From Coriobacteriaceae bacterium AF08-21 (GTDB taxonomy: Bacteria; Actinomycetota; Coriobacteriia; Coriobacteriales; Coriobacteriaceae), in NCBI GenBank assembly GCA_027687465.1, contig JAQCQR010000001.1, positions 1-64,000 on the forward strand: DNA of 64,000 bases. Reading direction: 5' to 3'. Numbering within the stretch: the stretch's first letter is position 1; each line of letters opens with the position of its first letter. The translations under genes and the position numbers were made by a program. Positions 1-64,000 of this stretch are shown piece by piece. Under the pieces are notes generated by a model. That model did no database searches, was not told the origin of the DNA, and was given only the letters and a program-made list of their open reading frames with translations.

Positions 1-10
1 CCTCCAGTCC

Positions 11-27
11 GGACCGCCCCGCGGTCC
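11..27. repeat. Short palindrome at left edge
   Basis: GGACCGC and GCGGTCC arms of 7 bases surround CCC. No gene is visible in the first 340 bases, and the rest of bases 1-102 shows nothing I recognise. Confidence 0.4.
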
Positions 28-102
28 AACTTTCTGTCCGCACCCCCCTTTGAGCTCGAATACAGGCCCAAACCGGGAAATTATCCACTCTCACGTTATG
101 CA

Positions 103-154
103 GTCGTTGGGGACGTCCTTAAACGACTAGTTATTTAAGAACGTCCCCAACGAC
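103..154. repeat. Intergenic palindromic element, type A copy 1
   Basis: Arms GTCGTTGGGGACGT (103-116) and ACGTCCCCAACGAC (141-154) are exact inverted complements around an AT-richer centre containing GACTAGT. A second copy with the same arms and centre lies at 62691-62744. The element is non-coding and is part of a wider set of elements with GGGAC/GTCCC cores in this window. Confidence 0.8.
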
Positions 155-184
155 CACCTTCTGGCAACAGAGAGAATGCCGATG

Positions 185-343
185 TTTTGGCAACGACAGC
201 GAGCGCCCGCCAGGGCGAACAAATTGGCATGAAAAGAGGACGGCATAGACCTTCTGGTCATGCCGTCCTCTTTGAATGACAAGTTGTCGCTCTGGTGGGC
301 GCGCAGCGTCGAGCTGTTACGCCGTTCGGTAGAACGGCGTAAC
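185..343 (-). terminator. Composite 3' module copy 1 (hairpin plus terminator)
   Basis: Read on the minus strand after the RGG gene: a 12-bp hairpin (332-343 with 316-327, loop TACC), then GACGCTGCGCG (299-309), then a 14-bp terminator-like stem (260-273 with 233-246) whose tip reads GACCAGAAGGTC, then GCTCGCTGTCGTTGCC. The same order of elements follows the deformylase-like gene at 3442-3600 on the opposite strand. It probably ends transcription of the RGG gene; the conserved order suggests a copied unit. Confidence 0.65.
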
Positions 344-347
344 TAAC

Positions 348-1259
348 CTAGAAACGGTTGCCGCGGAAGCCGCCACCGTTGCGGCCGCCGCGATCGCCGC
401 CGCGACCGCCGCGGTCGTTACCACGGTTGCCGCCGAAGCCGCCACGGTTGCCACCGCGGTCGCCATAGCCACCACGGTTGCCGCCAAAGCCGCCGCGACC
501 GCCACGGTCGCCGCCACGGTCACCAAAGCCGCCACGGCCGCCACGATCGCCACCGCGACCGCCACGGTCACCGCCGCGGCCACCGCGATCGCCAAAGCCG
601 CCGCGACCGCCACGGTCGCCGCCACGGCCACCGCGATCGTCACGGCCACCGCGAGGACCGCGGTCCTCGTCCAGGCCCATGGCGACGAGCGGAGCGATAA
701 CCTTATCGAGAGCGGCCATCAACTCGGTGGCCTCCTCGTAAGAAAGCTCGGGCAGGAGCTTCTCCTTCTTGTTGGCAAGCTCGACCAGGCCCTCGGCTGC
801 ATCCTCGGCAGCGAAGACGACGATCTTGCGCATATCGCCCTCGGCGTCGTCGATGCGGCCGACCAGATCGGCAGCCTCGGCCTCGGCCATCAGGCCATCG
901 AGCTCACGAAGGCGCATGCCCAGCAGGTCGGACATCTCCTTCTGCTCCATCTTGGGCTTGAGGTCAAGCAGCTTGATGGCGCGCTCGATGTTCGCCATAC
1001 GCTCGGCCTTGGCCTCCTCCTCCTTGGAAATAGCAAAGCGACGGCTACGCAGCAGGCGGGCGGCCTTCTGCATCTTGTCCATCAGCTCTTCGTCATCGTA
1101 ATCAACGGCGGCCTCGACAACCTCGGCCTCCTCCTCGGCGGAAACCTCGTCAGCAGCCTCAACCTCGGCAACTTCGGTCTCCACGGTCTCGACTGCCTCA
1201 ACCTCGGCAGCCATGGTCTCGTTCTCGGTCTCGTTCATGATCTCTTCGTTCTCGGACAT
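348..1259 (-). CDS. RGG-tailed, acidic-N-terminus protein (putative RNA-binding)
   Basis: 303 residues with three parts. Residues 1-60 are very acidic (Glu/Val/Ala-rich). A helical middle (about 60-200) contains a stretch resembling a winged-helix fold (KMEQKEMSDLLGMRLRELDG). The tail (about 203-303) is made almost only of DRGGRGG, GGFG and GNRGG repeats, low complexity at DNA level too. RGG tails generally bind RNA or drive condensation, so a nucleic-acid role is inferred, not shown. The start ATG is preceded by AAGGAG at good spacing. It is a single gene followed by the hairpin module at 185-343. I do not recognise a named family. Confidence 0.75.
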   Translation of the reverse strand: MSENEEIMNETENETMAAEVEAVETVETEVAEVEAADEVSAEEEAEVVEAAVDYDDEELMDKMQKAARLLRSRRFAISKEEEAKAERMANIERAIKLLDLKPKMEQKEMSDLLGMRLRELDGLMAEAEAADLVGRIDDAEGDMRKIVVFAAEDAAEGLVELANKKEKLLPELSYEEATELMAALDKVIAPLVAMGLDEDRGPRGGRDDRGGRGGDRGGRGGFGDRGGRGGDRGGRGGDRGGRGGFGDRGGDRGGRGGFGGNRGGYGDRGGNRGGFGGNRGNDRGGRGGDRGGRNGGGFRGNRF

Positions 1260-1411
1260 GAGACTCCTTCTTGGCCCTCTCGGGCATCATCGCCCCATTC
1301 GCGGGGCCCGTCGCGCACTCTTTGCGCTTTAAACATTCATGCCTCTCGGCAAAACGTCAATTAGTTTATGGTGTCGCCATCCAATCTAGCTGCAGAATCT
1401 ATGTGCACACA

Positions 1412-2831
1412 TTAATGCGACATGTACGACTCGCGGCGAGCGTACACAACCGACACCGCGAACCCGACAACGGCAATCACAGCCGCCACGCGCACGGCAG
1501 CCGCAAATCCAATCGCCTGGGCAACGTCCGTCGCGACGCCGGCGGCACCGGCAGCCGCTGCAGAACTCGAAAGCAGGTCGATAAACAGCGACGGGCCAAA
1601 CGACGCGGCAATCATGTTCCACGTGTTGAGCAATGCCGTTCCGTGAGGATGCTCGGCAGCGGGTAGCGTCTCCAATCCGGCCGTTTGCGAGGGGCTCAGC
1701 ACCAAACCGACGCCGGCATACACTACAACGGTCAGTGCCGCGACAACGCCGATGTTCATGGTCGCCGCGGTCATCGAGATCGCAGTCTGTCCCACGGCAA
1801 TCAGGGCAAAACCGACCGGCAGCAGCGGCCATGCGCCACGGGCATCCATCACGCGCCCGCCTACAATCGAGGTCACGGCATTGCAGGCAATCGTCGGCAA
1901 AATGAGCAAGCCCGCAACAAGTGCGGTCATGCCGCATGCGCCCTCAAAATAGAGCGGCAACAAAACACTCATCGAGAACGTTGTCATCATCGACACCACC
2001 ACAAGCAGGCACGCAGGCCAAAAACGAACGCTCGCCATGGGACGCACGTTAAGCACCGGATGCTCGAGCTTGAGCTGACGGGCCGCAAACAAGCTGAGCA
2101 GCACAAGGGCGGCGAAAAGCGTCCCGATGCCGGAAATCAGATTGGTCGAGAACTCGCCTACGGAATACACAAATGCCGTAATGCCGGCAGCGAGCAAAAC
2201 AACCGACAGAATATCAAGCGTGGTGTTCGAGCGCTCTCCGACATTCTGAACAAGCTTTACGCCCGCCGCAGCGACCGCAATGCCGCCCACCAACGGCACT
2301 ACGAACACCGCTCTCCAGCCAAACAACGTGCACATAAGACCGCTGATCACGGGTCCAAACGCCGGCCCTAGCGTAATGCAGGCACCGCCCAGACTCAGGT
2401 ACAGACCGAGCTTCTCACGCGGGGCGCAAGACAGCACCACGTTCATCATGAGCGGAAACAAGATGCCCGATCCCGCAGCCTGCAAAATGCGACTTGGCAG
2501 CAAGACGGTAAACGTTGGGGCGACCAAGCACAGGACTTCTCCGGCGACCAGGCATCCACATGCGAAAAACAGCAGCTTACGCGTCGAAAAACAACCAGAC
2601 AGAAAGGCCATGATGGCCGTAAAGATCGACGTCACGATCATGTAGCCCGAAACAAGCCACTGCGCCGTGGTGGCACTCACCGAAAAGGCCGCCATAATGT
2701 CGTGCAGCGCCACGTTAATGATGTTCTCGTTAAACGCGGCAACAAAGGCTGCGATATACATAACGATGAGAAACGCCGAAGTGCCCGATGGCGTTGCCCT
2801 AACTTGTTGCTGAGATTTGCTCCCCTTGCAT
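1412..2831 (-). pseudogene. DHA2-like MFS drug exporter with N-terminal frameshift
   Basis: The main reading frame encodes a multi-pass major facilitator with NENIINVALHDIM in helix 1 and an EmrB/QacA-like length, so proton-driven efflux of drugs is the likely role. The only well-placed start, ATG at 2831 behind AGAGGAAGG, is out of frame and hits TAG after 10 codons (2799-2801). Removing one G from the GGGG run (plus-strand CCCC 2822-2825) joins that start to the transporter frame, giving MQGSKSQQQVRATPSG and then the full first helix (about 472 residues). Without correction the first in-frame ATG is 2761, inside helix 1. It could be a sequencing error, a phase-variable G run or a young pseudogene. 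Confidence 0.75.
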
Positions 2832-3031
2832 TTCCTTCCTCTTGGAACGACAGTCGTATCGCCCCAGAGGAACAGTCCAGGGCGAGGATAAGCCCTAGAC
2901 TTACGCCAGACGCCGCACGCGACGAGTTTGGCAACATGGTCCAACGTCGAAAGATTGTAACGCGGACGCACAGCTTTCCTTCCGCGCTATTATCAAAAGT
3001 CCACGAAAGCATGAGACATGAGGAGCCCGCC

Positions 3032-3442
3032 ATGATTAAGCCCATCATGAAATCCGAGTTCTTTTTGCGCCTGCCCTCCGAAGACGCAGGGCCCGATGAT
3101 GCCGCGACCGGGCAGGACCTCCTGGATACGCTCCTCGAGCATGAGCACGAGTGCGTTGGCCTCGCCGCCAACATGATCGGCGTGCGCAAACGCATCATCT
3201 GCGTAAAGGACGGCAACAGGGCGCTGCTGATGTACAACCCTCAAATTCTTGAGCAGGTCAATGCCTATCAGACGAGCGAAGGATGCCTCTCGTTGATCGG
3301 CGAGCGCCCCTGTACCCGCTACCGTCGCATTAAGGTGGAGTATTTGGACGAGAACTTCGTCCACCGCATCAAGAACTTCTCGGGCTACACCGCCGAGATC
3401 ATCCAACACGAAATCGACCACTGTTGCGGAATCGTTGTATAG
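3032..3442 (+). CDS. Short peptide-deformylase-like protein
   Basis: 136 residues, shorter than typical Def (about 165-190). Motif II EGCLSL and motif III QHEIDH supply the Cys and two His metal ligands and the catalytic Glu. Motif I reads GLAANMIG, so the Gln that normally stabilises the transition state (GLAAxQ) is Met. The likely activity is removal of N-formyl groups, but the motif I change makes this uncertain. Start ATG 3032 has AGGAG at 3021-3025; an upstream ATG at 3015 lacks a good site. The gene is divergent from the MFS gene and is followed by the second 3' module. A related protein with a different lost residue is encoded at 8413-8832. Confidence 0.8.
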   Translation: MIKPIMKSEFFLRLPSEDAGPDDAATGQDLLDTLLEHEHECVGLAANMIGVRKRIICVKDGNRALLMYNPQILEQVNAYQTSEGCLSLIGERPCTRYRRIKVEYLDENFVHRIKNFSGYTAEIIQHEIDHCCGIVV

Positions 3443-3600
3443 TTCCGCCGTTCTACCGAACGGCGGACCGCTTGACGCTGCGCGAGCCGCATTCACACCA
3501 ATCTGACGTTCAGCTTCAAGGGCGCGACCAAAAGGTCAGCGCCCTTTCGCTTCACGTCACCTTGGCGCAAATGCGGCTCGCTCGCTGTCGTTTGCCTATC
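3442..3600 (+). terminator. Composite 3' module copy 2 (hairpin plus terminator)
   Basis: It begins at the TAG stop of the deformylase-like gene. It contains the hairpin CGCCGTTC-TACC-GAACGGCG, then GACGCTGCGCG, then a terminator stem (3518-3529 with 3534-3546) with tip GACCAAAAGGTC, then GCTCGCTGTCGTTTGCC. The stem of the terminator differs from copy 1 but the tip, the linker words and the order are the same. Confidence 0.65.
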
Positions 3601-3641
3601 CTGCGACGCTTCAGTTCTCGCGGCGGCACATATCTAATCCC

Positions 3642-5162
3642 CTACGACTGGCGATAGTGATCGAAGAAGTCAGCCAAGTCTTCGAGGGACTCCTTGAGCA
3701 CTTCCATGCGCGGCAGGTACACGATGCGGAAGTGGTCGGGCTCGGCCCAGTTAAAGCCGCCGCCGCGGGTGATCAGGATCTTCTTCTCGTGTAGCAGGTC
3801 AAGGGCAAACTGCTCGTCATCGGTGATGTTGAATTTCTTGACATCCATCTTGGGGAAGATATAGAACGCCGCACGCGGCTTGACCACCGAGATGCCGTCA
3901 ATCTTGTTGAGCGCCTCATACACAAAGTTGCGCTGCTCGTAGACACGGCCGCCGGGACGGATGTAGTCGTTGACGGACTGGTGTCCACCGAGTGCCGTCT
4001 GGACGATTGACTGAGCCGGCACGTTGGAGCACAGGCGCATGTTGGAGAGCATGTTGATGCCCATGATGAAGTCGCTCATGCAGCGCTGGTTGCCCGAAAG
4101 CACCATCCAGCCAATACGATAGCCCGCAATCATGTGCGACTTGGAAAGGCCGCTAAAGGTGACGCAGGGCAGGTCGGGAGCGAGCGAGGCAATCGAGACG
4201 TGCTCGTAGCCGTCCATGCACAGGCGGTCGTAGATCTCATCAGCAAAGATCATCAGCTGATGCCTGCGTGCAACCTCGACGATACCCTCGAGCACCTCGC
4301 GCGGATAGACGGAACCCGTGGGGTTGTTGGGGTTGATAATGACGAGGGCCTTGGTCGCGCTCGTGATCTTGGACTCCATATCCTCCAGATCGGGATACCA
4401 ATCCGCTTGCTCATCACACAGATAGTGAACGGGATGACCGCCGGCAAGGGTTGCGCACGCCGTCCAGAGCGGATAGTCGGGGCTGGGGATCAGAATCTCG
4501 TCGCCATTGTCGAGCAGTGCGTTCATCGAAAGCTGAATGAGTTCGGACACGCCGTTGCCCGTGTAGATGTGCTCCATCTGAACATTGGGCAGGCCCTTGA
4601 TCTGCGAGTACTGCATGATCGCCTTGCGCGCGGAGAACAGTCCGCGCGAGTTGGAATAGCCTTCGCAGTCGGGCAGCTGCTGGCGCATATCCTTAATGAC
4701 CTCATCGGGCGTGCGAAAACCAAAGGGCGCAGGGTTGCCGATGTTGAGCTTGAGGATGCGCTCGCCTTCGTCCTCCATACGGGCGGCTTCATCGACGACG
4801 GGGCCGCGGACGTCGTAGAGGACGTTGTCGAGTTTGGTGGATTTAGAAAAAGTACGCATGGGGACGCTCCTTGCAATTTGGGCTGAGGGATTGAGTTCGG
4901 GCTTGGAAACGTTGCGGGGCGATGATGTCTCGCCTTGATCGGCGTCACCGGCGAGCAGCCAGGTAACATCGACCTCCAAAATACGGGCGAGCAGCTCTGC
5001 CACATCACGCCGCGGGATCGTCTTGCCGCTCACATATTGGCTCATCTGACTCTTGCCGAGTTTTTTGCCGAGCATCTCCGATGCGCGGATCACGTCCGAC
5101 TGGCGAACGTCGCGATCGGACATAGCCTGTCGCAGGCGATCGCTAAACGTCTCTTGGGCCAC
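3642..5162 (-). CDS. XRE helix-turn-helix fused to class I aminotransferase
   Basis: 506 residues from GTG 5162, which has GAGGAGG five bases upstream; the longer frame to 5213 has no such site. Residues 1-65 form an XRE/Cro-type HTH (RQSDVIRASEMLGKKLGKSQMSQYVSGK). After a linker, residues 110-506 are an AlaA-like fold I aminotransferase with INPNNPTG, DEIYDRL and SGLSKS, where Lys341 should bind PLP. The order resembles MocR regulators but uses an XRE rather than a GntR reader. The protein may be an enzyme, a PLP-sensing regulator or both; intact catalytic motifs favour retained aminotransferase activity, probably on alanine/pyruvate. Palindromes upstream suggest self-regulation. Confidence 0.85.
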   Translation of the reverse strand: MAQETFSDRLRQAMSDRDVRQSDVIRASEMLGKKLGKSQMSQYVSGKTIPRRDVAELLARILEVDVTWLLAGDADQGETSSPRNVSKPELNPSAQIARSVPMRTFSKSTKLDNVLYDVRGPVVDEAARMEDEGERILKLNIGNPAPFGFRTPDEVIKDMRQQLPDCEGYSNSRGLFSARKAIMQYSQIKGLPNVQMEHIYTGNGVSELIQLSMNALLDNGDEILIPSPDYPLWTACATLAGGHPVHYLCDEQADWYPDLEDMESKITSATKALVIINPNNPTGSVYPREVLEGIVEVARRHQLMIFADEIYDRLCMDGYEHVSIASLAPDLPCVTFSGLSKSHMIAGYRIGWMVLSGNQRCMSDFIMGINMLSNMRLCSNVPAQSIVQTALGGHQSVNDYIRPGGRVYEQRNFVYEALNKIDGISVVKPRAAFYIFPKMDVKKFNITDDEQFALDLLHEKKILITRGGGFNWAEPDHFRIVYLPRMEVLKESLEDLADFFDHYRQS

Positions 5163-5183
5163 AGGAACCTCCTCGCTGGCAAA

Positions 5184-5265
5184 GTTCAATTTATAGAACA
5201 CGAATTGAACCAAGGTTCAATTTAGCAAGCAGTATAGCGCCGTGCTCTTTCGAAAAGTTCAATTT
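5184..5265. promoter_or_regulatory. Operator-like GTTCAATT repeats upstream of XRE-aminotransferase
   Basis: A perfect inverted repeat, AATTGAACC and GGTTCAATT separated by AA, lies at 5203-5222. Half-sites GTTCAATTT occur at 5184-5192 and 5257-5265. The cluster sits directly upstream of the HTH-containing gene and is AT-rich against a GC-rich background, as expected for a promoter with XRE operators. Binding by the neighbouring protein is inferred. Confidence 0.6.
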
Positions 5266-5325
5266 CAATAATAAAGCGAACCAAACCTCGAGATTTATCC
5301 CAAAGCGACAACGGTATGCGCTCGC

Positions 5326-6183
5326 CTAGAGATATTCGAGAAAACGAGCGGCGGCAAGCGAAACGTCGGCCGTTCGATATATGGCGTTAATCTGCCGATG
5401 GGGACGTCCCTCGAGCGGACGAATGGCGACATTGAACTGGCAGCGCCGCAAGATGAGCGCCGGAAGGATGCTCACGCCCAAGCCGTCCTCGACCATGGCC
5501 ATAATCGCATAGTCATCCCAGGTCGACAGTTTTGAGCGCACCGTCAGCCCCGCCCGACGGAACAGCGGCGTAATCTCGTCATCGGTGCCGCGTTCCAGCA
5601 GAATAAACTGCTCGTTGGCCAAGTCGGCAAGCGAGACGGCCCCCTCACTAGCAAGCAGAGAGTCTGTCGGCACCACCGCCATCAACTCGTCGCGCACCAA
5701 AGATCGCGATGTCATGCCATTTTCTCGGGGCTCATGCGGGATAAAGCCCAGATCGCAGCGGCCCTGCGCCACCCATTGTTCAATCTCTGAATAGTCGCCC
5801 ATCAGTAACTCGTAATCGACGTCTGGATAATCGGCGCGAAAACGCGCGATCACCGGCGGCAGCACGTGGGTCGCCACGCTCGAAAACGTACCGATGCAGA
5901 TTTTGCCACGCATGAGCCCACGCATCTCATCCACACGCCGCTGCAAGCGAATGAATTCCTCGCAGAGCGCCTCGACAGCCGGCATGACCTGCCGCCCGTC
6001 GGCAGAAAGCGTCACGCCCTCGCGGCTGCGGTCGAGCACCTTAAAGCCCCAGTCGGCCTCGAGGTCGGCCACCATGCGGCTCACGCCCGATTGCGAATAG
6101 CTCAGGCGCTCTGCAGCACGCGTAAAGCTGCCGGCACGCACCGTCTCGAGCAGCACTTGCATCTTTTGGATATTGGTCTCCAC
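5326..6183 (-). CDS. LysR-type regulator, divergent from EamA transporter
   Basis: 285 residues from GTG 6183; the ATG at 6204 has no ribosome site, whereas the GTG follows a G-rich stretch. The N-terminal winged HTH (residues 1-60, AGSFTRAAERLSYSQSGVSRMV) is followed by a LysR substrate-binding domain with GRCDLGFIPHEP and DDYAIMAMVEDGLGVSILP. It is divergent from the transporter at 6302, the classical arrangement for a LysR regulator and its target. The regulator at 41789 shares the DDYxIMAMVExGLGVS block and the same context, so the two pairs look paralogous. Confidence 0.9.
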   Translation of the reverse strand: METNIQKMQVLLETVRAGSFTRAAERLSYSQSGVSRMVADLEADWGFKVLDRSREGVTLSADGRQVMPAVEALCEEFIRLQRRVDEMRGLMRGKICIGTFSSVATHVLPPVIARFRADYPDVDYELLMGDYSEIEQWVAQGRCDLGFIPHEPRENGMTSRSLVRDELMAVVPTDSLLASEGAVSLADLANEQFILLERGTDDEITPLFRRAGLTVRSKLSTWDDYAIMAMVEDGLGVSILPALILRRCQFNVAIRPLEGRPHRQINAIYRTADVSLAAARFLEYL

Positions 6184-6255
6184 GGTACACCCCCACCCTT
6201 GCATGAGTTTTTGTCATGTTTTCCATGCATTATATTCGCTTTTCTTCTAAAGCCA

Positions 6256-6272
6256 GTTCACCCATAGTGAAC
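6256..6272. promoter_or_regulatory. Inverted repeat between LysR and EamA genes
   Basis: GTTCAC and GTGAAC arms flank CCATA in the divergent intergenic region. Position and size fit a LysR or repressor site, but the function is inferred. Confidence 0.4.
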
Positions 6273-6301
6273 ATGTTCGGATATATAGGGGATGTCAGCG
6301 C

Positions 6302-7213
6302 ATGAACAACGGACTGTTTGCGTACTTAGCAGCATTGCTATTGTTTGGCTCCAATGGCATCATCGCCGCTGCCATCGCGCTGCCGAGCTCCGATATCGTG
6401 CTCCTGCGCACGTTTTTGGGCGCTCTCACCCTTGCCGCCATCCTCTTCATAACCAAGCGCCATAACCTGCAGGCTCCGTCTCGCCCCCGTGAGGCCGCAG
6501 CGCTCATCGTCTCGGGCGCCGCGCTGGGCGCCAGCTGGATTTTCCTGTTCCGCGCCTATCAGACGATCGGTGTTGGCATCTCCTCGCTGTTGTATTACTG
6601 CGGCCCCATCATCGTTATGGCCCTCTCCCCGCTCATTTTTGGCGAAAAGCTGACCGGCGGCAAAATCGCCGGGTTTATCGCCGTTGCCTGCGGCGCCTTT
6701 CTCATTGCGGCACAAGGTCTAGGCGGCAATATGCCCATTGCGGGTATCGCTTGCGGCATCGCCTCGGCCTTCTGCTACGCGTTGATGGTCATCGCTAGCA
6801 AGGGTGCGCCACACGTCGAAGGCCTCGAAAACTCCGCGCTCCAGGTGAGCGCCGCCTTTATGACCGCGCTGGTCCTTACGCTCCTCACGCAGGGCGCCCC
6901 CTCGTTCCTCTCCCCCAGCATTGCCGCCGGCATCGATTGGCGCGCCGTCGCCATGCTCGGCGTCGTCAACACCGGCATCGGCTGCCTGCTCTACTTTAGT
7001 GCTGTCGCCAAGCTGCCCGTGCAGACCGTCGCGGTTGTCGGCTACCTCGAGCCGCTTTCGGCAGTCGTGTTCTCCGCCGTCCTTTTGGGCGAGACCATGA
7101 CGCCAATCCGCCTCATGGGCGCCGCGCTCATCATCGGCGGCGCGGTCTTTTGCGAACTCGCCGGCAAACGCGCAAGCACCAAGGCCGGTATCGCCCAGGC
7201 AGCACGCGCTTAA
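6302..7213 (+). CDS. EamA/DMT-family transporter
   Basis: 303 residues with about ten hydrophobic segments in two EamA repeats (PLSAVVFSAVLLGE near the second repeat end). The family exports or imports amino acids and other small metabolites; the substrate here is unknown. The gene is divergent from a LysR regulator, its likely controller. A terminator that incorporates a fragment of that regulator's sequence follows it. Confidence 0.88.
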   Translation: MNNGLFAYLAALLLFGSNGIIAAAIALPSSDIVLLRTFLGALTLAAILFITKRHNLQAPSRPREAAALIVSGAALGASWIFLFRAYQTIGVGISSLLYYCGPIIVMALSPLIFGEKLTGGKIAGFIAVACGAFLIAAQGLGGNMPIAGIACGIASAFCYALMVIASKGAPHVEGLENSALQVSAAFMTALVLTLLTQGAPSFLSPSIAAGIDWRAVAMLGVVNTGIGCLLYFSAVAKLPVQTVAVVGYLEPLSAVVFSAVLLGETMTPIRLMGAALIIGGAVFCELAGKRASTKAGIAQAARA

Positions 7214-7217
7214 GGGA

Positions 7218-7270
7218 CATTTTCTCGGGGCGCATGCGGGATAAAGCCCAGGTCGCAGCGCCCCTGCACC
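7218..7270. repeat. Duplicated 53-bp fragment of the LysR gene
   Basis: These bases match 5718-5770 inside the LysR gene at 49 of 53 positions, in the same orientation. Read on the minus strand it still encodes GRCDLGFIPHAPREN versus GRCDLGFIPHEPREN in the regulator. The copy contains no gene and overlaps the left arm of the following terminator. Confidence 0.85.
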
Positions 7271-7295
7271 TCACAGGAGATGCAGGGGCGCTTTG
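7258..7295 (+). terminator. Terminator after EamA gene
   Basis: An 11-bp perfect stem, GCGCCCCTGCA (7258-7268) with TGCAGGGGCGC (7281-7291), is followed by TTTG. The left arm lies within the duplicated LysR fragment. It could serve both strands. Confidence 0.65.
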
Positions 7296-7315
7296 CACTG
7301 CAGTAAAGCTATGGG

Positions 7316-8281
7316 CTACGAACGACGCGGCTCGGGAACCACGAGCCTATCGGGGCTCGCGCCCTCGGCATCCATCAGGCTCACGTAACGAATCGACGGA
7401 TCCCCATACATCGCGTAGTAATAATTGCCCGTGCGCGCGCTAAAGCATCCGGTATAGATAGTCTTCTCGAACTTGCCATCGCCCATCCTGGACGCCCCCT
7501 CAATCATCACCACGCCCTCGAGCGAGCGGAACATGCGAACGACGTTTTCGGTCTCGCTCTCCTTTTGCGGGTAATTGGCATTGAGGTACGCCGCCTTTAC
7601 AAAACGGCTCGGCGAATAGCAATCGCCCGGAATGCCGCGCATGCCGGCACCGGCTCCATAGGGCTTAAGCTCGGCGCCACGCCATGTCGCCGTCTGCGGA
7701 AAATCGCTTGTGGCGGTGATATAGGTGCGCAGGTTTTCCATGTGCCACGGGAAGGTCGGCTGGTTGGCAAGGGTGTCGACCGGATTGTCGTATACATGCA
7801 GGCCGTCAGCCATCATCTCGACCACGATGCTGCGCTGGCTGTCGCCGATAATCCAATGGAGCAGCGACACGCCCAGCCCCTCTCCGGCAGATTTGGCGAC
7901 AATCACCGTGTCGCGCAGCGCGGCCTCGACCTCATCGACCGTCGAGAACGTCGCTGCCACCCACAGGGGAAACTCATAGGCCGCGATATTGTTCTTGCCG
8001 TCGACAGGGCCCTCGGCATACTCGGCATAGCCGGGAAAGTTGAGCCCCGCCACAGCCAGACCCGCATCGTTACCACAGTCGAAAAACATGGGATAGTTCT
8101 TGTAATCGATGCACATGCCGATTACCGCGTGTGCCGCCGACGCATCGTCGATAAACGAATACGGAATGTGGAACCCGCGCGGCATCACGCGAACCTGTTG
8201 GCCGTAGTCAAAGCTCCAGTCGAGGTTGCGGCCCAGATACATGTGGCCAGAATTATCGGTAAATCGAATGCTCGTGCACAT
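7316..8281 (-). CDS. bsh: Bile salt hydrolase (choloylglycine hydrolase family)
   Basis: 321 residues starting MCTSIRF at 8281, with TAGGAGG six bases upstream; the longer frame to 8344 would bury the catalytic Cys. Family hallmarks are present: nucleophile Cys2 exposed after Met removal, GRNLDWS (Arg and Asp), GLNFPGYA, the Asn in ANQPTF and the Arg in SPSRFVKAAY. The enzyme hydrolyses the amide of glycine- or taurine-conjugated bile acids in the cytoplasm. The close relative penicillin V acylase is the alternative. It is a monocistronic gene between the EamA gene and a deformylase-like gene. Confidence 0.85.
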   Translation of the reverse strand: MCTSIRFTDNSGHMYLGRNLDWSFDYGQQVRVMPRGFHIPYSFIDDASAAHAVIGMCIDYKNYPMFFDCGNDAGLAVAGLNFPGYAEYAEGPVDGKNNIAAYEFPLWVAATFSTVDEVEAALRDTVIVAKSAGEGLGVSLLHWIIGDSQRSIVVEMMADGLHVYDNPVDTLANQPTFPWHMENLRTYITATSDFPQTATWRGAELKPYGAGAGMRGIPGDCYSPSRFVKAAYLNANYPQKESETENVVRMFRSLEGVVMIEGASRMGDGKFEKTIYTGCFSARTGNYYYAMYGDPSIRYVSLMDAEGASPDRLVVPEPRRS

Positions 8282-8349
8282 AGCGCCTCCTAGCTTTACG
8301 GTCCTGCTAAGGTTATTGTCACCAAACAAAAAGGCGCTAAACACAAAAG

Positions 8350-8380
8350 CCCGGACATGACAACAATGTCACGCCCGGAC
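8350..8380. repeat. Short direct repeat with inner palindrome
   Basis: GCCCGGAC occurs twice with TGACA-ACAA-TGTCA between. It lies between the BSH and deformylase-like genes. The two outer arms are direct, not inverted, repeats, so this is not a simple terminator. Confidence 0.35.
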
Positions 8381-8412
8381 CAAAAGAGACGAAGTGCGGT
8401 GCTTTGGTCCCC

Positions 8413-8832
8413 TTAGACCAACTTTCCAAGACAGTGGTCGATCATATGCTGGACCATCTGCGCCTCAAAGCCGACAAAGTCCTGCTTGCGCTCGCGCATC
8501 TTGCCGTCGACGATCTGGTCAAAGGCAACCTTGCACTTGATGTAGCGCGTGGACTTGGTGACCTCCTCGTGCGTCAGGCAGCTCTCCTCCATCTTGCTGG
8601 CGCCCAGGCCAAACACCAGACGGGGGTTGTAGAGCACGTGGGGCTCGCCGGCATCGTCCAGGTAGACGCAGACCTTCTTGGTAACGCCAATCTGATTGGC
8701 GGCCAAGCAGCCGGCATCATCGAGCGACTTGATGGTATCAATCAGATCCTGAGCGACCGACTCGTCCTCGACAGTCGCAACCTCGCAACGCTGAGACAGG
8801 ATAGCCTCGTCGCGGCAGAGTTCTTTAATCAT
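8413..8832 (-). CDS. Deformylase-like protein lacking the catalytic Glu
   Basis: 139 residues from ATG 8832, with GGAGG upstream; the frame extends four codons further without a better site. Motif I GCLAANQIG is intact, motif II reads ESCLTH instead of EGCLS, and motif III reads QHMIDH where active deformylases have HExxH. The two His and the Cys that hold metal remain, but the general acid/base Glu is Met. Activity is therefore doubtful; it may bind peptides or act elsewhere. The deformylase-like protein at 3032 keeps this Glu but has lost the motif I Gln. Confidence 0.8.
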   Translation of the reverse strand: MIKELCRDEAILSQRCEVATVEDESVAQDLIDTIKSLDDAGCLAANQIGVTKKVCVYLDDAGEPHVLYNPRLVFGLGASKMEESCLTHEEVTKSTRYIKCKVAFDQIVDGKMRERKQDFVGFEAQMVQHMIDHCLGKLV

Positions 8833-9025
8833 ACGTTCCTCCATAGGGGTCGTTGTAACCGCTTAAGTATACGGTACCTACACAATTTCATGCGAAAGAT
8901 ACCGCCCGTCCGTTACAAACCGCCGAACATCAACATGTGAGGAACACCAACTTCACAAAGGCGATATAGTGGGTGAGTTCGTGTCAATCGGCCTAAACTC
9001 GGGGCCGAACAAGGAAAGGGTATAC

Positions 9026-10339
9026 ATGGACGAACTATTTCACGTCAGTGAGCGCAAGTCCACAATCGGGACCGAACTTCGCGCTGGACTGACAACATTC
9101 CTGGCGATGGCCTACATCATCGCCGTCAACCCCGCGGTACTCTCGGGCGCTGGCATCGATGCGGGAGCGCTCGCCTGCGCCACCTGCCTGGGCGCCGGCA
9201 TCATGACCATCTGCATGGGCATCTTCGCAAACCGCCCGCTCGCCTGCGCGTCGGGCCTGGGCATCAACGCCATGATCGCGGGCATCGCCACCACCATGTG
9301 CGGCGGCGACTGGCACGTGGCCATGAGCGTTATCTTCCTCGAGGGCGTCGTCATCTTGCTGCTCGTCCTGTGCGGCCTGCGCGAGGCCATCATGGACGCC
9401 ATCCCCGTGGTCCTGCGCCACGCCATCTCGGTGGGTCTGGGCCTGTTTATCGCCATGATCGGCCTGTGCGACGCCGGCATCATCACCGCTGGCGCCGGCA
9501 CGCTCGTCGGCCTGGGCGACATCGCCTCCCCCACCTTTATCGTCGGCATCATCTCCATCGTCGTGACGGTCGCCCTGGCTTCCCGCAACGTACCGGGCTC
9601 GCTGCTCATCGGCATCATCGTCGCCGTTATCGCCGGTATCCCGCTGGGCGTCACCCATGCGCCCGAGGGCCTCATCGCACCGCTCGACTTCTCGACCTTT
9701 GGCGCCCCGTTTGCCAGCACCGCCGACGGCAACATGGCCATCGTGAAAGTTCTGACCGACCCGATGCTGCTCGTCGTTGCCTTCTCGCTGCTCATGAGCG
9801 ACTTCTTCGACACCATGGGCACCGCGATGGCCGTCGCCAAGCAGGGCGAGTTCTTGACCGAGGACGGCAATGTCGAGGACATCCGTCCCATCCTGGTCGT
9901 CGACTCCGTGGCCGCTGCTGCCGGTGGCTTTATGGGCGTCTCCTCCATCACTACCTTCGTCGAGTCCACCTCTGGCGCTGCCGACGGTGGTCGCACGGGC
10001 CTCACCTCCGTCACCACCGGCGTGCTGTTCATTCTCGCCGCGTTCTTCTCCCCCATCGTCACCATCGTTTCCAGTGCCGCCACCTGCGGTGCTCTGGTCT
10101 ACGTCGGCTACCTCATGATGAGCGAGGCCTCCGAGATCGACTGGTCCGACGTGTCGCAGGGCTTCCCGGCGTTCATGATTGTCGCTGGCGTGCCCTTCAC
10201 CTACTCCATCTCCGCCGGCATTGGCCTGGGCTTTATCGCCTACGTGATCGTCGCGCTCTTTAAGGGCGAGGCCTCCAAGATCAAGCCGCTCATGTGGATC
10301 GCAGCCCTTGCCTTCCTCGTCTACTTCTTCGTAGCGTAA
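9026..10339 (+). CDS. NCS2 purine permease, AzgA-like
   Basis: 437 residues from ATG 9026, preceded by AAGGAAAGGG. About 12-14 hydrophobic segments, with the N-terminal FLAMAYIIAVNPAVLS and the central LLMSDFFDTMGTAMAVAKQG typical of the AzgA/PbuG branch. Members take up hypoxanthine, guanine or adenine by proton symport. It is transcribed alone and followed by a strong terminator. Confidence 0.88.
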   Translation: MDELFHVSERKSTIGTELRAGLTTFLAMAYIIAVNPAVLSGAGIDAGALACATCLGAGIMTICMGIFANRPLACASGLGINAMIAGIATTMCGGDWHVAMSVIFLEGVVILLLVLCGLREAIMDAIPVVLRHAISVGLGLFIAMIGLCDAGIITAGAGTLVGLGDIASPTFIVGIISIVVTVALASRNVPGSLLIGIIVAVIAGIPLGVTHAPEGLIAPLDFSTFGAPFASTADGNMAIVKVLTDPMLLVVAFSLLMSDFFDTMGTAMAVAKQGEFLTEDGNVEDIRPILVVDSVAAAAGGFMGVSSITTFVESTSGAADGGRTGLTSVTTGVLFILAAFFSPIVTIVSSAATCGALVYVGYLMMSEASEIDWSDVSQGFPAFMIVAGVPFTYSISAGIGLGFIAYVIVALFKGEASKIKPLMWIAALAFLVYFFVA

Positions 10340-10365
10340 CGGCAAAGCTGCCAAAGCAGAACACC

Positions 10366-10406
10366 AAAGCGCGGAGTCGCATCGAGCGGCTCCGCGCTTT
10401 TCTTTT
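10366..10406 (+). terminator. Terminator after purine permease
   Basis: AAAGCGCGGAG (10366-10376) pairs with CTCCGCGCTTT (10390-10400), followed by a T-rich run. A decayed copy of the same hairpin (12445-12474) lies upstream of the second surface-protein gene. Confidence 0.85.
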
Positions 10407-10449
10407 AAGCCCAGGCAACGCACGGATGCGCGATGTATTGCTTCCCAAG

Positions 10450-10488
10450 TTTTGGACATTTTGCCCTCCAAACGGCACTACCGCCGGC
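10450..10488 (+). promoter_or_regulatory. 39-bp leader element, copy 1
   Basis: This block is identical to 12535-12573. Both lie about 60 bases before a surface-protein ribosome site. It starts with TTTTGGACATTTTG and contains the inverted arms TTTGGA/TCCAAA. Perfect conservation, while the flanks have drifted, suggests a promoter or operator. Confidence 0.5.
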
Positions 10489-10546
10489 TACATCCTGCAG
10501 ATATGCTGGGCGTAATCGCATAGGCCCTATGAGGATGGGAGTAACC

Positions 10547-12319
10547 ATGGCCGCCTTGTTCACGACCCCCAAGCGCAATGACAAAACCTCTGGAGCCCAT
10601 TTTGTCGAGCCCGACGTTCGCCGTCGCATAGGACTCGCGCACAGCAGCTGGCGCCGCGTGACGCGCCGCATCGTCGTGGGTGCCGTGTGCGCGCTCACGG
10701 TGAGCTCGCTGCTCATGCCGAGCGTCTCGCTCGCGGCGGAGTGGGTGGACGTCGATGGCGTCCGCCACGAAGCGGCCGCGGGGCCCGCGGGAGACGCCGC
10801 CGGCACCTGGTCATGGGACGGCGCCGATGATATGAAGCTCAACGGCTACAACGGCGGTGCGATCGAGGCAGCGGGCAAGCTCAACGTGAGCTACGAGGGC
10901 AACAACACCGTCACTAACGACGACGGCCGCGGCATCAAGGTTAAGGATGGCGCGAACGAGAACGCCGAGCTTAATATTCAGGGCGACGCGTCCAGCACGC
11001 TCAACGTGGCATCTTCTCGTGACGCCATCACTTCCGTCGACAACATCAACATCGACGGCGCTGGCACTGTCAACGCCACGAGCACCGAGCACGATGCCAT
11101 CGATGCCGGGGGCGATGTCACCATCAAGGGCTCGGGAAACGTTAACGCCACGGGCGATTCGGATGGCATCAGGGCCGACGGCAACATCACGATCGACAAC
11201 AGCGGAACCGTCACCGCCAAGGCCACCGAGGACCAGGGTATCGATGCTAACGAGAACCTCATCATAAAGGGCGGCGGCAAGGTAGAGGCAAGCTCTATCA
11301 AAGACAATGCGATTTGGGCCGACGGCAACATCGAGATCTCGGATGGCAGCCAGGTCAAGGCAAGTTCCGAGGAAGACGCCGCCATCGACGGTAAAAACAG
11401 CCTCACGGTCACGAACGCTTCCCTCAACGCAAGTGGCGTTGGGTATGGCATCTATGTCTACAAGGGCATCACGCTCGATGGCGCGACCGTGACGGCCCGC
11501 GCAAGCTCAGATGGCGGGGAAGTCAGCGCACTCTTCACCGATGAGGACGACATCGTCATCAAGAACGGCTCGACTGTGGATGCGCTCGCAGAAGGCAGGT
11601 TCTCGGTTGCAATCTCCACCAGTAATTTCTACTCCGGCGAAGCGGGTGGCCATATCTACATCAGCGACTCCGTTGTCAAGGCCATAGCCCGCTATGCCGA
11701 GACCGGCGGCGACGGCCCCGGCCACTACAGTGCAGGCCAGGATGGCGAAACTAACCCTCAGCCCCGAGGCATGAACATCGGCATCTTTGCTCAGACCAAG
11801 GAGGGCATCACGCCCGCAACCATTTCGATTCTCCGCAGCAAGGTCACGGCCGAGGGAGACACGGCGGCAATCTTCGCCCTTGCCATGAGCGCGGATGGTA
11901 AGGCGATTGGCACCATCGAAATCGAAGGAGCCACCATCCAGACGCCTGAAGGCGGCAAGGTCATTGACTATCGCAACAAGGAAGAACTCAGCGACGGCAT
12001 CGTCTACGAGGCGGGTCAAACCATCGGCACGGGCGACGCTGTGATCGACTCCCCCTATAACGAAGCTGTCGCCAAGAGCACGGTCATCGCGCCTCCCGAA
12101 GAGACCAAACCCGGGGAAAAGCCCGGCGAGACCAAGCCGGGTTCCAAGTCTAAGAGCGCGAAGACAACCAAGACCGTTGCAGTTGCAGCCACGGGAGCCA
12201 AGATCGCCGGCAAACTCGCAGCGACCGGCGACGCCTCGAGCGCAGCCATCGTGGCAGCCGCCCTTGCGGGAACAGCCGCCATCGCCGCGGGCGCCGTGGT
12301 GAGCCGCAAGCGCTCATAG
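10547..12319 (+). CDS. LAxTG-anchored surface protein, copy 1
   Basis: 590 residues from ATG 10547, with GGGAG five bases upstream. A long basic N-terminus leads to a signal peptide (about 40-64, ending SVSLAA). Residues 65-530 are a series of short beta-strand repeats alternating INIDGAGTVNA, GNVNATGDSDGI and GGGKVEASS, giving a right-handed beta-helix-like pattern similar to Cthe_2159-type carbohydrate-binding domains. A Pro/Lys/Glu linker precedes LAATGD, a hydrophobic helix and SRKRS (last 34 residues), a sortase signal of the LAxTG class. The role is likely adhesion or glycan binding at the cell wall. It forms a tandem pair with the next gene. Confidence 0.82.
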   Translation: MAALFTTPKRNDKTSGAHFVEPDVRRRIGLAHSSWRRVTRRIVVGAVCALTVSSLLMPSVSLAAEWVDVDGVRHEAAAGPAGDAAGTWSWDGADDMKLNGYNGGAIEAAGKLNVSYEGNNTVTNDDGRGIKVKDGANENAELNIQGDASSTLNVASSRDAITSVDNINIDGAGTVNATSTEHDAIDAGGDVTIKGSGNVNATGDSDGIRADGNITIDNSGTVTAKATEDQGIDANENLIIKGGGKVEASSIKDNAIWADGNIEISDGSQVKASSEEDAAIDGKNSLTVTNASLNASGVGYGIYVYKGITLDGATVTARASSDGGEVSALFTDEDDIVIKNGSTVDALAEGRFSVAISTSNFYSGEAGGHIYISDSVVKAIARYAETGGDGPGHYSAGQDGETNPQPRGMNIGIFAQTKEGITPATISILRSKVTAEGDTAAIFALAMSADGKAIGTIEIEGATIQTPEGGKVIDYRNKEELSDGIVYEAGQTIGTGDAVIDSPYNEAVAKSTVIAPPEETKPGEKPGETKPGSKSKSAKTTKTVAVAATGAKIAGKLAATGDASSAAIVAAALAGTAAIAAGAVVSRKRS

Positions 12320-12377
12320 ACGCCCTTCATACACGAACCGACACTTTTAAAGCCGCCTAGTCCGCGCACCGTTTAGC

Positions 12378-12416
12378 AACGCCACCGCCGAGCTCCCCTC
12401 CGGCGGTGGCGTTTCC
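12378..12416 (+). terminator. Terminator of surface protein copy 1
   Basis: A perfect 13-bp stem AACGCCACCGCCG/CGGCGGTGGCGTT is followed by a short T run. The same hairpin with the same loop recurs at 14470-14508. Confidence 0.85.
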
Positions 12417-12534
12417 TGTTTGCACTCGTATGGTGCACACGCGAGCGGAGTCGCAACAGGCGGCTCCGCGCTTTGTGATTAATGCCCGACAACGCGTAGG
12501 TGCGCAGCTTATTCCTCTTCCGGATTTTGGACAT

Positions 12535-12573
12535 TTTGCCCTCCAAACGGCACTACCGCCGGCAACATCCAGC
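12535..12573 (+). promoter_or_regulatory. 39-bp leader element, copy 2
   Basis: It is identical to 10450-10488 and at comparable distance from its gene. Confidence 0.5.
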
Positions 12574-12621
12574 AGATACGCTGAACCTAGCCGTATAGGC
12601 CCTATGAGAACGGGAGCAACC

Positions 12622-14412
12622 ATGGCAGCCTTGTTCACGACCCCCAAACGCAATGACACTACCGCCGGAACCCATGTTGCCGAACCCGACGTTCGCCGTC
12701 GCATAGGACTCGCGCACGGCAGCTGGCGCCGCGTGACGCGCCGCATCGTCGTAGGCGCCGTGTGCGCGCTCACGGCGAGCTCGCTGCTCATGCCGAGCGT
12801 CTCGCTCGCGGCGGAATGGGTCAAGGTCGGCGAAACCAAATACAACGCCGGCACTGCGGCGGGCGACGAGACCGGCACCTGGTCGTGGGACGGCGCCGAC
12901 GACTTGAAGCTCAACAACTATAACGGCGGCGAGATCCAGGCCGCAGGCAAGCTCAACGTGAATTACTCGGGAAACAACATCGTCACTGCCGACTGGATCG
13001 AAGGCATCAAGGCTTCTCATGGCAAGAATGAGAACGCCGAGCTCAATATCCAAGGCGACGCGGGCAGCACGCTCAGCGTGACATCTACTGAGGACGCTAT
13101 CCTCTCCACGGGTAATATCAACATCGACGGAGCCGGATCCGTCAACGCCACGAGCGCTGGATTTGATGCCATCGACGCCGAGGGCGATCTCGCTATCAAA
13201 GGTTCGGGCAACGTCAACGCCACGGGCGTATCGGATGGCATCAGGGCAAACGGCAATATCACGATTGACGACAGCGGGGCCGTCACCGCCAGGGCTACCA
13301 AGGACAAGGGTATCGGAACCGACAAGAACCTCACCATCAAGGGTGGCGGCACAGTCGAGGCAAGCTCAGCCGATGGTGAGGCCATTTGGAGCGGCGGCAA
13401 CATCAATATCTCGGACGGCAGCCAGGTCAAGGCGAGCTCCGAGAAAGACGCCGCCGTCGAGGCCAAGGGCAGCCTCGCAGCCACAAACGCCTCCCTCAAC
13501 GCAAACGGTGTTGAATATGGCGTCTATGCCCACAAGGGCATCACACTCGATCATGCAAACGTGACAGTCCGCGCAAGTAAAGGCAGATACGGTGGCGCCA
13601 TTGCCCTCTTCACCTACCAAGACGATATCGTCGTCAAGAACGGCTCCACCGTGGACGCGTTTGCGGAAGGCGAGGTTTCGGCTGCATTCTCCACCAGAAA
13701 CGATCGACCCAACGAGGAGGGTGGCCACATCTACATCAGCGACTCCGTTGTCAAGGCCATAGCCCGCTATGTCGAGAACGGCGACGGCCCCATCCCCTAC
13801 AGCGAAAACCAAGATGGTGAGACGAGCCCCGAGCCCCAAGGCGAGAACATCGGCATCATCGCCCAGACCAGCGAGGGCGTCACACCCGCAGTCATCTCGA
13901 TCATCCGCAGCAAGGTAACGGCCGAAGGAGATACAGCGGCAATCTTTGCCCGTGCCATGAGCGCTGACGGCAAGACAATCGGCACCATCAAGATTGAGAA
14001 CGCCGCCATCCAGACGCCCGAAGTCGGCAAGGTCATTGACTATCGCAAGCTCCGTGACGGCATCTACGAGGCAGGCCAAGCCATCGGCACGGGCGACGCC
14101 ACGGTCGACTCCCTCTATATCAAAGCAGTCGCCAAAAGCACGACCATCGCACCTCCCGAGGTAGCCAAGCCGGAAGACCCCAAGCCCGACGAGACCAAGC
14201 CCGCAGAAAGCAAGCCCGCGGAGTCCAAGCAGAACCCCAAGCCTGAGGGCTCAAAGCCGACCAAGGCCGTTGCGGCTTCAATCACGAAAGCCAAGACTAC
14301 CGGCGTGCTCGCGGCAACCGGCGACACCTCGGGTGCGGCCATCGTGGCAACCGTCCTTGCGGGAACAGCCGCTATCGCCGCAGGCACCATGGCGAGCCGC
14401 AAGCGCTCTTAG
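12622..14412 (+). CDS. LAxTG-anchored surface protein, copy 2
   Basis: 596 residues from ATG 12622, same ribosome site as copy 1. The first 65 residues, including the signal peptide, are nearly identical to copy 1; the beta-repeat body has diverged moderately. The proline-rich linker is expanded (PKPDETKPAESKPAESK). It ends LAATGD, hydrophobic segment, SRKRS. The gap between the two start codons is 2075 bases. Localisation should be the cell wall through a class E-like sortase; no sortase gene is in this window. The ligand is unknown. Confidence 0.82.
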   Translation: MAALFTTPKRNDTTAGTHVAEPDVRRRIGLAHGSWRRVTRRIVVGAVCALTASSLLMPSVSLAAEWVKVGETKYNAGTAAGDETGTWSWDGADDLKLNNYNGGEIQAAGKLNVNYSGNNIVTADWIEGIKASHGKNENAELNIQGDAGSTLSVTSTEDAILSTGNINIDGAGSVNATSAGFDAIDAEGDLAIKGSGNVNATGVSDGIRANGNITIDDSGAVTARATKDKGIGTDKNLTIKGGGTVEASSADGEAIWSGGNINISDGSQVKASSEKDAAVEAKGSLAATNASLNANGVEYGVYAHKGITLDHANVTVRASKGRYGGAIALFTYQDDIVVKNGSTVDAFAEGEVSAAFSTRNDRPNEEGGHIYISDSVVKAIARYVENGDGPIPYSENQDGETSPEPQGENIGIIAQTSEGVTPAVISIIRSKVTAEGDTAAIFARAMSADGKTIGTIKIENAAIQTPEVGKVIDYRKLRDGIYEAGQAIGTGDATVDSLYIKAVAKSTTIAPPEVAKPEDPKPDETKPAESKPAESKQNPKPEGSKPTKAVAASITKAKTTGVLAATGDTSGAAIVATVLAGTAAIAAGTMASRKRS

Positions 14413-14469
14413 ACGCCTCTGCGCACATGGCAGCTCCCGCGAAGGCCCCGAGTCCCAGCACCGTTTAAC

Positions 14470-14508
14470 AACGCCACCGCCGAGCTCCCCTCCGGCGGTG
14501 GCGTTTTC
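14470..14508 (+). terminator. Terminator of surface protein copy 2
   Basis: Stem AACGCCACCGCCG (14470-14482) with CGGCGGTGGCGTT (14493-14505) and T run. It duplicates the hairpin at 12378-12416. Confidence 0.85.
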
Positions 14509-14619
14509 CATATGCGTCCGCAGGGTATGCACGAGATTGTCTTTGGTCTAGCCCAACTTGCATGAGCCGGCGTGCGACAATGGGGGCCGTCGATATCACA
14601 ACGCCGAGAGAAGCCCGTC

Positions 14620-15285
14620 ATGGAAGCGCATCAAAAGCAGATAACCGTTCATGCACAGCATGCCGAAAGCGCACCAGTCATCTATCTTCCCGTGGTCATG
14701 GGCGATGGCACGGAGGTTTATGAACGCTGCCGAGAGCTCAACTGCCCGCCCTTCACGCTTGTCGGCATTGGCAGCCTCAACTGGAATCGCGAGCTGAGCC
14801 CCTGGGGATGCGACGGAACCGTGCGCGATGCCGAGCCCTTTGGCGGTCAGGCATCCGGATTTCTCGATGAGCTGTTGAACTGGATAATCCCAGAGGCCGA
14901 GTCGTCGCTTCCTCAGCCGCCCACCTGGCGCGGCATTGCCGGCTACTCGCTCGCGGGCCTCTTCGCGCTCTGGTCCCTCTGGCAAACCGACGCCTTTAGC
15001 CGCGCCGCAAGCGCATCGGGGTCGTTGTGGTTTCCCGACTTTGTCGATCGCGCCAGCACGGCCCCTTTTGCCGGCAACCCACAGGCCGTCTATCTGTCAC
15101 TCGGCAAAAAGGAAACCAAGACGCCCAACCGCATGATGCGGCACGTGCTCGACGATACGCGCGCGATGGAAGAGCTGTTTATCGAGCGTGACGTTCCAAC
15201 AACGTTGGAGCTCAACCCCGGCAATCACTTTGCCCAAACTGACCTGCGCATGGCGCGCGGCATCCACTGGATACTGACGCATTAA
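14620..15285 (+). CDS. Alpha/beta hydrolase, putative esterase
   Basis: 221 residues from ATG 14620. The nucleophile elbow GYSLAG places Ser at about residue 110, and NPGNHF near the C-terminus offers the catalytic His. The short catalytic core without lid resembles siderophore or acyl esterases of the Fes/YbbA type, but the substrate cannot be assigned. No signal peptide is visible, so it is cytoplasmic. It stands alone, between the surface proteins and a convergent permease gene. Confidence 0.7.
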   Translation: MEAHQKQITVHAQHAESAPVIYLPVVMGDGTEVYERCRELNCPPFTLVGIGSLNWNRELSPWGCDGTVRDAEPFGGQASGFLDELLNWIIPEAESSLPQPPTWRGIAGYSLAGLFALWSLWQTDAFSRAASASGSLWFPDFVDRASTAPFAGNPQAVYLSLGKKETKTPNRMMRHVLDDTRAMEELFIERDVPTTLELNPGNHFAQTDLRMARGIHWILTH

Positions 15286-15325
15286 AAATGGCGCCCACGC
15301 GTACATACGCATAGACGCCATTTTT
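15284..15325. terminator. Bidirectional terminator
   Basis: AAAAATGGCG (15284-15293) pairs with CGCCATTTTT (15316-15325), giving A and T tracts on both sides. It separates the convergent esterase and uracil permease genes and includes the esterase stop codon. Confidence 0.8.
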
Positions 15326-15345
15326 AATTTGGCTGAACGCAGCTA

Positions 15346-16680
15346 CTATTCAGCAGTCTCCTCAAGCTCGGAAGTATCGAACTCAAAGTCATTACCTGGC
15401 AGGATGGCGTTGAGCACAATGCCCACCAGCGAGCCCACGGCAAGGCCCGAAAGCGAAATCGTCACGCCGCCCAGCTCCAACACGATGGCGCCGGCGGTGC
15501 TGTACGCGATGCCGAGCGAAAGCACGAGCACAAGAGCGGCCACCAGCACGTTGCGGTTGTTCTGGAAATCGACCTGGTTCTCAATGAGGTTGCGCACGCC
15601 TACGGCACTGATCATGCCGTAGAGTACGAGCGACACGCCGCCGATAACGCATGGCGGCATGGCGGCGATCACGGCAGCGAACTTGGGGCAGAAGGAAAGC
15701 ACGATGGCGCAGCACGCGGCAATGCGAATCACGCGCGGGTCGAACACGCGCGTCAGAGCGAGCACGCCGGTGTTCTCGCCATACGTGGTGTTGGCCGGAG
15801 CGCCAAAGAGCGAAGCCAGGATCGTGGCGAGACCATCGCCGAGCAGCGTGCGATGCAGGCCGGGATCGGCAATGTAGTTACGCTCGCAGGTGGAGCCAAT
15901 GGCGGAGATATCGCCAATGTGCTCAATCATGGTCGCAAAGGCCAGTGGCATGATGGTGATAATGGCCGTCGTGGCAAGACTGCTATCGAACTGCGGTCCA
16001 AAGAGCGCAAACACGGTGTTGTCCCACACGACGGGCAAGCCAACCCAGGGGGCGGCTGCGACGCCAGAGAAGTCGACCTCGCCCAGCGCGGCCGCAACGG
16101 CATAGCTCACCACAACGCCCAGCAGAATCGGCACGATCTTGACCATGCCGCGGCCCCAAATGTTGCAGATGATGATCACGGCAACGGCAATAGCAGCAAC
16201 AAACCAGCTGGTCTGGCAGTTAGCAATGGCAGAGCTTGCCAGGATCAAGCCGATGGAAATGACGATGGGGCCAGTCACCACCGGCGGGAAGAAACGCATG
16301 ACACGCTTGGCGCCAAAGGCGCGGAACAGGGCCGCAAGCACCGGATAGAGCAGGCCGGCACAAGCTACGCCCAGGCAAGCGTAGGGCAAAAGCTCAGCCT
16401 CGCCGTTGGGCGCAATGGCGGCATAACCCGCGATAAAGGCAAACGAGGAGCCCAGGAACGCGGGCACCTTACCGCGCGATAGAAAATGAAACAGCAGCGT
16501 GCCGATGCCGGCGAACAGAAGCGTCGCCGAAACGGAAAGGCCGGTGAGCACGGGCACGAGCACCGTGGCTCCGAACATCGCAAACATGTGTTGCAAACCC
16601 AACACAAACATGCGCGGGCGGCCGAGCGACGATGCATCGTAGATGGCATCGGTGACGGCGGGCGTCGAAGACTGGGACAT
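15346..16680 (-). CDS. uraA: Uracil permease (NCS2 family)
   Basis: 444 residues from ATG 16680, with AAAGGA upstream; the longer frame to 16854 lacks a site. Typical NAT/NCS2 features are the N-terminal GLQHMFAMFGATVLVPVLTG, the helix 8 ATMIEHIGDISAIGS with its substrate-binding Glu, and PANTTYGENTGVLALT in helix 10. It is expected to import uracil with protons. The tail is acidic. The gene is monocistronic and convergent with the esterase. Confidence 0.9.
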   Translation of the reverse strand: MSQSSTPAVTDAIYDASSLGRPRMFVLGLQHMFAMFGATVLVPVLTGLSVSATLLFAGIGTLLFHFLSRGKVPAFLGSSFAFIAGYAAIAPNGEAELLPYACLGVACAGLLYPVLAALFRAFGAKRVMRFFPPVVTGPIVISIGLILASSAIANCQTSWFVAAIAVAVIIICNIWGRGMVKIVPILLGVVVSYAVAAALGEVDFSGVAAAPWVGLPVVWDNTVFALFGPQFDSSLATTAIITIMPLAFATMIEHIGDISAIGSTCERNYIADPGLHRTLLGDGLATILASLFGAPANTTYGENTGVLALTRVFDPRVIRIAACCAIVLSFCPKFAAVIAAMPPCVIGGVSLVLYGMISAVGVRNLIENQVDFQNNRNVLVAALVLVLSLGIAYSTAGAIVLELGGVTISLSGLAVGSLVGIVLNAILPGNDFEFDTSELEETAE

Positions 16681-16802
16681 GGAAGTCCTTTCGAATGGAA
16701 GGGCGATCAGGCATATCGGATAACCTGCCCGAACGATACGATCCGAACCATTGTACGCGATATGCAGTACCTCGCACGCGCCGCCACCTGCAAACGCTAG
16801 CG

Positions 16803-17936
16803 CTATTTCCAAACGCGCTCGGCAATACGCCTGACCAGCGCAATCTTTGCCCACTGCTCGTCCTCGGTCAGCTTATTGCCAATCTCGCAGCTGGCAAAGC
16901 CACACTGCGGAGACAGATACAGGTTCTCGAGCGGCACGTACTTTGCCGCCTCGCGGATGCGCTCGACGATAACATCCTCGTTCTCGAGCTCTGCCGCCTT
17001 GGTGGTCACCAAGCCCAGCACGACCTTCTTGCCGGGAGCAACGTACTTGAGCGGCTCAAAACCACCGGCGCGGGGCGTGTCGAACTCCAGATAGAACGCG
17101 TCAACGTCCTCATGCGCAAACAGGTACGGCGCGATGGGGTCGTAGCCGCCCTCAAAAGCGTAGGTGGAGTGGTAGTTGCCGCGGCATACATGCGTGTTGA
17201 TAACCAGATCGTCGGGCTTGCCCTCGATGGCGGCATTGTTGAGCGCCACGCCCAGCTCGCTTACCTTTTGCAGGTCGACCGGGCTCATGCCGGTTTTGGC
17301 AACAAAATCGGTATCGCAGTAGATGCCCCAGGTGCAGTCATCAAACTGGATGTTGCGGCAGCCCGCGGCATACAGGTCAGCAATCACGGTGCGGTATGCT
17401 GCGGCAATGGCACCGACGAGCTCTTCGTCGGTCTTGTAGACGGCGTGCAGACTCTCCTGCTGGCCATCGCAGCGGTCGAGTGTGACTTCGGAGAACGTCT
17501 GGATCGGCGCCGGAATGGTCTGGCGCGCGACCTGGCCCTCTCCCTCGAGCGACTTGATAAATTTGAAGTGCTCGACGAACGGATGATTCTCGCCGCTAAT
17601 GGGACCGGTTACCACGGCGGTGTCGGCGGTAGTCTCCTCATCGTGGAACATGTAGCCCGTGCGCGAGGCGCGGCGCTCAATGCCGTTGAGGCCCCACATA
17701 AAATCGAGGTGCCAGTAGCTGCGGCGGAACTCGCCATCGGTAATCACCTGCAGGCCGGCAGCCTTCTGCTTGGCCACTAAGTCGCGGATGGCCTCGTCCT
17801 CGACGGCCTTAAGGCCGGAAGCGTCGAGTTTACCCGCGACATAGGCGGCACGGGCGTCCTTTACAGCCTGCGGACGAAGAAAACTGCCGACGATATCGGC
17901 ACGAAACGGCGCGTTCGGTTGAATCGAAGTGCTCAT
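16803..17936 (-). CDS. MetE-like cobalamin-independent methyltransferase (YxjG/YxjH type)
   Basis: 377 residues from ATG 17936, with GGGAGA upstream. It corresponds only to the C-terminal catalytic half of MetE. Zinc ligands are visible as NTHVCRGN (His and Cys) and SPQCGF (Cys). Proteins of this size transfer methyl groups to homocysteine or related thiols from unidentified donors. It lies downstream of a LysR gene on the same strand with palindromes between them, so LysR control of sulfur/methionine salvage is plausible. Confidence 0.82.
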   Translation of the reverse strand: MSTSIQPNAPFRADIVGSFLRPQAVKDARAAYVAGKLDASGLKAVEDEAIRDLVAKQKAAGLQVITDGEFRRSYWHLDFMWGLNGIERRASRTGYMFHDEETTADTAVVTGPISGENHPFVEHFKFIKSLEGEGQVARQTIPAPIQTFSEVTLDRCDGQQESLHAVYKTDEELVGAIAAAYRTVIADLYAAGCRNIQFDDCTWGIYCDTDFVAKTGMSPVDLQKVSELGVALNNAAIEGKPDDLVINTHVCRGNYHSTYAFEGGYDPIAPYLFAHEDVDAFYLEFDTPRAGGFEPLKYVAPGKKVVLGLVTTKAAELENEDVIVERIREAAKYVPLENLYLSPQCGFASCEIGNKLTEDEQWAKIALVRRIAERVWK

Positions 17937-17977
17937 AGATATCTCCCTTTGCATTGGTTGCTTTACTGGGACAGAGT

Positions 17978-18044
17978 ATGAGCGCTCATATGGACATCGT
18001 AAAATATATGTTTATAACAGTTTGATATAGATGCTTCCTATATC
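17978..18044. promoter_or_regulatory. Palindromes between LysR and MetE-like genes
   Basis: Two sites: the perfect 12-base palindrome ATGAGCGCTCAT (17978-17989), and GATATAG/CTATATC arms 7 bases apart (18024-18044), which fit the T-N11-A rule of LysR boxes. Flanking CAGTTTG and CAGTTTG words repeat. The region is markedly AT-rich. Confidence 0.5.
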
Positions 18045-18091
18045 AGTTTGGACTGCCATAAAGAGATTTGACCCGTGCAGAACGCAGCAGT

Positions 18092-18988
18092 CTAGATGTG
18101 CTGACGAATCGCTTCGATATAGGCCTGCCCGTAGCGCGTAAGTGTCGTGTTCTTGCGCGTGATGATGCCGATCTCCATGTACTCGTCTACATCGAGCGGA
18201 ATGGAGATAATGCCGGGGCCGTTAAGTTCATGGCTGATCACGCCCGAACAAACCGTGTAGCCGTTAAGGCCCATGGCCAGATTGAACAACGTCGCACGGT
18301 CGCGCACGCGGATATTCTTGCGGCGCTCAAAGGTCGAGGTCAGCTCCTCGGAATAGTAAAACGAGTTGTAGCTGCCCTGCTCATAGGACAGGAACGGGTA
18401 GTCCTCGAGATCTTCGAGCGTCACGCTGGCGTGGTCCGCCAGTGGATGGTCGGCGCATACAAAGACATGCGGCGTGGCGCAGAAGAGCCCCTCGAATACG
18501 AGTTCGTTGGCGGCGAGCATGCGCTCGATGACCTCGCGGTTATGCTCGGATAAGTACAGGATGCCCAGTTCACTTTTCATATGCGCGACGTCCTCGATAA
18601 TCTCGTGAGTCTGTTCCTCGCGCAGAGTAAAGTCGTAACGCGCGGCATCGAACTCGCGGATCACGTCAACAAACGCGTTAACGGCAAAGGAATAATGCTG
18701 ACAGCTCACACTAAAATGCGGCACCTGCTCGGATGCGCTCTTGTACTTACCCTCGAGCAAATCGGCCTGGTCGAGCACTTGGCGCGCGTAGCCCAAGAAG
18801 GTCTCGCCCTCCTCGGACACAATGACGCCCTTGTTGGTGCGCTCAAAGATGTGTACACCCATCTCGTTTTCGAGATCGCGAATTGACGCGGTAATCGAAG
18901 GCTGCGACACAAAGAGCCGGCGCGAGGCCTCGGTGATGCTGCCGCATTCGGCAACTTTGACGACATATCTGAGCTGCTGGAGCTTCAT
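18092..18988 (-). CDS. LysR-type regulator upstream of MetE-like gene
   Basis: 298 residues from ATG 18988 with AGGGAG upstream. N-terminal HTH (residues 1-60: CGSITEASRRLFVSQPSITASIRDLE) and a CysB/CynR-like effector domain. The HAD gene ends 10 bases upstream and the MetE-like gene starts about 155 bases downstream, all on the minus strand, so the three may share transcripts. The target is probably the MetE-like gene. Confidence 0.88.
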   Translation of the reverse strand: MKLQQLRYVVKVAECGSITEASRRLFVSQPSITASIRDLENEMGVHIFERTNKGVIVSEEGETFLGYARQVLDQADLLEGKYKSASEQVPHFSVSCQHYSFAVNAFVDVIREFDAARYDFTLREEQTHEIIEDVAHMKSELGILYLSEHNREVIERMLAANELVFEGLFCATPHVFVCADHPLADHASVTLEDLEDYPFLSYEQGSYNSFYYSEELTSTFERRKNIRVRDRATLFNLAMGLNGYTVCSGVISHELNGPGIISIPLDVDEYMEIGIITRKNTTLTRYGQAYIEAIRQHI

Positions 18989-18998
18989 GGCTTTCTCC

Positions 18999-19907
18999 CT
19001 AGACGTTCGTGACGTCGAAACCCGTCGCGTCCATCTGACGCATAAACGACGGCATCTCCCCCGTCGCGGCGCAGGCGGCAATCTGATGCAGAGCCCCGGC
19101 AACCGCATCATCTGCCGCAGCGCCGATATGCCAGCGCGCGGCAGCCGTGACGGCCTCGTTGGCATTGGCGACTGCAACGGAATTGGGAACGGCATCGATC
19201 ATGGGCAAATCGTTATCGGAATCGCCGAATACGGCCACCTCGTCGGGCGTCAGGCCCAAAGCGCGCGCCAGCTCCAGCGCAGCACAGCCCTTGTCCCAGC
19301 CGGTCGGAAGAACGTCGAACAGGCGCACGCGGTTGTTGGGAAACACGAGCGAGAGCTCCGGCACCTCGGCGGCAACACGCTCGCGCAGCTCGGCGAGCTC
19401 CTCGCGCGAACGGGCACTCCAGATATTCGCCTTGTATACCGGGGCATCGTCAACGACAGGGCGACAGGGAGCCTCTTCGCCCTTGAGCCACGCGTTGCCG
19501 CCTGACTCCATGGCGCGACGCACACGCTCGGGATCGCTTGTCACGCAATAGGCGTCGTTGTCCCAAAAGTCATCACCCAGACGGTAGACCTTCAAATAGG
19601 TATCGTCGGTCTCTTGCTCCAGGTAGTCGGCCAGGCGCATAAGGGCATCGTTATCAGTTGCGCGCGAGGCAACCGCCTCGCCATCGACAAACATCACCTG
19701 GCCGTTGCAAAACGCACCGGTCGAGAAGCACTCGGAGCGATTGCGGAACATCCAGCTCATCGCGGACGGCTGGCGACCCGAAACCGGGCCAAAATGCAGG
19801 CCCGCCGCCTGCATGGCATGAATGCCCTCGATGGCGCAGTCGCTGGCGCCATCGTGTCCAGCAGGAATCAGCGTATCGTCCATATCGGTCAGCACAAGTT
19901 TGATCAT
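18999..19907 (-). CDS. HAD-family hydrolase (Cof-type phosphatase)
   Basis: 302 residues from ATG 19907; the frame extends upstream but only through the repeat-rich intergenic DNA. Motif I LTDMDDTL supplies the nucleophile and acid/base Asp, motif II is in the GPVSGRQP region, and motif IV is FGDSDNDLPM. The Cof-type cap lies between. These enzymes dephosphorylate sugar phosphates, FMN or pyridoxal phosphate; the substrate is not predictable here. It may be the first gene of a HAD-LysR unit. Confidence 0.85.
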   Translation of the reverse strand: MIKLVLTDMDDTLIPAGHDGASDCAIEGIHAMQAAGLHFGPVSGRQPSAMSWMFRNRSECFSTGAFCNGQVMFVDGEAVASRATDNDALMRLADYLEQETDDTYLKVYRLGDDFWDNDAYCVTSDPERVRRAMESGGNAWLKGEEAPCRPVVDDAPVYKANIWSARSREELAELRERVAAEVPELSLVFPNNRVRLFDVLPTGWDKGCAALELARALGLTPDEVAVFGDSDNDLPMIDAVPNSVAVANANEAVTAAARWHIGAAADDAVAGALHQIAACAATGEMPSFMRQMDATGFDVTNV

Positions 19908-19946
19908 AAGGTCCCCTCGGTCATTCTTTATCCCGTCTATTGTAAC

Positions 19947-20051
19947 GACCTGCCAATAAGGGACAGGTTTATCTTGGCAGGTTTTATCTGGGAAAATGCA
20001 GCGCCCCTGTTGCCACCTGCCAAAATAAACCTGTCCCATATTGGCAGGTGC
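19947..20051. repeat. Inverted pair of type C palindromic elements
   Basis: CCTGCCAATAAGGGACAGG... at 19949-19982 and its near reverse complement at 20014-20050 (CACCTGCCAAAATAAACC...) flank about 31 bases. Each copy is itself an imperfect palindrome ending in TTGGCAGG. A third copy is at 39341-39377. The pair lies between the divergent HAD and thiM transcription units, just before a likely -10 TAGTAT at 20054-20059. Confidence 0.75.
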
Positions 20052-20075
20052 GCTAGTATAGGGAACAACAGATTC

Positions 20076-20170
20076 GATGCGGGAGTGCCGGCGGTGCAAA
20101 CCACAAGGCTGAGAGGGCATAGGGCCCAATCCTTTGAACCTGTCAGTTAATGCTGGCGTAGGGAGCATGC
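20076..20170 (+). promoter_or_regulatory. TPP riboswitch (THI element)
   Basis: The conserved core words are present in order: GGGAGTGC, GGCTGAGAGGG, CCTTTGAACCTG, GTTAATGC and GCGTAGGGAGCA, with ATGC/GCAT closing the outer stem. It senses thiamine pyrophosphate in the leader of thiM. A terminator hairpin directly downstream forms the expression platform. Confidence 0.95.
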
Positions 20171-20179
20171 CGCCTTTAC

Positions 20180-20210
20180 AGGGGCGCTGTCTATGCACAG
20201 CGCCCCTTTT
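20180..20210 (+). terminator. Terminator of the TPP riboswitch
   Basis: AGGGGCGCTGT (20180-20190) pairs with ACAGCGCCCCT (20197-20207), followed by a T run. Its position between the aptamer and the thiM ribosome site indicates transcription attenuation when TPP is bound. Confidence 0.88.
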
Positions 20211-20232
20211 CTATGCCAAGGAGGCATGTGCA

Positions 20233-21072
20233 GTGATTGATTCGGAACAGCTTAAGCAACATATGGTCAAGGCCGTAGAGGAGATTCGAGCCACCAATCC
20301 GATGGCCGGCTCCATCACCAACACGGTGACGATCGACTTTGTCGCCAACGCGCAGCTCGCCGTGGGCGGTTCGGCCGCCATGGTCTATCTGCCCGACGAG
20401 GGCGAGGCGCTCGTTGCCGGCGGCGGCGCCATCTATCTCAACATGGGCACGCTCTTCCCCATCTACGAGCAGACGATTCCCCGCGCGGCCAAGGCGGCAC
20501 ACGACGCCGGCAAGCCCTGGGTGCTCGATCCGGTGGGTCTGGGCATCGGTAGCCTGCGCACCCAGCTGGTAAACGAGCTCAAGCAGTACAAGCCCGCCAT
20601 CGTACGCGGCAACGCCTCCGAGATCATCGCACTCTCCGGCCTGTGGGGTCTTGAGGGCGAGTCGGCCGATCTGAGCCGCGTACGTGGTGTCGATACCACC
20701 GACACGGTCGACGCCGCCCGCGATGCCGCCGTGGCGCTCGCTCGCTACACCGGCGGCGCCGTTGTGGTCTCGGGCGAAGTCGACCTGATTACCGACGGCA
20801 CGACCGTGGCCAAATCCCACGGCGGCAGCCCGCTCATGTCCAAGATCACCGGCTGCGGTTGCTCGCAGGGCGGCGTGCTGGCCGTGTACGCCTGTGCTAC
20901 CGATCCGTTTACGGCAGCAGTCTGCGGCACCGCCGTCTACAACGTTGCCGGCACGCGTGCCGCCGCCGTCGCCGATGCCCCGGCAAGCTTTAAGGTCGCC
21001 TTTATCGACGAGCTCTACCGCGCAACCGCCCAGGATATTGCCGACAACCGACTCGAGCTCGAGGAGGCATAA
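20233..21072 (+). CDS. thiM: Hydroxyethylthiazole kinase
   Basis: 279 residues from GTG 20233; AAGGAGG lies eight bases upstream, and no ATG in frame fits. ThiM phosphorylates the thiazole alcohol for thiamine salvage. Visible motifs are SITNTVTIDFVAN at the N-terminus, VLDPVGLG, RGNASEI and the ITGCGCSQGG catalytic loop. It is the first gene of a three-gene operon under a TPP riboswitch. thiD and thiC are not adjacent. Confidence 0.95.
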   Translation: MIDSEQLKQHMVKAVEEIRATNPMAGSITNTVTIDFVANAQLAVGGSAAMVYLPDEGEALVAGGGAIYLNMGTLFPIYEQTIPRAAKAAHDAGKPWVLDPVGLGIGSLRTQLVNELKQYKPAIVRGNASEIIALSGLWGLEGESADLSRVRGVDTTDTVDAARDAAVALARYTGGAVVVSGEVDLITDGTTVAKSHGGSPLMSKITGCGCSQGGVLAVYACATDPFTAAVCGTAVYNVAGTRAAAVADAPASFKVAFIDELYRATAQDIADNRLELEEA

Positions 21073-21075
21073 GCC

Positions 21076-21417
21076 ATGTCCGAACCCGCAACAAATGCCG
21101 GCATGAACACGCTCGTCGCCGTGGCCATCGCCCCATGCGGCACCGGCGACGAGCTGTCCGCCGAGGTCGCCGAGGTCGTGCGCGTCATTCGCGAGAGCGG
21201 CCTTCCCAACCGCACCACCTCGATGTTCACCGAGATCGAGGGCGACTGGGACGAGGTCATGCAGGTCGTGCGCGACGCGACCTTTGTGTTGGCGAGCAAG
21301 GGCATCCGCACCGAAGTCGTGCTCAAAGCCGATATTCGACCCGGATTTACCGACACCATGACCGGCAAACTCAAGCGCATGGAAGCACAGATCAAAAAGC
21401 AGGAGGAAGCACAATGA
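21076..21417 (+). CDS. MTH1187/YqgV-family thiamine-binding protein
   Basis: 113 residues, starting three bases after the thiM stop. The sequence matches the small ferredoxin-like fold DUF77 family (VAIAPCGTGDELSAEVAEVVRVIRESGL, then TSMFTEIEGDWDEVMQVV), which includes proteins that bind thiamine or its precursors. Its place inside a TPP-controlled operon, overlapping the thiE start by ATGA, supports a role in thiamine precursor handling. The precise role is unknown. Confidence 0.85.
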   Translation: MSEPATNAGMNTLVAVAIAPCGTGDELSAEVAEVVRVIRESGLPNRTTSMFTEIEGDWDEVMQVVRDATFVLASKGIRTEVVLKADIRPGFTDTMTGKLKRMEAQIKKQEEAQ

Positions 21418-22109
21418 GCATCCGCGACAACCTTGATATCTCGGCCTATCTGGTGCTCGGCCCCGAAAACACCCTCGGACGCCCCGTGGGCGATGTGGTG
21501 GCCCAGGCGCTCGACGCCGGCTTTACCTGCATTCAGGTGCGCTCCAAGGTGGCAAGCGCCCGCGAGATCATTGCGCTGACCGGCGACGCCGCGCAGGCAA
21601 TCGCACAGGCTGGCAAGACCGGTCAGGTCGCCTTGCTGATCGATGACCGCCTTGACTGCGTACTCGCCGCACGCGAGCAGGGCATTGCGGTCGACGGCGT
21701 GCACGTGGGCCAGAGCGATATTCCCGTCGAGGTCTGTCGCAAGCTGCTGGGCCCCGACGCCATTGTGGGCCTTTCGGCCCGTTGCGAGGAGATGCTCGAG
21801 TACGTCAAGACCGCCGACATGAGCCTGGTCGACTACCTGGGCATCGGCCCGCTCCACGAGACCGAGACCAAGCGCGACTGCGGACGCGCGGCCGACGGCT
21901 CTATCATCACCAAGAGCTTTGAGGACCTTGCCGCACTCCACGCGGCAAGCCCCGTGCCCATCGTGGTGGGCGGCGGCGTTAAGACGGCCGACTTGCCGCA
22001 GCTTAAGGCCACCGGCGTCGACGGCTTCTTTGTGGTAAGCGCCGTCTGCAGCGCCGACGACCCCCATGCCGCAGCCAAGGAGCTTGTCGACACCTGGCAG
22101 CAGGCATAG
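21414..22109 (+). CDS. thiE: Thiamine-phosphate synthase
   Basis: 231 residues from ATG 21414, which overlaps the previous stop. It is a TIM-barrel enzyme joining HMP-pyrophosphate and thiazole phosphate. Motifs are IQVRSK (substrate-binding Gln and Lys), LIDDRLD, GVHVGQSD, LGIGPLHETETK and VVGGGV. Longer frames seen upstream are antisense or shifted readings. Last gene of the thiamine operon. Confidence 0.93.
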   Translation: MSIRDNLDISAYLVLGPENTLGRPVGDVVAQALDAGFTCIQVRSKVASAREIIALTGDAAQAIAQAGKTGQVALLIDDRLDCVLAAREQGIAVDGVHVGQSDIPVEVCRKLLGPDAIVGLSARCEEMLEYVKTADMSLVDYLGIGPLHETETKRDCGRAADGSIITKSFEDLAALHAASPVPIVVGGGVKTADLPQLKATGVDGFFVVSAVCSADDPHAAAKELVDTWQQA

Positions 22110-22153
22110 GCATAGGCCGAACAGCTGATTCGCAGCCTCATATCTTCAACAAT

Positions 22154-22199
22154 GGAAAGCGCATCCCAGTTTGGGCCTCCATTCCGGGATGCGCTTTCC
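22154..22199 (+). terminator. Hairpin after thiE
   Basis: Perfect 14-bp stem GGAAAGCGCATCCC (22154-22167) with GGGATGCGCTTTCC (22186-22199). The T-tract is short, so termination is likely but not certain. It sits between convergent genes. Confidence 0.7.
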
Positions 22200-22210
22200 G
22201 TATGCGACCC

Positions 22211-23080
22211 TTACCCCGCCAGATACGCTTCCAACGCCGGCAAAGTCGCCTCTGCATCGTGGCGGCCGACCTGGTAGATGCGCTCGAGCTCATCCGGTTC
22301 GCGGCACAGCGACGGCACCTTCACCGATTCACTCGGCCGCACCACAAAGATTTCCCCGGCAGCCTCTCGACGTGCCAGGTCATCGAGCGTGGCATTGTAG
22401 ACCTCATGCCGATGCTCAAGCGCTGCAACAAACTCCGGATAGTGACGGAACACGCGCCGCAGCATGGGCATCACGCTGTTGGGCTGCTTCACAAAGCCCG
22501 CCGGCTGCGTGAGTACCACGATATTGCGGTCATACCCCTGCGCAAACAGCCATGCGCTGGGAATAGAATCAGCCACGCCACCATCCAGATACTTATGCCC
22601 GTCAATAGCAACGGGACGCGTCGCCACAGGAATGGCAGACGACGCCCGGATCCACTCGATATCGCGCTCGTCGCCATACGGTAGATCGTGGTAGACGGCC
22701 TTGCCCGTCTCGATATCGGTACACACGCACGTAAATCGCATGGGGCAGGCGCGATACGCCTCCAAGTCGATGGGATCGCGCTCGATAGGCACCTCGTGAT
22801 AGGCAAAATCGGCATTGAACATATCGCCGGTTCGCAGCCAGCTGGTCACGCTCGCATAGCGCTTGTCGGCGCAATAAGCCTTGTTGTAACGAATGGCACG
22901 GCCGATCTGGCGCGATTTAAAGTTGTAGCCAAACGCCGCGCCCGCCGAGACACCCACCATATGGTCGCAGGTCAAACCGCGCTCCATCCAAACGTCGAGC
23001 ACGCCCGCCGTATACATACCGCGGTAGCCGCCTCCCTCGAGCGCAAGCCCCACCGTGCGCGTCGTATCCGGCTGTGCCAT
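22211..23080 (-). CDS. Patatin-like phospholipase
   Basis: 289 residues from ATG 23080. Oxyanion-hole motif EGGGYRGMY (about residues 15-23), nucleophile GVSAG and the catalytic Asp in DGGVAD form the Ser-Asp dyad. Bacterial members of this YjjU-like group hydrolyse acyl esters of phospholipids and are cytoplasmic or membrane-associated; no signal peptide is seen. It is convergent with the thiamine operon. Confidence 0.88.
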   Translation of the reverse strand: MAQPDTTRTVGLALEGGGYRGMYTAGVLDVWMERGLTCDHMVGVSAGAAFGYNFKSRQIGRAIRYNKAYCADKRYASVTSWLRTGDMFNADFAYHEVPIERDPIDLEAYRACPMRFTCVCTDIETGKAVYHDLPYGDERDIEWIRASSAIPVATRPVAIDGHKYLDGGVADSIPSAWLFAQGYDRNIVVLTQPAGFVKQPNSVMPMLRRVFRHYPEFVAALEHRHEVYNATLDDLARREAAGEIFVVRPSESVKVPSLCREPDELERIYQVGRHDAEATLPALEAYLAG

Positions 23081-23399
23081 GTGACCATCTCCGTTCCTGC
23101 GTTTTAAAACGGGACAAGTATACCCGTCAACATATATCGACTCAGTCGCATTTTTCATGCGCACCCAGGCGTTGCCGTTTGGCGAATAATAGCCGCCCAC
23201 AGCATGTGCGCCTATATATAATTGTGCACTGTTGTCTATACTACTCAGCTGTTATCAACAGCGAACATTAGCCGGCAAAGTAACTCAACAACGCAGCAAG
23301 GCGGGGGCCTGGATACACGCAAGGCGCCGAGCAACGACGCGTGTACACTACGAGCTCGCCCGACGCCATCCGCCCCGACCTCAGAAAGCCGCTTACAAC
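23081..23399 (+). other. Intergenic region with promoter-like -10 and long leader
   Basis: A perfect TATAAT lies at 23217-23222 within CCTATATATAAT, but no convincing -35 stands 17 bases upstream. Transcription from it would give a leader of about 170 bases before the GGDEF-EAL start. I saw no gene and no riboswitch consensus that I could defend. Confidence 0.4.
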
Positions 23400-26117
23400 A
23401 TGGACACCGCCAGCAATTACACCGAAACGCTCGAAAAGACCGTCCGTGACCTTCTCGAGCGTCAGGATGATCTGATTAGGACGGCCTTTACCGACCAGCT
23501 CACCGGACTTGGCAACCGCGGCGGCTTTGCCCATTCCCTAGAGGAAATCTGGGAGCAGGAACTGCCCGTGACCATGGCGTTTATCGACATCGATAACCTT
23601 AAGCACTGCAACGACGTCTTTGGGCATGACGAGGGCAACCGCTATATCTTGCAGGTAAGTCTCTATCTCAAGCTGTATATGAAAGTGGACGAGGCGGCGT
23701 TTCGCATAGGCGGCGACGAGTTTGCCATCCTGTCTACGATTGCGACCGAGGACGACCTCGCCGAGCGCCTGGAACACTGCCGAACGGTCCTACTCAAAAA
23801 CAACGATTCCGAGATGCCTCACTCGTTTAGCTACGGAGTGTCGCACGCCGACCCCGCCCTGGGTGAAGTCTCCAATCGCATGACACTCGATGCCGACCAT
23901 CGCATGTACGACTACAAGCTACGCCATGCCATGCATCTTGATCGACGCAATATCGCGCAAGTCCACACCGACGACTTCGAAATAAGCGATCGCGTTTTTG
24001 ACGCCTTTTCGATGCTCAACGAAGGCCGTTATTGCTTTATCGAGAACTTGGACAAACATCGCACCCTATGGTCACAAGGCGCCCTGCGCGATCTCGGTCT
24101 TCCTTCTGAGCATGTAGACAACTGCCACGATTACTGGAAAACGCGCGTCCACCCCGATGACCTTGAGGCCTACATCAACGACATCGACCAAATCTATAAT
24201 GGCTCCAAACACCGCCGCGTCATGCAGTACCGCATGCGCAATGCCGCGGGCGACTACGTCCTCTGCCGCGCTCGCGGGTTTCGCATCGACGGCGACGGAA
24301 ATACCCCCTCGCTCTATGTCGGCGAACTTGTTAACCACTCACTCGCCGAGACCGTCGACGCCGCCACGGGCCTCGGAACGCAGCGTATGCTGATCAACGC
24401 TATCGATGCCTGCCGTCGCGACCGTTGCGAGACGGGGCTTATAGCGGTCCGCGTTTGTGGCACGGCAAAGTTCAACGAGCCCTACGGGGCCGAGGCTGTC
24501 GACAACATGCTCGCCGAATACGCAGGCCGCATGCTATCGATCACCCGCGGCAGAAGTCGCGTCTTCCGCTCGCGAAACGCCCAGTTCGTCGTGCTCAGCA
24601 ACGATCTGGACCACGAGGCATTCGAGCAACTGACCCATCATCTTAAAGAGGCCGTTTTCGCTCCTGTTCGAATCGCGAACGACACCATTACCCCCGTCTG
24701 TCTTGTCGTCCCGGCCTTTTACGAGCGCTTAATCAATCAAGCGACCGCTGTTTTAGGCGAACTCGACCGTCGTCTTCGCGCCGCCGGCGGGCTTGCACCC
24801 AACGACAGCCTCCCCATACCCGAGATTGAGCGTAAAAGCGCCGTCGCCGAACGCATCGATACGCTCACGGGCCTCTATCGACCCAGCGAGTTTATGCGGC
24901 GTGCCAACGCATTTCTTAAGACAAGGCGCGACGCCGCTTGGTGTATCGCCACCGTCGACATGGGTCATATGCGACTGTTCAACGAATGGCACGGACAGGC
25001 CGAGGGCGACCGCGTGCTCGCCGATGTGGGCACGGTCCTCAAAGACATCGAGAATGCCGAGATGGGCGTCGCAGGATACTGGGGCCAAGACGACTTTTGC
25101 ATTCTCATCCCCTTTGAGCACAACACCGTCCATCAAATCTATAACCGCGTTCGCGCCGCCGTGGCCAAGCATGATGACGGCGTGGGTTTCTGGCCGTCCA
25201 TGGGCGTTTGCCCCATCGACCCCAACGAGGAAATCACCATCGACGCGCAGGCCAAGGCCATGTTTACCAATCGGCGCGCCAAAAACGATTTTAAGGATCG
25301 CATCGCCGTCTTTCGCCCCGAGGAATACAAGCGCGAGGTGGCGTTTCACCGCACCCTCACCGAGTTCCAGTATGCGCTCTCAAACGACCACATCACCTAC
25401 TACCTGCAGCCCCAGGTTGATATGGAAACCGGCGAGATCATTGGCGCCGAAGCACTCACCCGCTGGATTGACAAGGACGGCTCTCTCATTTCGCCCGCAA
25501 CGTTTATCCCCGCACTCGAGGAAAGCGGCTTTGTGGTGACGCTCGACAAGTACATTTGGCAGGGTGTCGCCTCGTGGCTGCGCGGGCGCATCGATCGAGG
25601 ACTTCGCGTGGTTCCGGTCTCGCTTAATGTGTCGCGCGTGGATATCCTTGCCTGCGACGTTGCCGAACATATGGGGGCGCTCGCCGCCCAATACAACCTA
25701 CCGCCCGAGCTCATGCGTATCGAGATCACCGAGACGGCTTATACGGGGGAGTCCGAGGCCGTGGACAAACTGACAGCCGACCTGCACACCCGCGGCTTCT
25801 CGACCTATATGGACGATTTTGGCACCGGCCAGTCCACGCTCGCGATGCTCAAGAACGTCAACGTCGACGTCATCAAGCTCGACCGCACCTTTGTGCCCAC
25901 CGACCGCGATCAAGGCCGCAGCGCGCAGATCGTGTCATCGATGCTCGAGATGGCGCAGTCGCTCCATCTGCCCGTCGTGGTCGAAGGCGTCGAGACAAAT
26001 GAGCAGGCAAACATACTACGCCACATGGGCGCCCGCTACGCTCAGGGCTTCCTCTACTACCGCCCCATGCCGGCGAATGATTTTGAGGCATTGCTCGATG
26101 GTGGCAAAAACAACTGA
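23400..26117 (+). CDS. Multi-domain GGDEF-PAS-GGDEF-GGDEF-EAL c-di-GMP enzyme
   Basis: 905 residues from ATG 23400 (weak AGAAAG site). A short coiled N-terminus leads to a first GGDEF domain with an intact motif at 104-108 (RIGGDEF). A PAS-like domain follows (about 200-330). Next comes a degenerate GGDEF domain (about 340-480) and another in which the signature is GQDDF (about 510-660). The EAL domain (670-905) keeps EAL at 684-686, LNVSR, EITETAY, DDFGTG, IKLDRTF and VVEGVET, so phosphodiesterase activity is expected. No membrane segment is visible. It may both make and degrade c-di-GMP. The next gene is a shorter relative. Confidence 0.9.
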   Translation: MDTASNYTETLEKTVRDLLERQDDLIRTAFTDQLTGLGNRGGFAHSLEEIWEQELPVTMAFIDIDNLKHCNDVFGHDEGNRYILQVSLYLKLYMKVDEAAFRIGGDEFAILSTIATEDDLAERLEHCRTVLLKNNDSEMPHSFSYGVSHADPALGEVSNRMTLDADHRMYDYKLRHAMHLDRRNIAQVHTDDFEISDRVFDAFSMLNEGRYCFIENLDKHRTLWSQGALRDLGLPSEHVDNCHDYWKTRVHPDDLEAYINDIDQIYNGSKHRRVMQYRMRNAAGDYVLCRARGFRIDGDGNTPSLYVGELVNHSLAETVDAATGLGTQRMLINAIDACRRDRCETGLIAVRVCGTAKFNEPYGAEAVDNMLAEYAGRMLSITRGRSRVFRSRNAQFVVLSNDLDHEAFEQLTHHLKEAVFAPVRIANDTITPVCLVVPAFYERLINQATAVLGELDRRLRAAGGLAPNDSLPIPEIERKSAVAERIDTLTGLYRPSEFMRRANAFLKTRRDAAWCIATVDMGHMRLFNEWHGQAEGDRVLADVGTVLKDIENAEMGVAGYWGQDDFCILIPFEHNTVHQIYNRVRAAVAKHDDGVGFWPSMGVCPIDPNEEITIDAQAKAMFTNRRAKNDFKDRIAVFRPEEYKREVAFHRTLTEFQYALSNDHITYYLQPQVDMETGEIIGAEALTRWIDKDGSLISPATFIPALEESGFVVTLDKYIWQGVASWLRGRIDRGLRVVPVSLNVSRVDILACDVAEHMGALAAQYNLPPELMRIEITETAYTGESEAVDKLTADLHTRGFSTYMDDFGTGQSTLAMLKNVNVDVIKLDRTFVPTDRDQGRSAQIVSSMLEMAQSLHLPVVVEGVETNEQANILRHMGARYAQGFLYYRPMPANDFEALLDGGKNN

Positions 26118-26175
26118 TACGCTCGCGCGCAAAACACCACCGCCGAAGGGGACATTTGTCTCCATTAGCTAACTT

Positions 26176-26206
26176 ATATCCCCAATTCAAACCGAATTGG
26201 GGATAT
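26176..26206. terminator. Perfect 13-bp hairpin between the two GGDEF genes
   Basis: ATATCCCCAATTC pairs perfectly with GAATTGGGGATAT around AAACC. No T-tract follows, so it may be a processing or regulatory hairpin, or an operator palindrome, rather than a terminator. Confidence 0.5.
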
Positions 26207-26244
26207 GATACAAACCGTTGTTCTGCCCAAGGAGGTTATTCATC

Positions 26245-27774
26245 ATGAACGAGTCATATCGCTTGGGCGAGCAATCGATTATTGCCTATCTTCAGCGACT
26301 TGCGAATGGTGTCTCGACCGCCGAACTCGATGTTTCCGTGCTGCCTGCTGAGCTACGCGCCGTTGGTGAGCAACTGCAAAAGACGCATGCCATCCTGCAA
26401 CAAGAGCGCCAGCTGCTTGAGTGCAACGCCTATATCGATCCGCTCACCAACTTGGACAACCGTGGCGGACTCGACCGTCACGTCGAGCAGCTCTGGCGCA
26501 AAGGCGACCCCTTCACCTGCGCCTATATTGACATCGACCATCTCAAGCATTGCAATGATAGGTTTGGCCACGCCGAAGGCAATCGCTATATTCTGAGCAT
26601 CTGTCGCACGCTCTCCGAAACCATGGAGCACGATGAGATGCTGTTCCGTATCGGTGGAGACGAGTTTGTGCTTATCTCGCTCTCTGCAAACGAGACTGAA
26701 CTCGAGCAGCGCTTGGAGCAGGTACGTGCCGGGCTGATCGAGGCGAGCTCAGGTGGCAAGGCGCCCATGATCGCTAGCTTTAGCTTTGGCTGCTCGCGCG
26801 TCAATCCACTTGCCGGCGACACGCGTCGCCAGATGACGATGGATGCCGATCGCAAGATGTATCGCTATAAGCTTATGCATCGTGTGCAGCAACCGAAAGA
26901 CAATGACGCGCCGCCACACCCAATTGCCGAGCAGCTTCCGTGCAACGACCGCGTATTCCAAGCGATCTCTATGAGCTCCGAGACGCGCTATCCGTTTATC
27001 CTCAATCTCGATACGGGCGAATCACAATGGTCGGTTAATGCCGTACGCGATTTTGACCTGCCCTCCCAGCATCCCTACAACTCACTCGACTTGTGGCTTG
27101 CCCGCGTTCACCCCGAGGACCGCGACAACGTACGCGCCGAGCTCGACATGGTGATAAACGGTACGTGGCACTTCCACTACATGCAGTATCGCGTGATGGA
27201 TGCCACCGAAGCATACGTGCTTTGCGACTGCACGGGCTACCGCTTGGACGGCACCGATACCGAGCCCAACATGTACGTGGGCATGATTATCAACCGCAGC
27301 TTGGCAGATACGACCGATTCCGTGACCGGCCTGGGCGACATCCACGCCCTGGTCAACGCCATTGGCGAAATGCGTCGCGTCGCGCGCAAGGCGGGCTTGG
27401 TCGCCATTAAAATCGACGATATCGCTCAGGTCAATGCCCGCTTTGGCTTTGATGCAGGCGACCGCGTTTTGGCGGAGAGCGCCGCCTGCCTCATGGATTG
27501 TTCGCGCGGCAAGGGTCGTCTGTTCCGCTCGACCGGACCGATGTTCGTGGCGCTTTTCGACGAATTCGATCCCGAAGAGACCGACGCGATCGCAAAGGAA
27601 ATCGAGCGGTTCCTGGGCTCTCCCGTGCTCTTTGGCTCGTTTGAATATCAGCCGCCCCTTCGCGTGGCCACGCTTCATCTGGATACCGTCGACCGACAGC
27701 CCGTTTCCATTTTGAACGAGCTCAAAGTGTTGCTCGGGAAAGCCGTGCAGGTGCCAGGTACCAAACTGGATTAG
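26245..27774 (+). CDS. GGDEF-PAS-GGDEF-like diguanylate cyclase
   Basis: 509 residues from ATG 26245 with a strong AAGGAGG. A coiled N-terminus (about 1-70) precedes a GGDEF domain with intact motif at 137-141 (RIGGDEF). A PAS-like domain follows, and a C-terminal degenerate GGDEF-like domain has lost its signature (STGPMFVAL). Domain order and phrases such as DIDxLKHCND and YVLC match residues 30-490 of the upstream protein, so the genes are tandem paralogues and this one lacks the EAL part. It should synthesise c-di-GMP in the cytoplasm. Confidence 0.9.
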   Translation: MNESYRLGEQSIIAYLQRLANGVSTAELDVSVLPAELRAVGEQLQKTHAILQQERQLLECNAYIDPLTNLDNRGGLDRHVEQLWRKGDPFTCAYIDIDHLKHCNDRFGHAEGNRYILSICRTLSETMEHDEMLFRIGGDEFVLISLSANETELEQRLEQVRAGLIEASSGGKAPMIASFSFGCSRVNPLAGDTRRQMTMDADRKMYRYKLMHRVQQPKDNDAPPHPIAEQLPCNDRVFQAISMSSETRYPFILNLDTGESQWSVNAVRDFDLPSQHPYNSLDLWLARVHPEDRDNVRAELDMVINGTWHFHYMQYRVMDATEAYVLCDCTGYRLDGTDTEPNMYVGMIINRSLADTTDSVTGLGDIHALVNAIGEMRRVARKAGLVAIKIDDIAQVNARFGFDAGDRVLAESAACLMDCSRGKGRLFRSTGPMFVALFDEFDPEETDAIAKEIERFLGSPVLFGSFEYQPPLRVATLHLDTVDRQPVSILNELKVLLGKAVQVPGTKLD

Positions 27775-27848
27775 CACCACGCCCGCACCGCCTCCCCCAT
27801 CGTGCGATAATCCTCTGCAGAAGTCACCGACAGCAGAGGGAGTTTGTG

Positions 27849-28472
27849 ATGAAGGTTCTTTTGGTCAATGGCAGCCCCAAGGCAAACGGCAACACCGCTC
27901 GCGCGCTCGCCGAAGTCGCCGAGCAACTTAAAGCCGAGGGCATCGACAGCGAGGTATTCCAACTGGGCGCCAAGCCCATCCGCGACTGCATCGGCTGCGG
28001 TCAGTGCGGCAAGCTTGGCGGTCGCTGCACCTTTGACGACGACGTGGTGAACGAGCTCATCGCTGCCGCCGAGCAGGCAGATGGCTTTGTCTTTGGCTCC
28101 CCCGTCTACTATGCGCATCCCAGCGGACGCATTCTCTCGGCACTCGATCGCGCATTCTATGCCGGTAGCAAAGCTTTTGCACACAAGCCGGGCGCTGCCG
28201 TCGCCGTCGCCCGTCGCGGCGGTACGTCGACGACCTTCGACGTGCTCAATAAGTACTTCACCATCAACCAGATGCCTGTGGTAGCGTCCACGTACTGGAA
28301 CAACGTGTTTGGCTGCGTGCCCGGCGACGCCGACGGAGATGCCGAGGGTCTGGCCACCATGCGCAACATCGGCAAGAACATGGCCTGGCTCCTGCATTGT
28401 ATCGAGGCAGGGCAGGCTGCCGGCATCGAAGCCCCCGAAGCCGATCGCGAGCGCACCAACTTCATTCGTTAG
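27849..28472 (+). CDS. Flavodoxin-like NAD(P)H-dependent FMN reductase
   Basis: 207 residues from ATG 27849 (GTG just upstream is an alternative). The FMN-binding N-terminus VNGSPKANGNT is followed by CIGCGQCG, and SPVYYAHPSG occupies the second FMN loop. The family reduces quinones, azo or nitro compounds or iron complexes. The Cys cluster may bind an Fe-S centre or be redox active. The ArsC-like gene follows by 11 bases, so the two are probably cotranscribed. Confidence 0.85.
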   Translation: MKVLLVNGSPKANGNTARALAEVAEQLKAEGIDSEVFQLGAKPIRDCIGCGQCGKLGGRCTFDDDVVNELIAAAEQADGFVFGSPVYYAHPSGRILSALDRAFYAGSKAFAHKPGAAVAVARRGGTSTTFDVLNKYFTINQMPVVASTYWNNVFGCVPGDADGDAEGLATMRNIGKNMAWLLHCIEAGQAAGIEAPEADRERTNFIR

Positions 28473-28483
28473 AACGGCGGAAC

Positions 28484-28825
28484 ATGAATATCCAGATTTT
28501 TGGCACCAAGAAGTCCTTCGATACCAAGAAGGCCCAGCGCTATTTTAAGGAGCGCCGCATCAAGGTGCAGTTTATCGACCTTAAGGAAAAGGAGATGAGC
28601 AAAGGAGAGCTCACGAGCGTGATGCAGGCGGTCGGCGGCATCGACAAGCTGCTCAACCCCAAGGCCAAGGACGAGGAGACGCTCGCGCTCATCCAGCACC
28701 TCACCCCTAGCCAGCGCTTCGACAAGTTGCTCGAGAACCAGCAGGTTCTAGCCGAGCCCATCGTGCGCAACGGCAAAAAGGCCACCGTCGGTTATTGCCC
28801 CGATGTATGGGGAGCCTGGGAGTAG
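28484..28825 (+). CDS. ArsC/YffB-family protein lacking the catalytic Cys
   Basis: 113 residues from ATG 28484. The fold signatures (IQIFGTKKSFDTKKAQRYF at the start, LLNPKAKDE, ILxxPIVRNGKKATVGY-like end) mark the arsenate reductase/Spx group. At the position of the catalytic Cys (GxxxCDTxKKA) this protein has Phe/Ser (KKSFDTKKA); its only Cys is in GYCPDVW. It therefore cannot use the standard mechanism and may be a non-enzymatic binding protein, as Spx is. Probably cotranscribed with the flavodoxin-like gene. Confidence 0.8.
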   Translation: MNIQIFGTKKSFDTKKAQRYFKERRIKVQFIDLKEKEMSKGELTSVMQAVGGIDKLLNPKAKDEETLALIQHLTPSQRFDKLLENQQVLAEPIVRNGKKATVGYCPDVWGAWE

Positions 28826-28911
28826 CCTGTGTTATTTGCCGGCGCGTGGGTATAAGAGCAGGCGTTTGGCATAAGATTCAACTGTAAGCCATGTCTAACA
28901 AAGGAGGGCAC

Positions 28912-30042
28912 ATGCCCAACAAACCCGTGAAGATCATCATGCTTACCGGATACCTCGGTGCCGGCAAGACCACACTGCTCAACCACATCCTCGCTAACGA
29001 CGGCGGCATCCGCGCCGCCGTGATCGTCAACGATATCGGCGAGATCAACGTCGACGCCAGCCTCATCGCCGACGGCGGCCTTTCCGAGACCGACGACCTT
29101 ATCCCGCTCACCAACGGCTGCATCTGCTGCACGCTTTCGGACGACCTGGCCAACCAGCTGCAGGGCATCGCCGATTCGGGCAAGTTCGACTACATCATCA
29201 TCGAGGCTTCGGGTATTTGCGAGCCTATCCCCATCGCCTACACCATCTCGAGCTTCTGCGACGAGGCCAAGGTGGGCGGCGAGCCCAAGCTCGCGCTCGA
29301 CAACATCGTGGCCGTGGTCGACTGCGCCCGCATGTACGACGAGTTCAACGGTGGCCGCGACCTGCTGGCCGAGGATATCGACGAGGACGACATCGAGAGC
29401 CTGCTCATCCAGCAGATCGAGTTTTGCTCCACGCTGATCCTCAACAAGACCGATACCGTGAGCCCTGAGCAGATCGCCGAGCTCAAGGCCATCGTGCGCA
29501 GCCTGCAGAAGGACGCTGTGATTGTCGAGGCTCAAAACGGCGAGGTCCCCATGGAGGAGCTGCTCGACACCGACCGCTTCGACTTTATGCGCGCCTACAA
29601 CTCCGCCGCCTGGATCGAGGCCATGGAGCATCCCGAGGAGCACGACGACCCCGAGGTGCTCGAGTACGACATCGAGACCTTTGTGTACTCGCGCCGCAAG
29701 CCGTTTGACCTGCAGAAGTTCACCGATTTTGTCGAGCAGGAGTGGCCCGACGAGGTCATTCGCGTCAAGGGTCCGCTGTGGCAGACCGGCGATCCGGACA
29801 TGTGCTACATGTTTGAGCAGGCCGGCCACCAGATGCGCCTGATGGAAAACGGCCTGTTTGTCGATTCTGCGCCCGAGGGCGAGAAGCAGAAGATTATCGA
29901 CGAGAACCCCGAGATCATGCAGATTTGGGACGACGAGACGGGCGACCGCATGACGAGCCTGTGCATCATCGGCCGTCACATGGACAAGGATGCGCTCATC
30001 GCCTCCCTCGATGCCTGCCTGACCGACTGGCACCGCGCCTAG
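28912..30042 (+). CDS. CobW/G3E-family GTPase (metallochaperone-like)
   Basis: 376 residues from ATG 28912, with AAGGAGG at 28901-28907; an earlier ATG at 28891 lacks a site. Walker A GYLGAGKTT, the CxCC metal motif in NGCICCTL, and NKTD guanine recognition identify the G3E family. The C-terminal CobW_C region is present. Members insert or deliver zinc, cobalt or nickel. No metal transporter or obvious client lies beside it. Confidence 0.9.
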   Translation: MPNKPVKIIMLTGYLGAGKTTLLNHILANDGGIRAAVIVNDIGEINVDASLIADGGLSETDDLIPLTNGCICCTLSDDLANQLQGIADSGKFDYIIIEASGICEPIPIAYTISSFCDEAKVGGEPKLALDNIVAVVDCARMYDEFNGGRDLLAEDIDEDDIESLLIQQIEFCSTLILNKTDTVSPEQIAELKAIVRSLQKDAVIVEAQNGEVPMEELLDTDRFDFMRAYNSAAWIEAMEHPEEHDDPEVLEYDIETFVYSRRKPFDLQKFTDFVEQEWPDEVIRVKGPLWQTGDPDMCYMFEQAGHQMRLMENGLFVDSAPEGEKQKIIDENPEIMQIWDDETGDRMTSLCIIGRHMDKDALIASLDACLTDWHRA

Positions 30043-30080
30043 GTTTATCCAAGCGGGCATTTTCCGCCTACGTAACCGCC

Positions 30081-30115
30081 AAACCACCACGAAGGTGCCC
30101 TTCGTGGTGGTTTTT
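30081..30115 (+). terminator. Terminator after CobW-like gene
   Basis: A perfect 15-bp stem (30081-30095 with 30099-30113) with a 3-base loop and a T run. It is followed at once by the trmL ribosome site. Confidence 0.92.
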
Positions 30116-30136
30116 CGTTCTGAGCCAAGGAGATTC

Positions 30137-30736
30137 ATGTTCAACATTGTGCTGTATGCGCCCGAGATTCCGGCCAATACGGGCAATATCGGCCGCACCT
30201 GCGTGGTTACCGGCGCCCGCCTGCATCTGGTGGAGCCGCTGGGGTTTTCGCTCGACGACAAGACGGTGCGTCGCGCCGGCCTGGGCTACTGGCAAAATTT
30301 GGACGTGACGACCTATGCCGGCTGGGAGGATTTCCTTGCACGCAACGGCCTCTCCCCCGCCGACGAACGCCTGCATCTGCTGACCAAAAAGGCGCGCCGC
30401 ACCTATGCGCAAAGTACCTACCGCGACGGTGACTTTTTGGTCTTTGGCAGCGAGAGTTCGGGGATTCCCGAGCCACTGCTTGCCGCGGCGCCCGAGCGCT
30501 GCGAGCGCATCCCCATGTTGCGCGATTGCGACTCGCTCGAAAACGCCGACGCCTGGGAGGCCCACGAGGAGTCGCTCGGGCATACCGAGGACAGCCACGA
30601 AGCCATCCTTCGACAGGATATCTGCGGCAACTTCGTCGACCCGGACGACTACCGCATCAGTGCTCTCAACCTCTCCAACAGCGCCGCCATCGTCCTCTAC
30701 GAGGCCCTGCGCCAAACAGGCTTTTCGGGAATGTGA
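30137..30736 (+). CDS. trmL: tRNA (cytidine/uridine-34-2'-O)-methyltransferase
   Basis: 199 residues from ATG 30137 with AAGGAGA. SPOUT-fold features are NIVLYAPEIPANTGNIGRTC, FGSESSGIPEPLL, IPML and LNLSNSAAIVLYEALRQ. The enzyme methylates the wobble nucleotide of tRNA-Leu. About 40 acidic residues are inserted after IPML compared with the compact 155-residue family norm. The final Met codon and stop (ATGTGA) belong to the palindromic element at 30732-30760. Confidence 0.88.
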   Translation: MFNIVLYAPEIPANTGNIGRTCVVTGARLHLVEPLGFSLDDKTVRRAGLGYWQNLDVTTYAGWEDFLARNGLSPADERLHLLTKKARRTYAQSTYRDGDFLVFGSESSGIPEPLLAAAPERCERIPMLRDCDSLENADAWEAHEESLGHTEDSHEAILRQDICGNFVDPDDYRISALNLSNSAAIVLYEALRQTGFSGM

Positions 30737-30760
30737 CAAAGGAACTGTCCCTTTGTCACA
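30732..30760. repeat. Type B palindromic element, copy 1
   Basis: TGTGACAAAGG and CCTTTGTCACA arms around a short centre. The TGA stop of trmL lies inside its left arm, and the convergent uvrA-like stop is four bases beyond its right end. Confidence 0.85.
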
Positions 30761-30765
30761 TTCGG

Positions 30766-33258
30766 TTATAGGTAGCGGCCGGTGATGCTTGCGGGGCAGG
30801 CCACGATGTCGCCCGGTGTGCCGGCGCAGACGATTTGCCCGCCGGCATCGCCACCGCCCGGGCCCATGTCGATCACATAATCGGCGTTACGGATAAGGTC
30901 GAGGTCGTGTTCGATCACGACAACCGTGGCGCCCTTGGCGACGAGGCCGTCAAACACACTCAGCAACACCTGAACATCGAGCGGATGTAGTCCGATTGTG
31001 GGCTCGTCAAATACGAATACGGCATCATCCTGCACGCGGCCCATCTCGCTCGCGAGCTTAAGACGCTGCGCCTCGCCGCCCGAGAGCGCCGGCGTGGGCT
31101 CGCCGAGCGTCAGGTAGCCCAGCCCCAGGTCGTGAAGCGTCTGCAGGCGCGCCTGAACTTTCTTGAGTCCCACCGTGGCGTCGAGGGCCTCATCCACGCT
31201 CATATCCATAAGTTGCGGCAACGTGAGCAGGCTGCCGTCCTTGCCCTCGCGATGAATATGCGAAGCCGCGTCTGCATAACGCGAGCCACGGCATGCAGGG
31301 CAGACGATCTCGACATCGGGCAAAAACTGCACGTCAAGCGATATCGAGCCCGTGCCATCGCATGTGGGGCAGCGCAAGGCGCCGGTGTTGTAGCTAAAGG
31401 CACCCGCCTTATACCCTGCCGCCTTGGCCTTGGGCGTGCGGGCGAAGGCGCGGCGCAGCTCATCATGGATGTCGGCATAGGTCGCCACCGTCGAGCGCAC
31501 GTTGGCGCCAATGGGCGTGGCGTCAATCAGGTTGGCGCGCGCGATGCCCTCGGCATCGACCCAACGCACGTGCCTCGGCAGGCGCTCGCCAGCCGCTTGC
31601 GCCTTGAGCGCCGGGATGAGCGTCTCGAGCACCAATGTCGTCTTGCCCGAACCTGAAACACCCGTTACCGCGACAAGGCGGCCGCGCGGGATATCGACTT
31701 CGAGCGGTTTGACGGTATGGATGGCATCGGTCGCCATGCGGATATGGCCCAGATCGAACATTTCGTCGTCAGCCACCTGCGGGCGCAAGCGCTTGGGGTC
31801 CGAGTGCAAGAACGGCGCGATGCGGCTACCCTGCGATTGTTCGACCTCGCCCACCGTACCGGCGGCGATCACATGACCGCCGCCTGCTCCGGCAACGGGG
31901 CCCATCTCGACCAGATAGTCGGCTTCTGCCAGCACGCGCGTGTCGTGGTCAACAACAACCACGGTGTTGCCGTCATCCACCAGATCGCGCATCACGCCCA
32001 CCAGGCCATCGACATTGGCAGGATGCAAGCCGATCGAAGGCTCGTCCAGCACATACAGCACGCCCGTCGATCGGTTGCGCACCACGCGGGCAAGCTGCAC
32101 GCGCTGGCGCTCGCCCGTAGACAGTGTGGCACCGGCGCGGTCGAGCGAAAGGTAGTCGAGACCCAGGTCGATCAGGCGACGGGCCGTGCTCAAAAACGAA
32201 TCGCAGATGTCCCCGGCCATGGGCCGCATCTCGGTCGGCAAGGATGCGGGCACCCCACGCACCCACTCAATCGCCTCGCCCAGCGTCATGGCCGCCGCCT
32301 GCGCCAGATTGATGCCGCGCACCTGGGGCTGGCGCGCGGCCTCGGCAAGACGCGTGCCTCCGCAGTCACGACACGGCCCTTCGCGCAAAAAGCGTGCAAC
32401 GCGCTTGAGCCCCTTATCGTCCTTAACCTTGGCGAGCGCATTCTCGACAGTATAGACGGCGTTGTAATAGGTAAAGTCGAGCGGCGTGGCGCCCTCGCCG
32501 TTTTTGGGAACGTAGAGAATGTGCTTCTTAACCGCCGGGCCATGGAACACGATATCGCGCTCTTGGGGCGTGAGCTGGTTAAACGGCACGTCGGTGCGCA
32601 CCCCCATCTCGCCGGCCACCTGTTTCATCAGATCCCACATGAGCGTGCCCCAGGGAAGCACCGCGCCCTCGTCGATGGTCTTTGACTCGTCGGGCACCAG
32701 GCTCGCCTCGTCCACTTCGCGCATAACGCCGGTACCGCCGCAGGTAGGGCACGCGCCGCCACTGTTAAAGGCAAGGTCCTCGGCACCCGGCGCATAGAAC
32801 TCGCGCCCGCATGCGGGGCATGTGAGCGACAGGCCCGCGGCCACGTTAAGGCTCGGCTCCACACGCGTCCCGCAATGCGGGCACACGTGATGGGCGCAGC
32901 GGCTAAAGAGCAGGCGCAGGCTGTTGTTGAGCTCGGTCATGGTGCCAAAGGTCGAGCGCACGCCTGGCACACTAGGACGCTGATGCAATGCGAGCGCCGC
33001 CGGCACGTGCAGCACCTCGTCCACCTGTGCGTGCTCGGCCTGCGTCAGACGACGGCGGGTATAAGTGCTGAGCGCCTCCAGATAACGACGCGAGCCCTCG
33101 GCATACAGAACCCCCAGCGCCAGCGAGCTCTTGCCCGAACCTGACACGCCGGCAATGCCCACGAGCCTTCCCAGCGGAATATCGATATCGATGTCCTTAA
33201 GGTTATGGACACGCGCGCCACGTACTTCGATAGCGCTTGGTTGTTGCGACACCGTCAT
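30766..33258 (-). CDS. UvrA paralogue (class II UvrA-like ABC ATPase)
   Basis: 830 residues from ATG 33258 with GGAAGGGGA upstream, about 110 residues shorter than UvrA. Two ABC modules are visible: Walker A GVSGSGKSS and GVSGSGKTT, signatures LSTGERQRV and LSGGEAQRL, and Walker B DEPSIGLHP and DEPTIGLHP. CxxC pairs (CPHC, CPAC, CPTC) form the zinc modules. The shortness fits class II UvrAs, which lack the UvrB-interaction region and are linked to drug tolerance or DNA damage rather than canonical repair. It is downstream of an ATPase gene on the same strand. Confidence 0.88.
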   Translation of the reverse strand: MTVSQQPSAIEVRGARVHNLKDIDIDIPLGRLVGIAGVSGSGKSSLALGVLYAEGSRRYLEALSTYTRRRLTQAEHAQVDEVLHVPAALALHQRPSVPGVRSTFGTMTELNNSLRLLFSRCAHHVCPHCGTRVEPSLNVAAGLSLTCPACGREFYAPGAEDLAFNSGGACPTCGGTGVMREVDEASLVPDESKTIDEGAVLPWGTLMWDLMKQVAGEMGVRTDVPFNQLTPQERDIVFHGPAVKKHILYVPKNGEGATPLDFTYYNAVYTVENALAKVKDDKGLKRVARFLREGPCRDCGGTRLAEAARQPQVRGINLAQAAAMTLGEAIEWVRGVPASLPTEMRPMAGDICDSFLSTARRLIDLGLDYLSLDRAGATLSTGERQRVQLARVVRNRSTGVLYVLDEPSIGLHPANVDGLVGVMRDLVDDGNTVVVVDHDTRVLAEADYLVEMGPVAGAGGGHVIAAGTVGEVEQSQGSRIAPFLHSDPKRLRPQVADDEMFDLGHIRMATDAIHTVKPLEVDIPRGRLVAVTGVSGSGKTTLVLETLIPALKAQAAGERLPRHVRWVDAEGIARANLIDATPIGANVRSTVATYADIHDELRRAFARTPKAKAAGYKAGAFSYNTGALRCPTCDGTGSISLDVQFLPDVEIVCPACRGSRYADAASHIHREGKDGSLLTLPQLMDMSVDEALDATVGLKKVQARLQTLHDLGLGYLTLGEPTPALSGGEAQRLKLASEMGRVQDDAVFVFDEPTIGLHPLDVQVLLSVFDGLVAKGATVVVIEHDLDLIRNADYVIDMGPGGGDAGGQIVCAGTPGDIVACPASITGRYL

Positions 33259-33294
33259 CGCTCCCCTTCCTGTTAGCCGAACGTGGCAAAGGAA

Positions 33295-33323
33295 TGTGAC
33301 AAAGGGACAGTCCCTTTGTCACA
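33295..33323. repeat. Type B palindromic element, copy 2
   Basis: TGTGACAAAGGGAC and GTCCCTTTGTCACA are exact inverted arms around A. It lies between uvrA-like and the AAA ATPase gene, adjoining the TGA stop of the latter. Confidence 0.88.
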
Positions 33324-34442
33324 TCACTCGTGCCATAAAACACGATCGCGAATGTACTTGCCCAGCATAGGCACGCTAAACCGGACGAGACCGTATCCGG
33401 CGGCCTCGATGACGCGCTCGCGAATTAAGCTTGCGCGATATTTACTCGCCCAGCTCTGGGTGCGGTCGCAGCGCTCAATGATATCCGCCATGCGCGTCAG
33501 CTTGCCCTCGTCAACCGCCATAGCCTCGATAAAGAGGCGCTGTGGAGTGCGCAGCCCGTAATACAGAGGCGCGTCAACCGCTTCGTAGAACTCAGAGACG
33601 GCATCCGCATGACCAACCTCGACATCGCACCCTTCAATGACCTGCGAGCCACGCCGGACAGCAGACCGCCACATGTAATATCCCACCAGCTGAACCATAT
33701 AGGGATGTCCCATGCTCTTGTGCGCCGCAAGGTCCGCCGTCCCCGCATCAATGCAAAGACCAGCACATTCGACCGTCTGGATATATGAATCGCGCACCTG
33801 GGGCAAAGAAATCGCCCCCAACGTACGCTGCTGGGCGCGCCGCAAAAACGTCACGCTCGGCTCTTCGAGCAGATCGTCAACCATGCTGGGCAAGCCGGCA
33901 AAGACCAGCGCAAGACCACGCTGGTCGCCATCGGGCAAGCCCGTAGCATCCTGATCTCCCAGCACCTGCTGATAAAGAACGGCGAGAGTCGCCAGTTCCT
34001 CGATAGACGCAGATTGAGCCTCGTCAATCGCAAACAGAATACCCTTGCTTGGGCCGAGCTTCTTGAGACGTTCGTTGACCAGCCCTCGCAACGTCTCGCC
34101 TTTTGCCCGCGCCGCCTCAACCGACATCCGTCCAAACGATGGGCCAAACTCCATTGACGTCACAACGGGCTTATTCGAGCGGAGTGCGTCGGCCAAGCGG
34201 TCGCATAAACCAAGCGAAGCGGAATCGGAGACAACCGCCCATCCGCGCTCACTGGCCAGACGTTGCAGCTCCCGCAGGAGAACTGTTTTGCCACAGCCGC
34301 GGTTTCCTGTAATGAGCATGAGTCTGCCCGGCGCTCCGGCACCGTTATCGAGCCCCTCCTCAAAATCTTCGATGACCGACTCGCGACCGATGAGTATCGG
34401 AGGCCGCTTACCAGCCGTTGGCTTAAAGGGATTTGGATTCAT
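33324..34442 (-). CDS. AAA/STAND-like ATP-binding protein
   Basis: 372 residues from ATG 34442. An N-terminal ATPase domain has GRESVIEDFEEGL, Walker A GNRGCGKTV (about 47-55) and Walker B LFAIDEAQ, as in archaeal-type ATPases (PF01637/AAA_16). A C-terminal winged-helix-like region (about 270-372) could contact DNA. The function is unknown; such genes are often stand-alone or toxin-antitoxin-like. Its promoter region carries three helically phased repeats. Confidence 0.8.
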   Translation of the reverse strand: MNPNPFKPTAGKRPPILIGRESVIEDFEEGLDNGAGAPGRLMLITGNRGCGKTVLLRELQRLASERGWAVVSDSASLGLCDRLADALRSNKPVVTSMEFGPSFGRMSVEAARAKGETLRGLVNERLKKLGPSKGILFAIDEAQSASIEELATLAVLYQQVLGDQDATGLPDGDQRGLALVFAGLPSMVDDLLEEPSVTFLRRAQQRTLGAISLPQVRDSYIQTVECAGLCIDAGTADLAAHKSMGHPYMVQLVGYYMWRSAVRRGSQVIEGCDVEVGHADAVSEFYEAVDAPLYYGLRTPQRLFIEAMAVDEGKLTRMADIIERCDRTQSWASKYRASLIRERVIEAAGYGLVRFSVPMLGKYIRDRVLWHE

Positions 34443-34477
34443 GTCGGCCTCCTCGGATTGGCAAAGGCTAGCAATAG

Positions 34478-34508
34478 TTATACCAACTTATACCGAGTTA
34501 TACCAACT
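34478..34508 (-). promoter_or_regulatory. Three 10-bp phased TTATACC repeats before AAA ATPase
   Basis: TTATACCAAC, TTATACCGAG and TTATACCAAC follow one another at 34478, 34488 and 34498, exactly one helical turn apart. On the minus strand they read GGTATAA, giving overlapping TATAAC/TATAAG -10-like words. A factor binding one face of the helix, or self-regulation by the ATPase, is possible. Confidence 0.55.
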
Positions 34509-34511
34509 GAA

Positions 34512-34540
34512 TGTGATAAAGGAGCTGTCCCTTTGTCACA
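34512..34540. repeat. Type B palindromic element, copy 3
   Basis: TGTGATAAAGG and CCTTTGTCACA arms with one mismatch. It contains the stop codon of the Tet(M)-like gene (minus strand ATG TGA). Confidence 0.85.
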
Positions 34541-36539
34541 TGTGGCCGAAAAATTCCGCGTCGGCGGGGCGATAGGGGCGGAAGGTGGCGGGATCGATCT
34601 TTACGTGCGCCGCGGCGGGTACGTCGTACCACTTGACGGTATAGCCGGCGCCGTGAGAGCAAAAGACCGAATCGGGCGTGTTGGGCAGATCGGCCTCGGG
34701 CTCATAGGCGGCCGTCTCGATTACGCGCTCGGCATCATGGCAAGCCGCATAGCCGGCGAACTCCAGGTACAGATGACCGCGACCGCTCGTGTAGGCAGCC
34801 ACCTCCAGCGCATAATCCTGCACCTCGGATGCCGGCACGCGACCCACAAGCTTCGCCCGGTCTCCCGCCATCGTCGGCGGCTTGTACTCGGCGCCCATGC
34901 GCGTGGCATCCGAGAGCGCCCGGCCCACGCACTCCCCCGGCACCTCGAGCTCAAAGTGATACCACGGCTCCAGCAGCACGGCTGCGCCGACCTCACGCGC
35001 CTGCATCAAACCCTGGCGAATCGCGCGGTACGTGGCCTGGCGAAAATCGCCGCCCTCGGTGTGTTTGGCATGCGCGCGGCCGCCCGTAAGCGTAATGCGC
35101 ACATCGGTGATGGGCGAGCCGGTCAGTGCGCCCAGGTGATCGCGCTCCATGGCGTTGGTGAGTGCCAAACGCTGCCAGTTAAGATCGAGCTTGTCGGTCG
35201 AGGTCACGGTGCCAAACTGCACGCCCGAACCCGCTGGCAACGGCTCCAGGCGCAAATGCACCTCGGCATAGTGGCGCAGCGGCTCAAAGTGGCCCACGCC
35301 CTCGACCGGCTGCGAAATAGTCTCCTTATAGAGAATGCCGCCAGACTCAAACTCAACCGAAAGGCCAAAGCGATCGACCAACACCCGCTGTACGACCTCG
35401 AGTTGCACGGCGCCCATCAACTGCAAATGAATCTGCTCAAGATGCGTATTCCAGCTTACGCCGAGCATGGGATCTTCGTCCGCCAACTCAGTCAATGCTT
35501 TGAACACCGTGTGGACGTCGTGTTCGCCCGGAAGCACCGTATAGGTGAGAACTGGCGCAATGACGGGCGCATCGCACGCGGGTTCCGCGCCCAAGGCGTC
35601 CCCTGGGCGAACGTGCGCAAGACCCGTCACGGCACAAATACCGCCAGCGGCAACTTCTTGGGCAAGCTCATACTTCTCGCCGTTATAGATGCGCACCTGA
35701 TCGACCTTTTGCTCCCATGCCTCGGCACCGGAGCGCCCCTCGATCATCTGCTTTGCATGCAGCGTGCCGCCGGTCACTTTTACCCAAGCCAAGCGCTCGC
35801 CGCGATCGCCGCGGCTGACGCGATAGACGCGCGCGGCGAACTCCGGCGGCCACGCCCTCTCACGCATCAGCGCGCACATGCCATCCAGCAGCTCGCCCAC
35901 GCCCTGGTCCTTAAGCGCCGAGCCGGCAAAGCAAGGAAAGAGCCTGCGCTCGGCAACCATGCGCGAAAGCGTTGCGACGGAAAGCTCGCCTGTCTCAAGA
36001 AACTCCTCGAGGGCTGCCTCGTCCAACGCGGCAGCGTCCTCCCAAGCGGCACCGCCCGTCAGCAGTTCGTTGGCATCCAGACAGCCCTCGGAAAGACGCT
36101 GCCCAAGCTGTGTCAGTAAAACATCGCGGCCGGGATTCTCCAAATCGATTTTGTTGATAAAGACAAACGTCGGGATGTCATAGCGCGCAAGCAGGCGCCA
36201 CAAGGTTTCGGTGTGTCCCTGCACGCCGTCGTTGGCACCTACCACCAAAATCGCGTAGTCGAGCGCACGCAACGTGCGCTCTGCCTCGGCCGAAAAATCC
36301 ACGTGTCCGGGAGCGTCCACGAGCATGACGCGGGTATCACCGTGGTCGAACACGGCCTGCGACGAGAAAATCGTGATGCCGCGCTCGCGTTCGATAGCGT
36401 TGGTATCCAGGTGCGAGTCGCCGTCGTCCACACGGCCGCGCTTGCGAATGCGACCTGCGTTGAACAGCATGGCCTCGGCCAGCGTAGTCTTGCCGGCATC
36501 GACATGCGCCAAGATTCCAACGACAGCTTGCTTCGACAT
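34536..36539 (-). CDS. Tet(M)-like ribosomal-protection-type GTPase
   Basis: 667 residues from ATG 36539 with GAGGAGA. EF-G-family motifs are AHVDAGKTT, RERGITI, DAPGH and NKID, followed by EF-G-like domains II to V. The architecture and length match Tet(M)/Tet(O)/Tet(W) (about 640) and Otr(A) rather than EF-G (about 700). It may protect ribosomes from tetracycline or be a chromosomal housekeeping relative; resistance cannot be inferred from sequence alone. Its base composition resembles the neighbours, so recent transfer is not evident. The gene ends in ATG TGA provided by a type B element. Confidence 0.82.
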   Translation of the reverse strand: MSKQAVVGILAHVDAGKTTLAEAMLFNAGRIRKRGRVDDGDSHLDTNAIERERGITIFSSQAVFDHGDTRVMLVDAPGHVDFSAEAERTLRALDYAILVVGANDGVQGHTETLWRLLARYDIPTFVFINKIDLENPGRDVLLTQLGQRLSEGCLDANELLTGGAAWEDAAALDEAALEEFLETGELSVATLSRMVAERRLFPCFAGSALKDQGVGELLDGMCALMRERAWPPEFAARVYRVSRGDRGERLAWVKVTGGTLHAKQMIEGRSGAEAWEQKVDQVRIYNGEKYELAQEVAAGGICAVTGLAHVRPGDALGAEPACDAPVIAPVLTYTVLPGEHDVHTVFKALTELADEDPMLGVSWNTHLEQIHLQLMGAVQLEVVQRVLVDRFGLSVEFESGGILYKETISQPVEGVGHFEPLRHYAEVHLRLEPLPAGSGVQFGTVTSTDKLDLNWQRLALTNAMERDHLGALTGSPITDVRITLTGGRAHAKHTEGGDFRQATYRAIRQGLMQAREVGAAVLLEPWYHFELEVPGECVGRALSDATRMGAEYKPPTMAGDRAKLVGRVPASEVQDYALEVAAYTSGRGHLYLEFAGYAACHDAERVIETAAYEPEADLPNTPDSVFCSHGAGYTVKWYDVPAAAHVKIDPATFRPYRPADAEFFGHM

Positions 36540-36600
36540 GGCTCTCCTCTTATTGCAAGCCCACCGCACGCGGCAACGGGCATTCTCGTTCCACACTGGA

Positions 36601-36765
36601 TGATACAATTTACGGGCCGGCGGGCGAAGCGGGCCCTATCCCCCGACCGAGCTCATCGCCCCGCGTTGCCGCGCGGCGATTTTCGCAGGTTCGCGCCTTG
36701 CGAAAGCCGGCACCTCCCCTAACAGCGCAGCGACCAAAAATGGCCCCACCCGGGGCCATTTTCAT
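36601..36765 (+). ncRNA. Candidate structured small RNA
   Basis: TGATACAAT (36601-36609) has the extended -10 form. The DNA after it folds into successive hairpins: GGGCC/GGCCC (36614-36636), ATCGCC-C-CGCG/CGCG-C-GGCGAT with loop TTGC (36655-36680), and the directly abutting TTTCGCA-GG/CC-TGCGAAA (36681-36705). A terminator (36737-36762) follows. No ORF with a ribosome site fits. It could instead be the leader of the Tet(M)-like gene on the minus strand, so strand and existence are uncertain. Confidence 0.4.
36737..36762. terminator. Bidirectional terminator
   Basis: AAAATGGCCCC (36737-36747) pairs with GGGGCCATTTT (36752-36762). The minus-strand T run is longer, so it ends the GNAT gene, and possibly the candidate RNA on the plus strand. 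Confidence 0.82.
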
Positions 36766-36796
36766 GTACATGGATTGTTGATACGCGTCCTCGCTC

Positions 36797-37285
36797 TTAT
36801 GCCTCGCGCAGCCAGTCGAACGCAACACGCGGCGTGCCGTCCGACACATACACGACGCCGGCGCGCTCGAACCCCGCTTTCATGCTCGCGCCCTGCATGG
36901 GCAGGTTGTCCGCGTGCGTGTCGATACGCAGGTGGTCAGCGCGCGCCTTGGCAAAGGCAAACATCGCGGCCGCGATACCGTGCACGGTGCCGTCGGACGC
37001 CACGCGGTGCAGTACGGCGTACGGAGTGTCGCTACGCCACTGACCGTCCTCGATGACGTCATAGCACTCGTCCGGACCCGGTAAAAAGGCAAACGTCGCC
37101 ACCACGCGGCCGTCGACTTCGCACACGTAACTGCCACCAGCGGCAATATCGGCAGCCAACTGCTCGGCCGAAGGCGTGCCCTCGGGCCACTGCGTGGCGT
37201 TGCCATGCGCGCGCATAAAAGCGCGGGCCGCGTCATAGATAGCCATGACGGCGGGAATGTCGGTATCGAGGGTTTTTCTGATCAT
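36797..37285 (-). CDS. GNAT-family N-acetyltransferase
   Basis: 162 residues from ATG 37285 (GTG 37288 is an alternative), with GAGG upstream. The N-terminal IRKTLDTDIPAVMAIYDAARAFM and the acetyl-CoA-binding strand region VLHRVASDGTVHGIAAAMFAFA, which replaces the RxxGxG/A loop in this subfamily, indicate GNAT. C-terminal RIDTHADNLPMQ is also typical. The acceptor substrate is unknown. Confidence 0.85.
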   Translation of the reverse strand: MIRKTLDTDIPAVMAIYDAARAFMRAHGNATQWPEGTPSAEQLAADIAAGGSYVCEVDGRVVATFAFLPGPDECYDVIEDGQWRSDTPYAVLHRVASDGTVHGIAAAMFAFAKARADHLRIDTHADNLPMQGASMKAGFERAGVVYVSDGTPRVAFDWLREA

Positions 37286-37362
37286 CACGCGGCGACCTCA
37301 CGTTTATTGGTATCACTTTGATTGAGCAATGATACCAGCGTTTGAAGAGGGGCGCGAAGCAG

Positions 37363-37659
37363 ATGGGGAGCAAAAAGCGAGCCGCCTGGTCAAAGGCAAA
37401 GAGCGAGTTTTTGGGCGCTGCCACCGGCGGCGATATGAGCGATCTGTTTGCGCGCGAAGACGAGCGCCGCGACGCCCTGGACGCCGAGCGCGATGAAGCC
37501 TGGCGCTACAAGTCGTGCGAACGCAAAAACCGTTACGACACGCGCGCCGAGGCAGAGGCCGTTATGGCCGACTGCGAAAACCGCGGACGGCGCGGCCTGT
37601 CCTGCTACAAATGCGAATACTGCGGCGGCTGGCACCTGACGTCGCACCCTTGGAAATAG
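37363..37659 (+). CDS. Small Zn-ribbon-like protein
   Basis: 98 residues from ATG 37363; GAGGGG lies upstream at somewhat long spacing. A basic N-terminus and charged middle lead to CYKCEYCGGWHLTS, with Cys also at SCERK and DCEN. The CxxCGGWH ending is found in small actinobacterial proteins of unknown function, often thought to bind zinc and nucleic acid. It is divergent from the GNAT gene. Confidence 0.75.
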   Translation: MGSKKRAAWSKAKSEFLGAATGGDMSDLFAREDERRDALDAERDEAWRYKSCERKNRYDTRAEAEAVMADCENRGRRGLSCYKCEYCGGWHLTSHPWK

Positions 37660-37707
37660 ACCCCGCATCGGCACGGCACTGGCGAAGCGCCAGCCATCGT
37701 GCGGAAG

Positions 37708-38412
37708 CTACGGACGCGGCGGCACCAAAACGTCGTAGCGGACGGCCTTGCCCGCAAGCTGATAGCTCGGCTTAACGCCGGCAAGCAGCGGCCCCTTCAC
37801 CGGCCGCTTGATAACGACCTTGCGCGGCCGCGCCGCAAGCGCAGCTTCGACCAGCGTCTCCTCATCGGCGCACGGCTGTTCCAGATGGTGCAAAAGTTGA
37901 AACTTCTTTTTCACCGCCGCGCTCTTGGTGCGCTCGGGAAACATGGGGTCCAGATACACCACGTCGGGAGCGGTGAGCTCGCCCTGCCCGATCAGCTCGG
38001 CTGTATGGCGAAGGCCGGCAATGCTATCCTCGCCCGCATGTAAGCGCATGCGCGCCACGGCAGCCGCAAGCGCCGGATCATCTGCCGCGCGATCCAAAGC
38101 ATCCTTGAGGAGCGCCGCGATCACGCAATCCTGTTCATACAGATCGACGGTAAAGCCCGCGGCCGCCAGCAGCAGCGAATCCTCACCAAAGCCCGCCGTG
38201 GCATCAATCGCCCATGGGCGCTCGATGCCTTTTGTGCGCGCAACCTTTACCAGCAGCTCTTGCTGCAGGCGGCCCTGCTTGAGTCGTGGCAGCATGCGGC
38301 CAAAATCGGCGCGCAGTTCCATCGTGCCGTCGGTGAGCGTGAGGCCCTCGGACTTCCCGGTCAGCTCAAGCCCCGCGGCCCGAGCAACAGAAAAGGGATC
38401 GACGACGCCCAT
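37708..38412 (-). CDS. rsmJ: 16S rRNA (guanine-1516-N2)-methyltransferase-like
   Basis: 234 residues from ATG 38412 with AAGGAG five bases upstream. The SAM motif is DATAGFGEDS and the catalytic-site motif is YLDPMFPERTKSA, both hallmarks of RsmJ, which methylates G1516 of 16S rRNA. The C-terminal KVVIKRPVKGPLL is also conserved. Convergent with the Zn-ribbon gene, whose stop is about 50 bases away. Confidence 0.88.
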   Translation of the reverse strand: MGVVDPFSVARAAGLELTGKSEGLTLTDGTMELRADFGRMLPRLKQGRLQQELLVKVARTKGIERPWAIDATAGFGEDSLLLAAAGFTVDLYEQDCVIAALLKDALDRAADDPALAAAVARMRLHAGEDSIAGLRHTAELIGQGELTAPDVVYLDPMFPERTKSAAVKKKFQLLHHLEQPCADEETLVEAALAARPRKVVIKRPVKGPLLAGVKPSYQLAGKAVRYDVLVPPRP

Positions 38413-38475
38413 GGACACTCCTTAGCAAACAAAACGAATACATGGGCGCCATTCATGTCGGCACCCAACCGTCCG

Positions 38476-38619
38476 TTATTGTCCCACATGCGACATGGTC
38501 CACAGCATCCCAATGCAAAGCACCGCCATCAATCCCGTGCACACGGCAGCGATCACAGAATCACCCATGCGCCTTCCCAACGACCGCGGTTCACGCACTT
38601 GCTCTGGTCCGTACATCAT
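38476..38619 (-). CDS. 47-residue single-pass membrane protein
   Basis: A short ORF with an excellent AAGGAGGAG site directly before MMYGPEQ at 38619. A charged N-terminus with RRMGDS is followed by one hydrophobic helix, AAVCTGLMAVLCIGMLW, and the end TMSHVGQ; stop TAA at 38476-38478. The strong ribosome site and the charged-then-hydrophobic layout argue for a real gene. The function is unknown. It precedes rsmJ on the same strand by about 60 bases and may share its promoter. Confidence 0.65.
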   Translation of the reverse strand: MMYGPEQVREPRSLGRRMGDSVIAAVCTGLMAVLCIGMLWTMSHVGQ

Positions 38620-38847
38620 GGCTCCTCCTTAGACTCACTTCTTATCACGGCCTCATCATCACAGCGCCGCACATGAGCTGCCATCGATTTGACTTACAGC
38701 TGGCTTTCCTTTTTGAAAGATTGCCCTGCACAGGCGAGAAGCGCTTTCTAACACACACGCCGTCACGTTGAACTACAATGTGCTTCACGATATGTGCAGC
38801 ATATGGGACGCGCCAGACTGGCAGCGCCCGAATCGAAAGGACTACCT

Positions 38848-39249
38848 ATGAGCGCCGCGCGCAAGACACTCAAAATCCTTGCCCTCATCTATTTTGTTTT
38901 GGGCATCGCCAGCCTCGTCATCGGTATCACCGGCATCGCAACCGGCAAATTTGAATCCGTCTACGGATCGAACGCCATGCTCGCCGCGGTCGTGCTTGTC
39001 GCCAAGGGCGTTATCGACCTTGCCGCAGGTGTTGCGGGCATCAAGGGCGCCAACAAGCCTTCGCAGGTGGATGGCGCGTTTAAGCTCGGCATCGTTGCCG
39101 CAATCGCCACGATTGCGCAGGCTGTGCTCACCCTTCCCGCGCTCGGCGGCAGCGCCGTCAATATTGGAGCCTTTGTCATCGTGGTCTACGACCTGTTCTT
39201 TGTTCAGCAGGCACACGACGTTAAGGCCGAGAACAAGGATCGTCTGTAG
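38848..39249 (+). CDS. Four-helix small membrane protein
   Basis: 133 residues from ATG 38848 with GAAAGG. Four hydrophobic segments (about 8-30, 42-64, 78-98, 102-122) and a short charged tail. No catalytic motif was seen; it resembles uncharacterised integral membrane proteins of gut Actinobacteria. Monocistronic with its own terminator. Confidence 0.75.
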   Translation: MSAARKTLKILALIYFVLGIASLVIGITGIATGKFESVYGSNAMLAAVVLVAKGVIDLAAGVAGIKGANKPSQVDGAFKLGIVAAIATIAQAVLTLPALGGSAVNIGAFVIVVYDLFFVQQAHDVKAENKDRL

Positions 39250-39287
39250 GCACCTGCCCCCACAGCTCCCTGCAGCCAAGCAACTAA

Positions 39288-39323
39288 AAAGGGCCGATCG
39301 CGCATCTCCGCGGTCGGCCCTTT
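39288..39323 (+). terminator. Terminator after four-helix protein
   Basis: AAAGGGCCGA (39288-39297) pairs with TCGGCCCTTT (39314-39323), an A tract before and a T run in the arm. Confidence 0.8.
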
Positions 39324-39340
39324 ACGTTTGCCCAGATAAA

Positions 39341-39377
39341 ACCTGCCAAAATAAACCTGTCCCTTTTTGGTAGGTTA
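39341..39377. repeat. Type C palindromic element, copy 3
   Basis: ACCTGCCAAAATAAACCTG followed by TCCCTTTTTGGTAGGTTA resembles the pair near 19949-20050. Its right end carries the TAA stop of the convergent rlmA-like gene. Confidence 0.75.
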
Positions 39378-40187
39378 GTGGCGGTACTCGGCGATGATAA
39401 AGTCGATATCGGTCTGAAGGGTATCGAGGTTTGCCAGGCGCTCTTTGTCGGCGGGGCGCGTGCGGTAGTAGTAGGGCGTCATCTGGAACACCGCCTCGAT
39501 GTCAGCCTGGGTCTGGAGGGTGATGGAAGCTGTCACCCGCTGCGTTCCGACCAGTTTAAGCTCGGTGGTCTGTGGCAGCTTTTCGTCGTTGAGATATGGC
39601 GTGTCGTAGAGCACCTCCTTGAGGCCAAACAGATGCCGAGCACCCGGCACCACGGTGTAGAGCGAGCCCTCGGGCGCCAGCACGCGGGCAAACTCACGCT
39701 CGTTAAAGGGAGCGAAGAGCTCGGTCACCATATCGAAGGTGCCATCGGCCACGGGGATATCCTTCATATTGGCCACGAAATAGGTCGCACCGCCGCGCTT
39801 GGCAGCAAGGCGCACCATCTCTTTGCCCAGGTCGAAACCGTAAGCATCCACGCCCGGTACCGCGCCCATGGCGCTGGTGTAGTAGCCCTCGCCACAGCAA
39901 ATGTCGAGCAAGGTCATAGGACCGTTCGCAGACGCAGCACGCCCAGTCGCCCGCTCGCGCACCAGCTCGACCATTGCGTCGCGCAACGGCGCGTAGTATC
40001 CACGGTTCAGAAAGTCACGACGGCTGCGCGCTTGCGACTTGGGATCGCCCATGGAGTCGCCGCTCTTGGACGAGCGCAGCAGATATAGATAGCCCTCGCG
40101 CGCACGGTCAAATCGGTGTCCGCCCGCGCATGCAGCACCGCGCTCGTCGTCCACCAACGGTTCATGGCAAACGGGACACAACAACAT
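39375..40187 (-). CDS. RlmA-type 23S rRNA (guanine-N1)-methyltransferase
   Basis: 270 residues from ATG 40187 with AAGGAG. The N-terminal zinc site CPVCHEPL...CAGGH is followed by FDRAREGYLYLL, GDSMGDPK and RRDFLNRGYYAPLRD, then SAM motif LLDICCGEGYYT. This is the RlmA/TlrB family that methylates G745 or G748. Members of the TlrB branch give macrolide resistance; the sequence alone does not decide between them. Confidence 0.85.
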   Translation of the reverse strand: MLLCPVCHEPLVDDERGAACAGGHRFDRAREGYLYLLRSSKSGDSMGDPKSQARSRRDFLNRGYYAPLRDAMVELVRERATGRAASANGPMTLLDICCGEGYYTSAMGAVPGVDAYGFDLGKEMVRLAAKRGGATYFVANMKDIPVADGTFDMVTELFAPFNEREFARVLAPEGSLYTVVPGARHLFGLKEVLYDTPYLNDEKLPQTTELKLVGTQRVTASITLQTQADIEAVFQMTPYYYRTRPADKERLANLDTLQTDIDFIIAEYRH

Positions 40188-40255
40188 GGCAACTCCTTAG
40201 CGCGAACAACACAACGCCCACCATTGTCGCACGCCTTCCCCACCTAGTCATAGAA

Positions 40256-40312
40256 GAGACAAGGAGTGTCCCCAGCTGCCGACAGAAAAGGAACGTCCCT
40301 AAGTGCCGGTTG
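40256..40312. repeat. Type D element (GTCCC core, degenerate)
   Basis: AAGGAGTGTCCCCAGCTGCCG and AAAGGAACGTCCCTAAGTGCCGG are two related words in tandem, each ending in a TGCCG word. They lie between the rlmA-like and MATE genes. Related elements are at 52525-52557 and 63834-63870. Confidence 0.55.
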
Positions 40313-40378
40313 GCTGCATTAGGAGTATCATCGTCTGCGCAAATAAGCACGAAAGAGCATATTAGAGATTGAGAGCGT

Positions 40379-41761
40379 ATGGCAGACACCGCATCTAAGC
40401 ACATTGACATGACCACCGGCTCGCTATGGCGCAATATTCCCCTGTTCGCCTTCCCCGTGGCCGCCACGAGCATCTTGGAGCAGCTGTCGAACCTCATCGC
40501 CACGGTCATCATCGGTAACTTCTCGGGCGACCAGGGAACCCTCGCCATGGCGGCGGTCGGCTCCAATGTTCCGCTTACCAGTCTTATGCTCAACCTTTTT
40601 ATTGGCATGTCGCTTGGCTCCAACGTGGTCATTGCCAACGCTATCGGCCGCAACGATCAGAACATGGTCAAACGCGCCGTCCATACCTCGATTTTAATGG
40701 CGCTCGTGGGCTTTGTCGTCATCGCACTGGGCGAGATCTTTGCCGAGCCCATGCTCGCTGCGCTCAACGTGCCTGCCGAGACCATGCCGCTCGCTTCGCT
40801 CTACCTGCGCGTCTTTTTGCTCAGCATGCCCTCGATCTTGCTCTATAACTTTGAGGCCGCGATCTTCCGCTCCGTCGGCATCACCCGCATGCCGCTGCAG
40901 GCACTTGCCGTGTCCACCGTCCTCAACATTGGCCTGGACCTCATCTTTGTCCCCGTACTCCACTGGGGCGTCGCGGGCGTCGCCATCGCCACCGCCATCG
41001 CCTACACCGTCAGCGCCGCTACGCTCTTTATCCGCCTGCTCAAGACCGACTCCGTCGTCCGCGTCACCCCACGCGACTTAGGCTTAGACCCCGTCGCCCT
41101 CAAGCGCATCGTCAAGATCGGCCTGCCCGCCGGCATCCAAAGCGCTGTCTTTGCCGTCGCCAACATCATCATCCAGTCCGCCATCAACAGCTTGGGCACC
41201 GAGGTCATGGCGGCATCGAGCGCTGCCATGAGCCTGGAGTACGTGTGCTACAACCTGCTCAACAGCTTTAGCCAGGCCTGCACCACCTTTGTGGGACAAA
41301 ACCACGGTGCCCGCCAAATCGACCGCTGCACCAAGACGCTCAAGGTCTGCCTGGTCGAAGGCGGTATCGTCGCGCTCACCACCATCGTCATCATCGTAGG
41401 CTTGGGACGCGAAATCCTGGCGCTGTTCAACAGCGACCCCAACATCGTCTCGATCGGCTATATCCGCGTGTGCTCGATCTTCCCTGCCTACGCCTTTAGC
41501 ATGTTCTACGAAAACATGTCCGGCTACCTGCGCGGCTTTGGCATCTCGCTCATGCCCGCCCTCATCACCATGATCTGCGTCTGCGGTATTCGCTTCTATT
41601 GGGTATTCTGCGTGTTCCCGCACTTCCGCACCTTTGCGAACATCATGATGGTCTACCCCATCAGCCTGGGCACCACGGCGTTCTTTATGGTCGTGGCGGT
41701 ACTACTCTGCCACCCGGCACGCACCTATCGCGCCGCCCAAGCCAAAGCGACAGCCCGCTAA
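40379..41761 (+). CDS. MATE-family efflux transporter
   Basis: 460 residues from ATG 40379. Twelve hydrophobic segments in two halves; MTTGSLWRNIPLFAFPVAATSILEQL and QACTTFVGQNHGARQ match the DinF/NorM-like MATE pattern. It should export cationic drugs or metabolites with Na+ or H+. No adjacent regulator shows divergent pairing; the convergent LysR gene controls another transporter. Confidence 0.9.
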   Translation: MADTASKHIDMTTGSLWRNIPLFAFPVAATSILEQLSNLIATVIIGNFSGDQGTLAMAAVGSNVPLTSLMLNLFIGMSLGSNVVIANAIGRNDQNMVKRAVHTSILMALVGFVVIALGEIFAEPMLAALNVPAETMPLASLYLRVFLLSMPSILLYNFEAAIFRSVGITRMPLQALAVSTVLNIGLDLIFVPVLHWGVAGVAIATAIAYTVSAATLFIRLLKTDSVVRVTPRDLGLDPVALKRIVKIGLPAGIQSAVFAVANIIIQSAINSLGTEVMAASSAAMSLEYVCYNLLNSFSQACTTFVGQNHGARQIDRCTKTLKVCLVEGGIVALTTIVIIVGLGREILALFNSDPNIVSIGYIRVCSIFPAYAFSMFYENMSGYLRGFGISLMPALITMICVCGIRFYWVFCVFPHFRTFANIMMVYPISLGTTAFFMVVAVLLCHPARTYRAAQAKATAR

Positions 41762-41788
41762 ACACCGCACTCAACGCCATGCCAGTCA

Positions 41789-42655
41789 TTAATTGACAAT
41801 ATGTGAGCTCATATAGTCGATAAAGTGCCTCGTGGCGATAGGCATGGTGTCCCAGCTGCGCCAGGCTGCCACTACGTCACGCGAGGGAGCGTGCACGATG
41901 GGACGCACGCGAATATCGGCCCTCATGCCCTCGACGGTACGGCGATACAGCATACTCACGCCTAGGCCCTCCTCCACCATCGCCATGATGGTGTAGTCGT
42001 CGGTCACCTCGCTCGTCACGTGCGGCGACAGCCCATGCGCCGCGAATGCATCGAGCACCAGGCTCTGTTCGCCCTCATCCAGCAGCACAAACGGCTCGGA
42101 CGCCAGGTCGGCGAGCGTCACCTTTTCCTTTGCCGTCAGCGGATGCGCGGCCGGCAACAGTGCCACCAACTCATCGTGATAGACCACGCGCTTCTCGAGC
42201 CCAGCAGTAAATCCGCGTGCCGTAAAGCAAAAATCAACCACGCCATCGTGCACCCACTGGGCATTGCGCGTGTAATCGCCCTGTTTGAGCGTAAAGCGTA
42301 CACCCGGATGCAGGGCACCAAAGTCGCGGATCACGCGCGGCAACACGGTGCGGCTCACGTTGGTAAACGTTGCGATACGAATATCAGTCGAGGAGAGTCC
42401 CAGCAATTCCTGGCGCTTGCCCTCAAGCTCGGCCTCGGCAGTTACAATCTGGCGCAGATACGGCAGGTACTGCTTGCCGTCGCGCGTAAGCGAAACGCCC
42501 TGCTTGCCGCGCTCGATAAGCGTGGTGCCCAGCTCGCGCTCGAGCGCCTTGACGGCCTGGCTCACCGCACTTTGCGTATAGCCTAGCTCGTCGGCCGCGC
42601 CCTTAAGACTGCCGCAATCGACCACCATACATACAATCTGATATCGCGATGCCAT
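41789..42655 (-). CDS. LysR-type regulator, divergent from second EamA gene
   Basis: 288 residues from ATG 42655. HTH at residues 1-60 (CGSLKGAADELGYTQSAVSQAV) and a LysR effector domain with DDYTIMAMVEEGLGVSML, the same block as in the regulator at 5326. Divergent from the EamA gene at 42814, with an AGTAT-N9-ATACT site between them. Confidence 0.9.
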   Translation of the reverse strand: MASRYQIVCMVVDCGSLKGAADELGYTQSAVSQAVKALERELGTTLIERGKQGVSLTRDGKQYLPYLRQIVTAEAELEGKRQELLGLSSTDIRIATFTNVSRTVLPRVIRDFGALHPGVRFTLKQGDYTRNAQWVHDGVVDFCFTARGFTAGLEKRVVYHDELVALLPAAHPLTAKEKVTLADLASEPFVLLDEGEQSLVLDAFAAHGLSPHVTSEVTDDYTIMAMVEEGLGVSMLYRRTVEGMRADIRVRPIVHAPSRDVVAAWRSWDTMPIATRHFIDYMSSHIVN

Positions 42656-42714
42656 CGTGCCTCCACATCGGTGTAGCCGTAAAACGTTTTGCCAGGGCTT
42701 TTTCTACCTACATT

Positions 42715-42733
42715 AGTATTGCTTAATCATACT
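42715..42733. promoter_or_regulatory. LysR box-like site
   Basis: AGTAT (42715-42719) and ATACT (42729-42733) lie nine bases apart, fitting T-N11-A, in the divergent promoter region of LysR and EamA genes. Confidence 0.45.
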
Positions 42734-42813
42734 GAAGATACATTCGCTTTACTACATCAAAATCTGGGAGCAGAATCCTTTTTGCGAAACCGTTCTGTAA
42801 CAAAAGGAGTCCC

Positions 42814-43716
42814 ATGGATCGCAAAAAAGCAATCGCGCTCTCGTTTTCCGTTCCCGTCGCATGGGGCTTTTCGTACCCCCTCATGAAGATCGGCATGGAC
42901 AGCATGAACGCCACGAGCATCGTTGCGCTGCGCTGCATCATCGCCTTTGTGGCCTGCCTGCTGCTCTTCCACAAGCACGCGCTGCGCATCAACCGCGACC
43001 TCATGGTTCGCGCCGCCATCATCGGCGCCATCATGGCAACCGAGCTCACCTGCATGTGCTTGGGCTCCAGCCTTACCTCCGCCTCCACCGCCGGCTTTTT
43101 GCAGAGCCTGACGGTCGTGATCGTGCCGTTTGCCAACGCCGCCCTGCTGCGCCGCGCCCCCGAGCGCAAAGTGCTCGTCGGCACCGCCATCGTCACCTGC
43201 GGTATGTTACTGCTCTCGGGCGCCGACTTCACTAGCCTGAACCCGGGCGCGCTCATCATGCTGCTCTCCGCCTTTGTCTACGCCGGTCACATCATTGTCG
43301 CCAAGCGGTTTGTCGAAGAAGTCGATCCGCTGGCTCTGGGCGTTTGGCAGCTGGGCTTCGGCGGCTTGTTCTCGGGTATCGCCGCATTTACCTTTGGCGG
43401 CTTCACGCTTCCCAGCACGCCGAGCGAGATCGTCGTTATCGTTGCGCTCGCACTCATCTGCTCTGCCTACGGCTTTATCACCCAGACGCTCGTGCAGCCC
43501 CACGTACCCGCCGAAACCACTGGCTTCGCCTTCTCGCTCGAGCCGGTCTGCTCCGCCGTCTTCTCGTTTTTCCTGGTCGGCGAGGTCCTGAGCCCCATCG
43601 CCTTCCTTGGCGCTGCCCTCATCCTCACCGGCGTCATGGTGGCAACTGCCGAGCTTCCGCGCCTTCGCGCACATGGGCATGCTCATATGGCGGCAGCGCC
43701 CGAGCACGTCTCGTAG
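42814..43716 (+). CDS. EamA/DMT-family transporter, second copy of module
   Basis: 300 residues from ATG 42814 with AAAGGAG. Ten hydrophobic segments, SVPVAWGFSYPLMKIG at the start, GLFSG centre and EPVCSAVFSFFLVGEVLSP near the end of repeat two. A His-rich tail (HGHAHM) follows. Substrate unknown, likely amino acid or drug export. It forms a divergent module with LysR like that at 5326-7213. Confidence 0.88.
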   Translation: MDRKKAIALSFSVPVAWGFSYPLMKIGMDSMNATSIVALRCIIAFVACLLLFHKHALRINRDLMVRAAIIGAIMATELTCMCLGSSLTSASTAGFLQSLTVVIVPFANAALLRRAPERKVLVGTAIVTCGMLLLSGADFTSLNPGALIMLLSAFVYAGHIIVAKRFVEEVDPLALGVWQLGFGGLFSGIAAFTFGGFTLPSTPSEIVVIVALALICSAYGFITQTLVQPHVPAETTGFAFSLEPVCSAVFSFFLVGEVLSPIAFLGAALILTGVMVATAELPRLRAHGHAHMAAAPEHVS

Positions 43717-43802
43717 ACCCCACTCCTCATACAGCCGCGGCATAAAGGTCTCTGACGCCTTTACAATAGATGCCGACAAAGCATCTGCCCTAAAGGAGTT
43801 CC

Positions 43803-44528
43803 ATGGACGCTGCAACTCGCGACCGCAACATAGCAACTTGGTTGGGCGATGCGCCGCAGCCGGTACGTAACGCTACGAACCAGCTGCTCGAGTGCATCGC
43901 CCTTCTGCGTGCCGAGCAGACCATCTACCCGGCACAAGACGACATCCTCAATGCCCTCGCCTACACGCCGGCCGACCAGGTCAAGGCCGTCATCCTGGGC
44001 CAAGACCCCTATCACGGGCCCAACCAGGCCATGGGGCTGTCGTTCTCGGTGCCTGCGATGCAAACCAAGTTGCCGCCGAGCCTGCGCAACATCTATAAGG
44101 AACTCAACGCCGATCTGGGCTGCCCCATTCCCGCCACGGGAGACCTAACCCCCTGGGCACAACAGGGCGTCCTGCTTCTCAACACGACGCTCACCGTGCG
44201 CGAACATGCCGCGAACTCGCACGCCAAGCTGGGCTGGAGCACGCTCACCGACTACGTTATCGAACGCTGCTGTCAGCTGCCCCAGCCGGTCGTCTTTTTG
44301 GCATGGGGCCGCTTTGCCCAGCAGATGGTCGAAGGCAAGCTCGCCGCGACCGGCGCGGGAAAGGCAACCGGCAAGTTCTGTCTGGCCTCTACGCACCCCT
44401 CGCCGCTTTCGGCAAACCGTGCCACGGCAGAACTCCCCGCTTTTATGGGGTCGTGCCCCTTCTCCGCTGCCAATCGGCTACTCGAACAGCACGGCTCGAC
44501 CCCCGTCAACTGGACTTGCCTCGGCTAA
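43803..44528 (+). CDS. ung: Uracil-DNA glycosylase, family 1
   Basis: 241 residues from ATG 43803 with AAAGGAG. Catalytic motif GQDPYHG, the LLLNTTLTV strand, VVFLAWG and the leucine-loop HPSPLSA are all intact. It removes uracil from DNA at the start of base excision repair. Monocistronic with a terminator. Confidence 0.95.
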   Translation: MDAATRDRNIATWLGDAPQPVRNATNQLLECIALLRAEQTIYPAQDDILNALAYTPADQVKAVILGQDPYHGPNQAMGLSFSVPAMQTKLPPSLRNIYKELNADLGCPIPATGDLTPWAQQGVLLLNTTLTVREHAANSHAKLGWSTLTDYVIERCCQLPQPVVFLAWGRFAQQMVEGKLAATGAGKATGKFCLASTHPSPLSANRATAELPAFMGSCPFSAANRLLEQHGSTPVNWTCLG

Positions 44529-44544
44529 AAATCGATACATCAAA

Positions 44545-44580
44545 AAACGCGCCCGACGGCTTCCCATCGGGCGCGTTTCC
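44545..44580. terminator. Bidirectional terminator between ung and SDR genes
   Basis: AAACGCGCCCGA (44545-44556) pairs with TCGGGCGCGTTT (44567-44578) with A and T tracts outside. Confidence 0.85.
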
Positions 44581-45260
44581 TATTCGGGCCAAATAAATTG
44601 TGTGCGGCCGGCCTCGCCGCCATCGATCAGCAGGCTCTGCCCGGTCATAAACCGGTTGGTCACGCCCACAAAGTAGATCCACTCGGCGATCTCTTGGGCG
44701 GTGGCCCAGCGTTTAAGCGGCGTGAGCTCCATAATCTGGTTCCACAGGTGTTCGTCTTCCATCACGCAACGGTTGAGCGGCGTGATAACGCCGCCCGGGT
44801 CCACACTGTTGGCGATAGCCTGCGGCGCCAGACGGTTTGCAAGGTTCTTGGTGTAGGCGATAACGCCGCCCTTGCTGGCGGCATAGGCGGGAAACTCCGA
44901 TCCCGTATGCCCGCTCGCCGACCCCACATTGACCACGGATGTAATGGCCGGCGCCGGCTTGGCGGCAAGCCCCTCCCCCACAAAGGCATAGCGCTCGGTC
45001 ACGTTGATGGTGCCGCACAGGTTGGCGGCAATATCGTCGGCCGAATCCTGCGTGCCGGCAACGTTCACGATCACCTGGGGTTCAAGCTCGTCTGGAAACG
45101 AATCCGGCTCGCGGACATCGACGATCAGATGGCGATAGCGCTCGTGCTCGACTGCCGCCGGCAGCAGATCAAAGCCCACGACCTCGTGACCCTCGTCCAA
45201 AAAGCGCTGCACGCACGCGGCTCCAATACCACCCGAAGCACCCGTGATCAAAACCCGCAT
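44580..45260 (-). CDS. Short-chain dehydrogenase/reductase
   Basis: 226 residues from ATG 45260. Dinucleotide-binding GASGGIG (8-14), the NVGSAS active Ser strand and YAASKGG with catalytic Tyr and Lys. The compact size and NVAGTQDS replace the usual NNAG. It ends GQSLLIDGGEAG. The substrate is unknown; 3-oxoacyl or steroid reduction is possible, but no specificity can be read. It follows the queuosine transporter gene by nine bases. Confidence 0.85.
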   Translation of the reverse strand: MRVLITGASGGIGAACVQRFLDEGHEVVGFDLLPAAVEHERYRHLIVDVREPDSFPDELEPQVIVNVAGTQDSADDIAANLCGTINVTERYAFVGEGLAAKPAPAITSVVNVGSASGHTGSEFPAYAASKGGVIAYTKNLANRLAPQAIANSVDPGGVITPLNRCVMEDEHLWNQIMELTPLKRWATAQEIAEWIYFVGVTNRFMTGQSLLIDGGEAGRTQFIWPE

Positions 45261-45269
45261 ACTTGCTCC

Positions 45270-45992
45270 TTAGGCGATTGCGTGGCGCTCGAGGTACTCG
45301 GCGCCCACATTCTCACGCTCCCAGCCACGCACGACCTTGTAGCCCACGGGGCTCAGGAAGACCTCGCACAGCAGCTCGGCAACAGCGCCGGTCAGCGAGC
45401 ACATAAGGACCTGTACCCAGGTCCAACCAAAGAACGTGTGGCTCACCACAATGGCAAAGACCAGGTTGTCGATAAACTGGCCAACACCCGTGGACACATA
45501 GGAACGGAAGGCAAAGCTCGCAAAGTTATTCTTTTTGAGCATACGGCCGAGCGACTGGTTGAGCGTGGAGTTCACCACGGCGGAAACGAGCATTGCCAGC
45601 GAAGAGCCCAACACCACGTACCAGGTGCCGCCGATGGTGGCGTTAAGGGCGGTGTTGACCTCGATCATGCCCGTGTCATAGTAGGCGCCCCACATGCCGG
45701 GCGTGAGCGAGCACAGCCAAAAGCACAGGCTTACGGCCAGGTTGACCGCCAGCGCGAGGATAGAGATTTTGATGGATGCCTTGGCGCCAAAACGCTTGCA
45801 GATCATGTCCTGGCACAAAAACGAGACCCAGCTCACCACAAAGCCGCAGTCGAGCGCCAGATATGGCAGGCTGATAAGCTCTTTGTTGGCCAGCAGGTTC
45901 ATCATGATGACGCTCACGAAAAACAGCGAAACCGTTGCCGCGGGAATGCTCCGCAACAGGACCTTGTAGTCCTCCATGACCTTCTTGATCAT
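45270..45992 (-). CDS. Queuosine precursor transporter (YhhQ/VUT family)
   Basis: 240 residues from start 45992 behind AAAGGAG. Six to seven hydrophobic segments, the family NLLANKELISLPY and FRSYVSTGVGQFIDNLVFAIV. It should import preQ0/preQ1 or queuine. The leader upstream contains a possible preQ1-type pseudoknot, which would fit this function. It heads a likely operon with the SDR gene. Confidence 0.85.
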   Translation of the reverse strand: MIKKVMEDYKVLLRSIPAATVSLFFVSVIMMNLLANKELISLPYLALDCGFVVSWVSFLCQDMICKRFGAKASIKISILALAVNLAVSLCFWLCSLTPGMWGAYYDTGMIEVNTALNATIGGTWYVVLGSSLAMLVSAVVNSTLNQSLGRMLKKNNFASFAFRSYVSTGVGQFIDNLVFAIVVSHTFFGWTWVQVLMCSLTGAVAELLCEVFLSPVGYKVVRGWERENVGAEYLERHAIA

Positions 45993-45994
45993 TA

Positions 45995-46048
45995 TGTACT
46001 CCTTTGGTTTTAGGTTTAACGAGCAGGATATCGGACCCGAACTGCTCG
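45995..46048 (-). promoter_or_regulatory. Possible preQ1-type riboswitch in transporter leader
   Basis: On the minus strand a 7-bp stem CGAGCAG/CTGCTCG (46042-46048 with 46020-46026) encloses TTCGGGTCCGATATC. An A-rich tail, AAACCTAAAACCAAAGGAG, runs into the ribosome site. Loop GGGT could pair with tail ACC, giving an H-type pseudoknot that hides the ribosome site, as in preQ1 class I. Consensus bases are not all met. Confidence 0.45.
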
Positions 46049-46077
46049 GACGTCACGGGCTTGAGACGACGATGGGT

Positions 46078-46106
46078 ATAATAGCCGCTCACACGGCATC
46101 AGGCAA
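46078..46106 (-). promoter_or_regulatory. Sigma70-type promoter of queuosine transporter
   Basis: -35 TTGCCT (plus-strand 46101-46106) and -10 TATTAT (46078-46083) on the minus strand are exactly 17 bases apart. The start point would be near 46071, giving an 80-base leader that holds the candidate riboswitch. Confidence 0.65.
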
Positions 46107-46148
46107 GCAAACGACGCGGCAGCCCCACAGGGCCACCGCGCCGATGCA

Positions 46149-47762
<1,614 letters not shown>

Positions 47763-47899
47763 GCGGATCCTTTCTTGCATTGAGTGCATTACGTCGTTGT
47801 AACCGTACTATTGTAGCCGCGAAATCCCGCCATAGGGCACCTATCAGGACAAATTCATCAGTTGGGGCCTGGGTAGCCGGCCCAATCCGAATTTGTCTC

Positions 47900-47950
47900 T
47901 TGCGTAACTGTACATAGTGTATATATACTGTGCTTACCGGTTATATACAC
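47900..47950 (+). promoter_or_regulatory. Promoter and operator of the GntR/ABC operon
   Basis: -35 TTGCGT (47900-47905) and -10 TATACT (47924-47929), 18 bases apart. The inverted arms GTGTATATA (47917-47925) and TATATACAC (47942-47950) overlap the -10, which suits repression by the GntR protein encoded next. Confidence 0.6.
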
Positions 47951-47977
47951 GTGTAGCCCATCAGCTAAGGAGCCGCT

Positions 47978-48358
47978 GTGGACATCATCCTATCCAATTC
48001 GAGCGACAAGCCCATCTACGAGCAAATAGCCTCGCAAGTCAAAGCTCAGATCCTTTCGGGCGCGCTCGCTGCGGGAGCCAAACTCCCCAGCATCCGTGCA
48101 CTCGCGAGCGATCTTGGCGTGAGTGTCATCACCACCAAGCGCGCCTACGCCGACCTGGAGCAACTCGGCTTTATCTGCACCGTGCAGGGCAAGGGCTGTT
48201 TTGTCGCCGAGGGCAACCAAGAACTCTTGCGCGAAAACCAGCTCTGCCATATCGAAGAGCTGCTTGCGAAAGCGGCGAGCCAAGCCGAAGCCTTGGGCGT
48301 CACGCGCGACAAGCTGCACGAGATGCTCGACCTCGTAGCCCCCGAAACCATGCAGTAG
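47978..48358 (+). CDS. GntR-family regulator, YtrA subfamily
   Basis: 126 residues from GTG 47978 with TAAGGAG. The winged HTH has KPIYEQIASQVKAQILSGALAAGAKLPSIRALASDLGVSVITTKRAYADLEQLGF, and the short C-terminal part is two helices, without an effector domain, as in YtrA. It usually represses the following ABC genes and is relieved by cell-envelope stress. First gene of a three-gene operon. Confidence 0.88.
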   Translation: MDIILSNSSDKPIYEQIASQVKAQILSGALAAGAKLPSIRALASDLGVSVITTKRAYADLEQLGFICTVQGKGCFVAEGNQELLRENQLCHIEELLAKAASQAEALGVTRDKLHEMLDLVAPETMQ

Positions 48359-48381
48359 CCATCTGCAAGAAAGGCTATACC

Positions 48382-49263
48382 ATGCAAAAGTTGCTAGAAC
48401 TTAAAGGTGTATCGCGCCGCGTGAGCGACCGCTTTTCACTGCGCGACGTCACGCTTGCCGTGGAGCCCGGCCAGATCGTTGGCTTTGTGGGCGCAAATGG
48501 CGCCGGCAAGACGACGACCATTCGCGCCGCGCTTGGGCTTATAAAGCCCGATGCCGGCGAGGTGCATCTGCTTGGACAGCGCTGCGACGCCAACGCGCCC
48601 GACGAGACGCAGCGCCACCTGCGCTCCCGCATCGGGCTTGTCCTGGACACGTGTCCCTTCCCCTCCACGCTCAAGGTGGGCCAGGTCGAGAAACTCGTAG
48701 GCCCGGCATACCCCACGTGGAGCTGCGAAACGTTCGCCGGATTCATCGACCGATTTGGCCTCGATCCCAAGACGAAGGTCAAGGACCTCTCCCGCGGCAT
48801 GGGCATGAAGCTGCAGCTCGCCTGTGCGCTCAGCCACAATGCCAAGCTGCTCGTTTTGGACGAAGCCACCGCGGGCCTCGATCCCATGGCGCGCGAGGAA
48901 CTGCTCGACGAGTTGCTTGCCTTTGTCGCCGACGGCCAGCACAGCGTGCTGCTCTCGAGCCACATTACATCCGACCTCGATCGCACTGCCGACCGCGTCA
49001 TCTGCATCGATAACGGCTCGATTGTGTTTGACCTGCCGCGCGAGGACATTACCGACCGAGCCGGCATCGCCCACTGCACCCAAGCACAGGCCGCAGAGCT
49101 TATGGCTTGCGTCGAAGGTGCCCGTGCCGCCCACCACGCCTATAGCGTGGACGTGCTCGTACCCAACCGTCGCGAGGCGCTCGAGGCCTTCCCCGAGATT
49201 CCCTGCGACCGGGCAACCATTGATGACTATCTTCGCCTCATACTGAAAGGGGCTTCGAAATGA
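48382..49263 (+). CDS. ABC transporter ATP-binding protein (YtrB-like)
   Basis: 293 residues from ATG 48382. Walker A GANGAGKTT, C-loop DLSRGMGMKLQLA and Walker B LLVLDEATAGLDP; the C-loop LSRGM is the variant of YtrB-type exporters. Its stop overlaps the next start (ATGA). With the downstream membrane protein it should form an exporter for antimicrobial peptides, lipid or cell-wall stressors. Confidence 0.88.
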   Translation: MQKLLELKGVSRRVSDRFSLRDVTLAVEPGQIVGFVGANGAGKTTTIRAALGLIKPDAGEVHLLGQRCDANAPDETQRHLRSRIGLVLDTCPFPSTLKVGQVEKLVGPAYPTWSCETFAGFIDRFGLDPKTKVKDLSRGMGMKLQLACALSHNAKLLVLDEATAGLDPMAREELLDELLAFVADGQHSVLLSSHITSDLDRTADRVICIDNGSIVFDLPREDITDRAGIAHCTQAQAAELMACVEGARAAHHAYSVDVLVPNRREALEAFPEIPCDRATIDDYLRLILKGASK

Positions 49264-49958
49264 AACGCGCCTTTATGTCTGAGCTCGCCATCGTCCGCAC
49301 GCTTGTCCCGAGCATCGCGGGCGTCGGCCTGTTCATCTTCGTCGTACTAACCCTCGCCAACGCATCGGATGGCGATGCCAGTATGAGCGCCGGCGCCTGC
49401 GCGGTCAGTGCCATGTCGCCCATCGAGGTCATGAGCTCGCTGGCCGGCTACGACAATCAAAACGGATGGGAGCGCTATCGGGCAACGCTGCCCCTCTCGC
49501 GCAAAGACATCATCTGCGCACGCTACCTGAGCATCATTGTCTTCTCGGCCGTCATGGCGTGCGCCGCCGCGCTTCTGAGCATCGTCTCCATCCCGCTCTT
49601 CAACAGCGTGGGTATCCCCTCGACGGGACAGATCGTCTTTGAGACCACGATAGCCTCCGCCGCATCGATGCTCATCTCCCTCATGATGGTGTTTTTGGCA
49701 CAGCCGCTGTTCTTCCGATTTGGACACATGGAGGCGCTGCGCTTTTCCGTCGGCCTGTTTGCCCTGCTCGGATGCCTTGCCATGGCCACGCTGAGCTCCT
49801 CCAACCCCATCAGCAACTGGCTCATGTCGATTGCCGGGGCGAATCCCGACCCTGCTGTTCTTGGCTGTCTGTGCGCAGGAATCGCGGTATTGACCCTCGT
49901 GCTATGTGCACTTAGCTGCATCGTCAGCACCAAGGTTTATCGAGTACGCGATCTGTAG
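49260..49958 (+). CDS. ABC-2-type permease of the GntR operon
   Basis: 232 residues, six hydrophobic segments, ERYRATLPLSRKDIICARYLS between helices as in ABC-2 permeases. It overlaps the ATPase stop by four bases, so translation is coupled. It is presumably the membrane partner of the YtrB-like ATPase. Confidence 0.85.
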   Translation: MKRAFMSELAIVRTLVPSIAGVGLFIFVVLTLANASDGDASMSAGACAVSAMSPIEVMSSLAGYDNQNGWERYRATLPLSRKDIICARYLSIIVFSAVMACAAALLSIVSIPLFNSVGIPSTGQIVFETTIASAASMLISLMMVFLAQPLFFRFGHMEALRFSVGLFALLGCLAMATLSSSNPISNWLMSIAGANPDPAVLGCLCAGIAVLTLVLCALSCIVSTKVYRVRDL

Positions 49959-50053
49959 CCACGCGAAACTTGACCCATGCTGGCCACAATCGGTCGTAAT
50001 CGCCCATCCGCCAATCCGTGACAAATGGCATGTCCCCGGCGTGCGCCACCGTA

Positions 50054-51352
50054 CTACTTGCGCAGCGGCTTGGGAAGCGGAATGCCGGCGGCGATAACAG
50101 CGGCGATGATCATGCAGACGATGCCCTTGAGCGGGAAGCACATGAGCAGCAGGCCCACGACCATGACGGGCTGACGCATGACGGCGCCCATCGTCGAGGC
50201 GGTGCAGACGGCGACGCAAAAGACCGGATCTGCGCCGGTGAGGATGGCAAGGCCATAGCCCAGGCTCACACCCGAGAAGATAACCGGGAAGAAGTGGCCG
50301 CCGCGCCAACCAAGGTTGATGAGGGCGGGCGTCAGCATGGCCTTAACAAGACCGGTCGCGATAAGCACGCCAGCGGGAATGGTCAGATAGGTTTCCATGA
50401 GCACATCGGCCTGGGTCTCGCCGGCAAACATGGTGTAGGGCAGGACCGTGCCACAGATGGCGAGCGCCAGGCCGGCCAGCATGGCCTTGACGACCGGGCG
50501 CTCCCCTATTGCATGGGACAGTGCCTCGCTTGCATGCTCAGAGACAAAGTACAGCCAACCGCATACGGTGCCGACCAACGCCAGCGGAATGAGCCAGACA
50601 AGTTCCAGGTTACCCACCTGGGCGGCCTCGAACCTGGGCATGCCCATGCCGCCGCCCATAAGCTGGCCGAGCAGCAGATAGGTGCCCAGACCGCCGGCAA
50701 TCGCGATGCCGTAGACCACGGTCTTTTGCGCCTTGGGCAGCTTGATGGTGATCTCATCGGACGCGGAGTCCTCGCCAGCGCCCTGGCCGTCGGCGCTACC
50801 GGCGAGCGGCGCCACAAAGCCAAACACGGGCGCGGTAAAGAGCGCCGTCAGGGCAGCCTGGGTGCCCAGCAGCGTGAGCTCCCTAAACTCGGCGCCAAAG
50901 CGACGCATGCGGTCGCCGACCCAGCTGCACAGACCCGCGATAACTCCGGTCAGGCCGGCCTCCGGTCCAATACTTCCGCCAAACAGCAGCGGCAGCAATG
51001 CCGCAAGCGAAAGCTTGCCGAGGTTGTCGTACGGGTAGCGACCGTCTTGCTTAACCTTGGCCATCACCTGGTTGAGGTCATCGGTCTTGGTGCCCGTCAT
51101 CTTTTCGTACAGACCGATCAGCAGGCCGCCCAGCAGGCAGACGAAAAACGGGTACGGCAAAAAACCGAACGGACCGCTCGCGAGCTCGGGCGAAGCGACG
51201 CCCAGCATATGAGGGATCTCGGTCCATAGATAGTCGATACCGTGCTCCATCGCAAAGAAAAACAGCCAGACCGCGGCGCCCGCAAACGCACCGGTCACGG
51301 CCACGCTCACTAAAAACAGCGCACGGTTTTTGGGTTTTGCAAGGTTATCCAT
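50054..51352 (-). CDS. ClC-family chloride channel/transporter
   Basis: 432 residues from ATG 51352 with GGAGG. Family motifs are GGSIGPEAGLTG (selectivity and gating Glu loop) and GWRGGHFFPVIFSG (the GxFxP ion-binding loop); many hydrophobic segments. A hydrophilic loop rich in acidic residues (about 195-210) is unusual. Chloride/proton exchange is likely; fluoride specificity is not indicated. Confidence 0.88.
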   Translation of the reverse strand: MDNLAKPKNRALFLVSVAVTGAFAGAAVWLFFFAMEHGIDYLWTEIPHMLGVASPELASGPFGFLPYPFFVCLLGGLLIGLYEKMTGTKTDDLNQVMAKVKQDGRYPYDNLGKLSLAALLPLLFGGSIGPEAGLTGVIAGLCSWVGDRMRRFGAEFRELTLLGTQAALTALFTAPVFGFVAPLAGSADGQGAGEDSASDEITIKLPKAQKTVVYGIAIAGGLGTYLLLGQLMGGGMGMPRFEAAQVGNLELVWLIPLALVGTVCGWLYFVSEHASEALSHAIGERPVVKAMLAGLALAICGTVLPYTMFAGETQADVLMETYLTIPAGVLIATGLVKAMLTPALINLGWRGGHFFPVIFSGVSLGYGLAILTGADPVFCVAVCTASTMGAVMRQPVMVVGLLLMCFPLKGIVCMIIAAVIAAGIPLPKPLRK

Positions 51353-51477
51353 CGGGACCTCCCGTGGTCAAAATCGACAAAGATACGTTTTATTGTAGAG
51401 CGAGCGTTGCCCGAACGAGCCAACCATCTGCGCCGCAAACGGCACCATTGGGAGTCATAGTGGGGCAGGCTCAAGAC

Positions 51478-52011
51478 TTATCCGGTAATAATCGAGGCAA
51501 TCTCGCGCAAATCGTCGGCAAAGTAGATGCCGTGCTGGCGCCTCGGGCTCGAAAGCCCTTTATCAATCATGCGTCCGAGCAGCGCCTTGAGATCGTTGTA
51601 GTAACCGTCCAGGTTATACAGGATGCACGGCGCGCTCAGATGCCCCAGCGACACGGCCGACATGACCTCGGCAATCTCCTCGAGCGTACCCGTCCCGCCG
51701 GGAAAGGCAATGAAGGCATCACCAAGCTCGATCATCTTGGCCTTGCGCTCGGCCATGTCGCTCGTCACGATGAGGTCGTCGATGCCATCGTGCTGAAACT
51801 CGGCCTCGATAAAAAAGCTCGGCTCCACGCCCGTCACGTGTCCACCGGCATCGAGCACGCTATCGGCGAGCGCGCCCATCAAGCCCGACTTGGACCCGCC
51901 GTATACCAACGCGTGTCCGTTAGCGCCAATCCAGTTGCCCAGCTCCTGCACCGCGGGCAGAAACGCCGGGTCATTACCGACGCTGGCACCCAGATACACG
52001 GTGATATTCAT
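51478..52011 (-). CDS. LOG-family nucleotide phosphoribohydrolase
   Basis: 177 residues from ATG 52011. The PGGTGTLEE motif and upstream MAERKAKMIELGDAFIAFPGG define the LOG (Lonely Guy/TIGR00730) family, which cleaves cytokinin riboside monophosphates and related nucleotides. Cytoplasmic. The bacterial role is usually purine salvage. It is downstream of the K+ channel gene, about 36 bases after its stop, on the same strand. Confidence 0.9.
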   Translation of the reverse strand: MNITVYLGASVGNDPAFLPAVQELGNWIGANGHALVYGGSKSGLMGALADSVLDAGGHVTGVEPSFFIEAEFQHDGIDDLIVTSDMAERKAKMIELGDAFIAFPGGTGTLEEIAEVMSAVSLGHLSAPCILYNLDGYYNDLKALLGRMIDKGLSSPRRQHGIYFADDLREIASIITG

Positions 52012-52047
52012 ATTCAGCCCCCCTCATCGTGACGCACGGCGCCCGTT

Positions 52048-52473
52048 CTAGCGCTGGCGTCGACGATACTCGCGCACGCGACGCGAAAGATCGGCGAGCT
52101 CGTCACGATCGAGCTCTTCCAAATGCTCAAGATCGTCCATAAAGCGCGCCATGGTGTCCTTTTGGCGCATCTTGATGAGCGTATTGCAGTAGTTCACCGC
52201 CACGCCCGTAAGCATGGCGATGTAGAAGATGCTGATGACGCTCAAGACGACGGTAATCGCGCGGGCAACCGGTGTCTCGGCCGGAATGTCACCAAAGCCG
52301 ATGGTCGAGACCGTCTCAAAGCTAAACCAAAGTCCATCGCCAAAGGTGAGGGTCGTGGGCTCGGACAGCCAGACGGCCGTCGAGCACAGCAGATAGAACA
52401 CAAGAAACAGGCCCGTGATGCGCGCAAAGCCAGCCTGGCGCAACACGTCGGCAAGCGTCCTCAACTTGTTCAT
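52048..52473 (-). CDS. Two-helix potassium channel
   Basis: 141 residues from ATG 52473. Two hydrophobic helices flank the selectivity filter TIGFGD, followed by a charged C-terminal coil (MRQKDTMARFMDDLEHLEELDRDELADLSRRV). This is the Ion_trans_2 (KcsA-like pore) family without an RCK domain. It may assemble as a tetramer for K+ homeostasis. Confidence 0.88.
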   Translation of the reverse strand: MNKLRTLADVLRQAGFARITGLFLVFYLLCSTAVWLSEPTTLTFGDGLWFSFETVSTIGFGDIPAETPVARAITVVLSVISIFYIAMLTGVAVNYCNTLIKMRQKDTMARFMDDLEHLEELDRDELADLSRRVREYRRRQR

Positions 52474-52524
52474 CGCGACCCCTTTTCCAGACGCCCAATC
52501 ACATTCGCTCGTTATTGTCCCACA

Positions 52525-52557
52525 CCCGGCAGAAAGGGACTGTCCCCAACTGCCGGG
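52525..52557. repeat. Type D palindromic element
   Basis: CCCGGCAG and CTGCCGGG arms enclose AAAGGGACTGTCCCC. It lies just upstream of the hybrid kinase gene, in the divergent gap with the K+ channel. Confidence 0.8.
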
Positions 52558-52643
52558 AGTGACCGTTTAGCGGTGCGGCGGCTGAATGGGCAGGCTGAGC
52601 TGGTATCCTTATGCGAAACTGTCTCAACTCGATAGGATTTCAT

Positions 52644-55448
52644 GTGAAACCTTCCGCCGTCCTTCGCTTGGCTCTATATCGCACCCTGGCCGTCGCGCTT
52701 GCCGCGCTCGCCATACTGAGCGCCGTCATGCCCGCCCCCGCCTTTGCCGCCGACTCCGACCACCAGGTCAAGACGGTCCGCGTTGGCTGGCTCGTCAACA
52801 ACAAAGGCTTCCAGGAAGGCACGCCGGGCGAGCGCCTCTCGGGATGGGGCTACGAGTACCTCCAGACCCTCTCGTATTACACAAAGGGCTGGCAATACGA
52901 ATACGTTAGCGGCACCTTCTCCGAGCTTATGGACATGCTCGAGGCAGGCGAAATCGACCTCATGCCCAACATCTCGTATTCGGCAGAACGCGAGCAGAAG
53001 CTGCTCTTTTCCTCAAATCCCGAGGGCACCGAGCGCTACTATATCTACGCCAGGCCCGACCGCGACGATCTAGCCAAGGGTGACCCTCAGGCGCTCCAAG
53101 GCCTCACCATCGGCTGCAACTCTGGCGTTATGCAAACTATCGTCGGCCAGCAGTGGCTCGCCAACGAAGACGTTACCTGCACCTATAAAGAAATCGACAC
53201 CGGCAGCGCCCTCTTTGAGGCGCTTGCAGACGGCGAGGTCGACGCCGTCATCATGAACGACACCATTTCGTCGCCCGATGCGTCACCCATGTTCTACGTA
53301 GGCTCGAGCGACTACTATTTTGCCGTTCCCAAAAGCCGCCCTGACCTGATGAACGACATCAACGCCGCCATGACGACCATCGCCCGCGATAACCCGCGCT
53401 ATAACGAGGAAGTCAAAACGAGTTACTCGACCCAAAACAGTGGCTCGTCATCGCTCACCGGCACCGAGACCACCTGGCTCAAAGAAAACGGCAATACCAT
53501 CACGCTCGGCTATCTTAAAAACCAACTTCCCTACTGTACGCAAAATGACGACGGCGAGATGGAAGGGTCGCTCGCCTCGCTTGCAACGACGTTGCACGAC
53601 AAGTTTGACATTACGGTCAAAACAATCGCACTCTCGAACAACAAGCAAATGATCAAAGCCCTTTCCAACGGAACCATCGATGTCGCCCTGCCGTTGTTTC
53701 GCGACTACTGGCTCGCCGAGCAGACAGGGGTCATCCAGTCAAACTCGATGGGAACGGTTTCGCTGACCGCCATTCACAATGGCAAAAACCTGAACAGCGA
53801 CCTTAAGAACATCGCTTGTACAAAGAGCACAATCGTTAACCGTTTTGAGCTCGAAAGTCTCTTTCCGAACGCAACGGTAACCGAGTATTCGAATGACGGC
53901 GAGGTGCTCAAAGCCCTCGATGAGGGGAAGGCACGTTGCATCATTGTCCCCAGCACGCGCCTGGAAACTCTCCGCGACATCTACGACATCGAGGATTTCG
54001 AAACACAGGAACTCACCAACACGGCACAACTATCGTGTTTAATTTCGCGCGGCAAGCCCGAGCTGCTGGGAATCATCAATAAGGGCATCGTCAATGCAGG
54101 TGAATCGCTCTCTGCAAACAGCTATTTCCCCACATCGTACTCGGCGCAAGAATCGGATGCGTTCCGACTTCTCTACCGCAACCGCATCGTCATTGCGGCA
54201 GTCGTCATCTGCATTTTGCTCACCGGCATCGTCATCCTTGTCTGGTCGCTTTACCGCGCACAGGAGGAACGGCAGAAAGCCGATGCCGCCAACGCCGCCA
54301 AAACCGCTTTCCTCACGCGCATGAGCCGCGACATCCGCACGCCGCTCAACGGCATCCTGGGCCTTATCGAAATTGAGGAATTGAGAGAAGGCGACATGCA
54401 GGTCGCCCGCGAAAGCCGCGCCAAGGCGCGCGTTGCCGCCAATCACCTGCTGTCACTGATTAACGACATCCTCGAGATGGGCAGGATCGAGGAGCGCAAA
54501 GTGACGCTCGAGCACGAATCATTCAACCTTAAAGAGCTGTGCGACAATGCGCTCGTACTGTGCAAGCTCCGCGCATCGGACCGCGGCATAACCATGCTCG
54601 ACACCAGCGAGCCCTACGCTGTCGACCAATATATGATCGGCAGCCCCACCCATATTCGGCAGATCCTTGTCAACCTGCTCGACAACAGCATCAAGTACAA
54701 CAAGCACGGAGGCACCGTCACGTTCTCATCGACCATCAAACCGGTCGACGACGAGCACGCCGTGTTTTGCTTTAGCGTCTCGGATACCGGCATTGGTATG
54801 ACATCCGAGTTTTTGGCACACATTTACGAGCCGTTTGCCCAGGAAGGCGACGATGCGCGCAGCAAGTTCCAAGGAACCGGCATTGGCATGTCTATCGTCA
54901 AATCGCTCATCGATATGATGGGCGGCACGATTGAGATTTCGAGTGAGGTTGGCGTGGGGAGTACGTTTGACGTCCGGATTCCGCTCGATATCGACAAGAA
55001 CCCTCAGATAAAAGAATGTGCAGACACGCAGGTAAGCAGCTGCTCACTCGCCGGCATGAACGTCCTTTTGGCAGAAGATAACGAACTCAATGCCGAGATT
55101 GCCCAAGCTCTGCTCGAAAGCGAAGGCATCGTCGTGACTCGCGCCGCCGACGGCAACGAAACGGTCGATCTATATGTTGGTCGTCCCGCCGGCAGCTTCG
55201 ATGCAATCCTGATGGACATCATGATGCCGGGCATGGACGGCTACGAGGCAACCCGGGCGATCCGCCTGAGCGAAAAGGCCGATGCGGCCGACATCCCCAT
55301 CATCGCGCTCACCGCCAACGCCTTTGCCGAAGACGCCAAGGCGGCACACGACGCCGGCATGAACGCCCATCTGCCCAAACCGCTCGACTTTAGCAAGCTC
55401 AAAAACATACTCGCCTGTATCAAGAAAAATGGGGCTGTTTCGCTATAG
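52644..55448 (+). CDS. Hybrid sensor kinase with two solute-binding domains, His replaced by Arg
   Basis: 934 residues from GTG 52644, with AGGA upstream. Signal peptide (1-35, ending AFA), two periplasmic-type SBP_bac_3 domains (about 40-265 and 270-505), a membrane helix (about 525-547), then HisKA-like, ATPase and receiver domains. The H-box reads FLTRMSRDIRTPLN: the canonical phospho-accepting His is Arg562 (codon CGC at 54327-54329). ATP-binding motifs DNSIKYNKHGG, DTGIGM and GTGIGMSIVKSL are intact. The receiver keeps Asp858 (LMDIMMPGMDG). It may be a ligand-sensing protein that has lost autophosphorylation, or be phosphorylated by a partner. There is no adjacent response regulator gene. 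Confidence 0.88.
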   Translation: MKPSAVLRLALYRTLAVALAALAILSAVMPAPAFAADSDHQVKTVRVGWLVNNKGFQEGTPGERLSGWGYEYLQTLSYYTKGWQYEYVSGTFSELMDMLEAGEIDLMPNISYSAEREQKLLFSSNPEGTERYYIYARPDRDDLAKGDPQALQGLTIGCNSGVMQTIVGQQWLANEDVTCTYKEIDTGSALFEALADGEVDAVIMNDTISSPDASPMFYVGSSDYYFAVPKSRPDLMNDINAAMTTIARDNPRYNEEVKTSYSTQNSGSSSLTGTETTWLKENGNTITLGYLKNQLPYCTQNDDGEMEGSLASLATTLHDKFDITVKTIALSNNKQMIKALSNGTIDVALPLFRDYWLAEQTGVIQSNSMGTVSLTAIHNGKNLNSDLKNIACTKSTIVNRFELESLFPNATVTEYSNDGEVLKALDEGKARCIIVPSTRLETLRDIYDIEDFETQELTNTAQLSCLISRGKPELLGIINKGIVNAGESLSANSYFPTSYSAQESDAFRLLYRNRIVIAAVVICILLTGIVILVWSLYRAQEERQKADAANAAKTAFLTRMSRDIRTPLNGILGLIEIEELREGDMQVARESRAKARVAANHLLSLINDILEMGRIEERKVTLEHESFNLKELCDNALVLCKLRASDRGITMLDTSEPYAVDQYMIGSPTHIRQILVNLLDNSIKYNKHGGTVTFSSTIKPVDDEHAVFCFSVSDTGIGMTSEFLAHIYEPFAQEGDDARSKFQGTGIGMSIVKSLIDMMGGTIEISSEVGVGSTFDVRIPLDIDKNPQIKECADTQVSSCSLAGMNVLLAEDNELNAEIAQALLESEGIVVTRAADGNETVDLYVGRPAGSFDAILMDIMMPGMDGYEATRAIRLSEKADAADIPIIALTANAFAEDAKAAHDAGMNAHLPKPLDFSKLKNILACIKKNGAVSL

Positions 55449-55490
55449 TTTGTGCTCAACCACCATGCACAGCCAGAAAGGAAGCCAACG

Positions 55491-55970
55491 ATGTTTAGGC
55501 CCTTACGTCGAAAGAAACGCGCCATCACTGACGAGGAAGCGCGCGAGTTGCTCGCCACCTGTAAGCGCGGCGTCTTTGCCGTCAACGGCGATGATGGCTA
55601 CCCCTATGCCATTCCCGTCAACTACTTCTTTGACGCCGAGCACGACAAGATTTATTTCCATGGCGCCAAGGCCGGCCACAAGGTCGATTCGCTCAGGCGT
55701 GACGATAAAGTCTGCTTTACCGTTTACGGCAACGAGTGGTACAAGGACGGCGACTGGGCTCCTTACGTCATGAGCACCGTGGTCTTTGGCCGTTGCCGCC
55801 TGGTAGATGAAGCGCCTGCGTTTATCGAGGACAAAGTCCGCCAGCTCGCGCTTAAGTACTACCCTTCTGCCGAAGAAGTCGAGGAGGAAATCGCCAAAGA
55901 CATCAAGGGCGTCCAACTCTACGAGATTACGATTGAGCATCTCTGCGGCAAGCAGATTCAAGAAAAGTAA
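55491..55970 (+). CDS. Pyridoxamine-phosphate-oxidase-like flavoprotein (NimA type)
   Basis: 159 residues from ATG 55491 with AAAGGAAG. The split-barrel core has GYPYAIPVNYFFD, IYFHGAKAGHKVDSLRRDDKVCFTVYG and the later SVVVFGR-like strand. NimA-type members bind FMN and may reduce nitroimidazoles; the family also includes proteins of unknown role. Monocistronic with a terminator. Confidence 0.85.
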   Translation: MFRPLRRKKRAITDEEARELLATCKRGVFAVNGDDGYPYAIPVNYFFDAEHDKIYFHGAKAGHKVDSLRRDDKVCFTVYGNEWYKDGDWAPYVMSTVVFGRCRLVDEAPAFIEDKVRQLALKYYPSAEEVEEEIAKDIKGVQLYEITIEHLCGKQIQEK

Positions 55971-56002
55971 GCCCAAAAACAGATCCTGCAAATAGCAAAA
56001 TG

Positions 56003-56032
56003 GCTCGGTTCCAACCAGTATTGGAACCGAGC
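56003..56032. terminator. Bidirectional terminator
   Basis: GCTCGGTTCCAA (56003-56014) pairs with TTGGAACCGAGC (56021-56032). It separates convergent flavoprotein and kinase genes. Confidence 0.85.
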
Positions 56033-56039
56033 TATTTGT

Positions 56040-58231
56040 TTATGAAGCGTCGGCAGCTATGTGCGCAAGCGCCTCAACGAGATCCTGAGAACTCACGGGT
56101 TTGCTCAGATGCGCGTTCATGCCCGCCTCGCGCGAAAGCCTACGGTCGTCGGCAAAGGCATTGGCGCTCACGGCGATAATCGGCGTGGTCGCGGCGTCCT
56201 CGCGATCGAGCGCTCGAATCTGACGCGTGGCCTCAAGGCCATCGATGCCGGGCATCATGATGTCCATCAATACCACATCGTACTCGTGCAGCGCACTCGC
56301 GGCAAACGTCTCGACGGCAGACTCGCCATCTTTGACATGTGTCACGACGGCACCGGCGCGGTCGAGCGTAAACTGTGCGATCTCGGCATTCAGGTCGTTA
56401 TCCTCTACGAGCAAAACGCGCAGGCCCTGGAGCACGTCGCTGTCGCCTGCATCCACGCGAACTGCCTGGGGAATCTCGGAACCCTTGCACTTCTCAAACG
56501 GCAGGCAAATGGTAAACGTCGTCCCCTGCCCCAAGGCGCTCGTAAAGCTCATGGTTCCGCCCATAAGCTCGACCAACTGTTTGGCAATAGACGCGCCCAG
56601 GCCAGTTCCCGATGAAGCGCCTTCCACCTGTTGTTCCTCGCGGCTGAACGGCTCGTAGAGGTGCTGTTGAAACTCCTCGCTCATGCCAATGCCGTTATCG
56701 GCGATCGTGTATTCATAGACGGGGACACCGTCCACCGGCTCCACCTCGCGGCATGTCAGGCGAACATAGCCGCCCTGGCGGTTGTACTTGACGGCATTAC
56801 CGGCAATATTGAGCAACAGGCGCTTGAGGTGCGTCACGCTCACCCGGGCATAGGGATGATCAAGAGTCCGTTGGTCGCAGATAATTGTCACCAGGCGCTC
56901 CTCGGCCTGGCGCTCCAGGATATCGCACACCTCACGGTTGAGGGCCACCATATCTGTAGGCACGAGATTCAGGTCGACCTGCCCGCTCTCCAAGCGGCTC
57001 ATATCGAGTGCCTCGTTCGCAAGGTCGAGCAGCAGTCCCGACGCCGTCCAGATCTTTGAGCGGCACTCAGTCTGCTTTTGCAAGTCGTCCGCGTTGGCAT
57101 TGCCCACCTCGACCATACCGCGAATGCCGTTGATGGGCGTGCGCAGGTCGTGACTCATGCGACGCAGGAACTCCGTCTTTGCAGAGTTGGCAGACGAAGC
57201 TTCGCGCGCCGCTTTTGCCAGCTTGTCGCCATAGTCGCGCTCCTGCAGCAACAGGTCGGCAAAGCGTTGGCTCTCGGCGCGGCGGCGCACCAACACAACA
57301 GTGGCTATAACACCGCCGTAGAGTGCCAACACACTGGCAACAACAGCGGCAACAACCTCAAAGTAACGCTGCGCGGGAGCATAGGTGTACACGTAAAAAT
57401 CGCGCGCTTTACCAAATGTGCCCAGATACCACTCACCGCTGTCGTTAACCAATCTGACCTTACCAGCCAGGCAACGCTCCTTAATGCCGTTGACAACGAT
57501 GGCATCCGTCGCAGGCAAATCGAACACGCCCGACACGGCGGCTCAACAGCGTTGGTCGCAACGACCTTACCGTCGTTTTCGATCACGATATTGCCGCTAT
57601 CGATGGTCTCATAACCATCGAGCAAGCTCTGCAACTTGAGCGTATTGCTCGCGACCGCCTTGGCGCTCTGGTGCCTCACCGCGACAACGATGCCCTCACC
57701 GTCCGGCCGGGCCACGCAGCCAATGTCTGCGACCGAATCGTCCGCAAGCGTAATGCGAGCGGTATAGGACTTAAGCGGATGGGCTGCCACCTCCAGCACA
57801 GGCGCCTCTTTGAGATTCGCAGCGAGCGACTCGTAGCTCACGTTATCCGTCGAGGACTCGGACACCAAGTTGCCCGATGCGTCCGTCACGATCAGCGCTG
57901 TCACATTAAACTGATCAGCATATTGCTCCAACGTAGCGTTATCCGCCGAGCCGTCGCGTTCCATATCGCGCGCCGCCTCTCCGGCGATCTCCATAACGCG
58001 AATCAGGTTTTTGGTCGCATAGGCGCTGTTGAACGCATCGTAGGAAAGGCTCTGTGTCGCCACGTAATCGACAACGTCGGAAAAGCGCTGCTCGGCTTGG
58101 GCCGTCGTGTAACCGTAGCTCGTCATGCCGGCAGCAGCCGAGAGTGCTATCCCCAACAGGGCGGCAAGGAGCCATGCCAGGGCCGAACGGTCGCCCCGCT
58201 TCTCTGTGGTGTGGTCGGGTGCATCGATCAC
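56040..58231 (-). pseudogene. Hybrid sensor kinase split by a frameshift
   Basis: The N-terminal frame from GTG 58231 (overlapping the upstream lipoprotein stop) has a membrane helix and a Cache-like extracellular domain, ending IENDGKVVATNAVEPP. The continuation VSGVFDLPATDAIVV, one membrane helix, HisKA with MSHDLRTPIN, ATPase and receiver (LMDIMMPGIDG) are in another frame, after a TGA near 57545. One extra base around 57538-57546 would restore a protein of about 730 residues. No homopolymer marks the site and no ribosome site precedes the GTG at 57536, so a frameshift or sequencing error fits better than two genes. Unlike the kinase at 52644, its His is present. Confidence 0.8.
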
Positions 58232-59097
58232 GACAGGCCCTCCATATTCAAAAAGGGCGAAGGGTCATCAAAATACTTTGACACCAGGCGCTCCATGGTG
58301 CCATCGGCAAGCATTTCTTGGTAGGCATGGGTGAGCTTAACGTCGATGCCGCGTGTGTCGTTGATATCGAAAGCGGTGCCCAAACCAACCTCTAGCAGCG
58401 GCTCAGACAAAATGCGATACGTCACGCCATAGTCTTTTTCGTAGGTGAGCAGCGAGGACTCATGCGCGGCGATGGCGTCGACTAGGCCCTCGACAAGCGC
58501 CGGGTTCAGGTACGAGCGGTCCGAAAAGCTGTAGAGCTCCTTAATCTGCGGAACGTTTTCATTGGTGTGATTGAGCAGAATCGATTCGGGCTTGGTGGTG
58601 GACTGGACCGCCACGACCCTACCCTCAAGATCGGCAAGCGTGTAGATATCGCTTTCGGGATCGACAGCAACCACCTGTCGGCTCGCAAGGTACGGCCCCG
58701 CCCAGCGATACTCGCCTTCGCGGCCCGTCATACTAAAGCTGCCCATGACGCAATCGAGCTCGCCGCTCGCCAGCAGCTCTTTCTTCTTTTCCCAGTCGAT
58801 CAGCTGGTACTTTGGCTTGTAGCCAATGCGGCCCAAAGCCTCGGTCAAAATATCGACATCCAGGCCAACGATATCGCCGTACTCGTTGCTATACACAAAC
58901 GGTGAATAGAGGTCGCTGCCAACGTTGAGCGTCTTAAGGTTGTCGTCTTTGACCTGCGAGGCGGCTGCGCCTTCTGATGCAGACGCCGCGGCCCCATCAT
59001 TCAACCCGGAACAGCCAGCTATCGCCACGACAAAGGCGCCCACCACTGCAAGCGCAACAAACAACGATATGGCGGCCGAGCGACGGGGTCTTTTCAT
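58228..59097 (-). CDS. Solute-binding lipoprotein (SBP_bac_3) coupled to sensor kinase
   Basis: 289 residues from ATG 59097 with GGAG upstream; the longer frame to 59238 has no site. A signal peptide with lipobox AIAGC anchors the lipoprotein. The binding domain has NVGSDLYSPFVYSNEYGDIVGLDVDIL and ELDCVMGSFSMTGRE, typical of amino-acid binding proteins. Its stop overlaps the kinase start by GTGA. Since no permease is adjacent, it probably presents ligand to the kinase rather than to an importer. Confidence 0.87.
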   Translation of the reverse strand: MKRPRRSAAISLFVALAVVGAFVVAIAGCSGLNDGAAASASEGAAASQVKDDNLKTLNVGSDLYSPFVYSNEYGDIVGLDVDILTEALGRIGYKPKYQLIDWEKKKELLASGELDCVMGSFSMTGREGEYRWAGPYLASRQVVAVDPESDIYTLADLEGRVVAVQSTTKPESILLNHTNENVPQIKELYSFSDRSYLNPALVEGLVDAIAAHESSLLTYEKDYGVTYRILSEPLLEVGLGTAFDINDTRGIDVKLTHAYQEMLADGTMERLVSKYFDDPSPFLNMEGLS

Positions 59098-59238
59098 CGA
59101 GCTCCAGACGATCCTGTTTACAGACTCAAGAGCTGAATAATAGCAGACAAAACCGCGCTTGCGCTCAATGGTTACAGATGCTTTACCATACGGGGCCTTC
59201 CAGCCAATCTGGCAGACAGCCCCGCATGCAGCGCTCAC

Positions 59239-60453
59239 TTACCGTGCGTTAAAAACGTAGCGGTCCAAGCGGTCGCACGCCTCCCTTATACGCGAAAGCG
59301 GCAGCGCCAGATTCACGCGAATGTGGCAAGGTCCATGGAATGGACGGCCGTCCTGATAGCCCACGCCCACACGCGCCCCCTCGTCGAGCAGCCACTGAAT
59401 ATCGCAGCCATGCTCGCGGCACCACTTGGTGCAGTCCAGGAACACCATGTACGTGCCCTGCGGGCGCGAATAGGACACGCCCTCAAAATGCTCGTCCACG
59501 TAATCGCAGAAGTAGTCAATGTTGCCCTCGATGACCTCGTTGAGCTCATCGAGCCACTCGTAGCCCTGCGGCTGGTAGGCACCGATAAGCGCGTGCATCG
59601 AAAGGACATTCATCTCGTTGTAGTGGGTCTTATTGGACACGGCGCTCACGCGGTCGCGCAGCGTCTCGTTATAGATGATGTGGTAGCTGCCGACCAGGCC
59701 CGCAAGGTTAAACGTCTTGCTCGGCGCATAGAGGGCGACCGTGCGCATGCGGGCATCCTCGCTCACCGACTGCGTCGGGATATGCTTGTGACCCGGCAGG
59801 ATGATGTCGGACCAGATCTCATCCGAGATCACCACGCAATCGTGCTGGCGATAGATGTCCATGGCGCGTTCAATCTCGTCGCGCTCCCATACGCGCCCGC
59901 AGGGATTGTGCGGCGAGCAGAACACCGCGGCATGAACGTGGTTTTGGGTGAGCTTGCGTTCCATGTCCTCAAAGTCCATGCGCCACACGCCCTGGTCGTC
60001 GAGCTTGAGTGGGCTGTGGACAATGCGATAGCCCGCCGCTTCGATGGACTTGGTAAAGCCGATGTAGGTAGGGCTGTGGACCAGCACCGCATCGCCTGGC
60101 TGGACATACGCGCGCAGGGTCGACACGACACCGCCCAGCACGCCGTTCTCGTAGCCGATATGTTCCGGGAGCAGACCCTCGACGCCATTACGGCGGCTCT
60201 GCCATTCGATGATACGGTCGAAGTACTCGGGGCGCAGATCGAAATAGCCAAACATGGGATGCTGGGCGCGCTGAATGATGTACTCCTGGACCGTGGGCAC
60301 CGTGGCAAAGTTCATGTCCGCTACCCACATGGGGATGCGGTCGAAGCCCTCGTCGGGTGCGTTCGGAGCCATGCCGGGGATTTCGCCCCAGGAGTCAACG
60401 GCGATGGCGTCCATGCCGTGGCGGTCGATAAGCGAAGTAAAGTCGTATTTCAT
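59239..60453 (-). CDS. MalY/PatB-type PLP-dependent C-S lyase
   Basis: 404 residues from ATG 60453. Fold I PLP enzyme with YENGVLGGVVSTLRAYVQPGD, CSPHNPCGRVW, SDEIWSDI and the PLP-lysine motif APSKTFNLAG. MalY/PatB members cleave cystathionine or cysteine S-conjugates and are often annotated as aminotransferases. The MalY-like length and HNPCGRVW support lyase function. Monocistronic. Confidence 0.88.
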   Translation of the reverse strand: MKYDFTSLIDRHGMDAIAVDSWGEIPGMAPNAPDEGFDRIPMWVADMNFATVPTVQEYIIQRAQHPMFGYFDLRPEYFDRIIEWQSRRNGVEGLLPEHIGYENGVLGGVVSTLRAYVQPGDAVLVHSPTYIGFTKSIEAAGYRIVHSPLKLDDQGVWRMDFEDMERKLTQNHVHAAVFCSPHNPCGRVWERDEIERAMDIYRQHDCVVISDEIWSDIILPGHKHIPTQSVSEDARMRTVALYAPSKTFNLAGLVGSYHIIYNETLRDRVSAVSNKTHYNEMNVLSMHALIGAYQPQGYEWLDELNEVIEGNIDYFCDYVDEHFEGVSYSRPQGTYMVFLDCTKWCREHGCDIQWLLDEGARVGVGYQDGRPFHGPCHIRVNLALPLSRIREACDRLDRYVFNAR

Positions 60454-60565
60454 GCTGAGCTCCCGTGCAAAGCGGATTGTTTTGGTAGGCGTTATTGTCC
60501 ACCAGCGTGGGCGGTTTTGGCATGGGGTTTGGCGTTGAATTTGGCGGGCGCCGGCGAATGGCCGG

Positions 60566-61303
60566 CTAATCCCGCGCGTCGTTGACGGCGGCTACCGTCA
60601 ACCTGGTTCCATCAACCGTAAAGGATATGTCAAGCCCAGCGTAAGCCAGATGGTAGACGCGGTTTGGCTCGTGTTTGCTACCCGCGCGGCGCGGATCCTG
60701 GCGAAGGACCTCGACCAACCCGGGGAGCTTTGTGGGCGGGACCATCTCCTGCAGCGCTTGCGGGAACTCGATATCGAGCTCTTGCCACGGCGTATCCTCA
60801 ATCCAGCCGCCCGTTGCATCCGGGTGGCAGTCCGCAAACGGAATGTAGGGCTTAATGTCGTAGATGGGCGTGCCGTCGCGCAGATCGGCTCCCAGCACAT
60901 GAATGATGGGACCGTCGTCGGTAAGCTCCACGCGGTCGAGCTTGACGCAGGTGAGACCGATAGGATTAGGGCGAAACGGACTGCGTGTGGCAAACACGCC
61001 CACGCGCTCGGCCCCGCCCAGGCGCGGCGGACGCACGGTCTTCGACCACTTGGCGTTGGTGCCGGACCTGTCCTGCGCCTTGGCATCGGCGGCGATGTCT
61101 TCCGCCGTGCCGCCGGGCGTTCCGTTTTCAAAGCGCCAGAGCAGCCATAGGTGAGAGAAGGAGTCCAGGCCCTCAACTGCCGCGTTAAAGGCAAATTCCT
61201 GCTCAAAGACGATGCGCCCCTCAAGATGAGGCGCCAAAAAGCTGTTGCGCGGAATGCCGAACTTCTGCGGCAGGTCGGTATGTATGTGTGCAATAGGTTC
61301 CAT
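60566..61303 (-). CDS. trmO: tRNA(Thr) A37 methyltransferase TrmO-like
   Basis: 245 residues from ATG 61303 (ATG 61312 is an alternative). TsaA/TrmO motifs are FGIPRNSFLAPHLEGRI, DSFSHLWLLW, GVFATRSPFRPNPIGL and YDIKPYIPFADC. It uses SAM to methylate t6A37 of tRNA. A TACAAT -10 box lies only seven bases before the start and there is no ribosome site, suggesting leaderless translation. Confidence 0.88.
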   Translation of the reverse strand: MEPIAHIHTDLPQKFGIPRNSFLAPHLEGRIVFEQEFAFNAAVEGLDSFSHLWLLWRFENGTPGGTAEDIAADAKAQDRSGTNAKWSKTVRPPRLGGAERVGVFATRSPFRPNPIGLTCVKLDRVELTDDGPIIHVLGADLRDGTPIYDIKPYIPFADCHPDATGGWIEDTPWQELDIEFPQALQEMVPPTKLPGLVEVLRQDPRRAGSKHEPNRVYHLAYAGLDISFTVDGTRLTVAAVNDARD

Positions 61304-61443
61304 GCCGGTCATTGTACGGCACTGGTGCGCGGGCGAGGGGCCGCGATTCCCGCTCATCGCCATCTGCATGCAACCAACGGTTGCTTGGAAGGGTGCCTGC
61401 CGCCGCGTATGCTTAAGCCATCAACCAGCAGAAAGGAGCCGTT

Positions 61444-62271
61444 ATGGCCTTCGCAGAAAAGCTCATCGCCGTCCGTCGCGCCCATCACCTAACCCAAGAG
61501 CAGCTCGCCGCCAAGCTCTTCGTCACACGCCAAGCCATCAGCCGTTGGGAGCGCGGTGAGGTCACACCGGGCATCGACATGATGAAGCTCATTGCCGCTG
61601 TGACCGGCGAGCCCCTGTCTCACCTGCTCGAAATGCCCGAGCACTACTGCCAGAGCTGCGGCATGATACTCACGCCCGACGACTGCGGTACCGATGCTCA
61701 CGGCGCCACGACCGACCATTACTGCAAGTGGTGCTACGACCACGGCAAGTACACCTATGAGACCACGATGGAGGCAATGATCGAGGACTGCGCTCCGCGC
61801 CTGGCGCAAAACACCGGCATGTCGCTCGACGAGGCTGTCTCGCTCATGGGTGCCGTGCTGCCGCAACTGGAGCGCTGGCGTACCGTGCAGGAAAACGAGG
61901 AGCGCTACGGCGCCGAGGCACGGGCGCGCTATGGCGATGAGGCTATCGATGCAGCAAACGAAACGTTACTGGACATGGATCCTCAGACATGGAACGACAT
62001 GAAAGAACTTGAACGCGCTATTCTGGGTCAGCTCTCGATTGCCATGGGCGACGGGGATCCCAAGAGCACCGAGGCCCAAAAACTTGTTGCGATGCATCGC
62101 CGTTGGATCAGCCTCAACTGGGGACACGAGCCCCAGGACGAAGCGTATCTGGGCCTCGCTCACGGCTACCTTGCCGACCAGCGCTTTGTCGACTACTACG
62201 ACAAACCCTGCGGCACCGGGGCCACGGCGTTTTTGGTTCAGGCCATCGAGTCGTCGCTGAATCGCGCATAG
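61444..62271 (+). CDS. XRE-HTH/Zn-ribbon/TipAS fusion regulator
   Basis: 275 residues from ATG 61444 with AAAGGAG. Residues 1-65 are an XRE HTH (LTQEQLAAKLFVTRQAISRWERGEVTPG). Residues 68-110 form a Zn ribbon (YCQSCGMIL...YCKWCYDHGKYTYE). Residues about 190-275 match the TipAS antibiotic-binding globin-like domain (EAQKLVAMHRRWISLNW, AHGYLADQRFVDYYD). TipAS usually follows a MerR HTH; here the reader is XRE. It may sense thiopeptide-like or other antibiotics. The glutaredoxin gene follows by 51 bases on the same strand. Confidence 0.85.
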   Translation: MAFAEKLIAVRRAHHLTQEQLAAKLFVTRQAISRWERGEVTPGIDMMKLIAAVTGEPLSHLLEMPEHYCQSCGMILTPDDCGTDAHGATTDHYCKWCYDHGKYTYETTMEAMIEDCAPRLAQNTGMSLDEAVSLMGAVLPQLERWRTVQENEERYGAEARARYGDEAIDAANETLLDMDPQTWNDMKELERAILGQLSIAMGDGDPKSTEAQKLVAMHRRWISLNWGHEPQDEAYLGLAHGYLADQRFVDYYDKPCGTGATAFLVQAIESSLNRA

Positions 62272-62322
62272 ACCGCGGCGGCTTTGGGTATCTCAATCGA
62301 AACCTCAACCGATTGGAGACCC

Positions 62323-62568
62323 ATGGCTACTGATCACGAGCTTGTGTTGTACGTTATGACCGGCTGCCCGTATTGCATTAAGGTCAAGCGCTTCCTGGCC
62401 GATAACGGTGTGACCATCCCCGAGCGCAACATCTCGACCGACCCCGATGCCGAGCAGACACTCATCGCCATCGGCGGAAAGCGCCAGGTTCCCTGCCTGT
62501 TCATCGACGGTAAACCGCTCTACGAGTCGAGCGACATCATCGCGTGGGTGCAGAAGAACCTGCTCTAG
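62323..62568 (+). CDS. Glutaredoxin-like protein
   Basis: 81 residues from ATG 62323 behind TTGGAG. Active-site CPYC, TVPxxF-like RQVPCLFIDG and final helix ESSDIIAWVQ. It is a monothiol or dithiol glutaredoxin (NrdH/GrxC-like) for electron transfer. Possibly cotranscribed with the XRE-TipAS gene. Confidence 0.9.
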   Translation: MATDHELVLYVMTGCPYCIKVKRFLADNGVTIPERNISTDPDAEQTLIAIGGKRQVPCLFIDGKPLYESSDIIAWVQKNLL

Positions 62569-62690
62569 CACGCGCACTGCGGCCAGTTCGCGCCAACCGA
62601 GCCGAACCCATACGAACCAAACATGTACGCCAGCATCCAAAGTCGACATTTTCCGACATCTTTGGATGCTGACGTACAGCTTTTCAATCT

Positions 62691-62744
62691 AGTCATTGGG
62701 GACGTTCTTGAATGACTAGTCGTTAAAGAACGTCCCCAACGACT
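62691..62744. repeat. Type A palindromic element, copy 2
   Basis: Arms of 19 bases (62691-62709, 62726-62744) with one mismatch: AGTCATTGGGGACGTTCTT and AAGAACGTCCCCAACGACT. The centre contains GACTAGT, as in copy 1 at 103-154. The dus stop lies inside the right arm at about 62743. Confidence 0.85.
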
Positions 62745-63705
62745 AGTAGCCACAAAAGCGGGCTATAGGCGCAAGTGGCTGCTCGCGAAAGACACGCTCG
62801 ACGGCGGCACGGTATTCGTCGACCATTTTAGTCTTGCGTACGAGCTTGTGAACGGTAGCGGGGTCGGCGAAGGCGCATTTGGCGTAGAACCACCACTCCT
62901 TCATGCGAAAGACCGCGTTGCCGCCAATCTCTTCCGCATAGGCCGCAAACAGCATGTCATGGAAACGCTGCAGTTCGGCTGCCGTGGCAGCAGGGCCACC
63001 CTTAACCATGCGAGCCAGCGCGGGGTTCGCGAGCAAGCCGCGTCCCAGCATTACATGGTGCGTGCCGGGATAGGCCTCCACCAGCGCATCCATGTCCTCA
63101 AGATCAAAGATGTCGCCGTTATAGGCCACGGGGAATGGCGCGCGATCCAACGTCTCGCCGTAAAACGCTTTGCGCGGCGAACCCGTATAGCGATCCCTCT
63201 GTACACGCGGGTGCACGATCAGCTCTGTCAACGGCATGCGGCAGTACAGATCGAGCACGCGCCCGTATTCGTCGTCACTCTCCAACCCCAGCCTGGTCTT
63301 TACCGACACCGGCAACGGCGACCGCTCGCACACATCGCTCAGGAACACCTCGAGCTCATCGAGGTTGCGCAGAAAGCCCGACCCTTTGCCCTTCGCGACA
63401 ACCGTCCCCGAGGGGCAGCCAAGGTTGAGATTGACCTCGCGGTAGCCCATGTCGGCGAGCACGTGTGCTGCCCACACAAACTCGTCCGCATTCTTGGACA
63501 TAAGCTGGGGAACGACATTAAGTCCCTGGTTATTGGCAGGATCGATCTCCTTAAACGCCTTGCCGCCAAAGCGGTTTCCCACCCGCGGCGGCGGCAAAAA
63601 CGGCGTGTAATAACAATCGAGCGCGCCGAAGCACTCCGCATGCACGCGACGGAACACATGCCCGGTAATCCCCTCCATAGGGGCCAGCGATAAATACATC
63701 AACAT
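62743..63705 (-). CDS. tRNA-dihydrouridine synthase
   Basis: 320 residues from ATG 63705. TIM barrel with APMEGITGHVFRR, PQLMSKNADEFV, NLNLGCPSG (catalytic Cys), VKTRLG, VHPRVQRDRYTG and YNGDI. The FMN enzyme reduces uridines in tRNA D loops; DusA/B/C subgroup not resolved. The stop codon abuts the type A element. No strong ribosome site precedes the start. Confidence 0.9.
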   Translation of the reverse strand: MLMYLSLAPMEGITGHVFRRVHAECFGALDCYYTPFLPPPRVGNRFGGKAFKEIDPANNQGLNVVPQLMSKNADEFVWAAHVLADMGYREVNLNLGCPSGTVVAKGKGSGFLRNLDELEVFLSDVCERSPLPVSVKTRLGLESDDEYGRVLDLYCRMPLTELIVHPRVQRDRYTGSPRKAFYGETLDRAPFPVAYNGDIFDLEDMDALVEAYPGTHHVMLGRGLLANPALARMVKGGPAATAAELQRFHDMLFAAYAEEIGGNAVFRMKEWWFYAKCAFADPATVHKLVRKTKMVDEYRAAVERVFREQPLAPIARFCGY

Positions 63706-63720
63706 CCATTCTCAAATCAA

Positions 63721-63749
63721 TGTGACAAAGGGACTGTCCCTTTGTCACA
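63721..63749. repeat. Type B palindromic element, copy 4
   Basis: TGTGACAAAGGGAC/GTCCCTTTGTCACA perfect arms around T. It contains the TGA stop of the LysR remnant at 63745-63834, again as ATG TGA. Confidence 0.88.
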
Positions 63750-63834
63750 TCCCATTCAAGCGGTTCAGGAACTCTTCGCAGGCGCGAGAACGCAGGCGAT
63801 ATTTTTTCCACACCAGATACGATGCAATGGTGAA
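63745..63834 (-). pseudogene. C-terminal remnant of a LysR-type regulator
   Basis: 29 codons encode FTIASYLVWKKYRLR...CEEFLNRLNGM, the form of a LysR effector-domain end. No start or upstream domain exists: the frame runs back into a palindrome and a TAG near 63871. The remnant lies between a type B and a type D palindrome. Confidence 0.6.
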
Positions 63835-63870
63835 GGGGCAAAAGGGCAGTCCCTTTGCCCCAAGTGCCGG
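63834..63870. repeat. Type D palindromic element, copy 3
   Basis: GGGGCAAAGGG/CCCTTTTGCCCC-type arms (63836-63861 on plus: GGGGCAAAAGGGCA then GTCCCTTTGCCCC), followed by AAGTGCCGG as in the element at 40256-40312. Confidence 0.7.
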
Positions 63871-64000
63871 CTACCGGACGCAAGCTAGTTGCCGTTCGCG
63901 AACGCCGCCCATATTTCGAGGTCTAATACTTTTCCCGAGAAGTGAACGGCTGTATTTGGACCCCCGAAGCATTGACATTTTTAGGCGTCAAAACCGCAGG
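63871..64000. other. Right edge without confident gene
   Basis: A plus-strand frame (GTG then NGCIWTPEALTFLGVKTA) runs off the window and a 36-codon minus-strand frame overlaps it. Neither has a ribosome site. TTCGCGAA occurs near 63898. I make no gene call. Confidence 0.3.

Follow-up and report, generated by a model that had tools for sequence, protein, structure and literature searches.

A symmetrical 31-bp palindrome at gene 3' ends and at the seams of variable gene modules in Collinsella, probably a REP-type repeat

The window, that is, the whole stretch of 64,000 nucleotides that was analysed, belongs to a Collinsella-like genome whose nearest relative among the genomes compared (G001) has 41% of the sampled words in common with it. 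It contains four copies of a palindromic element, the full unit of which is the 31-bp sequence ATGTGACAAAGGGAC-W-GTCCCTTTGTCACAT with an arm layout of 15+1+15. The copies and the genes beside them, called with a codon-score script and not with a published gene finder, are the following.

30137..30736, + strand: trmL-like gene (PF00588; TIGR00185 at 162 bits, under the cut-off of 190.6)
30731..30761, no strand: element copy 1, holding the ATG TGA of trmL on the + strand and lying 4 nt from the UvrA-like stop on the - strand
30766..33258, - strand: UvrA-like ABC protein (Pfam; TIGR00630 at 706.5 bits, under the cut-off of 729.8)
33283..33293, + strand: half-copy GTGGCAAAGGA, left of copy 2
33294..33324, no strand: element copy 2, with one base in common with the AAA ATPase stop
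33324..34442, - strand: AAA_16 ATPase (Pfam)
34511..34541, no strand: element copy 3, left arm degenerate, holding the ATG TGA of the Tet(M)/EF-G-like gene
34536..36539, - strand: EF-G/Tet ribosomal-protection-like GTPase (Pfam; NF012153 at 423 bits, far under the cut-off of 775), not a confirmed resistance gene
62743..63678, - strand: dihydrouridine synthase, dus (Pfam)
63720..63750, no strand: element copy 4, between the dus start and a short ORF ending in ATG TGA
63837..63863, no strand: variant palindrome GGGGCAAAAGGGCAGTCCCTTTGCCCC, both arms altered

The half-copy and the variant palindrome were absent from the initial annotation, which had reported the four copies at 30732, 33295, 34512 and 63721. 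These four are genuine: when the spacer between the half-sites is corrected to 7 nt, there are four matches in the window and none in 100 shuffles. The single-base spacer originally given has no match in the window as written. The 15-nt arms pair without mismatch around one central base in two of the four copies, and the copy at 34512 has one mismatch (TGTGATAAAGG). Lone half-sites with up to two mismatches are mildly above chance (21 against 10.8 expected); it is paired half-sites, not single ones, that exceed chance. The ends of the element are mostly AATGTGAC / GTCACATT and symmetrical, and the unpaired GTAG or CGTC tag that marks one end in the tagged-REP superfamily was found on neither end. 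As had been described, ATG TGA ends trmL, the Tet(M)/EF-G-like gene and the short ORF at 63.7 kb, with the TGA lying within the element, and the TGA of the AAA ATPase adjoins the copy at 33294, with which its last base is common. The short ORF had been labelled a LysR remnant. This label was rejected: the ORF has no Pfam match, and in a tblastn search over the collected loci the sole match above chance level was one identical stretch (L017).

The half-copy at 33283-33293 would fit the scar of a lost segment, since genome G003 has at this position a full copy, then a segment with an acetyltransferase-like gene (named by eye), then a second copy. Other repeats also occur in the window. An inverted, BIME-like pair of ACCTGCCAATAAGGGACAGGTTTATCTTGGCAGGT-type REPs lies at 19948-20049, is similar to the palindromes next to the L326/L329 RAYT, and is followed at 20071-20181 by a TPP riboswitch, the sole match of an Rfam search of the window. 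Two inverted pairs of a different repeat, with core GGGGACGT and AGTC...GACT-like ends, lie at 62689-62746 and 103-154.

Placement relative to genes was examined on 139 distinct copies, which reduce to 55 distinct junctions with the element among 277 gene junctions; the null was uniform placement in the same gaps (5000 draws). At 35 of the 55 junctions the element is no more than 15 nt from a gene 3' end, where the null gives a mean of 14.4 and a maximum of 25, and a 3'-end bias is therefore supported; enrichment at gene 3' ends, the point on which the initial annotation had staked its reading, was thus borne out. A 5' end is that close at only 4 of the 55. At tandem junctions the element is nearer to the 3' end in 25 of 34 cases (p=0.009), and it occupies 16 of 47 convergent junctions against 5 of 41 divergent ones (p=0.023). 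The stop codon is overlapped at 15 of the 55 junctions and abutted at one more. The proposal that the element supplies the stop is literally true of nine of these 15 overlaps, where ATG TGA lies inside the element, whereas the other six have one base in common with it. Read from the sequence, each strand has only one of its three frames stopped by the element. That its symmetry lets it end frames coming from both sides is illustrated by copy L010 of G001, which gives TGA to two convergent genes.

The effect on the encoded proteins is slight. Among 30 trmL loci (L191-L220), of which two were unreadable (L203, L210) and nine lack the element, it stands at the stop in 16 (up to 4 mismatches), in one case as a variant giving TAA (L196); in L202, L205 and L212 a copy is found only further downstream. 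TrmL of G014, which has no element there, ends in ...GM-TAG, and the terminal Met is native because this element-free orthologue already ends in GM. The Tet(M)-like protein, which in G014 ends in FFGR, has FFGHM where the element is present. The AAA protein ends in HE with or without the element, which is missing there in 19 of 21 sequences, and at the C41 locus the protein terminates in K in a relative (L259) that lacks the element at this gene end, and in QM or AM in those bearing it. Across these four genes, comparison with element-free relatives thus shows an exchanged stop and a gain of 0-1 residue. The earlier description of proteins that take their stop and their final Met from the element is right as to the ATG TGA, but the proteins are barely changed. 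The element also accounts for the terminal Met of some Collinsella proteins.

No empty site was found among the collected loci. The 44 apparent empty-site matches all stemmed from shifted alignments at a single site. L007, at first known from only one genome, was tried as an empty-site test and set aside: its flanks diverge 3-4 nt past the stop in most of 22 genomes, with unrelated sequence straight after the stop in most relatives, so that the target site is not readable. In L413-L434, unrelated sequences begin in different genomes 3-4 nt past the same TAG; the alternatives are the element, a TTACGCGGTTTTCCAAACCGCGTAA hairpin with the sequence following it, or a terminator-like hairpin.

The predicted RNA fold is a single hairpin, at about -21 kcal/mol in the consensus and -11 to -18 in two window variants. 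Of the 44 copies lying within 40 nt of a 3' end, only 3 are followed by a T-run (U-run in the transcript), and the element is therefore no ordinary terminator. An intrinsic terminator, defined by hairpin plus U-run, was accordingly rejected as the general reading, and the combined transcriptional stop proposed earlier is unsupported in that sense. The stem itself stays paired. In 194 distinct instances, a set admitting five mismatches and perhaps containing other palindrome families, mismatch pairs fall at complementary positions 47 times against 17.9 expected, and 43 of them are Watson-Crick. The subset with exactly two mismatches is cleaner and gives 6 of 14 complementary (p=4e-5); instances from related species are not independent in either count. 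These paired changes would be expected under selection on the stem, but equally under template-switch correction of a quasi-palindrome. At L255-L258 and other loci, behind gene 1 of the variable block described below, a large hairpin GTCACAACATTCGA...TCGAATGTTGTGAC stands directly before the element; it occurs at two places of the same genome and is perhaps a second repeat or terminator family.

The exact core is present in 22 of 43 genomes of the genus at 3-13 copies each (none in the reversed control), and G001 has 18 sites with at most three mismatches (again none in the control). Among named genomes, 65 copies were found on 63 stretches, most of them from Collinsella (C. aerofaciens and others of the genus); the remaining carriers are Olsenella, Thermophilibacter, an Atopobiaceae MAG and a further MAG that bears the label Clostridia. 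In the order as a whole, 25 of 197 genomes match the arm pattern TGTGACAAA-N(9-20)-TTTGTCACA, the control none. With its 31 bp the element falls within the 20-40 bp of REP palindromes in the broad sense, and like REPs it is interspersed, multi-copy and mostly extragenic; only two of the copies inspected (up to 6 per site) lie inside a called ORF, L030 and L036. According to PMC2817692, REPs usually exceed 100 copies per genome. The element stays below this abundance in G001 at up to three mismatches and, as exact copies, in the genus.

REPs are associated with RAYT transposases, and the initial annotation had suggested looking for one. PF01797 transposases, IS200 types included, are indeed present in 37 of the 43 genomes, but none at the loci examined lies beside a full copy of the element; two half-site matches (L107, L121) are all that was found. 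G001 was considered as a case of a RAYT beside the element and rejected, its single Y1 match having no copy nearby and a decayed HUH motif. Several RAYT lineages of the genus are nonetheless flanked by palindromes of their own, with GGGAC (mostly) or GACAGG cores. The RAYT of G041 and that of G030 stand between TGGGAAAATAGGGACTGTCCCTATTTTCCCA-type palindromes, which agree with the element in their 31 bp and in the GGGACWGTCCC core. Palindromes of the D family (L110, L112) match the element in length and core, and the TAG that ends the RAYT of L110 falls within one of them. Among genomes without the exact core, G014 is closest by TrmL (81%). Its only PF01797/Y1 match has an intact HUH motif and an ORF open up to a TGA near the C-terminus, which the protein comparison scores as an in-alignment stop, and is flanked by same-arm repeats, (A)ATGTGACAAA...TTTGTCACAT(T), with the middle AAGTCGACAGGTTTAT. 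This genome has 20 exact-arm copies, and at 5 of the 8 sites examined the repeat lies at a 3' end. The same-arm repeat of G130 is at a 3' end in none of 7 sites read (three lie 35-48 nt away), and the one RAYT of that genome has no same-arm repeat alongside.

Other REP families in the collected loci also differ in their placement within 15 nt of a 3' end: D in 7 of 9, F in 3 of 4, B in 1 of 1, E in 4 of 11 and G in 0 of 9. At the end of trmL, another REP family (CTGCCATTAGGGGACGG...) is found in place of the element in G002, G019, G021 and G032, and in G019 this family is also present at the Tet(M)-like stop.

One RAYT lineage, group K (71-100% identity), follows the distribution of the element. 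Of the 22 genomes with the exact core, 21 have this group (the exception is G031), as against none of the 21 without the core; beyond the group, full-length matches reach at most 41%, and one fragment of 47 aa 51%. This co-occurrence may be a single-clade effect, and none of the group K loci has a full element copy alongside. A representative (L126) matches PF01797 at 41.4 bits (cut-off 23) and contains the motif WCLMGNHVHL; its match to NF047646 REP_Tyr_transpos, 42.6 bits, is under the cut-off of 80. The HUH motif is lost in G001, G021, G032, G033 and G034. The ORF stays open despite this loss in five genomes (L016, L330-L333), which suggests that group K without HUH may retain a non-catalytic role.

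Copies of the element lie at the seams of variable gene modules, as seen both by association and at individual junctions; the initial annotation, whose reading is partly supported, had missed this link. When a G001 query spanning three copies is compared with close relatives, the alignment breaks at the copies in most of them. Among 19 genomes the gene order is modular: with [A] for a copy, <1 [A] 2> stands against <1 [A] <14-15-16-18 [A] <13 [A] 2>, and 3> [A] <19 [A] <4 against 3> <4, while G008 has <1 <13 2> and no copy. In G026 the left flank of the first copy is joined to the right flank of the last and the intervening module is absent, as an exact copy-to-copy deletion would leave it. 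The interval from trmL to the Tet(M)-like gene ranges from about 3.8 to 9.3 kb across 20 genomes. A 287-aa gene and its segment, placed between two copies in other genomes, are missing from between trmL and the UvrA-like gene in G001, G003, G004, G005 and the window, which have a single copy in their place. In G019 (L300), one module between trmL and the Tet(M)-like gene holds a resolvase (PF00239) next to a copy.

The association was also counted, on loci picked for carrying the element, so that the counts of neighbour change are biased. In the general set, a 3' end that bears the element in both genomes has changed neighbour in 10 of 24 cases against 10 of 74 without it (p=0.007); the excess shrinks when gaps are restricted to at least 40 nt (10/24 against 10/55, p=0.047). 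Where only one of the two genomes has the element, the neighbour is changed in 8 of 10. For 5' ends the counts are 5 of 19 with and 13 of 73 without. The C41 set alone gives no excess (2 of 7 with and 10 of 17 without, for 3' ends and gaps of at least 40 nt), and the trmL set is too small to judge.

Taken together, these observations are best read as follows, with a probability of about 0.65: the element is a REP-type non-autonomous repeat of one Collinsella species group, spread in the past by a RAYT. The spread would most likely have been effected by a Y1/HUH transposase of this kind acting on the folded single strand. Insertions lie mainly just behind stops, and they probably survive there because the stop is replaced without damage to the protein; in the ATG-TGA register, the stem itself carries the stop. 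A stable RNA hairpin at the end of translation may shield 3' ends or slow terminating ribosomes, roles that have been reported for E. coli REPs and are proposed here in place of transcription termination because the U-run is usually missing. Since the element is symmetrical, any two copies could pair in either orientation, and modules might be gained or lost at the copies in this manner. A bolder version, which is tentative and rather doubtful, regards the palindromes as orientation-free joints behind stops, between which modules are precisely gained and lost, integron-like but without an integron. If so, the joint would double as a stop codon, and every fusion would close its frame cleanly.

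Three other explanations have to be weighed against the REP-type reading. The paired changes in both arms and the excess at convergent over divergent junctions are what a dedicated bidirectional terminator or mRNA-3'-end hairpin, selected at operon ends and not mobile, would produce, but such a device is unlikely in view of the rarity of the U-run, the lack of the exact core in 21 of 43 congeners and the different REP family at the trmL end of four genomes. The modules bounded by the element at both ends and present or absent between species, the more frequent change of neighbour at 3' ends with the element in both genomes, and the resolvase gene of the one G019 module recall the gene + attC layout of integrons, in which a dedicated enzyme exchanges cassettes at the palindromes. 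This origin is improbable, however: the modules point in either direction, a resolvase is present in 1 of 21 intervals, site 3 comprises 21 copies grouped by common flanks of which the six inspected share one layout, and ordinary recombination or replication slippage between repeats suffices. Least credible, and already disfavoured, is a binding site for a regulator. It is brought to mind by the TGTGAC/GTCACA ends, the TGTGA...TCACA half-sites of which presumably resemble a CRP site, but the half-site spacing of a CRP site is much shorter than that of the element, the sites lie behind genes and hardly ever near 5' ends, and the arms drift in pairs.

Searches of the open-licence literature by sequence, by RAYT with Actinobacteria and by Collinsella with REP found no description of this element family. 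That REPs supply stop codons is already known; what is new here is the symmetrical GGGAC-core family, which adds to the REPs of a common gut genus beside several RAYT lineages. What most deserves further work is the seam pattern, and with it the idea that REPs behind stops act as seams of gene exchange can be put to the test. The minimal mobile elements and Correia repeats of Neisseria likewise show alternative gene modules between conserved genes with repeats nearby; here, in contrast, the seams fall at the palindrome itself.

The closest known system is that of REPs or REPINs with their RAYTs. The element resembles these as a short, interspersed, extragenic palindrome clustered at gene 3' ends, and the RAYTs of the genus are flanked by palindromes of the same core, that of G014 by same-arm repeats; it differs in its few copies, its symmetry, the lack of an unpaired tag and the lack of a RAYT alongside. 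As recounted in PMC12306157, E. coli REPs less than 16 nt from stop codons down-regulate translation, and the element, characterised here by sequence, is in the same distance class from the stop. PMC3733652 describes REPs near or overlapping coding regions, GTAG-tagged ones often giving a TAG stop to the flanking ORFs. The likeness to these GTAG REPs is that the repeat gives neighbouring genes their stop; the difference is that the stop of the element is a TGA in a symmetrical stem with no GTAG/CGTC tag. With the TGA in its stem, the symmetrical element can serve both flanks, and it provides a clean case of one repeat that can act as the stop codon for the genes on either side of it.
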